Shown piece after piece: positions 1-64,000 of a DNA stretch of 64,000 bases. The stretch covers positions 8,094,312 through 8,158,311 of the forward strand of contig NC_092675.1 in the NCBI RefSeq assembly GCF_964355755.1. The letters run 5' to 3'. The position numbers and the translations under genes are program-made. Source of the DNA: Antedon mediterranea. Lineage: Eukaryota > Echinodermata > Crinoidea > Comatulida > Antedonidae. The notes below the pieces were generated by a model. The model saw only the letters and a program-made list of their open reading frames with translations, was not told the origin of the DNA and did not search any database. Position 1 is the first letter of the stretch, and each line of letters begins with the position of its first letter.

Positions 1-690
1 CACTGCCTTGGCACTGGCAGACCCCTCTAAAGTTTCCCCATTTACCCCAAGTATATAGCTTACCTTAGATATTGTAGATACCACCAGCAGCAAAAAAAAA
101 CCACCCAAAACAACATATTTAATTGAATAAAGTTTAACTTTAACCGAACTAACACAAAACAATTGAAAATATATCACATCAATGACGATAAAATGACCAT
201 TACCATTTTAAAGGGAAAAATAGTTTAAGAGTTTCACTTCAAACTTAGGCCTATATAAGCCAAATATAAACAAGTACGGATTCGAGTAAATTTAGCATTC
301 CTGTTAAGAATTGTGAGGATCTGGAATTCCTTGCCTTTGAATGTCAAAGATACATTCGTCTGTAACTCTTGCAACCTATTTTAAGAGAAAGCTTAGTAAT
401 CACCTTAATCAAATTCAGGATTGTAGTAACTTAATCCAAAGTGATTTGATTAATTAATAGTTGGTAATTTTAAATGCTGTATATTATAATCTTAATCCTC
501 TATATATATTTATATATATAAATCCAAAGGCAAATAACTGAAAAAATGACAATGCTGTGGGTATCAGTGGCTGAATCTCAATGGAGATACAAACAAAAAG
601 TGAAAAGCTAAATCAAAAGGATAAAGTAAAACAGCCAGAAACGTTAGCAGAGCTTTCGGGCAACACTAGCCCTTCATCATTGCAAGTGAA
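1..690 (+). repeat. Left arm of long inverted repeat (pLTR-like)
   Basis: The reverse complement matches 3042-3709 along its whole length. It starts with CACTGCCTTGGCACTGGC and reaches inward to the stretch around CTTCATCATTGCAAGT. It may extend beyond the window edge. The outermost ~90 bases are also one unit of the tandem array found at 3624-4580. Confidence 0.85.
645..684 (-). ncRNA. Hammerhead-ribozyme-like core in left arm
   Basis: This is the counterpart of the right-arm motif, read on the minus strand. Stem II is perfect (GGGC, loop TAGTGTT, GCCC) and is followed by GAAA. The first box reads ATGATGA instead of CTGATGA, a change at a residue normally required. Each arm thus carries a different single defect. 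Confidence 0.35.
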
Positions 691-837
691 GGATAAGAGC
701 TGGCAAGTGCTGCCTGGGTGGACAGGAATAAAAGAAATACAACAAAAGGAGACAGGGTGGAGTCTGAATAAGAGTAGAAAACAAGGAAGGTAGCTTGGTA
801 GAGATACAGTATAAACAATTTTGGAATGAAACTAAAC

Positions 838-955
838 ATGGCCAACAGCTATAAGTCGCGTGCTAAAACGCATAGTGATACCGGACCGACAGACAGACCG
901 ACAGACCGCCGACATAGTGAACTATAGAGTCGCGTCCACGCGACTAAAAACAGCT
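838..955. repeat. AGTCGCGTGC-type repeat copy nested in the Penelope-like element
   Basis: GGCCAACAGCTATAAGTCGC leads into a GACAGACCGACAGACC run and ends at TCGCGTCCACGCGACT. The same modules form the palindrome at 54501-54676 and flank the repeat block at 52140-53640. A fragment is also at 41030-41095. Confidence 0.7.
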
Positions 956-984
956 TAAATGGTGGTTAATATTGAAACTTAAAT

Positions 985-2600
985 TTAGGTAGACAATGGA
1001 ATAATTTTACCAACCTGGGAGTATGTTTCTAATGTTAAGTACAAAAGGTTTTGTGGTTTTAAGTTGTAATTCCCAGTGGTTTTCCTTGTCTTTGCAAGTT
1101 TTGTCGCTCCATTTGACACATGGAATATTGCAATAACTCTGAAATTTGTTATCGAGTGACCAGATGAATTAAAATGTTCGGCTATAGGTTGAACAAGCTT
1201 TAATGTGTTGATAGCTGATCTGTGTTGTGTCATTCTCATACGGAGAGTGTTTTTTGTTTCTCCGACGTACTGTTTGCCACAAATATTACAGTATATGAGA
1301 TAAATGACGTTTTTGGTTAGACAATTAATTGATTGTCTTATCCGAAAAATGCGGCCAGTTTGGTTACTCTTACATTTTTCAGTAGAATCAACCAATGAAC
1401 AAGTTTTGCAAGATTTGCCGCAAAGGTGACTGCCCAAATTTTGACTGTCATGAGAGTTAATTTCACTCTTACATTTGGATCTGACTAATATATCACGAAG
1501 GTTGGGAGGTCTACGAAATGCAATAATGGGTGGTTCCGGAAAAACAGTCCTGAGACGTTCTGTGGACTGTAGAATGGGCATATGTTTCTCAATAAATTAA
1601 TAGCCCCGTAATGGAGGCAACCTAGGTTGATAGGTTTGTAATTTCTACTCCGGAGATGTCCGGTTAGTTCTTCGGTACGATTCTGAAAATCTAAATCTGA
1701 AGAACAGATACGTCTAATAGGTAATGCTTTACTGTTCGGTATGTTTTTAGTACAATGTTGGGGATGACAACTGCTAGGGAGCAGGTACATATTTTTATCA
1801 GTGGATTTACGGAATAGGTCAGTTTTGAGAGTACCATTTTCTATGGTCACTATAGTGTCCACAAAATCAACGCTACTAGTGGATTTGGTAACTGTAAATC
1901 TTAGGATCGATGGAGTGTTTTTTTTTACCATCACAGAAACAGATTTTGCCACCTTATCCGCAATTTCCGGGGTGGGTTCCGTTGTGAGTTTACGATATAT
2001 AATGAAGCTGTCTTAAGGATTCCTCTTAATAAAATTTGATGTCCATAGCAACAGTGGCAGGACCTTTATCAGCGGGTTTAATGATGATATCATTACACTG
2101 ACGCAATTTGGCAATGGCCTGCCTCTCTTGTTTTGAGATTGTCACGTTTATCTGGACTCGGGACGTAGTTTTGTACATCCTCCTCAATAGCCTGGATAAA
2201 TGTTTCTAAAGCTGGACAACGATTTTTAGGTGGATTCCAGGAACTTTTTGGTTTAAATTTGTTAACGTTGCCTTCGTTTTGTGTGGTGCTGCTGTCTGAA
2301 TCAGCAAAATATTCACGTAATCGTAATCTTCTAGAAAAAGACTCTATATCCAAAGATACTTGTTGTGCGCCGACCTGCCTTGGTTTTGGGCAGAATTTAA
2401 GTCCTCGGGAAGGAAGTTTTTTCTCTCCTTCGGAAAGTCGACAATTAATTTCAACAACTGAATCAGAGGTGTTGCTCTGATTCTTGTTATATGTCCCAAC
2501 GAACCTTCTGCAGGGTTTCCTAAAAGCCCTGAAGTCATCCGAAGGTAGAGTCATTTGTGTTGAAATGACCAAGTCTGCATGGTAGACCAAATTTGTGATG
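985..2600 (-). pseudogene. Penelope-like polyprotein fragments: N-terminal region, RT thumb, GIY-YIG endonuclease
   Basis: Read on the minus strand from 2600 down, three frames are needed. At 2590-2040 is the N-terminal region, ending in the family signature IIIKPADKGPATVAMD. At 1952-1485 is the RT thumb/connection with FRKSTDKNMYLLPSSCHPQH and a downstream RRICSSD. At 1581-985 is a GIY-YIG-type domain with VIYLIYCNICGKQYVGET and a conserved LRMRMTQH. GIY-YIG nucleases nick the target for Penelope-type retrotransposition. The catalytic palm, including the YxDD box, should lie between the first two blocks but only ~90 bases separate them. Roughly 250-300 residues are therefore deleted. Frame changes and stops also mark it as dead. 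Confidence 0.8.
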
Positions 2601-3041
2601 TTCCCTTCGGGCCATTACCGTTGATTGTTTACGGCAGTCATTGGCGATAATCCTGAATTTGTTTTGAAACTAGGATGCAGGAAGTTCTCTTTTCAACTTC
2701 TTAGTTCTAGAGTGAATTTCAACGTCAAACTCAGTGAGGATTTTGCGGCAATTGTCAATTTGGATCTCATTGAGATCTCTAATTTTGTTCAAATACCTTT
2801 TCAAATAGATACAGTACTACATATCTACATAAATAAAGTACATAAAATAAAATTATATATATTTATAATTTTTTTTTTTTATATTTTTTTCGATCGAGAT
2901 ACGGTAGTGTTCAGTCTATCTGAAGATCGTTTAACGTAAAACACCGTGTAATAGACGTCCGTGTTCCATCTACTTTATAAAAATATATATTCGCTCTTGA
3001 TTCCAATTGAGCACGTTTGCAGCCTCAACGCATCTATATAA

Positions 3042-3709
3042 GACTTGCACTGATGAAGGGCTAGTGTTGCGCGAAAGCTCTGCTAACTTTTCTGGCTGTT
3101 TACTTTATCGTTTTGATTTAGCTTTTCGCTTTTTTTTTGTATCTCCATTGAGATCCAGCCACTGATACCCACAGCATTGTCATTTTTTCAGTAATTTGCC
3201 TTTGGATTTATAAATATATATATATACATATGAATACAGGATTAAGATTATAATATACAGCATTTAAAATTACCCACTATTAATTAATCAAATCACTTAA
3301 GATTAAGTTACTACAATCCTGAATTTGATTAGGGTGATTACTAAGCTTTCTCTCAAAATATGTCCAAGAGTTACAGACGGATGTATCTTTGACATCCAAA
3401 GGCAAGGAATGCTAAATTTACCCGAATCCATACTTGTTATATATATTTGGCTTATAATATATAAGTTTTAATTGAAACTCTTAAACTATTTTCCCCTTTA
3501 GAATGGTAATGGTCATTTTATCGTCATTGATGTGATATATTTTCAATTGTTTTGTGTTAGTTCGATTAAAGTTAAACTTTATTCAATTAAACATGTTGTT
3601 TTGGGTGGTTATTTTTTTGCTGCTGGTGGTATCTACAATATCTAAGGTAGGCTATATACTTGGGGTAAATGGGGGAACTTTAGAGGGGTCTGCCAGTGCC
3701 AAGGCAGTG
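3042..3709 (-). repeat. Right arm of long inverted repeat (pLTR-like)
   Basis: Mirror image of 1-690, ending in GCCAAGGCAGTG at 3709, where the 157-bp tandem array continues. It contains a hammerhead-like core near 3050-3085. Confidence 0.85.
3046..3090 (+). ncRNA. Hammerhead-ribozyme-like core in right arm
   Basis: The sequence shows CTGATGA (3050-3056), then a potential stem GGGC (3058-3061), loop TAGTGTT, GCGC, then GAAA (3073-3076), in the spacing of a hammerhead core. A GC-TCT-GC mini-stem and TAA follow, which would fit a minimal stem III and cleavage site. Hammerheads are established features of Penelope-like pLTRs. Stem II has one mismatch here and stem I is not evident, so activity is doubtful. 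Confidence 0.4.
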
Positions 3710-4580
3710 TACAGATAGTCTGTTATAGGTCATTTTGTATTGCTTACAATGTGCTAAATCATAATTATAACATTGGTTGCTGGTGGTATCAACAATATCT
3801 AAGCTAGGCCAGTTGGGGGAATGGAGTCTCTAGTCGAACTTTAGAGGGGTCTGCCAGGGTCAAGGCAGTGTACAGATAGTTTGTAATAGGTCATTTGGTG
3901 ATTGCTTACAATGTGCTAAATCATATAACATTGGTTGCTGGTGGTATCTACAATATCTAAGCTGGGCTAGTTGGGGAAAGAGGGTCTCTAATCTAACTTT
4001 AGAGGGGTCTGCCAGGGCCAAGGCAGTGTTCAGATAGTCTGTAATAGGTCATTTGGTATTGCTTACAATGTGCTAAATCATATAACATTGGTTGCTGGTG
4101 GTATCTACAATATCTAAGCTGGGTTAGTTGGGGGAAGGGGGGCCTCTAGTCTAACTTTAGGGTGTCTCGCACTTGCGGTGCAGCAGACAATTAGTCTGTT
4201 GTTATCCATTTAGTATTGTATGAACACAACTTGTTCGTTTGGAATTGATTTTGAGTGGTACCTCACTCATCTATGCTAACCCCATTTTAGGCCCTCCCTC
4301 GGGGGGGGGGGGGAGTCTGGCGGGCCTTTTGCAGCAGAGAAAAAGTCTGTCGTTTGTGATACTGTTATAAGGATGCCAATGGGCATCCCATGGTGGTAAA
4401 ATTAGGTGGTATCTCTCTCATCTAACCTGTGCCGATTTTTTAGCACGTTTCGGGGTCCCCCCGGTCTAGACGCAGCAGGGGGTACCCGGCAGACTCCCAT
4501 TTTCATTCACTTCAAGTGACCCCCAACACACTCAAATAGTCAGATATTGGTACCTAGCTCATCTAACCAAATGTCTCTGG
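3624..4580 (+). repeat. Tandem array, unit about 157 bp, decaying to the right
   Basis: The landmark TGGTGGTATC recurs at 3624, 3781, 3939 and 4096, spacing 157-158. Related forms follow at about 4255 (GTGGTACCTCACTCATCTA), 4409 (GTGGTATCTCTCTCATCTAA) and 4548. Other shared words are AGTCTGTAATAGGTCATTTG and AACTTTAGAGGGGTCTGCC. Copies near the Penelope-like arm are very similar and later ones are strongly diverged. Confidence 0.8.
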
Positions 4581-5689
4581 GCTGCCGGTCTACTATTTAG
4601 ACTAGGCCTAGCCCCCCCCCCCCCCCCCCTACCCTCCTAGTCAATTTATTAAACAACTGTGGTTAAATTTCCACAACGATTCTTATGATTGAATGGGCCT
4701 AGGCCTAGACCAGGTTCAATGTGCGAAATCGTAAGTCTCTAGACACAGTAGTTTCGAGACGTCCGCGTGAAGCTGAGGCTATACTAGTCAGCCAGCCACG
4801 GAATACACCAATCTCTAAAAAATGTTGTTATTCGTTTTTTTCAACGTCACCTTTTGATATCTCCCCTACCACAAGCTTCACAAATAACTAAGTTACCAAC
4901 TATTACTAAGGGTTTTCTATGAAAATTAGGTTTTAAAAAGATATACAAAAACACATTTACTTACATTTCTAATCGCGTCAGCTACATAAATAAGGTGCGA
5001 AATTGGGTTAATTTATGATTAAATGCCCGCCCTGAAGAACCATGTGATTAATTGTGAAAAACATCTCACAGCGTCATAAGGCTTTGTTTCTTCATGAATA
5101 TTCATGATTTCAATTATTTACTTCTCTGATTACGTTCTCATTGGCTATTTATGTTTACTAATTTTATGCACGATTGCTTCTCCTTGCCACACGTGTGATA
5201 GGTATTGCTTGTTTGTTTATATAACCACTCCACTAACGTTGGGGGCGCTTCGGTTTATGTCTGTGGACTGTACCGGACGCTAGAAAAGTAAAATAACATA
5301 CCCGAATGCAACTCATTGTTTTGTGGCGAGGCAAGCGACGTCATTTAGTAACTATAATTTAATAAAGGCTTAAAAGTCTGAAAATTAAAAAAAAAAGATA
5401 AGGAAAATAGAAAGAAAAAGAGAACAACAAAAATAAAATTATAAAATGAAAAACAGAAAATAAAAAAGAGAAGAAAAAAAATAGAAAACTAACAATTAAA
5501 AAAGAAGACCAAAAAGAGGAAAGAAAACACAGAAAAGAAGAATAAAAGAAAGAAATAAGAAAATAAAAAGTGCTTTATAGGTTATTAACGTCACACAAAA
5601 CAATAAGACTCGTATAATACTTTAATTCAACAGTTGGTCCACGTTTAATAGTTGCACGTTCTTCGCGAATACTGGGTATTCGATATTTG
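4581..5689. other. No gene seen; homopolymer and purine-rich tract
   Basis: No coding region or RNA gene recognised. There is a C-homopolymer at about 4614-4629 and a nearly pure purine stretch at about 5388-5575 (A-rich with GA/GAAA words). Confidence 0.7.
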
Positions 5690-5984
5690 AATTTATCATA
5701 TCATAATTATATCATATCATTTATTTCGCCAATATACAGAACAGTACAAAAAAAAAACAATACAAAAGTAAGTCAATGAGGCCGGATATTAACCTAAAAG
5801 TTACAAATAAAAATAACCGTCGAGAGGCTCTCCACATCGAAATACTTACATAAAATGAATAATACATGGATTCTATTAAAATTGAGATAAAACTATAAAA
5901 TTCAGCAACGTGTTTTTATAAAAAAATTGTTAATTTAAAAAGATAGAATTAAGAAAATATCTTTAAAATATACATATGTTCAGA

Positions 5985-7591
5985 TTAAAACAGATTGTTA
6001 AAATATTTCTTAAGGCTATGCTTAAAACAGTTTATATTAATTAAAAGTTGATCGCAGAGATCCGCAGGCAGATCTCTAAAATGTCTAACAAAAAAATTAA
6101 AGACAGAGTTATGAAATAAATCAGTCCGGGCTATAAAATTATTGCGCAACTTAAGGTTATTAACATGTCTGCAATTAATAGATAAATATTTAAAAACATT
6201 AACATCATATAATTTGTACATACATTTGGTAACAAAATTAATACATAAATACCTAATACGATTCTTAATGGACATCAGATTAAGGCGTTTCAAACGTTCA
6301 GGGTAAGGGAGACTGGCTGATCTTGGGAAGCATGTACGGGTGACCCTCCTTTGGACAGCTTCAAGAGCAGCGATGTCTTTTTTAAGAAAGGGGATCCAGG
6401 CAGGTAAACCGTAAGCAATATATGGTCTAACTAACGATATATATAGTCGCAATATAATAGCTTTATCACGACATTTGACAATACGTCTCACAAAACCAAA
6501 CATGCGATTAGATTTGGATTTAACATATTGGACATGATCAGCCCAAGTGAGTTTGCGATTCAGGTGAATTCCAAGATATTTAATGGAATTCGTAACGGAC
6601 AATCTATCATCTCCAATAAAATAATCACATGCTTGTTCAAGGCGACTGTTAGATCTAGTTATGTGCATCACAAAACATTTGTCAGTATTTAGTAGCATTT
6701 TGTTCGTCACACACCAGTTGTTAATAGCATGAAGATCCAACTGCAAAATCATTTCATCATTATCATTATGGTTATCTTTATCTTTGTTTTTGTTTCCGAT
6801 GGCTCTGTATATGAGAGTATCATCAGCATATTGTTGTATCTGTGATTCAATGCAGGAGGGGAGATCGGATACAAAGAGATTAAAGAGGATTGGCCCAATC
6901 ACTGATCCATGAGGAACCCCAGATTTTAACAATATATTCTCGGAAGTGGAGCCCCTAAATGTAACTCTTTGAGATCTACAGGATAGGTAGGATTTAAACC
7001 AGTCCAGCATTTAATCACAGATACCAAAATTATGTAATTTACTTAACAGAATCTTATGGCTAATTTTATCAAAAGCTTTCCGCCAATCGAGAAAAATCGC
7101 ATCGATATGGGGGGCGGAGAACGCTCATCAAGTATTTTAGACCAATCAGTTATAACATCTGTAAGTAAGGTGGTACAAGACCTACCCCTCAAGAAGCGAT
7201 GTTGTTTCTCGGAGAGAAGTGTATTTTCTTCAAGAAAAGATAGTAACTTTTAACTAACAACTCTCTCAAGCAATTTACCAATTGTAGAACATAAGGAAAT
7301 CGGTCTATAATTAGAAACATCACTATAGTCACCTGACTTATGGATTGGAATGATGTTGGCTGCCTTCATTTCAATGGGAAACACACCAGTGCTGAGAGAT
7401 AGATTAAATATTTTACATAATGGTTCAGTTGTGTAAATAGCAGCAATTTTAATCATAGTTGTGGTTATTCCATCAGGTCCAGGAGATTTACCTGTTTTTA
7501 GTTTGTTAATAACAGATATTATCTCAGCACCAGTGGTTTGGATATCAGTGAATTTGGGGTAGCCAGCATGCAAAATACAAGAATTATTCAA
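5985..7591 (-). pseudogene. LINE reverse transcriptase, broken
   Basis: From 7591 downward the protein shows the fingers region with KTGKSPGPDGI and NYRPISLCSTIGKLLERVV. It next shows motif A as IFLDWRKAFDKISH (about 7070-7120), in another frame and followed by a stop near 7012. A long open stretch (7010-5985) carries GVPHGSVIGPILFNLFVSDL, then QYADDT as the catalytic box. The C-terminal region includes YLGIHLNRKLTWADHV and LYISLVRPYIAYGLPAW. All core RT motifs are present, but at least two frame breaks separate them. This is a relic of a once-active non-LTR polymerase; a host function is not suggested. Confidence 0.85.
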
Positions 7592-8562
7592 AAGGTGGTC
7601 AGGGTCGTCTTGAGAAAAATTAGCTGAGAATCTTTTATTGAAGGCTCAGCTATGATCTTTGGGTTGTTGACACAATTATCCTCAATGACAAAGGTATCAG
7701 TGCCGGGTTTAGCTCTGGAGCTTCTAACGAAGGACCAGAACTGTTTACAATGGTCGTTTTTTAAGGAAAGGTTCTTTAGATAACTTTTATATGATTTTTT
7801 AATTTTAGATTTCAAGTCATTACGACTACGTTTGTATCTATCCCACTTGTCCTTATTTACAGACCTAATAGCTGCTTTATAAAATCTATTCTTTTTTCTA
7901 ATTAAACTAAGAATCTCCCTTGAGATCCAAGTTTTTTAGGGCATCTTTTGGCCGACCTTAGGGGTACAACATCATTAATAGCTGCAATAAATTTACATTT
8001 AAAGTTTAACCATAACTCATTCACGTCAGTGGTATCACAGTTCCAGTTAATATTTGCGAATTTGTCAATAAAACGTTGAGGACAAATTTTAGAATAATCA
8101 TAAAAAGTACCCGCTGGTCTTGAAATGTTCTCCTTTGAGATACGAAGTTTGAAGGACTCCTTCGTGATCACTGTCGACACCTGGGTGAGGTTGAATTTCA
8201 GCTACCATGTCAGTACTACTAGAGTAAACATGATCGATAATTGTATTAGCCAAATTCTTATTGTAATGCGTGTAAAAATTAACACATTGCCTTAGATTTA
8301 AGACGTCTATTGTGTTTTACATATTTCGTTGTTTCGTTGAAATTGTGCCAGTAGATTGAAAATTAATGTTAAGGTCACCTGCAATAATTATTAAACTGTA
8401 CAAATTGGCGTCCACTAACACTTGATCGACACATTCCTGGAGTTTTTCGAAGAAATCCACTCTACTACCCGGAGGTCTGTACAGTGTCCCTGCTAAAATA
8501 GTCCAGTTAGGCCATGGGCTGAACATCAAAATTGTTACTTTTCGTGGTGCCCCCTCTGGCAA
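7588..8562 (-). pseudogene. LINE endonuclease C-terminal part and EN-RT linker, broken
   Basis: At 8562-8317 the minus strand reads GTLYRPPGSRVDFFEKLQE and IIIAGDLNINF, the AP-endonuclease signature (YRPP and GDxN). A stretch near 8290-8160 includes the Asp-His (SDHEGV-like) end of the nuclease in another frame. At 8180-7902 and 7815-7588 is the linker with FKCKFIAAINDVVPLRSAKRCP and FWSFVRSSR. Several frameshifts separate the blocks. Confidence 0.75.
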
Positions 8563-8565
8563 CTA

Positions 8566-9282
8566 CATATTCTTTACATAAAAAGTTTGAAAAAAATATT
8601 TACAACATTAATCATAAACTTGCCATCGCCAATAAGGCACTGTTTTTGTAAAAAATGAAAAATTAGGAACAAATTATGAATTGTTATAAATAAATTATAA
8701 GGAGAGTTTTATTAAATGTTGACCAATGAGAAGCCTTCTGATATAGCTATTCGGTACACTAGCTTGGTATCAACAAAAAAACACTAGACGGTCACACACA
8801 TGTTGTAGGCCTACTCTTTGTGACTTTTATGATAAAATATGCAGAATTAGTGTTGTATTGACGTATCTAACTCTTTGAAAAGTTTATAAAACTAGCAGCA
8901 TCAATACACGCTAAATTTTAAGAATGTTACGCATGGTGGAAGCTACCTACTAAATGTTATGCATTTTGACTTCACTCCACCACCAGCAGCAGAGAGAGAT
9001 AAAGGGCTAGCCTACTACTAGGCCTACTACTAGCTAAGCCTACCCTACTTGCTAGAGGGAGGCACCCTATTCGATTGGAAGATGGTTAACAAGCAGTACT
9101 CTATTTGCCTTCTACTAGGTAAGCCTACAAAAGAGGGTAATTTTGACAGCTATTTTATATAGGCCTATAGGCCTATTTGTTCATATTATTAATAAAATAC
9201 TGTATAATAATTAATATTATAATAATAATGTACTGTATATTATTTATAGGCCTACCTAACTAGCCTAGTAGGCCTAGGTAGT
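8566..9282. other. No gene seen
   Basis: AT-rich DNA with many copies of the word TAGGCCTA or part of it between 8990 and 9290. No exon, RNA gene or clear repeat boundary recognised. Confidence 0.6.
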
Positions 9283-10024
9283 AGGGCCTGTAACGCCAAA
9301 AGAAGTGACATTGCCAAATGAGGTTCGCGTGGCCTGTATCGCACAAGGCTAGGTCACTTAATTTGGCAGCACGTTTCTGGCGAGCTAATCGTGTTATAAA
9401 TATTGATATTACTTATTTCCAAATAAACACAAACTGAAAATTATTAACCGGAGTATTTCTAACCTAATAACCTTTACTCATTGTATGAAATTAAACCATT
9501 ATAACTGAAACATACGACGAAAATTTACTATTTTAGTGTAAAAAACGAAAGGCACTGTTCATCGAAAAATCTAGAAAACTCGAAATGCATGATGGGAAGC
9601 CTCCGACCCCTTTCTAAGCAGCTGGAAAAGAAGACTACTCGTTTTAGCGCCAAAGGAAAGTGTCTGAAGTCACGTCTGCATGTTATGCGGACATGGTCTG
9701 GGACAATTTGCCTTTGGCGCTAAAGCGTTTAGTGTTTGAGTTATGGGACGCTATTGCTGCATTATTTTCTAGTAATATTTTGATTTGACGTTCCTTTCGT
9801 CGGTACATTATTCCCGTTATTATTTTGTTCGGTTTTATGAATTTCTATGTTTATGTTTTCAAATTAAAATGATTATTCGTTGAATATGAATGTATCCTGT
9901 TATTCTACTGATTATTATATATATTTTTTGTTTAACATTGCTTACTATTTAATCAATTCCGTTTTTTTAAATGTATATGACCAATGTTATTTAGGCCTAT
10001 GTTTTTTATTTATAAGTTCTTTGT

Positions 10025-10890
10025 CACTACAGTATAACACTATATTTACTTTGATGTCTGAAACATTAAAACATAAATTCGCAATACTATGGCGAACCTA
10101 AGTCGCAAATTGTTAGTTGGATATTCGTTATAATTTCATCATCTCATTTGTTACACATGTGTGTTTGACCTATAATAAATAAATAAGGGATGGTAGGCCT
10201 AAAGGTAGTCGAGGGGAAATTCATCAAATTGTTTCATCAAAACAATAACTCATAAGGTCGGAAACATTTAGATAATGGAACCAAATTTTGCAATAAAGAT
10301 GAGATATTGCCTTGTTCTCTTCTTTTGTTATCAATCTTTTCATGTCACGTACCGTAATAGAATGTAACAGTTGAACATGCATATCACAATAAATAAATAA
10401 TGGTACCTAATTAGTTCAGCATTTTCATAAAGTTTTAACAATATTTGATGTCGGAAACATTCCCAATAATTTAGACTAATTTTGCAATATGTTAGATATT
10501 TTATTCAGCTGGTACTTTTTACCTTGATGTCGGAAACATTTGAACATAAATTCGCAATAATGGATCATAATAATATGTGCAATGAAGTTGTCATCTCATT
10601 TGTTCATATCGATGTGAGAAACAGTTTGGATGGGAATGTGGTGAGCGAAATTCTAAGCAAGCTAAATACATGATACAGTTATTTTAAGGTTGGGAACACA
10701 ACGTGAATTCGCAAATAATTGAACGTAATTTTGCAATAAAGTCGTCATCTCGTTTGTTCATATTACGATGTGGGAAACAAGTTTGGATGGGAGGGGTGGT
10801 GAACGAAATTCTAAGTAAGTATTACTTCGAAGTCGGAAACAACCTTAAATTCGCAATAATGCAATGGAACCTAATTTTGCAATGAAAATA
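10025..10890 (+). repeat. Degenerate direct repeats (GATGTCGGAAACATT ... AATTCGCAATA)
   Basis: A loose unit is repeated at about 10050, 10255, 10449, 10523, 10690 and 10830. It contains GTCGGAAACATT, AATTCGCAATAATGGA, TTTTGCAATAAAG and TCATCTCATTTGTTCATAT. Spacing varies, and short reading frames across it are by-products. Confidence 0.6.
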
Positions 10891-11024
10891 TGTGTAGTTG
10901 GTCGCTTTCTTGTCGATGCTTTTATTGTAGAACGTAATTTATTTTTCTCTGTTCTGGGTTGACCAACTAGCATAGGTGTTTAGCACCTGTTTGGTCTTTC
11001 CGTGCCTCCTTTTTTGTTTTGTCT

Positions 11025-11170
11025 TTGTTTATTTATTTATTTACCAGATTTCTTAGCGCCCTTTTCATGAAAACTCATGCTCAAAGGCGCTTCACATCAT
11101 AAAGACAAACATCATAAGCAATAATTACAAATTGTAATTGTTATGTTTATGGCAGAAATTGAATAAATAA
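11025..11170 (-). repeat. 3' tail of a LINE/SINE-type repeat
   Basis: On the minus strand GAAGCGCCTTTGAGCATGAG, TTTTCATGAAAAGGGCGCTA and a run of AAATAAATAAATAA follow each other. That is a hairpin-plus-A-rich tail typical of CR1/L2-type retroposon 3' ends. Confidence 0.5.
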
Positions 11171-12315
11171 AAATAAAATAAATAAATACATTGTATAATC
11201 CGGGTTGTAAAATTAAAACAAACAATTGAAAATCTCACAAATTCTTTATGTGTAAAATATTTTAAAACGAAGAACATTAATGAAAATAGGAGCCAATACG
11301 GAATTCATAAATGTAAAAATGTTACTGATGAATTGTAACGACATTGGGAATTAACAAATGTGTTAAATAATATGATTTTATGTAATGACATGAGATAATA
11401 TATGAATGTGGATAAAAGTGGTGTTTGCGCCACAAAAGAGAAAAAAAAGCTATCGATGGAATGGTGGGTACGAAATCCATGATAATTTAGTTACTTATCT
11501 AAAATAAATTCGACGGGAACCTGATTTTACAAGAGGACCTCTTATATGAGTTTGTGAGGACTCCGTTTATAGAGGACATCTTAATATCTGTTCTAAAGAC
11601 TCCTTAATATCAGTTCTAGAATTAACCTTAATTCAATTCAAATTGATCAGTTCTTTTCTAATGAAGAATCTGGGCAATTTACAATCAAGCAACAACACCA
11701 CATAATTCTACGTGAATTCTGCTGTACGTGAGCTAGCCTTAATAATCCGCCTGATTACGGTATATAGGCCTACCGTATTATTAGCTTCAGAATAAATGAC
11801 GACGCATTCTACAGATATTAAAACAAAATGAAAATATTAAATTGGCTTCGTCGAAATGTTGTACCTTGATAGACAGACCCCCAAGCAGACAGCCCACATT
11901 ACTGTACAGACAATCTGCACTGCAGCACAATCTATTGGTTTTAACTGTACACGCGGTGATTCAACTAAAAGCAGTAAAAACATTTTGGCACACAAGGCGT
12001 ATCATATAATTTGCGGACCATGACCGAAGCACTTCCGCTTCGATCTATTCGACGAAAATAAAAAAAGGATAACTATTTTCTGCTTTATATTTAATTTAAT
12101 GTAATAGCTTGATCTAATAACAGGCGTAACAACACAGAATACATATTGTAGTTTAATACTGGCTTAAATATGTTTGTTTTATATAAACTGTATTTAAAAA
12201 AATTACAATAGAACTTCATTTTGCAATAGTACCTAATTTGGCGCCTTAGACGCCAAATTAAGTGCGGTACCTCATTTGGCAGTGGTACCTCATTTGGCGT
12301 GACAGGGCCTACTAG

Positions 12316-12384
12316 CATGGCATTATTGTGATTGATTCTAGGCCTTGGGTAGGTAGGCCTAGAATCAATCACAATAATGCCATG
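12316..12384. repeat. Perfect 29-bp hairpin
   Basis: Arms 12316-12344 and 12356-12384 are exact reverse complements (CATGGCATTATTGTGATTGA... and its mirror), with an 11-base loop TTGGGTAGGTA. It starts four bases after the end of the candidate TIR element. Confidence 0.9.
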
Positions 12385-12506
12385 GTGTTAATAGTTATAA
12401 TACAGCTGAGTTGGTGGTCATCATGTCATTCAACATTGACTGACCATGGAGTATACCTCCATGCCATGGACTGACTGAGACAAGCTTTAGACCTCCAAGT
12501 CTACCC

Positions 12507-12545
12507 AGTGGCGTATCCAGGATTTTGAAGTTGGGGGGGGGGGGG
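12507..12545 (+). repeat. CAGTGGCGTATCCAG transposon-like end with poly-G
   Basis: The word CAGTGGCGTATCCAGGA followed by a long G run resembles the terminal sequence of many hAT-like elements. The same word plus poly-G recurs at 19174. No matching inverted end was found. Confidence 0.4.
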
Positions 12546-12684
12546 GCAGGAATTGCCAATTTGCCGACAAAATTGGTGTCATTATCTGTACATACACGAC
12601 GTCTCTGATCAATATATGTTCTAGGATTACATAGTCATATTGTCTTATATGGGATAACGATGCAAAATTAAAATATATGATAAA

Positions 12685-13620
12685 ATGGCTAGGGATATTG
12701 ATTTGCCCGAAATACCCGGCGGTATGCCTAAAGATATGATGCTCGAATATTTTCGAATGAAGTTCGAGGCCGAAAACAAAAAGTTAGAATTACAATACCA
12801 ACAAGACCAATTAAAAGCAGATATAGAGCTAAGAAAAATTGAATTACAAGAAAGAGTGAAAATGATGGAATTAGAAAATAGGTCTAGCTACAGTAATGCT
12901 AGGAATATAGTAGATGAAATGAAGGTAAAGGTTCCTACTTTGAAGGAATCAGATGATATTGATATATATATTTTAGAACATTTGAACACTTGGCAGAAGC
13001 CACAGGTTGGGATAAGAATACGTGGTCCGCTAGGTTAGCACCTGAACTGTCTGGTAAAGCTAGGACAGCATATGCATCCTTAACCGTAAAAGAATGTGTG
13101 GATTATGATACCTTAAAGAAGGCAATCTTAGAAAAGTATGATGTGTCCACAGAGACTTACTGATTTAAATTTAGAAATTCAAATAGAGTTAAAGATATGT
13201 CCATCAGGGAATGGCTGAATGAGCTCTCCCATTATTTAAAATGTTGGATGAAATGTGCTAATGTAAAAGAAGATGATGCTGCAGGCATTATTGAAATGAT
13301 TATAATGGAATAGGCACTTGATAAAATGCCTGAAGATCTGAGGCTTTATCTTAGAGATAACCAAGTAAATAAGAGCTATGATATGGCTATGATAGCCGAT
13401 GATTATATAGCTAATAGAGGTGGCCGTGGCTATTGGAATGCCGTAAATTCTGAAAATAAGCCTACGTATTATAAGGGCCAAGAAAATAGTAAACCTAAGA
13501 ATAGTACGACTCAGAATAACCCTGGAGCTAGGCAGCAAGGATACAATAGGTATCGCGGAAGGGAAGGCAAATTCCATAACTATGGTAGAAATTTCCAACA
13601 GAGAGAACCTTCAAATGAAT
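12685..13620 (+). pseudogene. gag N-terminal and SCAN-like capsid region, frame-broken
   Basis: The first part (12685-13038) opens with ARDIDLPEIPGGMPKDMMLE and a charged coiled-coil-like helix, then changes frame at about 13000. Read across frames, 13000-13440 gives ALEKYDVS-like and FKFRNSN, then SIREWLNELSHYLKCWMKCA, IIEMIIME, ALDKMPEDLRLYLRDNQ and MAMIADDY. This follows the pattern of the SCAN fold (LxxLCxxW, ILELLVLEQFL, LPxELQxWV). In-frame stops interrupt it at about 13160 and 13311. Gag forms the retroelement particle; this one cannot be translated whole. Confidence 0.7.
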
Positions 13621-14495
13621 GGATTAATGGCCTAAGCTTTAATTGTAAGGAGAAGGGACATAAAATAGGGGATTGTCCTAAGATGGTAGCAAAAGGAAAG
13701 ACTAGTGACACTAAGAAGGGCCCGAATGTGAAAGATGGCTTAAGATGTGAAGGAATAAAATCAGATAGACCCCAAGTAGTTATGGATAGTGTAGAAAATA
13801 AAATGGAGAAGTGTACAATACCAGGAAAATTAGAAGGACAGGATATAACTATGCTAAGAGACTCGGGATGTACCCAGTCAGCTGTTAAGGAAAGTCTAGT
13901 GCCTAACAAATGTTACTTGCCAGGAAAATTGGTTACGTTAAGAGGTATAGGAGGCGATATTACCGTCCCCTTAGCTGAGGTAGCTATAGAAAGTAAGATA
14001 GTGACAGGAAAAGTGATTGTAGCCGTAATCGAAGGATTACAGAGGGACATGTTATTGGGTCATGATTTGGACCAGAATTGTGGGGAAACAATGGCTAAAG
14101 AAATGTTCGTCCTAACTAGGGAGCAAGCCAGAATAGAAAATGATGTTAGAATACAAGACGAAATGACATTGTTAGGGAAAGATAATAACTTTAAGCCGAT
14201 AGAAGAGCCGCCTAAAGAAACTAATGTACAATTGTTGAAAACAGTAGTAAATGACAACAAAGTAAATAAAACTAAGTGTTTAGATGATATGAATGGAACA
14301 GAAATGAATAATTTGTTTGACGAAAATGAGGATAAAGCTAAAGATAAAACAGTCAAACGTAAAACTTATGAACAACAGCACAAGCTGAACCTAACTAAAC
14401 AAGAACTGATCAAATTGCAAACTAAGGATGACTCACTCAAAGGAGTGTTTGACAGGGTAGTCCCTATAGAAGAAATAGGTCAGGTTTCTTTATGA
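13326..14495 (+). pseudogene. gag C-terminus, zinc knuckle and aspartic protease
   Basis: An open stretch of 389 codons. It begins in the last helix of the SCAN-like region. A nucleic-acid-binding knuckle at about residues 105-118 reads SFNCKEKGHKIGDC: the first cysteine of C-x2-C-x4-H-x4-C is serine here, so it is damaged. The protease at about residues 165-250 shows the active-site triad as RDSGC and the closing DMLLGHDL. A lysine-rich spacer then leads to a TGA at 14493, just before the integrase frame. A shift or readthrough between the two would be needed for a fused product, or the stop is decay. Confidence 0.75.
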
Positions 14496-15625
14496 GACAA
14501 GGTATATTGATGAGAAATTGGAGTAGTATTAAAGATAAGAATAACCAAGTGGAACAGATTGTATTACCCACTCAGTGTAGACAGGGTGTATTACACTTAG
14601 GTCATATTGTGCCATTTGCAGGTCACATGGGTGTTGAGAAAACTAAAAGTAGGGTCCTGAACCAATTCTATTGGCCAGGTATATTTAAAGATGTGGTAGT
14701 CTATTGTAAAGTCTGTAAGGAATGCCAAAAGGTAGATAAGGGTAAAAGTAAAAGGAAACATACTTTGATACCATTACCGATTATAAGTACACCGTTTAAA
14801 CGTATAGCGATAGACATTGTTGGACCCTTATCTAGAACAAGCCGTAATAACAAATATATGCTTACTATAATTGACCATGCTACGAGATACCCGGATGCTA
14901 TCCCGTTACCCAATGTTAGAGCTGAAACAGTAGCCAGGGCTCTAATAGAAGTCTTTACTAGAGTATGATTACCCGAAGAGATTGTACATGATCAAGGAAC
15001 TAATTTCATGTCTTCAATTATGCAATCTATATGTAGTATGTTGGGGATTAATAAATTAAAGACTACAGTGTACCACCCCCAAAGCAATGGGCTTGTTGAA
15101 AGGTTTCACTGTACATTGAAAAATATGATAAGGACACTTACAGTTAAGCAAAGAAAAAATTGGGATAACTACATACCCCCCTTTCTGTTTGCATACAGAG
15201 AAGTTCCTAGTAAAGCGACGGGCCATTCACCTTTTAAATTGCTTTATGGTAGAGAGGTGAGGGGACCCTTGAGTTTACTCAAAAGTAATTGGGTAGAAGA
15301 TGAAGAAACATCTACTGATGTTATCAAATACATGTTAGACATAAGAGAAAAAATGGAGGAATTAATGAAAGATGCTAATGTAAACAAACTTGAACAACAA
15401 GAAATTATGTCCCACAATTATAACAAGAATGCTATTTATAGAGAATTTGTAGAAGGGGACAAAGTGTTGATATTCCTTCCAGTAGGAAATAGTAAGTTAG
15501 ACAGTAAATGGCAAGGCCCCTTCACTGTTACAAAAAAGGTCAATGATGTAAATTATGAAATATACATAGGAGGTAGAAGAAAAGAAAAACAAATTCTACA
15601 TGGATGTTATGGTATGATAAAGTAG
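14492..15625 (+). pseudogene. Integrase, interrupted by one stop
   Basis: The HHCC zinc region is visible (HLGHIVPFAGHMGVEK ... CKVCKEC), followed by the catalytic core with first Asp in IAIDIVGPL. A TGA at 14966 breaks the frame. It resumes without a shift: second Asp in HDQGTNFMSS and Glu in YHPQSNGLVERFH. The C-terminal part (15400-15620) has GDKVLIFLP and SKWQGPFTV, the GPY/F-like module that often steers target choice. The protein inserts retroelement DNA. Its position upstream of RT is the unusual point. Confidence 0.85.
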
Positions 15626-17147
15626 AAATAAGTAAAGATGGTTATTATGTAGTAACAAATGTTCAGTCGATAGAAGAAGTAGACTTAAATGAAACAATCC
15701 ATGACAATGAGTTAGATAGTGAAATAGACATAGGATTGTCTTATCATCAATCACAAACATGGAGAGATGTTAACGTTAGTAGTAATTTAAATGATACACA
15801 AACTAAACAATTAACAGAATTGTTAAAGTACCAACAGAATGTATTCTCGGATGTACCAGGTAGAACTCACTTAGTGACACATGAAATTAAGACTAATGGT
15901 GAAATGCCTATAAGGCATAGGGCATATAGAACGCCCCAAGCATTAAAGGGTAAATTGAAAGAGGAATTAGATACTATGTTGGCTATGGGTATAATAGAAC
16001 CTACAGTTAGTGCCTATGCTGCACCTATTATTGCCGTGAAGAAAGGCCAGAATCAAATTAGAATGGTGACAGATTTTAGATCACTAAATAAGACGACACA
16101 ATTTGACCCTTATGTTATGCCTCGCATAGACGAAATGTTGGATGAGGTATCATCCGCAATATACATAACTACGTTAGATCTAACTAAAGGATTTTACCAG
16201 GTGCCTCTGGATCCTAAGACCAAAGACAAATCAGCATTTATTACACAATTTGGACAGTATTGTTACAATGTACTTCCATTTGGTATGCAAAATAGCTCTA
16301 GTACTTTCCAAAGATTAATGGATAAGGTATTACAAGGTACTGAGGGATATGCTAAGGCATATATAGATGACATATGTATTTATAGTCACTTTTTCATTTG
16401 AATGATGTATTAGAAAGATTAAGTAGTGCTGGATTGACAGCAAAGCCTTTGAAATGTAAAATTGCCTATGCACAGGTAGAATTTCTGGGGCATAAGATTG
16501 GTAATGGAGAAATTAGACCCATGATTGATAAGGTTGAGGCTGTGGAAAAGTTCCCCAGACCTTTGTCTAAGAAACAAGTCCGATCATTTCTCGGATTAAC
16601 TGGCTATTACAGAAAATTTGTACAGAACTATGCCGATATTGCTAAGCCATTGATTGATTTAACTTCAAAGAGTAAAAGTAATACCGTTAAGTGGAATGAA
16701 CAATGTGAAAATGCCTTTGTAACTTTAAAGAAACGACTTACTGATGATAATGTATTAAAAGCCCCAAATTTTGATAAGATGTTTATATTGCAAACCGATG
16801 CCTCAAATTATGGCATAGTTGCAGTGCTGAGCCAAATAGATGGTGAGGGTAATGATTATCCCATTGTGTACTTAAGTAGAAAGTTATCTGTACATGAGCA
16901 GAGATATTCTGTGCCAGAAAAAGAGTGCCTCTCTATTGTTTGGGCTATCAATAAACTTAAGTATTATCTGTATGGTTGTGAATTTCAAGTTCATACTGAC
17001 CACCAGGCATTGAGATGGATGGACTCAATGAAGGGTGCCAATGTTAGACTTATGAGATGGGCTCTGTTTTTACAAGGATATAAATTTAAAGTTATTTACA
17101 AGAAAGGATCATTAAATGGAAATGCAGATGGATTAAGCCGTGCATAA
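15604..17147 (+). pseudogene. Reverse transcriptase and RNase H, one frame break
   Basis: 15604-16401 holds the RT: IRHRAYRTP, then VTDFRSLNKTT, motif A as TTLDLTKGFYQVPL, LPFGMQNSSSTFQRLMD, and catalytic YIDDICIYS. The frame changes at about 16395. 16398-17147 continues with FLGHKIGNGEIRP and SFLGLTGYYRKFV, then RNase H with QTDASNYGIVAVLSQ, YPIVYLSRKL, PEKECLSIVWAI and FQVHTDHQALRWM, and ends GNADGLSRA. All catalytic motifs appear intact, so decay is modest. Confidence 0.85.
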
Positions 17148-17248
17148 TAATATTATAGAGGTTTTATTTGTAGATAGTTTATAGTAAAATGGTTTTAAAT
17201 GTTAAATTTTTGGAAAGATTGACACAATCTTTTTCCCAAAAAGGGGAA

Positions 17249-17647
17249 TGTCATATTATTTATGTTCTGATTCCCTGTGTTTAGATTAGGATGCTTTAGA
17301 CCAGGTCCGCCTTATATTATTAGCCAATCAAAATCGTATAATTTTTGGAGGGAAAATGTTATCCTCCTCTGAAGCCTAAAATTTGCATGTCCAGTATAAA
17401 AGTGGAATGTAATAGATATTAGAAGGGAAGAGAGAATAAGATCAGAGTAGATAAACGGAAAGATGATAAAGAATATATTAAGGCTTGACTGGTAGTGGTA
17501 GAAAGATGTATTAATCGAATTACAAGGAATAAAAGTTCTAGTTGAGTTAAATATACTTTTTGTATGAGTTATCATTCAGTGACAGTGTACGTCGCGTGGA
17601 GTTATATATATACGCCTGAGAAAGCTCGGAACCAACTAAAATAATCA
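17249..17647 (+). repeat. 3' LTR (399 bp) with polypurine tract just upstream
   Basis: A purine tract AAAAAGGGGAA (about 17238-17248) immediately precedes TGTCATATTATT; the LTR ends in AAATAATCA at 17647. The reverse complement of 20831-21228 matches it over its full length with very few differences. Long reading frames on its minus strand are not genes. Confidence 0.9.
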
Positions 17648-17885
17648 CTAGGCCTACACCAGACAAAAAAAAAAAAATTCTGTTGCAATTTGTTCTAGGT
17701 TCACCCTATTTTTGACTTATCTTTACTTAGGCCGTGTGGCTTAGTTTTTGAGTTTCGTGGTGATCCTCTGGCAGCTACCTCATCTTTTTTAGAATTGTTC
17801 TACACATATATCTTATCATAAAAACCAAACTCGCCAGTGAAAAAAGTTGCACATTAATTAATTAGAACGATTTTAAGATTATTAA

Positions 17886-17980
17886 TTAAAAACATGCGCC
17901 CTCTATTGCCAAAATGTAAAACTCACTTTTCTTTTGCATTATACAATATCTTTGTTTGCCAATAGAGGGCGCATTTTTAT
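17886..17980. repeat. Small inverted-repeat element (GCGCCCTCTATTG ends)
   Basis: ATGCGCCCTCTATTGCCAAA at 17894 faces TTTGCCAATAGAGGGCGCAT at 17954 across about 40 bases. It looks like a very short foldback/MITE. Confidence 0.7.
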
Positions 17981-18088
17981 AAATTAAATAAGCTCACAAT
18001 ACTGTACATGTCTGTATAGCAAATACAGTAGTAAGACATAGCAGTACCACAGATACTGTATTATATTACATTGGAAGTTGTTGATTTT

Positions 18089-18158
18089 GTATCAAAACGT
18101 TATAAATTATTATAAAATAGAGTATGTATCAAAACGTTATAAATTATAAAATAGAGTG
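18089..18158 (+). repeat. Short tandem duplication, about 36 bp
   Basis: GTATCAAAACGTTATAAATT followed by ATAAAATAGAGT occurs twice in a row, differing by a 3-base insertion. Confidence 0.85.
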
Positions 18159-18159
18159 G

Positions 18160-20100
18160 AAACGTGATTGAAAAGGATTATTTTATATCAATTTTAAAGA
18201 ACAAACATAAAGATGATTTTTATGTCAATGTATTGTGTGTATAATAATTGTAAAATACTATAGACAACCTTTATTTATATACTCATCACATTTATTAGAG
18301 ACTTGGTAACATAAATACTATATACCAAGTTACAATTATCACAACATTAATACATTTTACTTGGATATTGCATATATTATTACAGGATATTACGAACAGT
18401 TTTTTAAAAACACCATCAAAAAGATATGTTATGTATAGCATGTTAATTTTTTATGATAATATATTTATTAATATTAATATTTATTTCTACACAAATAAAA
18501 GAACATTATTAGGTGAAAATCAATTTAACATGAGTTGCTAAAATGTATAAAGTAATCATAATTAGCATTGCATTACTTACAATATATTGGTAAAAATGGT
18601 GTTAGTAATATTAAAGTACAAGATGTATGGAAAAAAAATCAATAAGTAATAGATATAATATTATATATATTTTTTTTGTAATTTGTTAATGCTATAGAAT
18701 ATTTCCTAATTAAATTATTTTTCCCAGCAATCAAAGGCAGATTTAAACCATTAACTGACTGTTGATCTGAAATTTCTTCTTAGATTGGTAGATACAGTAC
18801 TTACACTCTAAAATAAAAGACAGAATGTTACGAATAAGATGACATGAGTTGTCTGTGATCAGCTGAATTGTGAACTTAACAAGTATAGTAACAGTCCACC
18901 CGATAACAAGGACTATAGTGATAATAATTTTTTATTTTGTATGACAAATATAAAGAAAACATATATGATAACGGAAGTACTGTAGATCATGTTTTTATGT
19001 GAACTGTATGTACTTACACTGTACAGTATATAATATAACTGCAAACTACTTTTTTTTGTCATTGTCACTGAATCTGTATTCAGTATTCTTCAGCTCTTTA
19101 AATTCAAGATGTTGTGGAATTCTTGTTGACTTTCTTAGAAAAAAAAAGAATAACGTTACAAAATAGAGGTAGACTCAGTGGCGTATCCAGTAGGGGGGGG
19201 GGGGGGGCCACTGATTTCGTTTCCGTCGGCACATCATCGCGGTCTATTTATTCTGACAATAATTGAACTGTAAACATAATTCTTTTGAGTGTTTGTTTAT
19301 TTACATATCATATCATCATTGATCCCTTCAGGTCAACTATTTTTTATTTTCATTACATCTAACGAAACACGTAAAAAATGTGTAGCACGTACGTACGGCC
19401 GTACGCGGTAGATTGTTTACTCAAAAGTCTTTGACCTTACCCTAAAACCTTGTTTTTGCATGCAGTTGAGCCTATCATGACCTGGGATTTGAGATTATAT
19501 AGTTCCACATGCCATGTGCTTTTTTGTCTAAGATATATTCATTATAAGTGCCAAAAACTCGTTTTTTTTCTCGATATGAGGCCTTTATTATTCAAATTTT
19601 TTTAAGAAAAAGCACATATACCATAAAAAATATCCATGTATTTCATTTTTGGAACAGAATATTCCGTGAGGCTCAACTACAAAACCACCATTTTGTGATA
19701 TGATGTCATCGTAAGCCAATCAAAGCCGAGATTTCTCGCGATTGGCATTGCTCACGGTTGAATGATTTAGGATTCTAGCTGATTTGATTGGTTGATGCGA
19801 ATCACCCGCAGCGGAATGTTGTGTGTACCATGAATCTCTCTGATCGTTACTACACAAAGTTAGAACAATGCATTTGTCCGAATTCCGTTAAGTAAACAAC
19901 TTTATATATTTTATAAGCATTTAATAACATGTTTTATTGATATTTCCAATGGTGATATATAAAATAAATTACTAAAAAACGTAATTATATGTAATTATTC
20001 TAACCAAAAATGGCGTAGTTAATAGAATTGTCGACTGAGGCCGCAAATTGTTTTACTTCTTTCGTGGCTAAAAACGATCATTTTCGGCGATGTTTTAGAC
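18160..20100. other. No gene seen; one transposon-like end at 19174
   Basis: AT-rich DNA without a recognisable exon. At 19174-19205 lies CAGTGGCGTATCCAGTA plus a long G run, the same word as at 12507, probably the end of a hAT-like repeat. Confidence 0.5.
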
Positions 20101-20122
20101 CCTATATTTCGAAAACTACAAA

Positions 20123-20254
20123 TCAAATTTTCCTAATTCTTTCTTTATTGTAATATGAATACAACATACTAACAGATAATGTTGGTTTGGTTTCATTGAC
20201 TTGGTCAACCTCTTCTTGGTCAACCATATCTTCCCTAGTATCTTTGTTTGACAT
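20123..20254 (-). pseudogene. Possible start of gag in the inverted fragment (43 codons)
   Basis: An ATG at 20254 opens a short acidic frame (MSNKDTREDMVDQEEVDQVN...) ending at 20123. Its position about 580 bases after the LTR fits the start of gag. It has no overlap with the gag at 12685, so the match cannot be tested within the window. Confidence 0.3.
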
Positions 20255-20830
20255 AGTCTTATCTATATTTTTACCCGATCTTAAGGTTGTCATGCTAATA
20301 ACAATTTTACTAATGAAATGTGTAAACTTATGTATACAAAATATGTTATAAAAGTATTTGTATTACCTTGATTCCATTCAGATATGTAAAAATATGAAAT
20401 CCACATAAATTTTTAAATGCAATACAATATAAGACATTAATTTACTTCAAAGTCACAAACAACGTTCCAAGTTCGCTCCGTACAAAAACTTACTTTCGAA
20501 ATAAAAAATAGTTTACAAAGTCAGCTTTGCAAATCTTCTCAAAATTTACTGGGCTTCCTTCTGTTACTTCAATCTTCTTCTTTCAGATCTCGGTGAATAT
20601 ATATCTCCGATGAATATCCAGCAGCCTTGAGCTCAACAGTACTTCTTCTTCGTTGTAAAATCCAAACAACGCACGGTATAAAAACTGTCAGGAATCCAGA
20701 TCTTCGTAACCATTTAACTTTTTGGTTACTGATTTAACAGGCCCGTAGAGTAGGCACTGTCACTTCTTCTTCTTCTTGATACTTAAATCATGTATCTTAA
20801 ACAAAAATTTTCACCGCTGCCACCATGTAG

Positions 20831-21228
20831 TGATATTTTAGTTGGTTCCGAGCTTTCTCAGGCGTATATATATAACTCCACGCGACGTACACTGTCACTG
20901 AATGATAACTCATACAAAAAGTATATTTAACTCAACTAGAACTTTTATTCCTTGTAATTCGATTAATACATCTTTCTACCACTACCAGTCAAGCCTTAAT
21001 ATATTCTTTATCATCTTTCCGTTTATCTACTCTGATCTTATTCTCTCTTCCCTTCTAATATCTATTACGTTCCACTTTTATACTGGACATGCACATTTTA
21101 GGCTTCAGAGGAGGATAACATTTTCCCTCCAAAAATTATACGATTTTGATTGGCTAATAATATAAGGCGGACCTGGTCTAAAGCATCCTAATCTAAACAC
21201 AGGGAATCAGAACATAAATAATATGACA
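20831..21228 (-). repeat. LTR copy in inverted orientation (398 bp)
   Basis: Nearly identical to 17249-17647. The 87-codon antisense frame shared by both copies differs at one residue (Asn versus His), and I see one or two more base changes. The LTR end here is AAAATATCA instead of AAAATAATCA. Confidence 0.9.
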
Positions 21229-22284
21229 TCTGGTAAATATGGTTCAAATGAATATCATATCCAAAGTTTACCAAAATCGGACATCGGGAAGTGGGTTAAT
21301 TAGCATAAATTCAAAATGGCCGCCATTTGCTATTTTGAAGCCTCATATCTCTCTAACGGTTGGATTTAGACCACATAAGTGCATTACGAGTAGATATAAA
21401 TGTGATATTAAACATTCTAATTAACATATTTAAATTTCCATCTGACGTACTTATGACGTCATATGGTAGTTGTGACGTCATATATTATGTTATAACTTTG
21501 TTTAAACGACATTATACTATTCGAGCAATTTAGAGAGAAAATGTGTCAATAAAGTGAATATAAAAACATATATTTAAAACATTTTGAGACCAAAATTAAT
21601 TATCTGTGACTAGTGGTTCTCGAGATATAGGGTAATTATGAAAAATGGCCGCCATTTTTAATTATGCAAATTAAGGGCTTAGATGGCCGAATTTCGCTTG
21701 GGATCCGCCATATTCGTAATCAGCGATGTCAAAATATCCTAAATCAAGTGGATCTCAGCTTCTACCCAAAAATGCTTCTTGATTCGTTTTCTAGGCCGTT
21801 TTTTGAGAAATGGAACCTGTCTAAGATCATAACTCCTTCATTCAATGAATAGACTAAGTTTAGTATTCAAATAGTGTGAGTAAATTCCAACATGCATTTA
21901 TTCTAGTAATATTCAGGCACTTATGATGTAATTGTGTAGGTAATTAATTAGGTATTTGTATACTCTAACAAAGTATACAGAGGCTGTTTAGTAGACGTGC
22001 CGTTTGATGTAATAGTCGCAGTCCTCAGAGAGAAACCTTTTTATTAGAGTCGCCTGTTAAGTTGAGGTCGTTACTAAGAATTAGCTTGTATTTTAGAATA
22101 TTATTTACTTTTGTTTCTCATTGTATTTATTTTGTGGTTTTCAGGACCATACTGATCTCTATTGTTATGCTAAGAACAAATTAAAACCAAATACACCACC
22201 GGACCGTGGTAAAAGTGAGAAAAGGCGTGTTTTTCCTTTTGTGTTGTTGTCCACATCCTTACATTAATATTAATGGAAGTGTAG
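21229..22284. other. No gene seen
   Basis: Contains two copies of AAAATGGCCGCCATTT (about 21314 and 21643), a self-complementary word typical of dispersed repeats, and otherwise AT-rich DNA. Confidence 0.6.
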
Positions 22285-22289
22285 TAGGC

Positions 22290-23206
22290 CTATATGGCAG
22301 TGTCATCAGCATACATAGAAACAGAGCATTTATTTACAGCATTAGGCAAGTCATTAACATAAAGGAGAAACATTAATGGTCCTAGGATGGACCCCTGAGG
22401 AATTCCACATATACTGTGACTTTCATCAGAAAAATCACCATTTACATTGGTTATTATGTACCTGATTATGTAGGTCGTTTTCAAACCACTTAATAACATT
22501 TGAATGAAAATTGAAAGATCTTAGTTTATTGATGAGAATACGGTGATTTACTGTATCGAAAGCCTTTTTCAAGTCTATCATTACTAGCCCAATATAATTT
22601 CCTGTGTCAGGTCTCTGTGATATTAAGCAATGCAGTCGTAGTTGAGTAACCTGGTCTAAACCCAGACTGATTTTCATATAGTATTTTGTTTAGATTTAGG
22701 AAATCATAGACTTGTTCAAATACAACTTTTTCAAGAACTTTCGATAATATTGTGAGAATTGAAATTGGCCTATAGTTATTACATTCGTTTTTATTTCCAC
22801 CTTTATGAAGAGGGCAGATCTTGGCCCTTTTCCATTGTTTTGGAAAAGTTAAATTTTTTAAAGATAAATTAATTATATATGTTATTGGATAAACAATTTC
22901 ATCGATAGCAATTTTTAGAAGATTAGCTGGTATTTCATCAGTTCCAGTTGCTTTTTTTGATGAAAGTGAGTTAAGAAGTTTATGTATGTCTTCTTTATTA
23001 ACATAAATTATTTTAAAATTTAATTTGTCGTTAGTATTATTTATATCATTAGTAAAGTTAGAGAGTTGATTAATAGATTGAATACTTTGAGCTAATGTTG
23101 GACCCACATTGGAAAAATACTTATTTAATACATTTGCAATATCTTTAGAATTAGTTACTTCATCATTTTCTTCATCATTTGTGGTTTTAATACTTGTTAT
23201 ATTCAT
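22290..23206 (-). pseudogene. LINE reverse transcriptase, truncated after YADD
   Basis: The minus strand shows ATGTDEIPANLLKIAIDEI, NYRPISILTILSKVLEKVV, NQSGFRPGYSTTTALL, motif A as VMIDLKKAFDTVNHRIL, then GIPQGSILGPLMFLLYVNDL and SMYADDTAI. A frame change at about 22620 and another at about 22470 break it. Nothing of the thumb or C-terminus follows. The upstream linker (23389-23206) continues in frame with EYRKLRNQVNYEHRKSKKKF. Confidence 0.85.
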
Positions 23207-23388
23207 GCTTTTAGTTTTGCCAGGAATAATTAATTTGATATTTTCCCATATCTTTTTCTGATCTTTTGTATTGAGTTGTTCAGAAAAAAATTTCTTCTTA
23301 CTTTTTCGATGTTCATAATTAACTTGATTTCTTAATTTTCTATATTCAGGCCAAAGCTGAGGCCTAATTTTCTTATTTATTTTTCTTT

Positions 23389-23796
23389 TTAATGCATCTC
23401 TTCTTCTGATGAGAAGTACAGTATTACATTTTTAGTTAGCCATAGACTGTTTTTTTGGCGAACTCTTTTACGTTTAATGGGTGCATTTTTATTTGCAATA
23501 TTAAGAAAGGTTTTTTGAAAGAAATCAACAGCATCATCAACATCAGTATACTTCTTAATTTCAGCCCAATTTGTATTAATTAAGTCAGTTTTAAATTTAT
23601 TTTCATTAGAATGTTTATAATGTTTTAAATCTATGGTTACTTTTCTCTTTGTATGCTTTTCCAAATTTGATGTAGATAGCGGAGTGGTCACTAAGACCAG
23701 TATGGAGTACACCACTGTTAGTTATTTTTTCTGGCGATGAAACATAAATATGATCAATTAAAGTACTAGAGTGATCTGTAATTCTTTTAATTTTAA
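23389..23796 (-). pseudogene. LINE endonuclease C-terminal part and linker
   Basis: Minus strand: ITDHSSTLIDHIYVSS, then LHTGLSDHSAIYIKF, the Ser-Asp-His end of the AP endonuclease, in a neighbouring frame. The linker with IDLKHYKHSNENKFKTDLIN and WAEIKKYTDVDDAVDFFQKT follows. It joins 27013-27720 once the inserted transposon is ignored. Confidence 0.8.
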
Positions 23797-24019
23797 AGAT
23801 GTATTGTCCCTTTGACTAATACAATTTTTTTTTTTTACAATATTTCGAAAAAAAGTGGGTCATTTAGAAGTATCATAATAGTTTTTAACTTTCACCAAAA
23901 ATTAGTCAAGAAAAAATAATTTAACCGAAATACAGACGTTTTTTTGTTCAAAGTCAAAGTTTTCGATCAAAACATATATCATAATGCAACGCGCTTGTTT
24001 GGCTACTCTGTATGCATAA

Positions 24020-26717
24020 TCATAATTATCCCTCGGAAGCGAGGGAAAAGAGGAGGGAGAAAGCTCAGGAAAAAAATTGCGGTGAGAATAACAAATCGTG
24101 ACTGCGAAATGAGAGCTTTGAATCGTGGGGTTTTTAATAAGAACTTGATCAATGTTCAAGTAAAAAAGGCAAAGAATTTGAATAAAGGTTGTCCAAGATT
24201 GTTCTTAACCAATGCTCGTTCTATTAAAAATAAAATGGATGAATTTGAGGCCACATTATTAAAATACAAGATTGACATTGCTACGGTTACTGAAACTTGG
24301 TTAAATGATGAGATTGAACGTATTGCACACATTCCAAAATTTAAATGTTTGTTTAAGAACCGTAATCATCGGCGTGGAGGAGGTGTCGCTATTTTCGTGA
24401 ATGACAAGTTTAACGAACACGAAGTGAATGAGCATAATTTGTGCCAATTTGAATGTTTATGGACAAATATATCATATGTGAATAACAATAAAACCCATAA
24501 TATCTTTATTGGAGCTGTATATTACCCTCCTTCAGCCCCAGGTGCTGATGACATCATTGAACATATACTCAACACGGTTGACGAGATTCGTCTAACTAAC
24601 CCAGATTCACCGATGATAATCCTAGGCGACTTTAATTATTTGAACATTGATAGTCTAACAGAACAACTTGGGATGGTACAAATCGTTGATTTTCCAACTC
24701 GTGACGTTTCGCTACTTGACAAGGTTTTTATGACCCATCCAGAACTATATACAAAGCCTAAAAAATGTACACCCCTTGGGCGTAGTGACCATAGTAGTAT
24801 TATCATTCATCCTTGCCATGAGTTGCCGCCATCCAAATATATGCGTATGCAAGTTAGACCATACAGAGAGACGTCAGTAAGATCGTTTGGACAATGGATA
24901 ACCAACTATAACTGGAACTGGATGTTCGATCGTAACTTATGTATAAATGAGAAAGTAAATGGTTTTTTCAATGTCTTAAAAGGTGCATATAATCACAATT
25001 TCCCTGTCAAGCAAATAAGAAAAAGAATAGCTGATCGTCCTTGGATGACTCAAAACGTTCGTCGACTACTTGATGCAAGGCAACGAATGTATAACAACTG
25101 TACTAAAGCTGAATGGAGAGAAACACGCAATGCTGTCCAGAGAAGCATTCGTTCAGCAAAGAAATTTTTTTATGATAAATCAATGCGAGGCCTTAAAAAT
25201 AATGATCCGGCAACATGGCATCACAGTGTACGTAAACTGTGCAATCTAAAAAATCGAACCATGCTAAAATTCCCTGGCCACTCAAATCAAGATCTTGCAA
25301 ATGATATCAATAACCACTTTGCATCTGTGTGCCAACAGCTTCCCCCAGTTGATGTAAATGCTCTTCCTGCATATTTTCCTTCACCTGAACCCCCGCCAAA
25401 AATTTTTCCTGGACAAGTCAGACGATTGATTAATAAACTAAAGTCAAAGAAGTCTAGTCACCCTGATGACTTGCCAATTAAACTTATAAAAGAATTCGCC
25501 TTTGAAATTGCTACCCCACTTGCCCATATTTTTAATTGTTGTCTTAATGAAGGTGTATTTCCCGAGTTATGGAAGTTAGCAACAGCCATTCCTGTTCCAA
25601 AAGTTCCTAATGTAACATCATTTCAAGACCTCAGGCCAATTTCACTTACCCCCATCTTTGCCAAGATGTTTGAGTCATTCCTTACTGATTGGGTGACTAG
25701 TGACATTCATCAACATTTAGATATTAAACAATTTGGTTGCCGTAAAGGCTCATCTACTAGCCATTATCTTGTGGACATGATTCAGTCTGTAATTAGTGAT
25801 ATTGTAAAAGGTGATTCTTTTGTGGATATTTGTGCCGTTGATTTTACGAAGGCCTTCGACCGAATTGACCATACGGTCATTGTTAGAAAGCTAGTCGACA
25901 TCAGAGTGAGAAAATCTATTATTCCCACCATCTGTAGCTTTCTGACGGATCGTAAAATAAATACTAAACTTAGGTCAGAGCATCCAAAATGTTGTATACG
26001 TTATATATCCTTAGAAGGGCCAATGTACCAGTTCATGATATGATATCCGTTTATGTTTGTTATATTCGCCCAATCTTGGAATACGCCTGCCCTGTGTGGC
26101 ATGGAAGCATCAATAAGGCCCAAATATCGACCATTGAAAGAGTGCAAAAGAGAGTTTTACGTATTATTCTGGGTCCCGCTTTCCTTACGTATGATTCAGC
26201 TCTTGAGCTTACTGATATGACCACTCTCGCATCCAGACGAGAGACGTTGATTCAAAAATGTGGAGAAAGGCTCTTGAAATCGGAATTGTACAGAACTATT
26301 TTGCCCGACTACCGCATTATTACTAGAGAGCTTAGATCAACCACGGTAGATAAACATCTAATTAATATACCTGTTTGCAGAACTAACCGTCTTAAGACTT
26401 CGCCTGCCCTTACCATAAGTAGAATCCTTAATTCAAACAGTACCTGATCACGCTGAAGATGGCTATGTTATAAATATTTACATATATAGGCCTATGCATT
26501 TGTATAAATTTGGTAATCTTTTTAACATAACATAATTTTATTTTTTTAACTGATTTTTTCAAATTTTTTAATGTTTTGTATAAATTTTTGTATTTTTTTA
26601 AATGTTTCTGTTTCCATATGTTTATATATATATTTTTGTAAATCAACAATTTCAGCCTTCGGGCTGCATGTTTTTTATTGTATAAACCTGAATAAATAAA
26701 AAAAATAAAAATAAAAC
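24020..26717 (+). mobile_element. LINE with internally deleted RT, nested in the TIR transposon
   Basis: A plus-strand non-LTR retrotransposon with a long endonuclease/RT frame and a 3' tail of AATAAA-type repeats (about 26690-26717). Its insertion split the TIR transposon, so it is the youngest layer of the nest. The 5' border lies between about 24020 and 24170 and cannot be set precisely. Confidence 0.8.
24120..26447 (+). pseudogene. AP endonuclease and reverse transcriptase, palm core deleted
   Basis: The endonuclease shows LFLTNARSIKNKMDEFE, TVTETWLND, RRGGGVAIFVND, IFIGAVYYPP, MIILGDFN and LGRSDHSSIII. The RT shows KLKSKKSSHPDDLPIKLIK, FQDLRPISLTPIFAKMFES and motif A as ICAVDFTKAFDRIDHTVIV, reaching SFLTDRK at about 25960. 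The next recognisable block is VCYIRPILEYACPVWHGSI (26050-26100) near the C-terminus. The GxPQGS and YxDD motifs that should lie between are absent, and the frame changes at about 26000. The endonuclease part reads open, while the polymerase cannot work. Confidence 0.8.
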
Positions 26718-27018
26718 TTTCTCGCGATCTGTGTGAAAACACTTTCTCAACCGCGATGAGTTGTAAACAAACATAATAAGCATCATGCATAATGCATACT
26801 CGTGGTTTGAAATCTTTGTTTACTTTTGCTCGTGACGATTTTCCAGACGAAATGTAATCAAATTAATTTACCTGTTAATTACGTAAACTTTTTTATTTTT
26901 GGCTCGAATTTTCGATTTAAAGTGAATAACTTTAATATTACTTTGATATGGCCAATTTAAATTTAGAATATTTTTTTTTTTCATTTTTTGTGTTTCAAGG
27001 GACAATACATCTTTTTAA

Positions 27019-27720
27019 AGTATGGTAAGATGGAGTTGATGATAGAAGGTCACAGTTGATGTCCCCAATTAAAATAATTTCATTATCAGTATTATTTCTT
27101 TCAATTTTTTTAAGAATGTTTTCAAATTCATCAAATGTATCAGTACATGAATTAGGTGGGCGATACCATGCAATAATTAAAATAGGTTTCCTCTTTAGCT
27201 TAGTTAATTTGATAAAAATTACTTCAAGATTAGGACTCAGTAAATTTTCTAAAATTTCATAAATGAAAGAACAGTTATGACTTATATATACTGCTACACC
27301 CCCTCCTTCTCGTTATCCTTCATAACAACATTAAAACCATTAATCTCAATTTCATTGTCGCTTATAGTATTATCAAGACGTATTTCATTTAAAGCTACAA
27401 TGTCAATATTGTTATTTTCCATTAATTATTTGATTTCATCAAATTTTCCAGGGAGGGTAACGATGTTTAAACCTAAAATATTAAGCCCTTCTCCATTAAA
27501 TACATTACCAATATTGTTATTTTCCATTAAGTATTTGATTTCATCAAATTTTCCAGGGAGGGTAACGATGTTTAAACCTAAAATATTAAGCCCTTCTCCA
27601 TTAAATACATTACCAATATCTGTAATCAAATTATCCATAACAGAATCAATTTCATTTTCTGAGTTGATTGTAGAAGAGTTCGTATCATTTGTATTATCTG
27701 TGGCATTCTCTTCATCGCCT
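27019..27720 (-). pseudogene. LINE endonuclease N-terminal part with an in-frame duplication
   Basis: Minus strand: LNIVTLPGKFDEIK, then NNNIDIVALNEIRLDN, KEGGGVAVYISH, WYRPPNSC and IILIGDINCDLLSS, the order of AP-endonuclease motifs. The segment GNVFNGEGLNILGLNIVTLP is present twice because 105 bp (35 codons) is tandemly duplicated (27431-27535 and 27536-27640). Frame breaks occur near 27290 and 27420. Confidence 0.8.
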
Positions 27721-27725
27721 ACTTT

Positions 27726-28055
27726 TCAGTTTCTGTTGAATTTCATATCACAGTATTTTGATTTGTGTCCTGATTTGTTACAGTCCCAGCAGACAATAGA
27801 ATGGCCATGTCGACAAACTCTTCCATTGTGTCCAGTTTCCCCACAGAAGTGGCATCGTCGGAATTTTGCTCCTTGATGAACATAACTATCAGTGACTCTA
27901 CGTGTTGGCAGTATTTCAATTTGCTTGTTGATGCTTTTTAGAAGAGCATCAGTGCCTAGTTGGTTTAGATGGAGACCGTGTTGTGTAAATTGTCTTGTGT
28001 CATACTTGCTCCCCATGATAAAAGCATTTGAGTTGTCAATATATTTTCCTTCAAT
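27726..28055 (-). pseudogene. SGNH-hydrolase-like tail and two CCHC zinc knuckles of the LINE
   Basis: On the minus strand YIDNSNAF followed by HGLHLNQLGTDALLKSI matches the C-terminal block of SGNH/GDSL esterase-like domains found in ORF1 of some CR1-type LINEs. CHFCGETGHNGRVC and CWDCNKSGHKSKYC then give two clean CCHC knuckles. The frame stops before the endonuclease. The rest of the esterase domain is missing, so the element is 5' truncated at about 28055. Confidence 0.7.
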
Positions 28056-28107
28056 ATTTCCTCAAACAAATCAAGATAAGAAAAAGGCAGTACAATATAA
28101 TTATCAA

Positions 28108-28165
28108 ATGGCCATCCTCAAAATATTTGTTTTGGTAATATTCTGTGTTTTTTCGGTTGTCAATG
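28108..28165 (+). CDS. Diverged signal-peptide exon
   Basis: An ATG opens MAILKIFVLVIFCVFSVVN, a typical hydrophobic signal peptide, and the exon ends in a good donor (AATG|GTAAGT) in phase 1. That is the same phase as the signal exons of the neighbouring EGF/CBM14 genes, so it could splice to the EGF exon at 31214. It does not share the MLLLKN sequence of the other copies. Only about 50 bases separate it from the truncated LINE at 28055, so its own promoter is not visible and may have been displaced. Whether it is used is unknown. Confidence 0.45.
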
Positions 28166-28748
28166 GTAAGTTTTTTTATTTTATAAGCATCATGTTACCG
28201 TGTAGTGTTGTGAGCTTAGTTACAATATGAATCGTAGACGAGGCGATGATGTTTGTCTTCCTTGACCCAAACGTGTGCCTCTATAGACCGGGCGCCCGGA
28301 AGATTTATTCATATGAAAAGATACAAAATGTTTGATGATGTAGTTAGGTGCGTATTAGGGCGAGATGCAATATTCGACATTGCTGCCGGGTCACAGCCTG
28401 TACATGGGGCCTGTGGGGATCATAACATAGGGGGGTAAAAATGCATTTTTTCATGTGAAGCGATACAAGGATAAACTTTTTTAGATATCATTCGCAGTGG
28501 GCTACTAATGATTACATCACCAATGACCACGCCCAAATGGGTTTATTCATGTGAAGCGATACAAGGTTGAATCTTTTTTAATAGCAGCAGTACATATTGG
28601 GGATGACAAAAACACCAATGACAGCAACTTTATCCTGTACATAAGCTCAGGCAGCAGTTTCCCTTTATTCGGCTATATACTCGGCGCGTATGTCGTCTTA
28701 TGGCGTTCAGCTTAGTTAGAAATACGTGATACGGACTCGGACTGACAA
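28166..28748. other. No gene seen; short repeated phrase
   Basis: The phrase TTTATTCATGTGAAGCGATA is repeated in variants at about 28303, 28447 and 28540. No exon recognised. Confidence 0.5.
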
Positions 28749-30041
28749 TCTATATATAAATTTACGTAAGGGCAAAAATCGGTAAATCGTGCGTTATTTC
28801 TAGAATGTTTACTCGATGGTATATAAAGTTGGTTCGTACTTTCGGTACTAATTTTAACCACCTGATGTAACCCTGTTTACTAATTAAATTGAGTTCGATT
28901 ATTAGTTATTGACGATTAAAACGAATTTAGGTTCAACGATTTGCCCCAAATAGGGGTGTTTTCCGATCGTGGTATACTTTGTCTAATGGATGTCAATTTG
29001 AAAAATACCCGCACACAATAATACGAGGACACTTCGCATTTTCCTATCTCCTCCTACGATAATTGTTTTTAATAGCTGAAAACCGGTTGAACAGTTCGAG
29101 TACAGCATCATAATGTTGAAGACAGGCCGATTTTCTTTAAAAAATGCTATTTTGATACATGTAATATACGTTTTTACAAATGTATTGATTTGTGATGAAT
29201 GGAACATTCCAAATTATTTGGTTTAACCATAGAGATATAGATTTAGATTTATGGGCCCCCTTGGAGAATAAACATAAATAGTATTGCAATGCTGTACAAT
29301 ACTGTTAAGGTATTAACCACTTTTGATCGCAATTTGAATCGCAAATTTCTTATTGTGAGTGTTGGTACTGTTAGATATAATATAAACAAATATACAAATA
29401 AACTTTATTACTGTGAGTGTGGGTAGGCCCTACTGTTAGATTATAAACATATAATATACAAATAAATAAACGTTATTACTGACAGTTGCTTCTCAACGTT
29501 TGTATTAATTAATAATTTAAAAATATATAAACGTACGTAGTGGTGTATCGTTACATGTACTTCACTATTTCAATCGACTATGACAGTGAGAGTTTTAACA
29601 AAGTATTAAATCGTAAATGTTTTACTGTATTTAGTGGTATATTATTTATAGGCCTATAAAACATTAAAAACAATATTTCGTAACTGAGTGGATAAGAATA
29701 TATTTTAAAATGTTTCCTCTTTGTACCTATCTTCTTCCCCCATACCTCAACCCTTAATGTTACATACAAAACACAAATTGGGTTTGTTTAAATGAGTCCA
29801 AATAAAAAAATTTGACTCATTTTGTTTCTCCCTCGGAAGTAATTCCTAGGGTGCTAATTTTAACTGACTACATAAATCATCGTGTATATTTATTCGTTTC
29901 TGTAAACGACAATGTATTATAGTCCTGCAGTACGTACATTTGAAATCTCCATTTTTTTCTCGCTGGAAAATACTGTGTATTCGAGAACCATCTGTGGGCA
30001 CGACCTAGATGGTACGCGAGCGAAGCGAGCGTGCCATCTAG
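28749..30041 (+). mobile_element. Non-autonomous Helitron, copy 1 (1293 bp)
   Basis: It starts TCTATATATAAATTTACG after a host A (28748). It ends with a hairpin (GATGGTACGCGAGCGAAGCG facing CGAGCGTGCCATC) and CTAG at 30038-30041, followed by host T. TC at the 5' end, a 3' hairpin plus CTAG, and insertion between A and T without duplication are the Helitron hallmarks. No Rep/helicase is inside. It is nearly identical to 39260-40553, which lies in the opposite orientation. Confidence 0.85.
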
Positions 30042-30264
30042 TAAAGAGAATTAACAGTAGAATGCTAAAACTATAAAGAGAGCAGTTGTTTCCTGTACCA
30101 AATCATCAAACATCAAACTCTTAGGAACTCGCCCAAAATGGGTTTATCCATGAAGTATGAATCATTTTTGAAAAAATGTGTTTTTTTTTCACTTTATCCG
30201 GTACACATCAGCTCAAATGCCCGAGGCTCCATTCGTGATCAACAATGTTGTATAAATTTTGTTG

Positions 30265-30748
30265 GAAAGTTTCCAAATTTGTAAATAACTATTCATTATT
30301 ATTCGTATAGATGTATTGGTATGGAGATTTTTCCGTGATTTTGTCGTAATATTTTACCTGGAAACCCATATTGTACCCAGATAATTGGTCTTTTACTTCA
30401 AAACATATTTTTAAGACGAATTGTTACAAAAGATATGCTATTCATTTGCTACCTTATTGTATAACTACCTTTTACCTACTGTAATTAACATATTTAGTGA
30501 CGTAAATAACGCAAGTAATATGTATAATAATACCATTAATAAAATCATTCTTCACACTTAAATGATTTATTATACCGTTTCCAAAAACGTAAATGCTTGC
30601 ATATGTCACATGTCTATCATTTTGGTTTTATATTTTTGCCACATATTGTTGTTGTAATACCTACCTGGAAACATAATAAAACGCCATTCACTCGTCCACA
30701 TTGATAAGTTTGATTCTCTTGATAAGTGACCTACAACTTACAAACAAG
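30265..30748 (+). repeat. Duplicated upstream (promoter) block, copy A, TATA deleted
   Basis: Matches 37210-37724 and 38920-39259 plus 40554-40722. The shared phrases include GGTATGGAGATTTTTCCGTG, TAACGCAAGTAATATGTATA and CACATATTGTTGTTGTAAT. The segment that holds TATAAAAGGAGCC in the other copies is missing here, between CCATTCACTC and TTGATAAGTT. Confidence 0.75.
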
Positions 30749-30856
30749 ATGTTACTCCTCAAGAACAGCATGTTCTTTCTTTTTGTAGTTATCGGAGCTG
30801 CTCATGTCCAAGCATTCCCGACGTTGTTTTTTAGTTATATATCTAATTTTAAATAA
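30749..30856 (+). pseudogene. Signal-peptide exon, copy A, donor lost
   Basis: The ATG opens MLLLKNSMFFLFVVIGAAHV then QAFP, close to the copies at 37725, 40723 and 57328. After GCATTCCC the sequence diverges: the CAAACTCAAA|GTAAGT donor is gone and the frame runs to a TAA at 30854. With its TATA segment also missing, this copy looks dead. It sits upstream of the broken EGF and CBM14 exons at 31214 and 31688. Confidence 0.7.
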
Positions 30857-31213
30857 GCTAATGTCTTTTATATGAATGAATTAACACATTTTATTAGATT
30901 TCAAATCCACAAATTAGTTTAAAGAATGTTTTGCTTGAAGTGAAATTTGAATCAGTGATTTTGCAGGATCACTATATGTTGTGTTTTGGAAGGTTGTTCC
31001 TTGTTTTAAGAGTTTCAAATTTAAATTTTAACAAATCAGTGTTTTTTTTTAAAGATTTTTATAGAATTTAGGCCTAAATTTTTAACGTAGAACTATAACT
31101 GTTAATAATGCTGTTGAAGTCTACCTGACAGTATTGTTCCTAGTAGTAGTTTATGATAATATGGTTATACATTTTCTTTAAATAATCGTGTCCATCTAAC
31201 TTTGCTAATTTAG

Positions 31214-31325
31214 ATATCAATGATTGTCTCCCGAACCCTTGCTTAAACCAGGGCATGTGTCGACGGTGTTAACACGTACGTCTGGCTATGTATGGCTGGA
31301 TACACTGGTTTAAACTGTCAAACAG
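31214..31325 (+). pseudogene. EGF-like exon with 2-bp deletion
   Basis: Acceptor TTTAG, then DINDCLPNPCLNQGMC. The frame then breaks and GVNTYVWLCMAGYTGLNCQT continues in another frame to a donor ACAG|GTAGG. The exon is 112 bp; intact EGF exons here are 114 bp, so two bases are missing. One conserved cysteine is Trp (YVWLC where YVCSC is usual). Splice sites survive. Confidence 0.75.
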
Positions 31326-31687
31326 GTAGGTGTTATAATAATGGATAACACAGTTCATTATAAAGATTGTGTGAAGTGTATAAAGTGAGTGTATTTTAAC
31401 TGAATTTGTGCATTTTATCGATTGGGTTAATTTTACTGTCCTGATTTTTATATAATACCGATTGTGTGCATTTTACCGACCTTATACAATTTACCGACTG
31501 TGTGTTTTAAAGATTGTTTAATTAAATTTACTCATTGTGTGTATTCTACCAATTGTGTGCATTTTACCGATTGTGTACAGCTTTACTGGCTGTGTACACT
31601 TTTCCGACATCATCGCACATTTCATTTTGTGGTGATTTAACGAAAAATAAACTAATAATTGTATCAAATACATATAAACAATACCTG

Positions 31688-32500
31688 TGTAGCAGGAAAT
31701 GTTTACAATCGGGCTTTCATGACGTGTACAGAAGCAACTAAAGTAAACGGGCCTTGTGGAGTCCCAATACAAGTAGATAGCCAATTCTGTTTCGACAAGA
31801 CTAATGGATATCACTACCATCCAACAGACTGTAATAGATTTTACCAATGTTACTGTTATTTATTGTGCTCTTGGAATGAATGATAACACTAAGTATTTCA
31901 CTAAGAAATCAGACCATGTGCTAATGTTCAGCCATCTTGTAGAACTCTTTTATTAGTCTCCAATCCAGTCGTTAAATTGCTAATATGAATATATTACATT
32001 ACTTCCTTCTTTTAAAATTGAGTCAAGTGATACAGGTATTGATTATAGTATGGCTATCTAACATAACATTCTAAAACTAAGTAACAATAAACATAATGAA
32101 TATAACAAAAACAAGATCTTCTACATTTAAATTAACTATATAATGATTACATCTTATTTCCCTTTTCCTTTCTCTCTCTTTACATCAGATGTGGTATCCA
32201 ACATCATGTGATTAGGAAGTATTATTTTAACCAATCGTCCAATTTTAACTTCATACTTTCTTGGACCTAATACCTTTATTACTATGCCATTTAGCCATTT
32301 GTCTTTTCCTTTACCTTGTGTTCTCATGTTTTTCACTTTTACTTTGTCTGACACTGAAAAGATTCTTTCTGATTGTGTTTTAGGATCTTTGTGTAGTTTT
32401 TGGCTATATTGTTTACATTCTATTCGTTCTCAAACCGATTGAATAATATCTTTTCTTCAATGGTGAAGACTATCCATCAAACGTACCTAGGTGTAATTAA
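31688..32500 (+). pseudogene. CBM14 (chitin-binding type 2) exon, split and decayed
   Basis: 31688-31860 encodes the C-terminal half of one CBM14 domain (TCVAGNVYNRAFMTCTE ... GPCGV) and the first half of a second (FCFDKTNGYHYHPTDCNRFY, then QCY). The frame then ends. The missing end reappears at 32452-32500 as FNGE, DYPSNVPRC and a stop. It closely resembles the intact exon at 53977-54173 but lacks some 18 bases. The 590-bp insertion between the halves contains a gypsy integrase relic. Confidence 0.75.
32154..32354 (-). pseudogene. Gypsy integrase C-terminal relic
   Basis: Minus strand: SDKVKVKNMRTQGKGKDKWL, then GIVIKVLGPRKYEVKIG and a downstream NHMMLD. That is the C-terminal GPxxYxV module of Ty3/gypsy integrases. 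It lies in the insertion that splits the CBM14 pseudo-exon and is far too short to be a gene. Confidence 0.6.
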
Positions 32501-32700
32501 TTGTCTCAAATATGTTTAAATTGCCAGTGGCATAGTAAATTTCAACAATGGATATTAAAATGTCCGATACTACGCTTTTAAGCGATTTTTACTAGCTGAT
32601 CCATATTTCATAATGGTATATAATTTATGTAATTATTAGCTGGATAGTTTTTCTGTGGCGAAAGCCCTATAATAATAAAGAAGTATAGATACATTAAGGT

Positions 32701-33060
32701 ATGTTGTATTGTAAATTAGTCAATCTATTAATACCTTAATGTTAGTTTGAATAATTTAAACTAAATTAATTTGTACAACCAAAGATTAAAACTTTTCGAA
32801 ATAAAGAGATGTTTATAATAAGGTGTTGCTTCTTATAATGCTATTCTATGACTAACTGGAAACAACCATCACATTTTGAAATGTTGTATTGTAAATTGTT
32901 CGATCTGTTAATACCTCAATGTATGTTAATTTGAATAATTTAAACTAAAATAATTTGTACAACCAAAGATTAAAACTTTTTGAAATAAAAAGATGTTGAT
33001 AATAATAATGGTGTTGCTTCTTTATGTTTTTCTATGACTAACTGGAAACAGCCATTACAT
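32701..33060 (+). repeat. 180-bp tandem duplication
   Basis: ATGTTGTATTGTAAATT starts both units (32701 and 32881). Shared phrases run to TATGACTAACTGGAAACA. The copies differ at several positions, so the duplication is old. Confidence 0.85.
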
Positions 33061-33564
33061 TTTAAAAAATTGTTAAATTTGCTATCGGACGGTGAGACTA
33101 CTATAACTACAGCCGATATATGGTTGGCCTATTGTTAAACTTTATAAATATATCAGTTTGGCATTTCAATTTAATGGGAATGGCAGTTTATAACAATAAT
33201 TTTCAGAGAATGTTTGGTGCAGCGAATTTTACATTTATTTTCGTGATTTTATTTCGGTAATATCTACATATTTGCATGCCATTGTTCATAACATTTCTGT
33301 AGGCCTAGATCAATTATATCATACCTAAACAATATGTTAGTTCAATTGGTCCAATACATCCTGGTATAGAATTCTTCAGCCAAGTTTCAAAGTTTGTATA
33401 TATAACATGTTACCTTATAACACACACATTATGTTATGGTCATAATATACTATATAATATAGCCTTTAATGTCTCGTATCAGTAAAATGGAGACAATTGT
33501 AGACCTACTGTAAATGTATTACAAAAAAAATGCTTTTGATTTGAGCACTGTTACCGAATAAATA
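33061..33564. other. No gene seen
   Basis: AT-rich DNA without recognisable exon or repeat boundary. Confidence 0.5.
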
Positions 33565-35938
33565 GATTCAGACACAATCGTACACAAACATTGCTTAATG
33601 CATACCTGGAAATAAAAAAAGAATATAAAACATTAATAAAAAATAAGAAATACAGCTATATTAAAAGATCACGTACAGAATTGATTAGATCATTAGGAGA
33701 AAAAAACTCCAAATCATTCTGGATTAAACTAAAACAAACAAAACCAAATTTTCCAAGTAACATATGTATTAATACATGGCGCACTCATTTCGAATCCTTA
33801 TTTCATATTGATGAAAATAGAGATAATCAAAATGTAGAAAGTATCATTAATGATGAACCTGCTGTAAATGAAAACGAACCTAACCTAAATAATGACATTA
33901 CAGTAGATGAGGTAATTCATGCCATTAAATCCCCAAAAAACAGGTAAATCACCTGGAATCGATGGATTATTACCAGAACTTTTTATACACTCATCTCAAA
34001 ATGTAATCAATCTAATAACAAAATTATATAATATAATTTATAATACAGGACAGTTTCCACAGCAATGGGCAACCAGCCTTATTGTCCCAATATTTAAAAA
34101 AGGTGACAAAGAACAACCAGAGAATTATAGAGGAATATCACTTATTCCTGTTTTTGCTAAAATTTTCTTACATATTATCAATAAAAGATTACAATTTTGG
34201 GCAGAAGACAATAACATTCTACATCAGGAACAAGCCGGTTTTAGAAAGGGGTTCAGAACATCGGATAATGTATTTATTCTTAACACAATCATTAATAAAT
34301 ACCTAGGAAAAAAACGTGGGAAAGTATATGTTGCTTTCATTGATTTTAAACGAGCCTTTGACTCCGTAGGACATCAATACCTTCACATAAAACTAAAAAA
34401 TTCAGGAGTAAAAGGAAAAATGTTAAACGTTATTAATTCAATGTACAATAAGTTATCAGCACATGTTAAGGTCGACGGCAATATTAGTAATTCTTTCAAA
34501 TGTCTAATAGGTATACAACAGGGTTCGCCACTCTCGTCCTTTTTATTTAATGTTTTTATTAATGATTTGAGTGAAACATTAAATGAGGAAGGCGACGAGC
34601 ATAGAATCCAAATAGGAAATCTAAAAATTAATCATTTACTCTATGCAGATGACCTTATGTTATTTGGTGATACCGTTTATGGTCTACAATATTATTTAAA
34701 CAAGTTATCTACCTATTGTACAAGATGGGAAGTAACTGTCAATGTTAACAAGAGTAATATTATGGTGTTTAAGAATGGTGGTAATCTTAACAAATTTGAA
34801 AAATGAAATTACAATGGAAATACAGTTGACATTGTCAAATCCTTTAAATATTTAGGAGTTGTTTTCAACTCAAATGGTAATTGGAATAAAGCCAAAGAAT
34901 ACAATTGTCAACAAGCTAATAAGGCTTTGTTCACATTAAAAGGATTGACCCATAGACGTTTTGGTAACCTCCAAGTTAATATATGGAACCATATATTTGA
35001 TGTTAAGATTATGCCAATCTTACTTTATGGTAGCGAAATATGGGGTTTAAATGATATATCAGTATTACAGAAAGTTCATCTAAGATTCTGTAAATACATT
35101 CTAGGAATAGGTAATTCTGCACCAAGTGTTGCAGTGAGAGGAGAATGTGGAAGATTCACTATCCAAATTCAAATTATCATTAATATAATTCGTTATTGGC
35201 TTAGAGTAATCCAAATGGATAATGACAAATTTATTAAACAATGTTATGATTTTCAATATAGAAAAGCTCAAAGAAATGAGCAATGTTGGGCCAATGACGT
35301 AAAACAAATACTATGCATAAATGGATTTGGTAACATATGATACTCACAACAGGTTAATAATATATATACTTTTATTTCAAATTTTAAACAAAGGCTTACA
35401 GACATTGAACGACAGAAATTCTACGAAGATACTAGGCTACACTCTAAGCTCCAATATTACAAGCACGTTAAATATAAGTTTGGGATTGAAGAATATCTAA
35501 CAAAAGTAACAAATTACAAACATAGACAAATTATGACTAAGATACGACTAGGAATTTTAGAATTAGAAATTGAAAAAGGAAGATGGAATTGTATAAATAG
35601 AAATGAAAGATTATGCAAATTATGTGCTTTACAATCAATTGAAGATGAATATCATTTCACTTTAGTTTGTCCATTTTATTCAGATATTAGAACTAAATAT
35701 ATGTTTTCCTTTTATACAAACAACCCAACTAAATTAAAATATATTTATCTTATGTCTGCCACGAATATTGATCTTATTGTTAAACTTGGAAAATATTTAT
35801 TTTTTTCATTTAAACGTAGAACAGAATTTTTAAACGCACTCAACTGATATTTATTTAACATGTATTACATTGTATATTATTTGGGCCAAAGGCCATATAT
35901 AATGTTTCTTGGATCTCCAAGAAAGAATGAATGAATAA
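33565..35938 (+). mobile_element. 5'-truncated LINE, plus strand
   Basis: Carries a linker, complete RT and C-terminal region. It ends with GGATCTCCAAGAAAGAATGA and ATGAATAATA repeats (about 35920-35938), a GAAT-type LINE tail. The endonuclease is absent, so the 5' end is lost. The clade was not assigned; the RT differs from the two other LINEs in the window. Confidence 0.8.
33591..35847 (+). pseudogene. LINE reverse transcriptase, nearly complete but frame-broken
   Basis: The fingers show KTGKSPGIDGLLPELFI, IVPIFKKGDKEQPENYRGIS and QAGFRKGFRTSDNVFIL. Motif A is AFIDFKRAFDSVGH, then GIQQGSPLSSFLFNVFINDL and the catalytic LLYADDLMLFGD. The thumb (KSFKYLGVVFNSNGNW, PILLYGSEIWGLND) follows after a stop at 34804. 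A last block (35533-35847) has GRWNCINRNERLCKLC and DEYHFTLVCPFY, the Cys/His region at the end of some LINE proteins. Frame changes lie at about 33940, 34804 and 35340. Confidence 0.85.
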
Positions 35939-36129
35939 TATATCCACACATTTGTGGTGTTGAAAATTTATTCAGAACTTCACATACAATATCACCTATA
36001 AAATATCACCTACTGTCTTGTACAATACCATAATTATTAATTACAGCTTACAACTGAATGCGTACTCTAATTGAAAGTTACTAAAGTTTTCAAAATATCC
36101 ACTCCATGTTTTAGTGTTTTTTACGCACC

Positions 36130-37105
36130 AATAATATATAAATAATGAATGTTTATGAGTAATGGTACAAATAATGGCATTTGGTGAATGATGAAAGGTC
36201 ATATGGAGAAATAGATATTTAGATGTTAATAATAATAATGAATACCGTAGCTCACGTTATAGGTTATTGAAATGATGCACATAAAGCGACTCCTTATTGT
36301 GGAAACTTTTCAAAGAACCTAAAAAATATATTGATGATTATTTCCATTTATTCAAATAAGTCTTTCGGTTTCATTGTTTGTGTTAAACTTATTGAACCTT
36401 CCTCTACATTCAAAAGTGTATACTTGGTTCAAGTAATACACTATTTAGCAAGTACCATACACACATTTTGCTTACAGCTAGTCATCATAAAATACATAAA
36501 ATGTTTTGACTTCCCGAGAGCTCTACCAAGGAATTATTAACTATTAATTATTATTAACATATTCAATAAAATGATAATAATAATATAATTGTTCACATCA
36601 TCGGTCGTTGACTTTACATATACAATATGGTATCGTGCTTAAAGTTGAAAATGACTCATATTGGTATTGAGCATTTAATCCTATTATGTCCATTTTATTG
36701 GAAAGTTTTAAAAGATCCAAATATGACTGACTTACTATTCATTTATTTGTATGATGTACGTGTTTTTTCTCATAGTGACATAGGTGGTTATTCACTTCAG
36801 AAGACGGATTCTTACAAAGAGTCTAATGCTGTTATTCTTCCTATCTTTATGTACAATAACCTTTTACCTATCAATGTATTTGTGAGATATTTGATAATAA
36901 TATAGAATCTATTCTTCTTTTTGTCGCATTGCTGTCATATTTAGGTATCATACGGTAATTATTAGTTTTCCATATATTTTATTTGTACTCCTTTACCTGG
37001 AAACATAATAAGAGGCCATTAACTCTTACTAAAAGACAAATCATAGTTATAATAATAAGGAGCCGATAATCTGGTTTCGCACAAATCTTTCCTGTTATTC
37101 TCTTG
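36130..37105 (+). repeat. Duplicated upstream block with a decayed promoter
   Basis: Matches 56400-57130, upstream of the signal exon at 57328 (shared: CCTAAAAAATATATTGATGA versus CCTAACAAATATATTGATGA; TCATAGTGACATAGGTGGTT). At 36997-37090 there is an extra promoter-like copy. CCTGGAAACATAATAAGAGG and CTAAAAGACA are followed by TTATAATAATAAGGAGCC instead of TTATAAAAGGAGCC. No signal exon follows it. Confidence 0.65.
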
Positions 37106-37599
37106 ATTTAACATAGAAGATATGTTCATGTTTGGTACTTACCGGTACTAATATTGTAAGCAATAATAATGCTAATCATAATATCACACGATAGGTTATT
37201 AACATGACATATATTGTATACAAATTGTTGGAAAGTTTCCAAATAACTATTCATTACTATTCATTATATATGTATATTGGTATGAAGATTTTTCCGTGAT
37301 TTTGTCGTAATATTTTACCGGGAAACCCATATTGTACCCAGATAGTTGGTCATTTACTTCAACACATATTTTGAAAACGAATTCTTACCAAAGAACCTGA
37401 TGCTGTTTTGTCTACTTTATTGTATAATTACCTTTTACCTACTGTAATAAACATATTTATTGACGCAAATAACGCAAGTAATATGTATAATAATACCATT
37501 AATAAATTATTGATTTATTATACCGTTTCCAAAAACGTGAATTTTTGCATATGTTACACGTCTATTATGTTGGGTTTTTTTTCCACATATTGTTGTTGT

Positions 37600-37724
37600 A
37601 ATCCCTACCTGGAAACATAATAAGAGGCCATTCACTCTACTAAAAGACGAATGGTTATAAAAGGAGCCGTTACTCTGGTATCGTACAAATTGATAAGTTT
37701 GATTCTCTACAACTTACAAACAAG
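37600..37724 (+). promoter_or_regulatory. Core promoter of signal exon B
   Basis: TATAAAAG at 37656-37663 lies about 70 bases upstream of the ATG. It sits in a block (GGCCATTCACTCTACTAAAA ... GGAGCCGTTACTCTGGTATC) repeated before the exons at 40723 and 57328. Conservation of this block between copies, together with the TATA spacing, supports a promoter. Confidence 0.65.
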
Positions 37725-37806
37725 ATGTTACTCCTCAAGAACCGCATGTTCGTTCTATTTGTAGTTATCGGAGTTGCTCATGTCCGAGCATTCCCTCAAA
37801 CTCAAA
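37725..37806 (+). CDS. Signal-peptide exon B
   Basis: Encodes MLLLKNRMFVLFVVIGVAHV, then RAFPQTQ, and ends AAACTCAAA|GTAAGT in phase 1. The hydrophobic core and V-R-A before Phe fit signal-peptidase cleavage. Immediately downstream there is only an EGF relic (38167), so this exon must splice to the EGF array from 44720 on, as an alternative first exon to 40723, or it is unused. The exon and ~280 bp of intron match the copy at 57328. Confidence 0.6.
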
Positions 37807-38166
37807 GTAAGTTCTGTGTATTTATTTTTCATTATGATACCATACCGCTACAGTCCAGACTAAGTATAGTTATTCCGTTATTACGACGTTTGGTGTTTTA
37901 GTTTAGCTCATTGGCAATAGTGCGATTTAAACTTGTAAAATTGTAATATCAATAGGAATTGCTCTATGGTATCAATTACGATAGTTGATTTACTGTAATT
38001 GTCTTTAAAATTTAATTTTAGTTTCTTGTTTGCTTATAAATATTATTTGTTTATAGTTCCTTGACTTAAAGAGACAGTGAACCTCTATAACTCACAATCT
38101 AAAAATCACAATAATCTAAATTAACCTTCCGTCTGTCTAAAATGTGTATAATATTAACATATATAT

Positions 38167-38220
38167 TCCTGTCTACCCAGGCAGCACTTGCGTGAAATTT
38201 GGAGGTATGAAACTTTGTTA
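38167..38220 (+). pseudogene. EGF-like relic
   Basis: In one frame the sequence reads GSTCVKFGGMKLC and then stops, which lines up with the centre of the EGF exon at 44720 ([13 protein letters not shown]). The N-terminal part and the donor of a normal EGF exon are missing. Reading it instead as a 24-base microexon (CAG|...|GTATGA) is possible because both sides would be phase 1, but the EGF similarity favours a relic. Confidence 0.45.
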
Positions 38221-38919
38221 ATGAGTAGAACCAGCTTCCAGCATTAAATGTTAAAAATATGTTTATATTACTCAATAATTAATGATAATTATTAATAAAT
38301 TAATAGAAAACTAGAGAGGGCACTTTTCGATCAGAAAATGAATGTTTTTTATGTGCGTTATAATTCCGCTCGAGTTTATTCAATGTACTGTAATGTACAC
38401 TGTTATACTATTCTATTGGGAAGTAATTATTTTTGTGTGGATCTTCTTGGAGTTGTTTGAAAGCGTATCCACTTACTTCTTTTCTTCAGAAAACATCTAA
38501 TTTAGGTCTTAAAGTGACCCCTATACACCTCACACAACCAACTTCCAACGTGGCATATTCTGCCCACACACACTTCATCTCTCCTGAACTAACATAGTAC
38601 AGTATAAGTCAAAGTAATTGTTTTAAATTTTAAACAACCTGCCTCAAAAAATATTATATAATAGTAACAATAACAGAAAGGTAGATAGGTATTGTAATAA
38701 TTTTTAAATTTAAAAATGAAAAAAAAAACTGAATAAATGTTTATACATACATTATAAATGAAATAAAATAACTACTATTTTAGTAATGCATACACAAGTA
38801 CTGTGCTACAGACAGTGTACCGTGTGTTAAAAGTACAGCATTTATAGCAGACAGCAACGTGTATAACTTGCTATAGTTTTACAGATAGCACCTAGGGACA
38901 GTAGCAGAATCTGGTGAAA
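38221..38919. other. No gene seen
   Basis: AT-rich intronic or intergenic DNA, no exon recognised. Confidence 0.5.
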
Positions 38920-39259
38920 GTTTCCAAACTTGCAAATAACTTTTCCTTACTCTTCATTATATCTATGTATTGGTATGGAGATTTTTCCGTGATTTTATCG
39001 TAATCTTTTACCTGGAAACCAATTTTATGCCCAGATAGTTGGTCATTTACTTCAACACATATTTTGAAGACGAATTCTTACAAAAGAGCCTGATGCTGTT
39101 TTGTCTACCTTATTGTATAATGCCCTTTTACCTACTGTAATAAACATATTTAGTGACGGAAATAACGCAAGTAATATATATAATAATGTCATTAATAGAA
39201 TCATTCTTCACACTTAAATGATTTATTATACCGTTCCCAAACAACGTTAATTCTTACTA
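38920..39259 (+). repeat. Duplicated upstream block, copy C, interrupted by a Helitron
   Basis: Parallel to 37210-37560. It stops at 39259, where the Helitron begins, and resumes at 40554 with ATGTCTATTATGTT. The uninterrupted paralogue (about 37540-37580) shows the empty site. Confidence 0.8.
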
Positions 39260-40553
39260 CTAGATGGCACGCTCGCTTCGCTCGCGTACCATCTAGGTCG
39301 TGCCCACAGATGGTTCTCGAATACACAGTATTTTCCAGCGAGAAAAAAATGGAGATTTCAAATGTACGTACTGCAGGACTATAATACATTGTCGTTTACA
39401 GAAACGAATAAATATACACGATGATTTATGTAGTCAGTTAAAATTAGCACCCTGGGAATTACTTCCGAGGGAGAAACAAAATGAGTCAAATTTTTTTATT
39501 TGGACTCATTTAAACAAACCCAATTTGAGTTTTGTATGTAACATTAAGGGTTGAGGTATGGGGGAAGAAGATAGGTACAAAGAGGAAACATTTTAAAATA
39601 TATTCTTATCCACTCAGTAACGAAATATTGTTTTTAATGTTTTATAGGCCTATAAATAATATACCACTAAATACAGTAAAACATTTACGATTTAATACTT
39701 TGTTAAAACTCTCACTGTCATAGTCGATTGAAATAGTGAAGTACATGTAACGATACACCACTACGTACGTTTATATATTTTTAAATTATTAATTAATACA
39801 AACGTTGAGAAGCAACTGTCAGTAATAACGTTTATTTATTTGTATATTATATGTTTATAATCTAACAGTAGGGCCTACCCACACTCACAGTAATAAAGTT
39901 TATTTGTATATTTGTTTATATTATATCTAACAGTACCAACACTCACAATAAGAAATTTGCGATTCAAATTGCGATCAAAAGTGGTTAATACCTTAACAGT
40001 ATTGTACAGCATTGCAATACTATTTATGTTTATTCTCCAAGGGGGCCCATAAATCTAAATCTATACCTCTATGGTTAAACCAAATAATTTGGAATGTTCC
40101 ATTCATCACAAATAAATACATTTGTAAAAACGTATATTACATGTATCAAAATAGCATTTTTTTAAAGAAAATCGGCCTGTCTTCAACATTATGATGCTGT
40201 ACTCGAACTGTTCAACCGGTTTTCAGCTATTAAAAACAATTATCGTAGGAGGAGATAGGAAAATGCGAAGTGTCCTCGTATTATTGTGTGCGGGTATTTT
40301 TCAAATTGACATCCATTAGACAGTGTATACCACGATCGGAAAACACCCCTATTTGGGGCAAATCGTTGAACCTAAATTCGTTTTAATCATCAATAACTAA
40401 TAATCGAACTCAATTTAATTAGTAAACAGGGTTACATCAGGTGGTTAAAATTAGTACCGAAAGTACGAACCAACTTTATATACCATCGAGTAAACATTCT
40501 AGAAATAACGCACGATTTTCCGATTTTTGCCCTTACGTAAATTTATATATAGA
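39260..40553 (-). mobile_element. Non-autonomous Helitron, copy 2 (1294 bp)
   Basis: Inverted relative to copy 1: it starts CTAGATGGCACGCTCGCTTC (the 3' end of the Helitron) after host A. It ends AAATTTATATATAGA before host T. It is almost identical to 28749-30041, with single differences in stretches compared by eye. It lies about 170 bases upstream of the signal exon at 40723, so it moved the distal promoter block away from the TATA box by 1.3 kb. Confidence 0.85.
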
Positions 40554-40722
40554 TAATGTCTATTATGTTGCCACATATTGTTGTTGTAATCCCTACCTGG
40601 CATAATAAAACGCCATTCACTCTACTAAAAGACGAATGGTTATAAAAGGAGCCGTTACTCTAGTATGGTACAAATTAATAAGTTTGATTCTCTTGATAAG
40701 TGACCTACAACTAACAAACAAG
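40554..40722 (+). promoter_or_regulatory. Core promoter of signal exon C
   Basis: TATAAAAG at 40641-40648, about 75 bases before the ATG, in the same conserved block as at 37656 and 57246. A small deletion (CCTGGCATAATAAAA instead of CCTGGAAACATAATAA) marks this copy. Confidence 0.65.
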
Positions 40723-40804
40723 ATGTTACTCCTCAAGAACAGCCTGTTCTTTCTTTTTGTAGTTATCAGAGTTGCTCATGTCCGAAAATTCCCTCAAACT
40801 CAAC
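40723..40804 (+). CDS. Signal-peptide exon C
   Basis: Encodes MLLLKNSLFFLFVVIRVAHV, then RKFPQTQ, 27 codons plus one base, phase 1. Two features suggest drift. The Ala expected at the cleavage site (VRA before FP in the other copies) is Lys here. The donor is GTAAAT rather than GTAAGT. It is the nearest signal exon upstream of the EGF array 44720-49370 and can be joined in frame to it. Product: leader of a secreted EGF/CBM14 protein, if used. Confidence 0.55.
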
Positions 40805-41029
40805 GTAAATTTTGTGTATTTATTTTCTATTATGATATCATACTTTTCAAGACTAAGAATAGTTATGTCGTTATTACGATGTTTTGTGTTCAGCTTAAAT
40901 GCAATAGTGCCAATTACAATATCAATAGGAGGTGATTTATGGTATCACACGTGGAGATGAGGCACACTCGTTGATATCTGAAACAATGCATATACATGGC
41001 TGCAATCGCGTGCTCAAGTTAGTGTTTAC

Positions 41030-41095
41030 CGACCAACCGACCGCCGAAATTCTAAGCGTTAGACTCGCGATTTGCACGCGACTAAAAAACAGCAC
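41030..41095. repeat. AGTCGCGTGC-type repeat fragment
   Basis: ACCGACCAACCGACCGCCGA then ACTCGCGATTTGCACGCGAC and TAAAAAACAGC, parallel to the end of the copy at 838-955. Confidence 0.6.
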
Positions 41096-41162
41096 CAAAC
41101 AAACAGGGGTTATGCGCACTCATTTGTGTCTAATAATGAAAACATTAAAAATGTTTAGTGAA

Positions 41163-41420
41163 TGAGTGGCCGAGCGGTTAAGACAGTGGAACCGTAATTA
41201 CGTAGCCATAACATCAGCAAGTGTTCGAGGCTCACTCGCTCCATGGTTCTGGTGGTAGAACGAGTCTTCTTGGAGGACTATAAACCGTAGGTCCAGTGTA
41301 CACATACTTTAAAGTACCTAGTACCAGACGAGTAAGGGGTTAACCGGGTGTACTAGTATATCACAGCCACTGATCATAATTGGGCCCTCTGTGTTAATTC
41401 AATTCAATCATGTGCGACTA
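41163..41420 (+). mobile_element. tRNA-derived SINE
   Basis: The head contains a polymerase III A box (TGGCCGAGCGGTTAAGA, 41167) and B box (GTTCGAGGCTC, 41223) spaced as in tRNA-Ser/Leu-like genes, followed by a non-tRNA body (ACTATAAACCGTAGGTCCAG, AGTAAGGGGTTAACCGG). There is no acceptor-stem pairing with a CCA-ready end, so it is a SINE and not a tRNA gene. The 3' end is approximate. Confidence 0.7.
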
Positions 41421-41620
41421 TACTCAAATATCAAATAAGATTCTGTACAGTATAGGAAGATCATGAAGGCTTGTGACTTTGCCAGTTTACCACTACTGTT
41501 CTTCGTATTCACATAATTTAATTTATGCTTTAGATTAAACTTATGGAAATATTCTTGTAAAAGAAATACTGTATATATTTATTCTGTTGATATAAATAAA
41601 TGGTACGTATAGTACCGCGA

Positions 41621-41646
41621 ATGATGATGATGATGATGATGATGAT
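41621..41646 (+). repeat. ATG/GAT trinucleotide microsatellite
   Basis: About eight uninterrupted ATG units. Confidence 0.95.
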
Positions 41647-42039
41647 AGCACTAAGCCAACATTTGTTCCTCTATCTTCTCCCAAACCGCAAGTCCGATAC
41701 TAGCGCCGTTTGAGCTGGGGCACCTTTTAATGCCCATTTATCCATAAGTCAACATTGGAACGGCAAATTTGTACAAAAATGTGTGTTTTTTAGACTAATA
41801 TTTGAGGATTGAGGATAAGTATTCTGTGCCCATCACTTATTAAAAAATACATAAGAAAATATAACACATCAATCAAAGTACAATATGTAAAAGCGTGAAC
41901 AATGAAATAAATTTTCTGTCTTACCTAACTTAAAGGACAACTTCACCGAGAACCATATTTTAAAAACGTCTTAGGGGATATACATATGATTTCAGAGCAA
42001 TCGCGAGATTTACGATATCACCGCACGTGCTCGCCGCGC

Positions 42040-42790
42040 CGTACAGCCGTCGCCGTAAATTGCTGTGACGTCACAAGTGCATGGTAACATCTACCTCATT
42101 AGTTTTCACTGTTGTTGACAAGAGATAGGTACCGTCCCTTTAATTTCCAATTTGACCTCTATTATGATTACATTTTCCAGAACGTTTAGCCTAGAGAGAA
42201 TTGACTATTAACCCACGGGGTAGCTAGAAGTATAACGTATGTGATTACACAATGGATTCACTTAACCAAAACACACTCTGTGGTGTCGGTGTGTGGTGGT
42301 GATTCTGCAGCCAGTTGATATGCCTACTAGGGTGTCTATGCCTAGCCTCCTAAGCTCAGCCTAGACTAGCTGCAATACTAGCTAGGTATAGAGTCTGTCT
42401 GTTTATTTTTGCCGCCGTTTATGAATGCCTAATTTCATGAACTGTTATAATTTACTCACCATCGTCTTTGAGTGTTAGGTCGGTGGATTACTATATTTAT
42501 AAACGTCGATCGTAATCGTTTTTAGTTCGATATGGTTGAATGATTCCAGGCAGAGCATCTTACGTCATGTTTCCAGCTACTCTTTCGGGCCAATATACAC
42601 ATCTGGCAGAGCGTGATCATTTCTAGTAAACACAATTTTTAAATGAATCGTAAAAAATATAAATTTGGCAAATGTATAGCCTAATACAGGTCTAACAATT
42701 GGAGTGTCGGTGTCTATCAGCTCTTTTTTTGTATGTTAGCAACACATGAGGTAGATTTAGCCATGCACTTGTGACGGCAACGACTGTACG
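42040..42790. mobile_element. Foldback element
   Basis: CGTACAGCCGTCGCCG ... TCACAAGTGCATGGTAACATC and TACCTCAT (42040-42099) faces ATGAGGTAG ... CCATGCACTTGTGACGGCAA then CGACTGTACG (42746-42790). Arms are about 45-60 bases with one 15-base indel. No coding capacity. Confidence 0.6.
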
Positions 42791-43517
42791 ATGGCTCCAG
42801 GATGAATAGGATGAACAGAAACAAGTAATAAGCCAAGTTTTAAACAGATCTACTGAAGGCAGATTATGGAGCAGGCAGAATATCAAATTGAAAAAGCAGG
42901 TACTTGACTCAAGAACTTATCACCATCCTCAGTATATTTCTTTCGATCCAACACGATGTTTCATTCTGTTCAATTTCTGGTTGCATTACGAATACATGAA
43001 TTCATTTCTCGAGTAACACTCTTAATGTACTTTATATTGATTAATAACATGTATGAGTTTTAGGAACATACAATTCCCTCATTGATTGATAATCGTCCTT
43101 TTAAATGCCTTAAAAAAAAATTGTGTTAGCTAGATATTGGTTGAATCATTTACAGTGGGAAATAGGTAACAAACATTCAATATTAATATTATATTATTTT
43201 GGGTAGTATTAGCAAATAGACCTATTAAGACTAAATTTGTATTCAGCATAGACCCAAATCACAACTTTTTTCTCATTCTCTTTTTGATGGAATCTGCTGC
43301 CACCTATATTACATTGCTCCATATTGTCTCCTGTTAATAATCAATTGTAATAAAAAAAACTTAGGCCTAAATAGAAAAGAAAGAAAAATTCTATAACTTT
43401 ATCATTAATATTTGTGAAATATTTATACAAACCTATAACCAATGTTATTTTTTTAATCATATTTGATAGTTATTCAAATACTAGTTATTAGCATTGTTAA
43501 TTGTATTTACTAGATGA
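42791..43517. other. No gene seen; intronic repeat shared with 44990
   Basis: 42825-42920 (ACAGAAACAAGTAATAAGCC ... AGGTACTTGACTCAAG) recurs with changes at 44991-45100. Otherwise AT-rich. Confidence 0.6.
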
Positions 43518-44712
43518 CTAGATGGTACGCTCGCTTCGCTCGCGTACCATCTAGGTCGTGCCCACAGATGGTTCTCGAATACACAGTAATTTCAGCGTTA
43601 AAAAACTGGCGATTTCAAATGTACAATAATGGAGGACAATAATATATGTCGTTTACAGGAACGATTAAATAGACACTGTGATTTATGTACTCAACTAAAA
43701 TTAGCACACTGGGAATTACTTCCGAAAGAGAAAGTTGTCACAAAATGAGACCAATTGTTTAAGTCAAATTTAAACAAACTTAATTTGTGTTTTGTATGTA
43801 ACATTATGGTTGAGAGATGGGGAAGAGGATGGGTGCAAAGAGGAACAATTTTTAAATATATTCTTTATTTTGTAACGAAATATTAATTAACATGTTTTAC
43901 AAATAATATACCACTAAACACAGTAAAACATTGCGATGTAATACTTTGTTGAAACTATCACCGTCGTAGTCGATTGAAATAGTACAGTACATGTAACGAT
44001 ACACTACGACGTATGTTTATATATAATGTTAAACAATTTGTGAAAACCACCTCTATTCGGGGCAAATCATAAATTCGATTTAATCGGTAATAAATATTAA
44101 ATTACGGCGACTGAAAACGCTAGCTCAATATCCGTTTAAAAAAAATTATATCCAACCTCTGCAGCACAGATTGAAAAAAAAAATTTCTGTTATGAGTATA
44201 CAGTACTTTCCTTTACGACGCCTGAGGGAATAGACACTTGTGGAACGACACAGAGATTGGAATGTTCCATTCATCGCAAATCAATACATTTGTATAAACG
44301 TATATTAAATCTATCAAAATAGTATTTTTTTAAGAAAATCTTCAACATTATGATACTGTACTCGAGTTGTTCAACCGGTTTTCAGCTATGAAAAACAATT
44401 ATCGTTGAAGGAGATAGGAAAATGCGAAGCCTCCTCTCATTTTTGTGGCGGGTATTTTTCAAGATGGACATCCATTAGACAGTGTATACCACGATCGGAA
44501 AACACCCCTATCTGGGGCAAATCGTTGAACCTAAATTCGTTTTAATCGTCAATAACTAATTATCTAACTTAATTTAATTAGTAAACAGGGTTACATCAGG
44601 TGGTTAAAATCAGTACCGAAAGTACGAACCAACTTTACATACCATCGAGTAAAAATTCTAAAAGTAAGGCGCGATTTACCGAATTTTGCCCTTACGTAAA
44701 TTTATATATAGA
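43518..44712 (-). mobile_element. Non-autonomous Helitron, copy 3 (1195 bp, more diverged)
   Basis: Same orientation as copy 2: CTAGATGGTACGCTCGCTTC hairpin end at 43518 and AAATTTATATATAGA end at 44712, flanked by A and T. It shares long stretches with copies 1 and 2 but has many substitutions and about 100 bases less, so it is older. Its right end lies seven bases before the EGF exon at 44720. Confidence 0.8.
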
Positions 44713-44719
44713 TTTGCAG

Positions 44720-44833
44720 ATATTGATGAATGTACAACCAACCCATGTTTGAATGGAGCTACTTGCTTTAACTTCGGTGGTGGCTATGTTTGTAGCTGCG
44801 TTCCAGGCTACATCGGTACTGATTGTGAAACAG
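44720..44833 (+). CDS. EGF-like exon (calcium-binding type)
   Basis: Acceptor TTTGCAG, donor ACAG|GTACAT, 114 bp, phase 1 on both sides. Reads [20 protein letters not shown] then [19 protein letters not shown]: six cysteines in the EGF order, with the D-x-D-E and N...Y signature of calcium-binding EGF. A Helitron ends seven bases upstream, so the polypyrimidine and branch region of this acceptor lies in transposon sequence. Confidence 0.85.
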
Positions 44834-45281
44834 GTACATTTTCGCCTCTAACGATATTTAATCCATTATAATCTAGTCCGCGCTGATATAGTCCAGTGAG
44901 GCATCACACATTGTTTATATGTTCAAAAAATAATATAAATAAGAAAAAAGTCTTGGAAAGTAGACCGCATAGCAATGGCAAGATAAAAAAAAACAGAAAC
45001 AAGTAATAAGCCGAGTTTTAAACAGATCCACTGAAGACAGATCGTTGCAGCAGACAGAGAATTTAAAATATTGTGCAAGCTGGTACCTGACTCAAGCACA
45101 TTATAATTGATGAATGAGAACTACAAACAAATATCTCTTAATAGTTATTATTATTATTAAATCAACATGATATGATGGAAGATGATTATAAAATTTATGA
45201 TTTATAAGAAAACCAATTGCATTCCATTTACTGCAATTAAAGTAACATTACATCAGTGATTATTCATCTATATTTTCTTAA

Positions 45282-45415
<134 letters not shown>

Positions 45416-45695
45416 ATACGATTTCTTTTATAGCACCGATTCTACGAGTGGCTAATTGCTCGTGGCGCTTTGAACTTATCTGTGACACTTTTCAAATGTC
45501 AGTGCAGCCACTTTAAGACCGTGTATATGTGTGTACTAGTAGACCTACACTGGTGTACTATTCGTCTCGAAAGATGTAGGCCTACTAGGTTTTTTAAACA
45601 CTGGGCCTACGGATTAAAGTCTTCATCCAAGAATACTTGTTCTGCCACCAGCACCACGGAGCGAGTGAAATTTAAATTTTTGCTTCGCCGTTAAG

Positions 45696-45809
45696 ATGCT
45701 GATGATTGTTCTCCAACCCCATGTCAACATGGAGGGCAATGTACAGACTTTGTCGGTGGTTATTTGTGCACATGCATTGCTGGGTTTATTGGTCAAAACT
45801 GTGATACAA
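45696..45809 (+). CDS. EGF-like exon
   Basis: Acceptor GTTAAG, donor ACAA|GTAAGT, 114 bp, phase 1/1. Reads DADDCSPTPCQHGGQCTDFV then GGYLCTCIAGFIGQNCDT, six cysteines, calcium-binding type. Very similar to the exon at 45934, which suggests a recent exon duplication. Confidence 0.85.
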
Positions 45810-45933
45810 GTAAGTCAATACAAAAAGTAATAAAGGATCAATCCAGTCGTATACATCGACGTAGTTTTATTCATCGATAAAACAGCAATGGTTTTATGAC
45901 GTTATAATAATAATTTATAATTTTGCTTTATAG

Positions 45934-46047
45934 ATGTCAATGATTGTTCTCCAAACCCATGTTTGAATGGTGGTCAATGTACAGACTTGATTAATGATTA
46001 TAATTGTTCATGCCAAATGGGGTATTCAGGGAGGAATTGTGAAACAA
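45934..46047 (+). CDS. EGF-like exon
   Basis: Acceptor TTTATAG, donor ACAA|GTGAGT, 114 bp, phase 1/1. Reads DVNDCSPNPCLNGGQCTDLI then NDYNCSCQMGYSGRNCET, six cysteines. Its last bases and donor are part of a 113-bp tandem duplication (46042-46267), so a second identical donor lies 113 bases downstream. Confidence 0.85.
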
Positions 46048-46267
46048 GTGAGTATTAGAATATCGTAACCATATAAGGAGTAGAAATAAGTTATGATTTT
46101 AACAGAGAAAACTGAGATTCGCCGTTTTTCTAGTTTTAATTTCTTCTTGTATTTAAACAAGTGAGTATTAGAATATCGTAACCATATAAGGAGTAGAAAT
46201 AGGTTATGATTTTAACAGAAAAAATGAGATTCGCCGTTTTTCTAGTTTTAATTTCTTCTTGTATTTT
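46042..46267 (+). repeat. 113-bp tandem duplication including a splice donor
   Basis: AAACAAGTGAGTATTAGAAT starts both units (about 46042 and 46155). The copies differ at only a few bases. The second unit ends next to the TIR element at 46271. Confidence 0.85.
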
Positions 46268-46270
46268 TCA

Positions 46271-48983
46271 TTGAAACGTCTCAGTCGGAAAGCCGCGTTG
46301 GTAACGCATCACTGATTTCATTCATTGTGAGGGCACGCTTCGTGGAAAATGTTGGAATTTTTGCTATTTTAGTACACTTTGAAAATTGTATAATTTTGAT
46401 ATTAGATGAAATCAATAAACGTATTTCAATAGTTGAACTGCAAGCGTAAATAATGATAAAAACTGTGATCTAAATTCCACAGTTTTTTTGTTTCGAAAAA
46501 TATAATTATTTTGTGTATAAACTTTTTTATTTATATTTTTTTTTAAATGATGGTAAAAAATCATTAAATTTCATATTTTCTAGATAAGGTTTCAAAGCGA
46601 ATTTAAAAATCCTTTCAAGATAAACTATTAAGCTATCTATTAAAATAAAAATCTAATTTTAAGCTTTCTTGGGATGCAACTCCCACTAATCAAACCAAAC
46701 CTACTACATTTCTGTTCAGTTACGATCGAAAAACCGCCATTTTGAAACTTTGTTTACGTTTTACGAAGCTGGTACGAATCGACCCGGACCGAATCGTGTT
46801 AATCCGGTTGTTCATGCAGGCGTACTGCGTCACAGGCCTAAGGTTTCAATCTGCTGCCCGATTATTGTTCTATTTGGTTTCTGAGCTAGGAAAGGCCTAC
46901 TTAGACTAGCTACTATAATTACTTACTTAACTTCTAGCCTAGCTAAGCCTAAAAATAGTATTTTCTAGGCCTAGTTAGGCTAGGTAATTCTGATAGTAGT
47001 TTGTGTTATAGTAGGGCCTATAGTAGCTGGAGTAGAAGTAGACATAATCTGGGTATTCCATAATCTAGGCTGGTAGGTCTATCCCAGCTCATATACCAAG
47101 CAAGAAGAAGCCTGAAGAAGAACCTAGGCCCAGAAAAACTTACAAAAAACTGTTAAAAAACAATAAATTGAAAAACAAAGTGCCAAAAGATAACCCATTT
47201 TCAATTTATATATAAATATGATGGGGAATGTTATTTATAAAATCAGGCATCTTTTGTTTGAGAGACTCAACCATGTATTTTTATATGGTCATGTTTTTAA
47301 AAAAGATAATTATTAGCCCATCATTTACTTGAGTATTGTTAATTGGTTGGTACTTATAAGTATATCAATATCTGGCAGTAAATGTCACACTTGTATACAG
47401 AAATATTCTATTACTTTATTAGATACAACTTACATTTCACACAAGCAATACATTTTTTCTTTTTATGTATACATATACAGAATGTGAAAAAATACAACCT
47501 TTCAAACAATTACTGATACAAATAGTAAATACTACTGTATATAAAAACTTCTAATAGCACCTTGTTCATCAGACATAACAAACTAGCTAGGCCTAATACT
47601 GTAAATATAAAATATGCCACCATATGTACTTTTTGAGATATCATTTTTACTTGAGTCTTACTGTTGTACTGATTTTATGATTGTTTTATGTTTATATTGT
47701 ATGCATCTGTGCGACTCTGGTTAATAAAGTAAATCAATCAATCAATTGCAACTTAATTTATATCTTTATAAAAATTTACTGATCTGAAACACTTCTACAA
47801 CTTAAATGAATATAAATTTATATGTTATATTAGCGAATAAAATGAGAAACTATCAGCAATGATATTGAAATCGAGAAAACCACTTTACAGCTTCCACCGT
47901 CCAACCTCACATTGAAGAACGAGATAGAAAATCTTGATACCAACAAAAAACCTGAAATGAAAATGAATAGCTGAAATGTAAAGAACTATTTAAATAATTG
48001 TCACTATGACAAAAACATTTTCTTAAATACTGTATAATTATATAATTATTCCACTACCTGAAAACATATTCAGATAAAATATGACTGTACTGTAGGCCTA
48101 CCATAAAAAAGCACTAAACACAAAACTTCCTTGTGTCTGTATATTTATTGTATAATTATTAATACAGTAAATAAATTGAACCCATCAGTTGCCAATAATG
48201 AGGATATTTAACTATATGTCAGGCTGCGATTGGCTTAATTATCTTTTTAAAACCTTGTTCCCAACGCATCTTCAATATATAGTAGGATTAACGAAACTTT
48301 AATAATACTAAATTGTAACTAAAGTATTTTAATTATCAACATGTTACTAAGGCTAAGCCTAGGCCGATATTACGACAACGATCCACCAGGTCGTGCACAC
48401 ACCCACACCTGCAACAACCACAATCAACACACCATGCACCACACACGACGGAACTAGTGCCGCGAGACGTAACAATTATGTGAAATGAGGACCTTTTTTA
48501 AAATGTTCGCTGTAGGAAGCTTAAATAGGGTTTCAAGCCAATTTTAACGTAAAACAGACTATTGATACTTACTCTATCCATATACGCCGATTTTTTGGTA
48601 ATTCACTGTATGGGATGCAAATCCCACTAATGGAAAATTTGTAAACAAACACAAGTTAGAAAACTTCAGCTTTGACGGCTGCACACGAACTTTGGAAAGA
48701 AACTGTCACTGACAACAAATCCAACAAATTATTCCGAAAATTAGGTGACCTGCGACATCTTAAACATATAAGGAACTGATCTTACCATATATGGTTAATT
48801 TTTCGCCTATTAATGTTTATTAAACAGCTATAAAATGACGTATACTTTATGCTAATGTTTTCGCGCGAAACGTTGATGCCTCTGTGCCGAGAGAGGGCTT
48901 CTAAAATTAATGACGTCATGCGAAGTCGAAAATTTCGCGATAACGGTCATATTTCCCAACGCGGCTCTCCGACTGTCTTTCAA
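46271..48983. mobile_element. TIR element in the intron (about 2.7 kb, no transposase seen)
   Basis: The left end is TTGAAACGTCTCAGTCGGAA then AGCCGCGTTGG. The right end in reverse is TTGAAAGACAGTCGGAGAGC then CGCGTTGGG. The ends match for about 33 bases. Inside there is a retroposon tail (AATAAAGTAAATCAATCAAT, about 47725-47752) and a TAGGCCTA-rich part (46860-47050). No long reading frame. Confidence 0.6.
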
Positions 48984-49248
48984 TAGAGTACAGTAACCGA
49001 CTTCCTCTACCGAATTTTGTTCCACCACCACCCTCCACTACGTCACTACCATTATCTGTAACTAACTTTCTTGTTTTTCTAGTTTCTTACTAAACACGTT
49101 TTTGTCACCACCTTTACTACAACCAGTTTTCTAAGTCTAATTTCGAAGATCTAATCTTGATCACAATTTGTGAAAATCAAGAATCTGTGCGAACACACAG
49201 TGTTTCACAAAATTCGTTATAAATATTTACATGGCTACTTTTTTTTAG

Positions 49249-49370
49249 ATATTGATGATTGCTTTGGAAATCCATGTGTAAATGGGCAATGTTTTGATTT
49301 GGTTGGTGGTTATGTTTGTTCTTGTTTCCAGGGCTATACAGGAATCAACTGTGACAACATACTTAAGTAA
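49249..49370 (+). CDS. EGF-like exon with in-frame stop
   Basis: Acceptor TTTTTTTTAG, then DIDDCFGNPCVNGQCFDLVG and GYVCSCFQGYTGINCDN: six cysteines and calcium-binding signature. Where the donor is expected (after TGTGACA) there is no GT. The frame continues ILK and stops at TAA (49368-49370), and a GTAAGC lies 13 bases further on. Inclusion would end the protein without CBM14. Skipping keeps frame because all neighbours are phase 1. It may be a truncating alternative last exon or a dying exon. Confidence 0.65.
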
Positions 49371-49464
49371 AACAAAAGTAAGCAATCTGTATAAACTATA
49401 CAATACGTAAAGATAAGATATAGTACAACTTTCAATTTTATTTATACATTGTATAATAATATAC
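49371..49464. other. Intron start after the optional EGF exon
   Basis: No feature recognised apart from a possible donor AAAA|GTAAGC at 49380. Confidence 0.4.
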
Positions 49465-50744
49465 ATGCCATGATCAGTGTCGGCAAAAGAAGCTGACACC
49501 ACTACCTTGAAAAAGTGCGATGCTAACGCACGAAACGTTGGTGAGTTCAACGTTAATTTTTACCTTCACTAAAAACGAAAATTTTTTTTCAAAAATATTT
49601 TGGAAAGGAGATGATTTTTTTCAATTTTATCCGAAATGATTATGGTCAGGATGGTGTAAAATTAGTGCGCCTAAAAGAGAAAATTGCGAGGAAGGCTACG
49701 CGCCTAAGAAATCACCGGATATTCCCTCTACACTGCAAACGCTTAGACATAACACCACTAATCCGGACAATGATACACAAACTCGTGGTAGTTGCTTTAA
49801 CAGTTCTTTATTCTTCGGTAAAGTCTGAACACAAATAAACTCAATGAAAACACGCACAAGGCAGCACAGCTGCGTGTGCAAACAACCACGCAAAACAGCA
49901 TAGCAGATACATACAGTCAAACTACTACTAGTACAGTACTACACGAGGGCTAGTCAGGCTTATGGCCAATTAGCCGATCGAAACACTTAACTAAATAGCC
50001 TAACAAATAATGTTAATGTCCAAGTCTAGAACATTAACACAACGTAAAGGTTATAATAACGTACGTAGTACTCCCACGTATCACTGTCAGAAATAATAAT
50101 AATAAAATTACAGTATCTACTATTATAATAAGCGTTATTGTCACGAAACCTTGCCAATTTTGTTATACAGAAAACAATTACAAATTACTTCAAGCACTTC
50201 TATCGTTATTTTAATTTTTTTTTTCCTTTTCTTTTAAACATTTATACCTCAGGCTCAAACTAGCATTCATATGAAGTTTCACATTTAACCCTTCAATAAC
50301 ATCTAATAAATAAATACCCGTTAACAATAAACACATAAATAAATATCTTACAAGTTCCCTTTACTCCCTCAGTTATCTCTAGAGATGGCCTTTACCCCTT
50401 TCCTAATACTCAAAACCCAATTAAATACAATAAACAAATAAATGAATACAACAATAAATAAATAATTACTTCTATTCCAAATACACTCTACCCTAATTCC
50501 GCTATACGTATACTTGCATCATCGTTACACTTTACAATATTATTCAATTAATTTCATCATATAAATCTCGAATTACCCTCTTAAATTACTATCCCATTCC
50601 CTATGATCCAATTAATACAACACTTTCTCTATCTCGTCTTATATACCTCGATTATAAATCATCCATCTTCTAATATATTTTAGCCACTAATTTTATCAAT
50701 TTTTCTTATTTATGTTCGTTTCTTTTTCACATAATTATATAATA

Positions 50745-51020
50745 CTCGTTAATTCATAATTCAGTATCTATTCCATATTTATAATAACAAAACTTTGTTT
50801 CACACTATTTCTTAAATTCGTACATTATTCGATTCTTTCCCACACATATAATATCCGTTATTTCATAATTCATCTATCTATTCCATATATATAATTACAA
50901 TAAGTTGTTTCACCATATTTCTTAAATTCATATACTATTCTATTCTTTTCCACACATATAATATTTGTTATTTCATAATTCATCTATCTATTCCATATAT
51001 ATATATATATAATTACAATA
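50745..51020 (+). repeat. Tandem repeat, about 110-bp unit
   Basis: TTCATAATTCATCTATCTAT followed by TCCATATATATAATTACAAT and TTTCTTAAATTC recurs about 2.5 times (starts near 50753, 50865 and 50974), the last copy with an expanded AT run. Confidence 0.75.
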
Positions 51021-51655
51021 AGTTTACACGTTGATAATGCCATGTAAGTTCCAATCAGGTGGCTATTTCACACACCAGTAGCCGTTGTATATAACATTCC
51101 ACGCATTATTTCTGTAACCGTCCTTCTTTTCTTTAACGTCTTTCTTTAATGTCTCCAATTCAATGGTGTGTCGTACTAGTAGTAAGTTTTTCCTTTCCGT
51201 CTCGTTCAATTCCAATATCGTTACTATTCTGTACTCACAAGTGTTCTGGTTGCCAGAGTCCTTTAGTTATAAATCCAATTAGTCAATCCGTTCTTCAATG
51301 TAGCCTACCACTCAATTAACAGTCGTAAAAAGAGACCTCAGATTAGAAATTAAGGAGTTATTTATTACACGACTACAATATCGCTGAAGTGTGCATCAAA
51401 TATCTATATCTCTTACTTTGTGGTTTTCTTTATTTTCTCTGCTTAGCAACTTATCAATACAACAATAGTAGTTTGCCACACCCAATCAAGAAATGCAACA
51501 CTCAGCTTACTCCCAACTCCTTGTTTCAACCTCGCGCCGTTCCCGCACACACTTTATATACCAACCCATCATCCAATAAGAGGCCGCTACGCATGAATGA
51601 CCCCCCTCATACAGTACAATGAAACAAAAATTAAATCACTTGTGACAGTTATACC

Positions 51656-52054
51656 TTGCTGACAATTCTGTGTACAATCAAAATAAATATTTACGCCACC
51701 AACGTCAAAGTTCGAAATCCGAAACAACCAAGTCTAAAATTAAAATGCCAGATTAACACCACACGGGGACACGACATTATCAAAAAAGCGGAACGTAGTT
51801 TGATTAGAGAAAGAATACGAATCACTACAAACAGCATCGAAAAATTAGCTAAGAAAGAGGAAGAACTAAAAGAGAAAATAGTTGAAATAATCACCGATGA
51901 CACAGCTCGAGCGGACGTTGACAGAATGCGAGAGAAAAGCGAATCCCCATATAGGGATTCACCCAGAGGTATTCAAGTAATCACTCAGAGATGGCGCATG
52001 TCACATCAACATCACGTGACTATGCCCATGATCAGTGTCGGAAAATCAAGCTGA
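51656..52054 (+). pseudogene. Retroelement ORF N-terminal fragment
   Basis: Encodes a basic region PKQPSLKLKCQIN, then DIIKKAERSLIRERIRITTN and a charged helix KLAKKEEELKEKIVEII. This pattern resembles the region N-terminal to RT in Penelope-like elements. It runs straight into the right terminal repeat and stops, without RT or endonuclease. Identification is by resemblance only. Confidence 0.4.
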
Positions 52055-52139
52055 CACCACTACCTTGAAAAAGTGCGATGCTAACGCACGAAACGTTGGT
52101 AAGTTCAACGTTAATTTTTACCTTCACTAAAAACCAATT

Positions 52140-53640
52140 TTTAGTCGCGTGGAAGCGACTCTATAGTTCACTATGTCGGTCGGTCGGTCTGTCTGTCTGT
52201 CTGTCGGTCTGTCTGTCTGTCTGTCGGTCCGGTATCACTATGCGTTTTATCGCTTTATGACCTTATCTTGATATCAGTTTACTCTAGCTAAGTCAATTTT
52301 TCACAGAATATTCCTTATGGCCAGGAATCGATGTGGTTATGTTTTCACGGTGCGCAATAAAAAATTACGCGGTCTACGCACGATTTAACGAAATCACGTT
52401 TGTAATTATTATCTTAACAACCATGAATCACAATTAAATAAAATTTGGTACTCATAAATTTCAGGGCATAAATCATCATATGGCAATACAATTACGTGCG
52501 TAGCGCATGTAACGCATGCGTACGCGCGCTTAAAATTTTAAAAATTTATTTTCGATGAAATAAGAGTACGTTTCAGGCAATTTTAAGCGTTTACAAAATT
52601 GCCATGAGTGCGCAGATTTTTGCGCGCGCACTGCGCGTTAAATGTTATTGCGCACTCTTTTTGCCCGATTTCTGTTTTCTTGACTTACTTTTCAACTCGA
52701 AATTACGTTATACGAGCACGTCAAAAGTGACAGGCTACGCACGTGTAAATTAAAAAAATATAAATGTTTTTAAACATTTCAACATTTTTAAACATGTTCA
52801 GTAATTTCGGTCAGTATAGTTCACTATGTCGGTCGGTCCGTCTGTCTGTCGGTCTGTCTGTCTGTCTGTCGGTCTGTTTGTCTGTCGGTCCGGTATCACT
52901 ATGCATTGTAGCACGCGACTTAATGGCTGTTGGCCTTGTTTTCAATTCGGTCGGTCGGTCTGTCGGTCGGTCTGTCGGTCTGTCTGTCGGTCCGGTATCA
53001 CTATGCGTTTTATCGCTTTCTGATATCAGTTTAATCTAGCTAAGTCAATTTTTCACAGTATATTCCTTATGGCCAGGAAATCGATGTGGTTATGTTTTCA
53101 CGGTGCGCAATAAAAAAATTACGTGGTCTACGCACGATTTAACGAAATCACGTTTGTAATCATATCTTCACAACCATAAATCACAATTAAATAAAATTTG
53201 GTACTCATAAATGTCAGGGCATAAATCATCATATGGCATTACAATTACGTGCGTAGCCAATGTAACGCATGCGTACGCGCGCTTAAAATTTTCAAAATTT
53301 ATTTTCGATGAAATAAGAGTACGTTTCAGGCAATTTTAAGTGTTTACAAAATTGCCATGAGTGCGCATATTTTTGCGCGCGCACTGCGCGTTAAATGTTA
53401 TTGCGCACTCTTTTTGCCCGATTTCTCTGTTTTCTTGACTTACTTTTCAACTCGAAATTACGTTATACGAACACGTCAAAAGTGACAGGCTACGCACGTG
53501 TAAATTTAAAAAATATAGATATTTTTAAACATTTCAACATTTTTAAACATGGTCAGTAATTTCGGTCAGTTGGTAGGTTGGTCGGTCGGTCGGTGAAAAC
53601 TAATGAGCACGCGACTGCAGCCATCTACATGGCCTTGTTA
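52140..53640. repeat. Repeat block: 753-bp tandem pair with GGTCTGTC runs
   Basis: Two long units share CTAGCTAAGTCAATTTTTCA (52283 and 53036), GTAACGCATGCGTACGCGCG and TTGCGCGCGCACTGCGCGTT. Each is preceded by a run of CGGTCGGT/CTGTCTGT words and GGTATCACTATGCGTTTT. The block begins AGTCGCGTGG and ends CACGCGACT. Reading frames rich in SVCLSV come from the runs and are not genes. Confidence 0.8.
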
Positions 53641-53976
53641 CTAATATTAAGACAAAACTCCGTCTGGAACACAAACTATATTGGAAGTATAATATCAGTT
53701 AGACTCTATTTTATTTATTTAAAAACCATATACGTGGTTACAGCATACCAGGTATAGATATTAAACTGTTTTACATTATGGTCCTGTTTTTAACAGCAAT
53801 ATAGAAACCGGCAGAATTTGGTGGTAATTACATTGGTCTACGATTTTTTCATCCCCATTTAACTTATTAATTAATCTTTCAATTACCCACACTTGTCTTA
53901 CATTAATAATCTTTTTTTTCTTTCTTAAACATATCAAATGATATACTACTATCTTCCAATTCTTTTTTACCTTTAG
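53641..53976. other. Intron before the CBM14 exon
   Basis: No feature beyond a pyrimidine-rich acceptor (TTTTTTACCTTTAG) at its end. Confidence 0.6.
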
Positions 53977-54173
53977 GCCTAGATCAATTCTGTTCCAACA
54001 AGACTGATGGATACTACTACTACCATCCAACAGACTGTAATCTTTATTACCAATGTTACCAAGGTACAACATACCTTAAAACATGTCAGACTGGACTTGT
54101 ATTCAATGGTGAAGTGACACCTGTAAGGTGTGACTATCCATCAAACGTACCTAGGTGTAGAGACTACGAGTAA
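53977..54173 (+). CDS. Terminal CBM14 (chitin-binding type 2) exon
   Basis: Enters in phase 1 and ends at TAA 54171. Reads DQFCSNKTDGYYYYPTDCNL, then YYQCYQGTTYLKTCQTGLVF and VRCDYPSNVPRC: six cysteines with the C-x-Y-x-P-x-C-x5-C spacing of peritrophin-A/CBM14 domains, plus the aromatic residues used for chitin contact. It ends four residues later, so it is a C-terminal domain of a secreted protein. Its nearest relative in the window is the split pseudo-exon at 31688-32500. Polyadenylation signals follow at 54349 and 54360. Confidence 0.85.
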
Positions 54174-54348
54174 AATTCAATAATAGTATTCATTAAATAT
54201 TTCAAATAGGGTAATACTACTATACCTACACTAATTCATTAATTACGTAACTGTTCCAGTTTATATTATTGTTGGTAGTGATTTAGGTTTAATAATGATT
54301 TAAATAATTTCTCTTATTACTGTGGTTGTTAATACAGTAAATATTCAC

Positions 54349-54365
54349 AATAAATATCGAATAAA
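54349..54365 (+). terminator. Polyadenylation signals
   Basis: Two AATAAA hexamers (54349 and 54360), 175-190 bases after the stop codon of the CBM14 exon. Confidence 0.6.
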
Positions 54366-54500
54366 GTATGTTAACGTTTAAAGATGTATTGTATCCCCCT
54401 AAAAACCAATAATGTGTTTGTTTGAATATTTTAATGTCACATAATAGTTATTCATTCGCCTAAAAAATATTATTTACCTGAAAAATGTAATTTAAAGCAA

Positions 54501-54676
54501 AACAAGGCCAACAGCCATAAGTCGCGTGCTAAAACGCATAGTGATACCGGACCGACAGACAGACCGACAGACCAACCGACCGACATAGTGAACTATAGAG
54601 TCGCGTCTGTCGGTCTGTCGGTCGGTCCGGTATCACTATGCGTTTTAGCACGCGACTTATGGCTGTTGGCCTTGTT
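54501..54676. repeat. Palindromic AGTCGCGTGC repeat, perfect 56-bp arms
   Basis: 54501-54556 (AACAAGGCCAACAGCCATAA ...) is the exact reverse complement of 54621-54676, with a 64-base spacer containing GACAGACC runs and CATAGTGAACTATAGAGTCG. Confidence 0.9.
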
Positions 54677-54679
54677 ATC

Positions 54680-56290
54680 TATGGACGTGATTTACTTTAT
54701 CAAAACAAAATGACCTATATTATTCAGTGTTAATATATGTTTTGGTATCGGAAAATGTCATAGTTTACATACATTAAATACACTAATTTTGATAGCTAAA
54801 CGATTTATATTCAACTGTAACATTTCAGAAGACCCACTGTATCTATATATAAATTATGGTTCATTCTGACATAGGCGAGCAAAATGCAAAAACTTCAGCG
54901 GTACAAATCTCCGCCTTGGATACCTACCTGATCTATCTCAGATGTACCGCGAAACGTAGATTTGATAACATTAGTTTTCACATCGATGCTATTGTTCCAT
55001 ATTTCTATTTTAGGAAGATATTATAAAGTTTTTAAACAAAATTTATGATTTCAACAGTAGATTTTCAACTCAATTTCAATTCTTCGCGGGTCTAAGTAAT
55101 TTCTGGGTTCACCTGCAACAACCTGGTTTCAACTATTTTCTCTCTTTTATAAACAAGGGAGCAGTTAAAATAATAGATTTGACCCTAAAGGTAACTGGAA
55201 ACAGGCACTTTCCATCATCAATCAATACAGTGTCCCTAGGGACTCCCTTTGGAAGAAGGAAGAAACGATAGTAAGACTAGAGCTTAAGGCCCTGTTAAGA
55301 CCCATGGCGTTAGACCGTTTTAGCGTACAATGTTACTATCAAGGTCACGTTACAAACCGCAGAGAAAAAAAACGAGGTGTTCTGACCCATAGCGTACGAT
55401 TATCGTCAACGGAAAGTATGTCATCCAGGTTGTTTCTAGTTGGATATTCATGTGCTCTTACCCACGTGTTTTCATCATTATTTCCACTGTATATAGGCCT
55501 AGATCTCAGCCCTACAATTATGACAAAATTTGCCGTAAATAAAACATACCTCATCATTTATTTAAGAAAAATATAGTAAAGCCAAATTTCTGTTTCTATT
55601 GTTACGGCTCTTGTGTTACGAAAATATAGCAGGCCTCGAAGAAAAAAATGATTGTGATTAGTCTATCCAGTCCAGTCAAAGATATATATTCTTTGGTCCA
55701 GTCGGTTGAAAATAACCCTTAACTTGCTAATAAAAGGGACACAGCTCCCCTGGCCGCGATTTTTTTTTTTCGTACAAAAGTTGGGGACCCCCCTCATGAA
55801 ACGTCACAAAATAAACATGAATGTGCACCCAAGCGTATAGCAACAAGAAGTGATTACACAAGTGCGGTACGATTCTAGGCCTATCTCCGCGCTGTTGTTG
55901 CGGCGTCCGATTTCATAGAAGAATAGCGGCGATTTGTGTGGATTGTCGAAATAATCAGCTTTTAGTTTATGATAGTGTTTTTAATATAATTTATTAATAC
56001 TATTAGGCCTAGGCCTAATTATTAGTCTCTAAACATATGTCTATTCTAGTAGAGCTGTGTGTGTGTGTTATAGGTATGACACAATCCGAGTAATAAGTCA
56101 GCAAAATTAAACAATAAACATTACACAAAAATACATTTTTTATTCTCGTGGGTCTAATCTTCCCATCTCATGTGTATATACGCGCATTTTTAAAGTTCCT
56201 TTGAGTACATGCATTGTTTGATAATAAAATAGCAGAATTAAAAAAAATACAGTACACAAATTATACACATTAATACCGTTCTGATGATTA
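54680..56290. other. Intergenic; no gene seen
   Basis: Contains an isolated TCTATATATAAATTATGG at 54842, similar to the Helitron 5' end but without a partner end, and otherwise no recognisable exon. Confidence 0.5.
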
Positions 56291-56292
56291 AC

Positions 56293-56337
56293 GAAGGTGA
56301 CCATATCCTAAAGTTTTCAACTTATTTGGTCACCTTC
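56293..56337. repeat. Hairpin (GAAGGTGACCATAT)
   Basis: GAAGGTGACCATAT (56293) faces ATTTGGTCACCTTC (56324), 14-base arms with one mismatch. Confidence 0.75.
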
Positions 56338-56437
56338 CACACTCATCATACTTTTTTTAATATCTAAATATTTAAGTAAAATGTATATTGATATGTGTGG
56401 AAAAGAATTAATAAACAAACAAACAATGGTACAAAAA

Positions 56438-56503
56438 ATGGCATTTGGTGAATGATGAATTATATGAAGATATTATAACCTTTCATCATTCACCAAATGC
56501 CAT
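56438..56503. repeat. Perfect 21-bp hairpin in the upstream block
   Basis: ATGGCATTTGGTGAATGATG and its exact mirror (56438-56458, 56483-56503) enclose 24 bases. The paralogous block at 36170 has only the left arm, so the hairpin arose by an inverted duplication in this copy. Confidence 0.9.
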
Positions 56504-57245
56504 GACAGGAATCTATTTAGATGTTAGTATAATAATGAAAAGCTCACGTTATAGGTTATTGACATGATACACATAAAACCGACTCCTTATTGTGGAAACT
56601 TTTCAAAGAACCTAACAAATATATTGATGATTATATCCCTTTATTCAAATAAGTCTTCAGGTTTCATTTTTTGTGTTAAACTTATTGAACCTTCCACTGC
56701 ATTCAAAAGTGTATACTTGGTTCAAGTAATACACTATTTAGCAAATAGCTTGCAATAATTTTACTTATAGCTATAGTTATCATAAAATACATAAAAGGTT
56801 TAGTCTTGGTATTAAGCATTTAATCCTATTATATCCATTTTATTGGAAAGTTTTAAAAGATCCAAATATGACTATTCTTACTACTCATTTATTTGTATGA
56901 TGTCCGTGTTTTTTTCTCATAGTGACATAGGTGGTTGGTTATTCACTTGAGAAGACGAATTCTTACAAAAGAGTCTAATGCTGTTATTCTTCCTATTTTA
57001 TTGTACAATAACCTTTTACCTATCAATATATTTGTGAGTTATTTGATAATAATATAGAATCTATTCTTCTTTTGTCGCATTGCTGTCATATATTGGTTTC
57101 ATAATTATTAGTTTTCCATATATATGTGCTGTACTCACTTACCTGTAAACATAATAAGGTTTTATATTTTTTCCACATATTGTTGTTGTAATACCTACCT
57201 TAAAACATAATAATAGGCCATTCACTCTACTAAAAGACGAATTGT

Positions 57246-57327
57246 TATAAAAGGAGCCGTTATTCTGGTATCGTACAAATTGATAAGTTTGATTCTCTTG
57301 ATAAAGGACATACCACTTACAAACAAG
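57246..57327 (+). promoter_or_regulatory. Core promoter of signal exon D
   Basis: TATAAAAG at 57246-57253 in the block CTAAAAGACGAATTGTTATA ... GGAGCCGTTATTCTGGTATC shared with the promoters at 37656 and 40641. The ATG follows about 75 bases later. Confidence 0.65.
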
Positions 57328-57409
57328 ATGTTACTCCTCAAGAACAGCCTGTTATTTTTTTTTGTAGTTATCAGAGTTGCTCATGTCCGAGCATTCCCTC
57401 AAACTCAAA
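57328..57409 (+). CDS. Signal-peptide exon D
   Basis: Encodes MLLLKNSLLFFFVVIRVAHV, then RAFPQTQ, with donor CAAA|GTAAGT, 27 codons plus one base. Cleavage after VRA is likely. A TATA box lies 75 bases upstream and the first intron begins with the same ~280 bases as after the exon at 37725. The best-preserved copy of the cassette, and the one followed by intact downstream exons. Confidence 0.8.
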
Positions 57410-58416
57410 GTAAGTTGTGTGTATTTATTTTTCATTATGATACCATACCGCTACAAGCCAGACTAAGTATAGTTATTCCATTATTACGATGTTTGGTGTT
57501 GTTTAAATTTAGTTTAGCTTATTAGCAATAGTGCGATTTAAACTTGTAAAATTGCAATATCAATGGGAAGTGCTCTATGGTATCAATTACGATAGTTGAT
57601 TTACTTTAATCGTCTTTAAAATTTAATTTTAGTTTCTTGTTTGCTTAGGCCTATAAATATTATTTGTTTATAGTTTCTTGACTTAAAGAGACAGTGAACC
57701 TCCGTTCCCTCCTCCTGTAAATGGTGAACCATGAGTTCACTGTTGTTCGGGAAATGAAATAAATAAGTAAATACATTTTTATTTTTAATTCATTACTTTG
57801 TGCGGTATTTTATGTAGCCGTTTTTCATGTTCGTGGCCAATGAGTCCTCTACTACCAATTTCAAAAAAAGTTATAATGCAATAATTTAATACATTTTTAT
57901 CATGTTATTATATCGTTTTAGTATTATTTTTGCGAATGGTCGCATATCTGTATTTCTGGTGTCCAGTTATATGTATTGTTTGTTTGGTAATGTCTTAAAG
58001 ACGCGCAATTAAAATGTTATATTGCGAAAAATCATTCTAAACATTTTCAATTTTTTTACATTGCGCGCGCAATTTTGCGCACGCAGCTCATAAGCAACAT
58101 AGAAAGGCCGTTTTTTTGGCAATTGATTTTTGCTTTTCATATCATCTGTAGCAGATTGCATTAATTTTGATGAACTTTAATTACAAAATAACGGCGCAGG
58201 TACACGTTGTAGGCCTACTTGAATAATCGTGTGTTTAAAAATGGATAATTTACTGCAACCTGTTTTCAATTCAGAATATGGCTGGTGTCCTCCAATTTTA
58301 GAAAACAATGTTATTGGAATCTGAGTTGTAGATATGAATTAATGTAAAATGTATACCTACCGGATGTTTTTGACTTGACCATATGACCACGCGAAAATCA
58401 ACGATTATAAATATAA

Positions 58417-58459
58417 TGTCTTTGTTTAAATGGTTAAACAGGCAAGAACTGCGACATCG
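58417..58459 (+). pseudogene. EGF-like relic in intron 1
   Basis: One frame reads CLCLNG, a stop, then TGKNCDIG: the beginning and the end of an EGF module with the middle deleted. AG before GCAAGAACTGCGACATCG and GTACGT after it remain as splice-like borders, phase 1 on both sides, so an 18-base microexon cannot be excluded. Confidence 0.45.
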
Positions 58460-58644
58460 GTACGTAATTTTTTTTGTCAGGTAGACTTTAGGAGAGTTCA
58501 AGCCTGGTTTTTAAAAATGTTATAGCCTACAATTGTTGTTGTCTGGAGGAGAATGCCATTTCTCATATCCTATCCGTTTCTGACATCCATGGGGTTTGTT
58601 AACAACTCCCTGGCTTAAATTGACTGAAATCTATTTTATTTCAG

Positions 58645-58764
58645 ATACAGACGAGTGCCGCTCTGACCCTTGTGAAAACGGCGGGACTTGCGCTCAGAGT
58701 CGTCCAAATGGAGGCTACACATGTACATGCATTCCTGCCTACATTGGTGACAGATGTGAGACTG
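58645..58764 (+). CDS. EGF-like exon 1 of the four-CBM14 gene
   Basis: Acceptor TTTCAG, donor ACTG|GTAAGT, 120 bp, phase 1/1. Reads TDECRSDPCENGGTCAQSRP then NGGYTCTCIPAYIGDRCETG, six cysteines. The loop after the third cysteine is two residues longer than in the other EGF exons. Confidence 0.9.
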
Positions 58765-58888
58765 GTAAGTTATCAATAAATATCTAAACAATAATATTAC
58801 ACATCCATATGACTATAGTTGTGACTAATCGAAACATATTGTTAGTAGTAAAACTATAATACATTGACAGATAGTATTAATCTTACAG

Positions 58889-59002
58889 ATATAAATGAGT
58901 GCGACAGCAACCCATGTCAGAACGGAGCTACATGCATTAATTTGCTAAACATGTTTTGGTGCAACTGCGCCCCTGGTTTCCAAGGATACACGTGTGATCA
59001 AG
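58889..59002 (+). CDS. EGF-like exon 2 of the four-CBM14 gene
   Basis: Acceptor CTTACAG, donor CAAG|GTACTA, 114 bp, phase 1/1. Reads [20 protein letters not shown] then [18 protein letters not shown], six cysteines, with the D-x-N-E calcium-binding start. Confidence 0.9.
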
Positions 59003-59739
59003 GTACTAACGCTGATTTCATTCACCCAAAATATTTTGTAATATCGTAATCAGGCATCATGTTTAAAATGGACCTGAAATGGATTTTCGATTTTTTTCAT
59101 TTTAGAATGATGTTTTGGGGGCTATTAGGTGTTGCTAGAATGTATATTGTTACAAAATATAAATTGGCCCTTTTGGGGAAAGACCCATTTGAAAATCCAA
59201 AAAATTCGCGGGTGACGTCACTTTGCGAATATATTCCTATACCTCCAATGGACAATTTGCAGTTTTTTGGCTATAACTCTTGAAATGTATGGAGTATTTT
59301 CTAAAAAATGCTTGGGCATTTGCAGAAACGTGTTTAGAATTTTTTTAGACAAAATTATTACCGTATAAACGGTTATTCATCGAGTAAATGGCGATTTAAA
59401 ATCTTAAAATCAACGGTTTTTTTCTGGCAATACCGAAGTTGGCCTGGCAACGTTGTCCGGGATACAGCTCCGTGCGCAATGATGCGTATCCATATTTTCC
59501 GTTCGTGTATTTTGTATATCGTTCGTAATTTATACTGCTAAAATGTGTTAGTTTCTTTAGTTTTTAGTTTAGCAGAATTAAATTAGTAATAATAATGAGA
59601 TGATAATTTATTTGTCACGAATCACAGTTCAAAAACAAATTTTATTCATATTTTACTTTGGCTTGACAATGAGCGCAGCAAGTTGTTGATATCGCTTTGG
59701 TCCTTGGATACACATGAAACGGAGCCTCGCCGCATGATG

Positions 59740-60808
59740 GGGTGTCACGAAACCTAAGACCACGAAAGCTCAGACCCCCTAAGACCTAAGATCACGAAAG
59801 CTAAGACCCAACACCTAAGATTACAAATACTAAGATATACTACAGCTTAAAAACAATACTTGTTTATCCAGACATAATTTTAAACACAGTAGGTTTCATT
59901 TATTACCATAAATATAATTTAATACTACCGCAAAACATAGATAAACTCACATTATTTTCGCCCGTTGAGTAAATGTATAAACAAACAAACTTGACGGGTT
60001 GTTTGTTGGTATATATTTACTCCATTATGTTGCTTCAGAGGATGTTTTTCTTACGCACCTGCCTTTCTTGTATTTTGACTCCAAATTTGTTGACTAACTT
60101 TATCCTGAACACCACACTTTAAAATTAGGACTTATAAGTACTTTCAGAAGGAGAAACACATAATAACAAATAAATAAATCCTTTAAATTGATGATTTTAC
60201 AGATGTGTTTCTTTGTATACTGTAATGTAACTCCTTGAGCTCCCACCATGCTCAATGTTTTTGTTTCTATGGAGAGCCAAAAGAGCAAAAATAATAGTAC
60301 AAGTATAAAAACAGAAAGAAAACGAAACAAAAAAACTTATCATGATTTTTAAATTAAACTTTATTTGCCAGTATTTATTTCTTCGTACTTGCATGATTAT
60401 ACTATTATCATTACAATTTTAATTTTACATTGTTCCATCCACACTGTAGATGGACTCCACAGAGTTTTCAGCCCTCTATATAATTTTTTGCTCTTTTGAC
60501 GTTCCATAGAAACAAAAACATTGAACATGGGGTAGGCCTACTGTAGTACTGTAGGCTAGTCATTTTGTGTGCGAGAAAAACGTCTGTAAAATCATCAATT
60601 TAAAAATGTATTTGTTACTTTTTATGTGATTCTTTTTCATGAAAGTGCCAATTCTAAGGTGTGGTATTCAGAATAAATATTGGGAGTTAAAATACAAGGC
60701 AGGTGCGAAAGATAAATATTTGTAATCTTAGGTCAATTGGGTCTTAGCTTTCGTGATCTTAGGTCTTAGGGGGTCTTCGCTTTCGTGGTCTTAGGTTTCG
60801 TGACACAC
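59740..60808. mobile_element. MULE-like foldback element with 10-bp target duplication
   Basis: The ends are GGGTGTCACGAAACC and, reversed, GTGTGTCACGAAACC. The inverted repeats continue through AAGACCACGAAAGCT, CCCCTAAGACCTAAGATCAC and further blocks (GCACCTGCCTT, GATGATTTTACAGA, TTTTTGTTTCTATGGA) almost to the centre. The flanks carry CCGCATGATG on both sides (59730-59739 and 60809-60818). A 9-10 bp duplication with very long inverted ends is the Mutator-like pattern. No transposase is present. It sits in the last intron of the gene. Confidence 0.75.
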
Positions 60809-61603
60809 CCGCATGATGTGGATGGTGGTGGATCGACTCCGCGCGCTGGATTGGGGGCCTAGGCCTAGTAAAGGTTTGGGAGGTAGGCCTTCTAAATTCG
60901 GGTTTTAGAACAAACGAAGTACATTTTAGGGACCTATATTTCAACAACATTAGATATTGAATAAATTAGTATTAGTGTCAACGCTTCGCGTATCTTTCCA
61001 GGCCGTCGATCATTCACTGACTATCGGGCGGCATACACGCTCTCGATATCATTGTGTGTATGTGACGTCGTGAATATAGAGGCTTCCGACGGCCGTTGAA
61101 ATAGAATATTACAATGGCGTGAGTAATTTTCGCTAATTTACAATGGTATCTTAAAATTTCGTTTTTACTCAAAATACTATACATTTTGTTTTTATTTGTA
61201 TGGGTTTGTGTTAATTTGATACATTTAAATAACATGTGTGAATTTCTTGAAAATCGAAATTCCATTTCAGGTCCATTTTAATTTTGAATTCAAGTTATTT
61301 AGAATAAAGCTTTGTAATACTATCTTTAATTGAGGATTAAGAACCAGCATTTTGTATTATACCTATAAAACTGTGAACAATCCTTCATAACGGTGACTGT
61401 CTAGTGTTCCTGAATCTAAACCATAGACTTTAGCTCCCAAACGCAAGCAGACAATAGTTTGTAAACGTAAGTAACCTCGCAGTAAAAAGTTGTCTTGTGT
61501 AGACTAGGCTCTACTAGGAAACTTGATCAAACTTGTGTTTACAAACTGCGAGTTACCTTACATCAAGCGTGTAATAGGTTTACATTTTACATTACATTTC
61601 CAG

Positions 61604-62376
61604 AATGTAACCAAGCACAAACTGGTGACGTCTACTGCAATGGAAAAGATGACGGTAACTATGAATACCCAGGTGATTGTGGTAAATTTGTTCAATGTTC
61701 CGGTGGCGTAAGTACTGTCACAACATGTGTACCAGGTTTAGTCTACTCTGTTGAGAATGACGAGTGTGATTATCCATTAACAGTTGGACCATCTGCCCAG
61801 GCTGCTCAAGTTGGAGACTTCTGTTCTACAAAGAGTGCTGTCGGCTTATACAAGGATCCATCAAACTGTGAAAAGTTCTACCAATGTTCAAATGGCAAAA
61901 CGTATCACCACAGTTGTCCAACTGGTTTAGTATATAACGAAGTAGTCGAAAAATGTGACCATCATTCCAATGTACCCGGATGTGCAGAACCACAAATTAA
62001 ATTCGATCCATTTTGCTGGGATAAAGATGATGGAGCATACGCAGATCCAAGAAACTGCAACATGTATTACTGGTGTGACGATCAGATAGCTTTTCATTAT
62101 GCTTGTCTTGAAAACCAGGCTTATAATGCGTATCAGAATACTTGTAACAGAGAAATTGGTTGCCACAGCTTAGAACCTCAATACCAACAACTAGACGCAG
62201 AATGCGAAACTGCTAATGGTTACTTTCCAGACAACAATTACTGCAAAGGATACTACGTATGCATCCTAGGCTCTGCCCAACGCCTTGAATGTGATGGAAA
62301 TCTGGTTTTCAATCCACAAACCAAGAAATGTGACTTTGTTTCCAATGTTCCAGAATGTCAACCTGAAGATCAGTAG
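61604..62376 (+). CDS. Four-CBM14 terminal exon
   Basis: Acceptor ACATTTCCAG, phase 1, stop TAG at 62374. Four chitin-binding type 2 domains follow each other. Domain 1 has VYCNGKDDGNYEYPGDCGKF, then VQC, TTC and DECDYP but no sixth cysteine; an extra cysteine precedes it (ECNQAQ). Domain 2 has DFC, SNCEKFYQC, HSCPTGLVYN, EKC and VPGC. Domain 3 has PFC, RNCNMYYWC, YAC, NTC and IGC. Domain 4 has AEC, NYCKGYYVC, LEC, KKC and VPEC. Domains 2-4 have all six. The Tyr/Phe/Trp next to the third cysteine fit sugar contact. Single-exon coding of all four suggests an old tandem domain array. Confidence 0.9.
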
Positions 62377-63269
62377 TTAAAATGCGTTTACAGTCCATTT
62401 ATAGGCTGTTTTTACAAAATTGTAAATCAGTTGTACAAATTACTGAAAAACAAATTACTATAGGAAGTATGAAACAATAGGTATTGTGTTTCGGGGTATA
62501 TAACAATAGAGGTATTACCGTATATAATATAAATTAGTTACAGGCTATCATGTTGTGTTGGTAAAATTTAAAGTGGGTTAATTCAGTATGTTGCCTACTA
62601 TATGCTGTATAATTTAAATTGTACAACTTGTAGTCCAGTTTTACAAAGTACTGACAAGTTAATGACTACGGAAGTATAAAACAATAGGTGTTTTTGATAT
62701 ATAACAATTATTATAGGTATTATTTAATTTGATTACTTGACATCATGTATGGTCGGAAATTTTAAAAGGAGATACTTATGTATGCACGTGCATGAGTATT
62801 TTGATTAATTAAAAAATAAATAATAAGATCGTTAAAGGTGTCTTGGTAGAACAGGCCGACATATAATTAATACTGGTATTTTATAACAACGACAAAAATA
62901 AAAAGATAAGAATATAATGAGTATGTCTTGATTGAACTATACCGGAAATTATAACAATAGAGCTTCGCGATGCATGAATTGTGTGACGTCAAGCAAGATG
63001 TTAGTTTCACTATTTTTCAAAAAAAGTAAAACAAATAATAATTACTTCTAACTTTAAATTAACTTTCATTTTCATTTAAATGGTTTACGTTTTACATAGA
63101 GAATTTGTTGTTTCCTTTTAAAATAAAACAAAAAGGAGGTAAAGAGGAACGCTACTGACATCATGCATAAATTATTTTAGTGTGTATGGTAAAGGATGAC
63201 TAAACAGAGGCACATAAAAGTAATGAAATAGATTTTACTCGGACGCTAATCAAATCGGATCAGCGGCAG
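62377..63269. other. 3' UTR and intergenic DNA with a diverged duplication
   Basis: 62400-62530 and 62600-62720 are diverged direct repeats (GGAAGTATGAAACAATAGGT versus GGAAGTATAAAACAATAGGT, each followed by ATATAACAAT). An AATAAA at 62815 could end the upstream transcript. No other gene seen. Confidence 0.5.
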
Positions 63270-63464
63270 ATGATTTCCCCATATTTTAAGTTTCCAGTAC
63301 ACAAAATATCGAGAGAAAATTTAGATTGTGATTACATTCAACTTCTTGATAAAAGCTCAGCTGATACTTTGTATAAACAATGTGAGGAAGAGATTGATTA
63401 TTTTACAGGTGATCTTGCAAAGGTGAAAGTGTTTGGTAGATGGTTTAATATACCTAGAAAACAG
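63270..63464 (+). CDS. ALKBH2: ALKBH2-like first coding exon (DNA oxidative demethylase)
   Basis: Open from the first in-frame ATG (an upstream TAA follows in the same frame going 5'), 65 codons, donor AAACAG|GTTAGT, phase 0. The segment CEEEIDYFTGDLAKVKVFGR then WFNIPRKQ matches the N-terminal block of animal ALKBH2 (EVEYF-TG-L-V-VFGKW--VPRKQ). ALKBH2 is an Fe(II)/2-oxoglutarate dioxygenase that repairs N-alkylated bases in nuclear DNA. The catalytic HxD...H and RxxxxxR exons would lie beyond the window, so only the start can be judged. Confidence 0.75.
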
Positions 63465-64000
63465 GTTAGTTTCTCTTTATATTTCTTCATGATGTTAATA
63501 TAGGCTACATACTATTACGTTTAAAATAATGCATGTTTACATTTTCAATACCGGCCTACAGCACTGTTTTTGTTTTTTGAAACAGATAACAGTTAATCAG
63601 AATCCAACTGATTATAATTGTATATTCATAAGAGAAACATTTTTAATAGTAGGCCTATGTTTCAACTCGACAGGTTTCTTATTAGTAGAGGCTATATATG
63701 GTTTGACCTTGAAAAAATACTAATAAAAGGTCTTTTGGTATTTTCTTGTAGCTTTAGGTGTGAATAATTACCAAAAAATGTTTGCAGCCTTCTAGTTGCT
63801 GCGTTAGTGAGATATTGAGGGTCAAAGGTCAGTGACCTTTTTGTGGCATTTGATGGCTCATAACTCCTCAACTCCTAGGTTTAAAAAGATAAATGTGGTG
63901 TCTACATCTATGTTTTAATGGTCAAACAACAAAATAAAGTTTTTTTCAAATTTCGGGTTACTTGTGCCATTGGTCAGATAGTCGGGTCAAAGGTCCTTGA
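63465..64000 (+). other. Probable first intron of the ALKBH2-like gene
   Basis: No continuation of the conserved sequence found; AGATATTGAGGGTCAAAGGT and related words near 63810 and 63980 look repetitive. Confidence 0.5.

Follow-up and report, generated by a model that had tools for sequence, protein, structure and literature searches.

Background

Kuchler, Kreil and Sures reportedly described, in 1989, a homologous export exon of frog skin peptide genes. As in those genes, one signal-peptide exon is common here to genes with different secreted products. In contrast to the frog export exon, the shared head here takes in a promoter as well as part of intron 1, the bodies consist of several EGF/CBM14 exons, and the tails are shared too. 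Exon shuffling of phase-1 extracellular modules is a known process, and the present locus resembles it in the phase-1 junctions between its leader, EGF, and CBM14 exons. Such shuffling is mostly inferred from old genes, whereas here several steps are visible at the DNA level in one cluster and the source genes are identifiable. In this one locus the source genes and several products, like the heads and tails, can still be aligned as DNA, so that these steps could be ordered and tested by comparison between individuals or related species. The cluster apparently shows exon shuffling at close range. Chimeric gene duplicates, in which partial duplication joins an old head to new downstream exons, represent the same kind of outcome; in comparison, one head recurs here with several bodies at one locus, and once on another chromosome. 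PMC3449122 reviews such duplicates. No paper joining EGF with chitin-binding, CBM14, peritrophin, or exon shuffling was found in the open-licence PMC literature, and the family may be described elsewhere.

The window analysed is a stretch of 64,000 nucleotides of Antedon mediterranea (NC_092675.1, 8,094,312 to 8,158,311); coordinates below refer to it unless another contig is named, and positions below 1 or above 64,000 lie outside. Alignments within and around the window suggest, as the probable explanation, a tandem gene cluster coding for secreted EGF/CBM14 proteins, in which heads and tails were kept while the middles were exchanged or lost. The head would comprise the 5' flank, TATA promoter, signal-peptide exon, and start of intron 1, and the tail the last CBM14 exon with its 3' flank. 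Unequal crossing-over, together with segmental duplication and deletion, would have produced the copies, the breakpoints lying in introns and in inserted elements. As the leader, EGF, and CBM14 exons share one phase, a join between intron 1 and nearly any later intron would leave an open frame for a secreted protein driven by the same promoter. The occurrence of one head before different module sets apparently results from a tandem gene cluster recombining inside its genes. If the heads are active, the cluster would illustrate how many binding modules can acquire one expression programme with no new regulatory evolution.

Head copies in the window and the genome

A search of the window for the leader string ATGTTACTCCTCAAGAAC, with up to 3 mismatches allowed, gave 4 matches (shuffle mean 0.09), at 30749, 37725, 40723, and 57328, all on the forward strand and with 0 mismatches each, exactly where a sequence-only reading had placed them. 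Genome searches list 12 heads (promoter plus leader), 11 on C6 and 1 on C5, and all 11 C6 heads are on one strand inside a 216-kb stretch. The leader search reports 11 matches, 9 of which span all 27 residues and 2 (30749 and 85494) residues 1–25; this list lacks the B2 leader at 103566, which an 11-bp deletion has broken. The heads are about 74–97% alike at the DNA level. Copies at about 94–97% identity, as well as the fact that 8,477 and 11,219 of the 25,044 bases of 30245–55288 are collinear with two later stretches, would agree with uncollapsed haplotypes placed in tandem by the assembly, which might imitate some of the copies that are 95–98% alike. Such an artefact is, however, highly improbable, as there are more than two copies, similarity between classes (A, B, and C) is often only 74–90%, and bodies and insertions differ.

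As for the four window copies, 37577–38085 aligns to 57167–57702 (90%), 40568–40900 to 57170–57508 (87%), 30245–30819 to 37211–37795 (80%), and 37535–37974 to 40535–40947 (78%). The proposal that all four carry a TATA box, leader, and about 280 bp of intron holds for the intron of 37725 and 57328, which have about 280–290 bp in common (match to +361/+375 from the ATG, with a leader exon of 82 bp), but 40723 shares only about 95–170 bp of intron with 57328 and 37725. In the 30749 block the TATA segment is missing (an alignment gap of about 50 bp) and similarity ends at +71, within the leader (AFP), so that it has neither the GT donor after QTQ nor any common intron. A second promoter-like copy without a leader exon, previously noted near 36997, is confirmed at 36966–37086 on the forward strand (82% to 37579–37690). 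The different signal-peptide-like exon at 28108, MAILKIFVLVIFCVFSVVN followed by GTAAGT, with which the earlier range had begun, has no second copy within the 270 kb examined.

The heads also differ in what follows them. Head C1, of class C (30245–30819, forward), consists of an upstream block and the truncated leader exon from 30749. Behind it lie a decayed, frame-shifted EGF exon (31214–31325, forward; intact relative at 85966–86079) and a CBM14 remnant (31677–31850, forward) that matches the final CBM14 stretch of gene 2, the large gene upstream. Heads C1, C2, and B2 are damaged. A3 has a TATA box, an open leader (37725–37806, forward, MLLLKNRMFVLFVVIGVAHVRAFPQTQ), and the phase-1 donor GTAAGT, and no EGF/CBM14 exon was found between it and the next leader, B1 (40723–40804, forward, MLLLKNSLFFLFVVIRVAHVRKFPQTQ, phase-1 donor GTAAAT). 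This arrangement could mean that neighbouring leaders, e.g., 37725 and 40723, are alternative promoters of one gene with the same EGF exons, and the A-B doublet is indeed seen again at 101174/103566, with an A intron remnant also preceding 164750. Near-identical leaders would bring little gain, however, and the stretch before 164750 no longer has its A leader, while the B leader at 103566 is broken; we regard alternative first exons, as judged from these copies, as unlikely.

B1 is followed on the same strand by four EGF exons within 44720–46047 (44720–44833, 45283–45378, 45696–45809, and 45934–46047, all phase 1-1), a fifth EGF exon (49249–49362) with TTAAGT in place of the donor GTAAGT of its whole-gene partner and an in-frame stop shortly after, and a single-domain CBM14 exon (53977–54170). 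B1 is the head of a gene with a lost donor. The sole intact modelled gene headed within the window is that of A4, with leader exon 57328–57409 (MLLLKNSLLFFFVVIRVAHVRAFPQTQ, phase-1 donor GTAAGT), EGF exons 58645–58764 and 58889–59002, and a last exon (61604–62376) encoding four CBM14 domains and the stop, all on the forward strand; the model has a signal peptide, 2 EGF, and 4 CBM14 domains in 362 aa.

Extent of the copied blocks

Head pairs (66 in total) were compared with 10 kb allowed; 51 of them have listed exons behind the first-named head, and the remaining 15 could not show exon sharing. Downstream exons are shared in 3 of the 51 testable pairs (A1-A4, B1-B3, and C1-C2) and not shared in 48; blocks that belong to full gene duplications, which would speak against the suggested copying of cassettes rather than whole genes, are thus seen in these 3 pairs. 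They are whole-gene copies of 57328, 40723, and 30749 (at −24642, 164750, and 85494, respectively, all outside the window) and do not support the cassette alone as the copied unit. In most of the other pairs similarity breaks off within intron 1 or shortly ahead of it, and the EGF/CBM14 bodies beyond differ. Extra scattered collinear pieces past intron 1, without shared exons, occur in 14/39 A-A and A-B pairs; apart from these 14, the A3-A5 match extends to about +5 kb. Among the four window heads, no pair out of six has downstream exons in common, although for the two 37725-led pairs this follows by construction, as no exon was listed for that head. The earlier observation of different EGF/CBM14 exon sets behind the copies stands, with bodies from different genes.

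Bodies in the cluster either match one of two large exon series nearby, those of genes 1 and 2, or belong to a third EGF type. Thus, the EGF exons of B3 match gene 1 at 90% over 912 bp and 79% over 580 bp, and the A1 body matches gene 2 at 88.5% over 846 bp and 99% over 775 bp. The leader of gene 2 (−39791, MLYLKHSPVFLCAIFAV...) was considered as the cassette ancestor and rejected: protein resemblance is weak (E 4.2) and DNA matches are short, the best being 29 bp (E 9e-5) at a cassette edge outside the leader. For gene 1, the same donor and hydrophobicity scan gave no leader candidate in the 10 kb before the first EGF exon.

Upstream, the copied block extends through the promoter and intergenic DNA into the final CBM14 exon of the gene before it, in addition to the leader and about 285 bp of intron. 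According to the comparison of seven inter-gene intervals, all 21 pairs are collinear; 15 extend to the next leader exon and 6 reach only the intron, all six involving the interval before 164750. In 14/21 pairs the match takes in 70 bp or more of the final CBM14 exon of the preceding gene, and in 7/21 it does not, the left limit being partly set by the analysis, since the intervals were cut to begin at that exon. The A1-A3 chain in the 10-kb comparison also ends there (−30757 = 31679). The chain common to −24642 and 37725 starts in that exon, which likewise does not support copying of the cassette alone; −24642 and 101174 have the same start in the interval comparison, with intervals trimmed to begin there. 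Two such tail-to-head blocks are in the window, both on the forward strand. The first (31679–38128) contains a CBM14 remnant, intergenic DNA with insertions, the promoter, leader A3, and the start of intron 1, and is collinear with the blocks preceding heads −24642 and 101174. The second (53985–57702) runs from the B1 CBM14 exon to leader A4 and, from 54299, is 96%, 93%, and 91% identical to pieces of −20317 to −15740.

Inserted element and block borders

The 40723 cassette, previously taken as one block, is split by a mobile-element-like insertion of 1.3 kb in the B1 5' flank (about 39259–40554, forward), which separates the upstream part of the head (38916–39255, forward) from the leader. 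The insertion has a 99% inverted copy at 28748–30055, the ends TC...CTAG between A and T, and a terminal hairpin. It interrupts the B1 block and is not its carrier. Inserted elements mask many true breakpoints.

This bears on the idea that the promoter-leader block travels as a unit, e.g., in a mobile element, and lands before existing modules. Such copying would fit the end of homology in or before intron 1 in most classes and the copy of about 1.56 kb on C5, behind which no cluster-type EGF/CBM14 exon was found. In contrast, the 11 C6 copies share one strand and one stretch, 14 of the 21 interval pairs include the preceding CBM14 exon in their common chain, and the 1.3-kb element cuts a block instead of carrying it. 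Cassette borders vary between classes and lack constant element ends; left and right borders differ for every copy so far, and no common element ends were seen at the borders read by eye (the C5 copy, three B copies, the left ends of C2 and A2, and the right ends of six A copies). Capture of the cassette by a mobile element was dropped on account of these borders, and cassette-only copying in general appears very unlikely.

Gene models, phase, and constraint

Open models within the tandem cluster that we favour are A1 and A4 (362 aa each), B3 (275 aa), and A5 with six EGF-like exons. Among the three models scanned, A4 and B3 pass the curated Pfam cut-offs for PF00008 (EGF) and PF01607 (CBM_14), and A2 for PF00008; genome-wide, there are at least 85 CBM14 matches. 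The frames of the A1, A4, B3, and A5 models give module exons bounded by phase 1 on both sides, the exon search, which imposes phase 1 on splice-site choice, being left out as a phase test. According to the hydrophobicity and donor scan, the putative N-terminal signal peptide is on a separate phase-1 exon. Since the leader and the modelled EGF exons are in phase 1, new junctions remain in frame.

Alternatively, whole genes might simply have been duplicated in tandem and then decayed, so that most leaders would be relics and none of the mosaics functional. The three whole-gene pairs, the damage in C1, C2, B2, and B1, and the 3 synonymous and 5 nonsynonymous differences between B1 and B3 exons agree with this. 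However, at least two open gene types (A1/A4 and B3) have the same head and bodies from different source genes, and A1/A4 exons differ by 6 synonymous versus 3 nonsynonymous changes over 192 and 780 sites, respectively, which makes such a history rather doubtful.

For the leader itself, pN and pS are nearly the same (0.056 and 0.054) and thus give no sign of amino-acid constraint; its similarity among copies may come from recent copying or gene conversion. PMC3731216 reports that the signal-peptide region of the frog genes is under purifying selection, whereas none is seen in the present leader. Special constraint on the promoter, whose group means seemed below those of intron and upstream sequence, was not used as a result because those columns include sequence past breakpoints.

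Copy on C5

The C5 head is located 7.4 kb upstream of an EGF array that matches the middle of a C2 EGF-exon series. It would represent an ectopic duplication of the head upstream of a 5'-truncated relative of that series, possibly driving the array. A tentative extension, possible but on the present alignments less than probable, is that the head serves as a reusable gene starter which, in one animal lineage, is being put, also across chromosomes, before EGF or CBM14 arrays that differ in origin, so that a co-regulated set of chimeric secreted binders is built; the C6 leader 101174 and the leader on C5 would then each be a separate instance of this head ahead of a distinct EGF type. Splicing across the C5 (7.4 kb) and A5 (8 kb) joins may never happen. 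No DNA similarity was detected between the EGF arrays downstream of 101174 and of the C5 leader (E 1e-8). GC-AG introns in the C5 and C2 arrays were considered and dropped, the C5 recount being GTAAGT in 16/19, GCAAGT in 2/19, and neither in 1/19. A phase-keeping donor is present in 18 of the 19 C5 exons.

Heads and leaders

According to whole-genome DNA and protein searches of the assembly (354 Mb, 18 contigs) with scoring of the best candidates, the genome contains at least 12 heads, i.e., a 5′ flank with TATA promoter, the signal-peptide (leader) exon, and the start of intron 1. Positions are given in window coordinates, the window being C6:8094312–8158311, and those below zero or above 64000 lie in the C6 flanks. 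Eleven of the heads belong to contig C6, with class A at −24642 (A1), −16102 (A2), 37725 (A3), 57328 (A4), 101174 (A5), and 191383 (A6), class B at 40723 (B1), 103566 (B2), and 164750 (B3), and class C at 30749 (C1) and 85494 (C2, distinct from the contig of that name); the twelfth, B4, is located at C5:19663216. Segment 163179–163356, the intron part alone of an A head, was left out of the 12. In the alignment, read by eye, the TATA segment is present in 11 of 12 heads (absent from C1), the leader-end donor in 10 (absent from C1 and C2), and a leader frame unbroken to AFP in 11 (B2 is broken by an 11-bp deletion); all 3 features occur together in 9 heads.

Regarding the window itself, the 4 leader starts named by the sequence-only reading (30749, 37725, 40723, and 57328) are confirmed as exact matches with self-similarity far above chance, and self-comparison shows the extra promoter copy at about 36966–37086 to be genuine. 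The copy at 30749 is not the full cassette it was taken for: it has a gap at the TATAAAA position of the other copies, and since its alignment ends at AFP, there is no phase-1 donor at that point and the leader runs on into a stop. The proposed common intron of ∼280 bp is correct for 37725 and 57328, whose match extends to +361/+375 from the ATG (exon of 82 bp), too long for 40723, which has only about 95–170 bp of intron in common, and wrong for 30749. The 40723 block is also split by a 1.3-kb insertion, a 99% inverted copy of which lies at 28748–30055. The 2 inverted copies (28748–30055 and 39259–40554, 99%) have TC...CTAG ends, lie between A and T, and carry a terminal hairpin, a form that we take to be Helitron-like, and partial copies of the element occur elsewhere in the cluster. 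At 28108–28165 on the forward strand lies a further signal-peptide-like exon, MAILKIFVLVIFCVFSVVN, whose GTAAGT donor is phase 1; no second copy of it was found in the 270 kb examined.

Gene bodies

Bodies were detected by scans for EGF and CBM14 exons, followed by gene models. A1 and A4 have 2 EGF exons and 1 exon with 4 CBM14 domains (the model is an open frame of 362 aa whose introns begin with GT and end with AG), and B3 has 5 EGF exons and 1 CBM14 exon (275 aa, open). B1 carries the same exon set as B3, its modeled donor after the fifth EGF exon being TTAAGT, followed by a stop. A2 has 1 EGF exon and a two-CBM14 exon with plausible splice sites, in a model without the last exon. Pfam reports CBM_14 and EGF in the A4 and B3 models, and EGF in that of A2. 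The exon scan shows a CBM14-like stretch with losses behind A6, and behind C1 and C2 lie a single EGF exon and a remnant of CBM14, with a frameshift in C1. No EGF/CBM14 exon was detected by the scans between A3 and B1, or between B2 and the A5 exons. The latter are 6 EGF-like exons of another type (109264–110801), all in phase in the model, and in the scan for signal peptides and donors A5 is the sole match from 101000 to 109278. The same leader stands ahead of different modules, as had been proposed.

Unit of duplication

All 66 head pairs were examined for collinear chains within 10 kb on each side (only 9 kb on C5). Shared exons could be assessed in the 51 pairs whose first-named head has listed exons; the remaining 15 are led by A3, A5, or B2, which have none, so that sharing could not show, and the list excludes the later-found A5 and C5 exons. 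Downstream exons are common in 3 of the 51 pairs (A1–A4, B1–B3, and C1–C2). Among the 15 A–A pairs, 6 matches end at +361 to +389 from the ATG and 7 have scattered additional pieces beyond the limit; the A1–A4 match spans the whole gene, and that of A3–A5 reaches about +5 kb. As for the 24 A–B pairs, the match ends between +157 and +260 in 17, and 7 have additional pieces. When C1 or C2 is compared with A or B heads, the match stops at +71 in 18 of 20 pairs; in the other 2, both with B2, it stops at +45.

From the regions between genes, 7 intervals were compared, each trimmed to start close to the previous gene's final CBM14 stretch, and all 21 pairs gave collinear matches. In 15 pairs the match takes in the next leader exon and in 6 its intron alone; 70 bp or more of the final CBM14 exon are included in 14 pairs but not in 7. 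The longest chains run from the last CBM14 exon (−30757 = 31679 = 88758) through intergenic DNA to the leader and intron 1 (−24276 = 38088 = 101537). The shared unit therefore spans tail (last CBM14 exon and 3′ flank) to head, with both ends within genes, and the cassette alone, which the sequence-only reading had regarded as the copied unit, holds at best for the C5 copy. Parts of region 30245–55288, which measures 25,044 bases, recur downstream, 8,477 bases at 94.6% and 11,219 bases at 96.1%.

The location on one strand, the tail-to-head blocks, some whole-gene copies, and exchanged middles elsewhere would be consistent with unequal crossing-over, segmental duplication, and deletion within a tandem cluster. 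Many junctions stay open because the boundaries are phase 1, as shown for the models. Export exons common to several genes and exon shuffling in phase 1 are already known; the unusual feature is that a single locus allows heads, tails, sources, and products to be aligned, with one cross-chromosome case.

Sources of the bodies and selection

Two large upstream series of EGF and CBM14 exons were interpreted as genes: gene 1 extends from −65786 to about −46260, gene 2 from −38603 to −30484. Gene 1 is matched by the B1/B3 EGF exons and, in one exon, by the EGF exon of C1/C2. Gene 2 is matched by both the EGF exons and the CBM14 exon of A1/A4, and its last CBM14 by the B and C tails. At the A1/A4 junction the intron preceding a gene-2 EGF exon now adjoins the interior of a CBM14 stretch, in which TTTCCAG/AA offers a phase-1 acceptor that A1 and A4 presumably use. 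Three genes share a 775-bp CBM14 stretch at ∼99% identity (61597–62371, −31977 to −31203, and −22601 to −21827), while in a neighboring stretch gene 2 matches A1 or A4 at only ∼88.5%; the contrast suggests gene conversion or partial copying at a later time.

Pooled over the 9 intact leaders (B2, C1, and C2 left out), pN of 0.056 and pS of 0.054 give no sign of purifying selection on the leader. Between the A1 and A4 exons, 6 differences are synonymous (192 sites) and 3 nonsynonymous (780 sites), counts that fit purifying selection. For B1/B3, 3 and 5 differences over 110 and 421 sites, respectively, are too few to judge.

The copy on C5

B4 has the TATA segment, open leader, and GTAAGT donor within about 1.56 kb of cluster homology, and no cluster-type EGF/CBM14 exon was found behind it on C5. 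On its strand an EGF-like series (C5:19670741–19677217) begins 7.4 kb downstream and becomes an array of ∼278-bp period, a close copy of which lies at C2:15126646–15130956; the two tandem exon arrays (on C5, 19671839–19677217) are much alike. In the 20 kb of contig C2 compared, homology to C5 starts, a short repeat aside, at C2:15123889, with the pieces 87–93% alike. Upstream of this point, contig C2 has additional EGF-like exons, whereas C5 shows a retroelement frame and, farther upstream, the leader; in the same 20 kb of contig C2 no convincing leader relative was found (best E 0.046). Part of a C2-contig gene thus has a relative on C5, where it lies together with a head of the C6 cluster. 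The exons that follow A5 on C6 belong to the same broad type as these arrays, but their proteins are only ∼47–50% alike.

Other elements

The C6 flank at 129165–132049 is a tandem array of ∼183-bp period, with stops in all 6 frames of the translated stretch. According to the ORF list, 12658–17147 of the forward strand contains LTR-retroelement-like frames whose proteins look Gypsy-like. An integrase-like frame (14453–15625) precedes a reverse-transcriptase-like one (15577–17147), an order reminiscent of the Gmr1 type.
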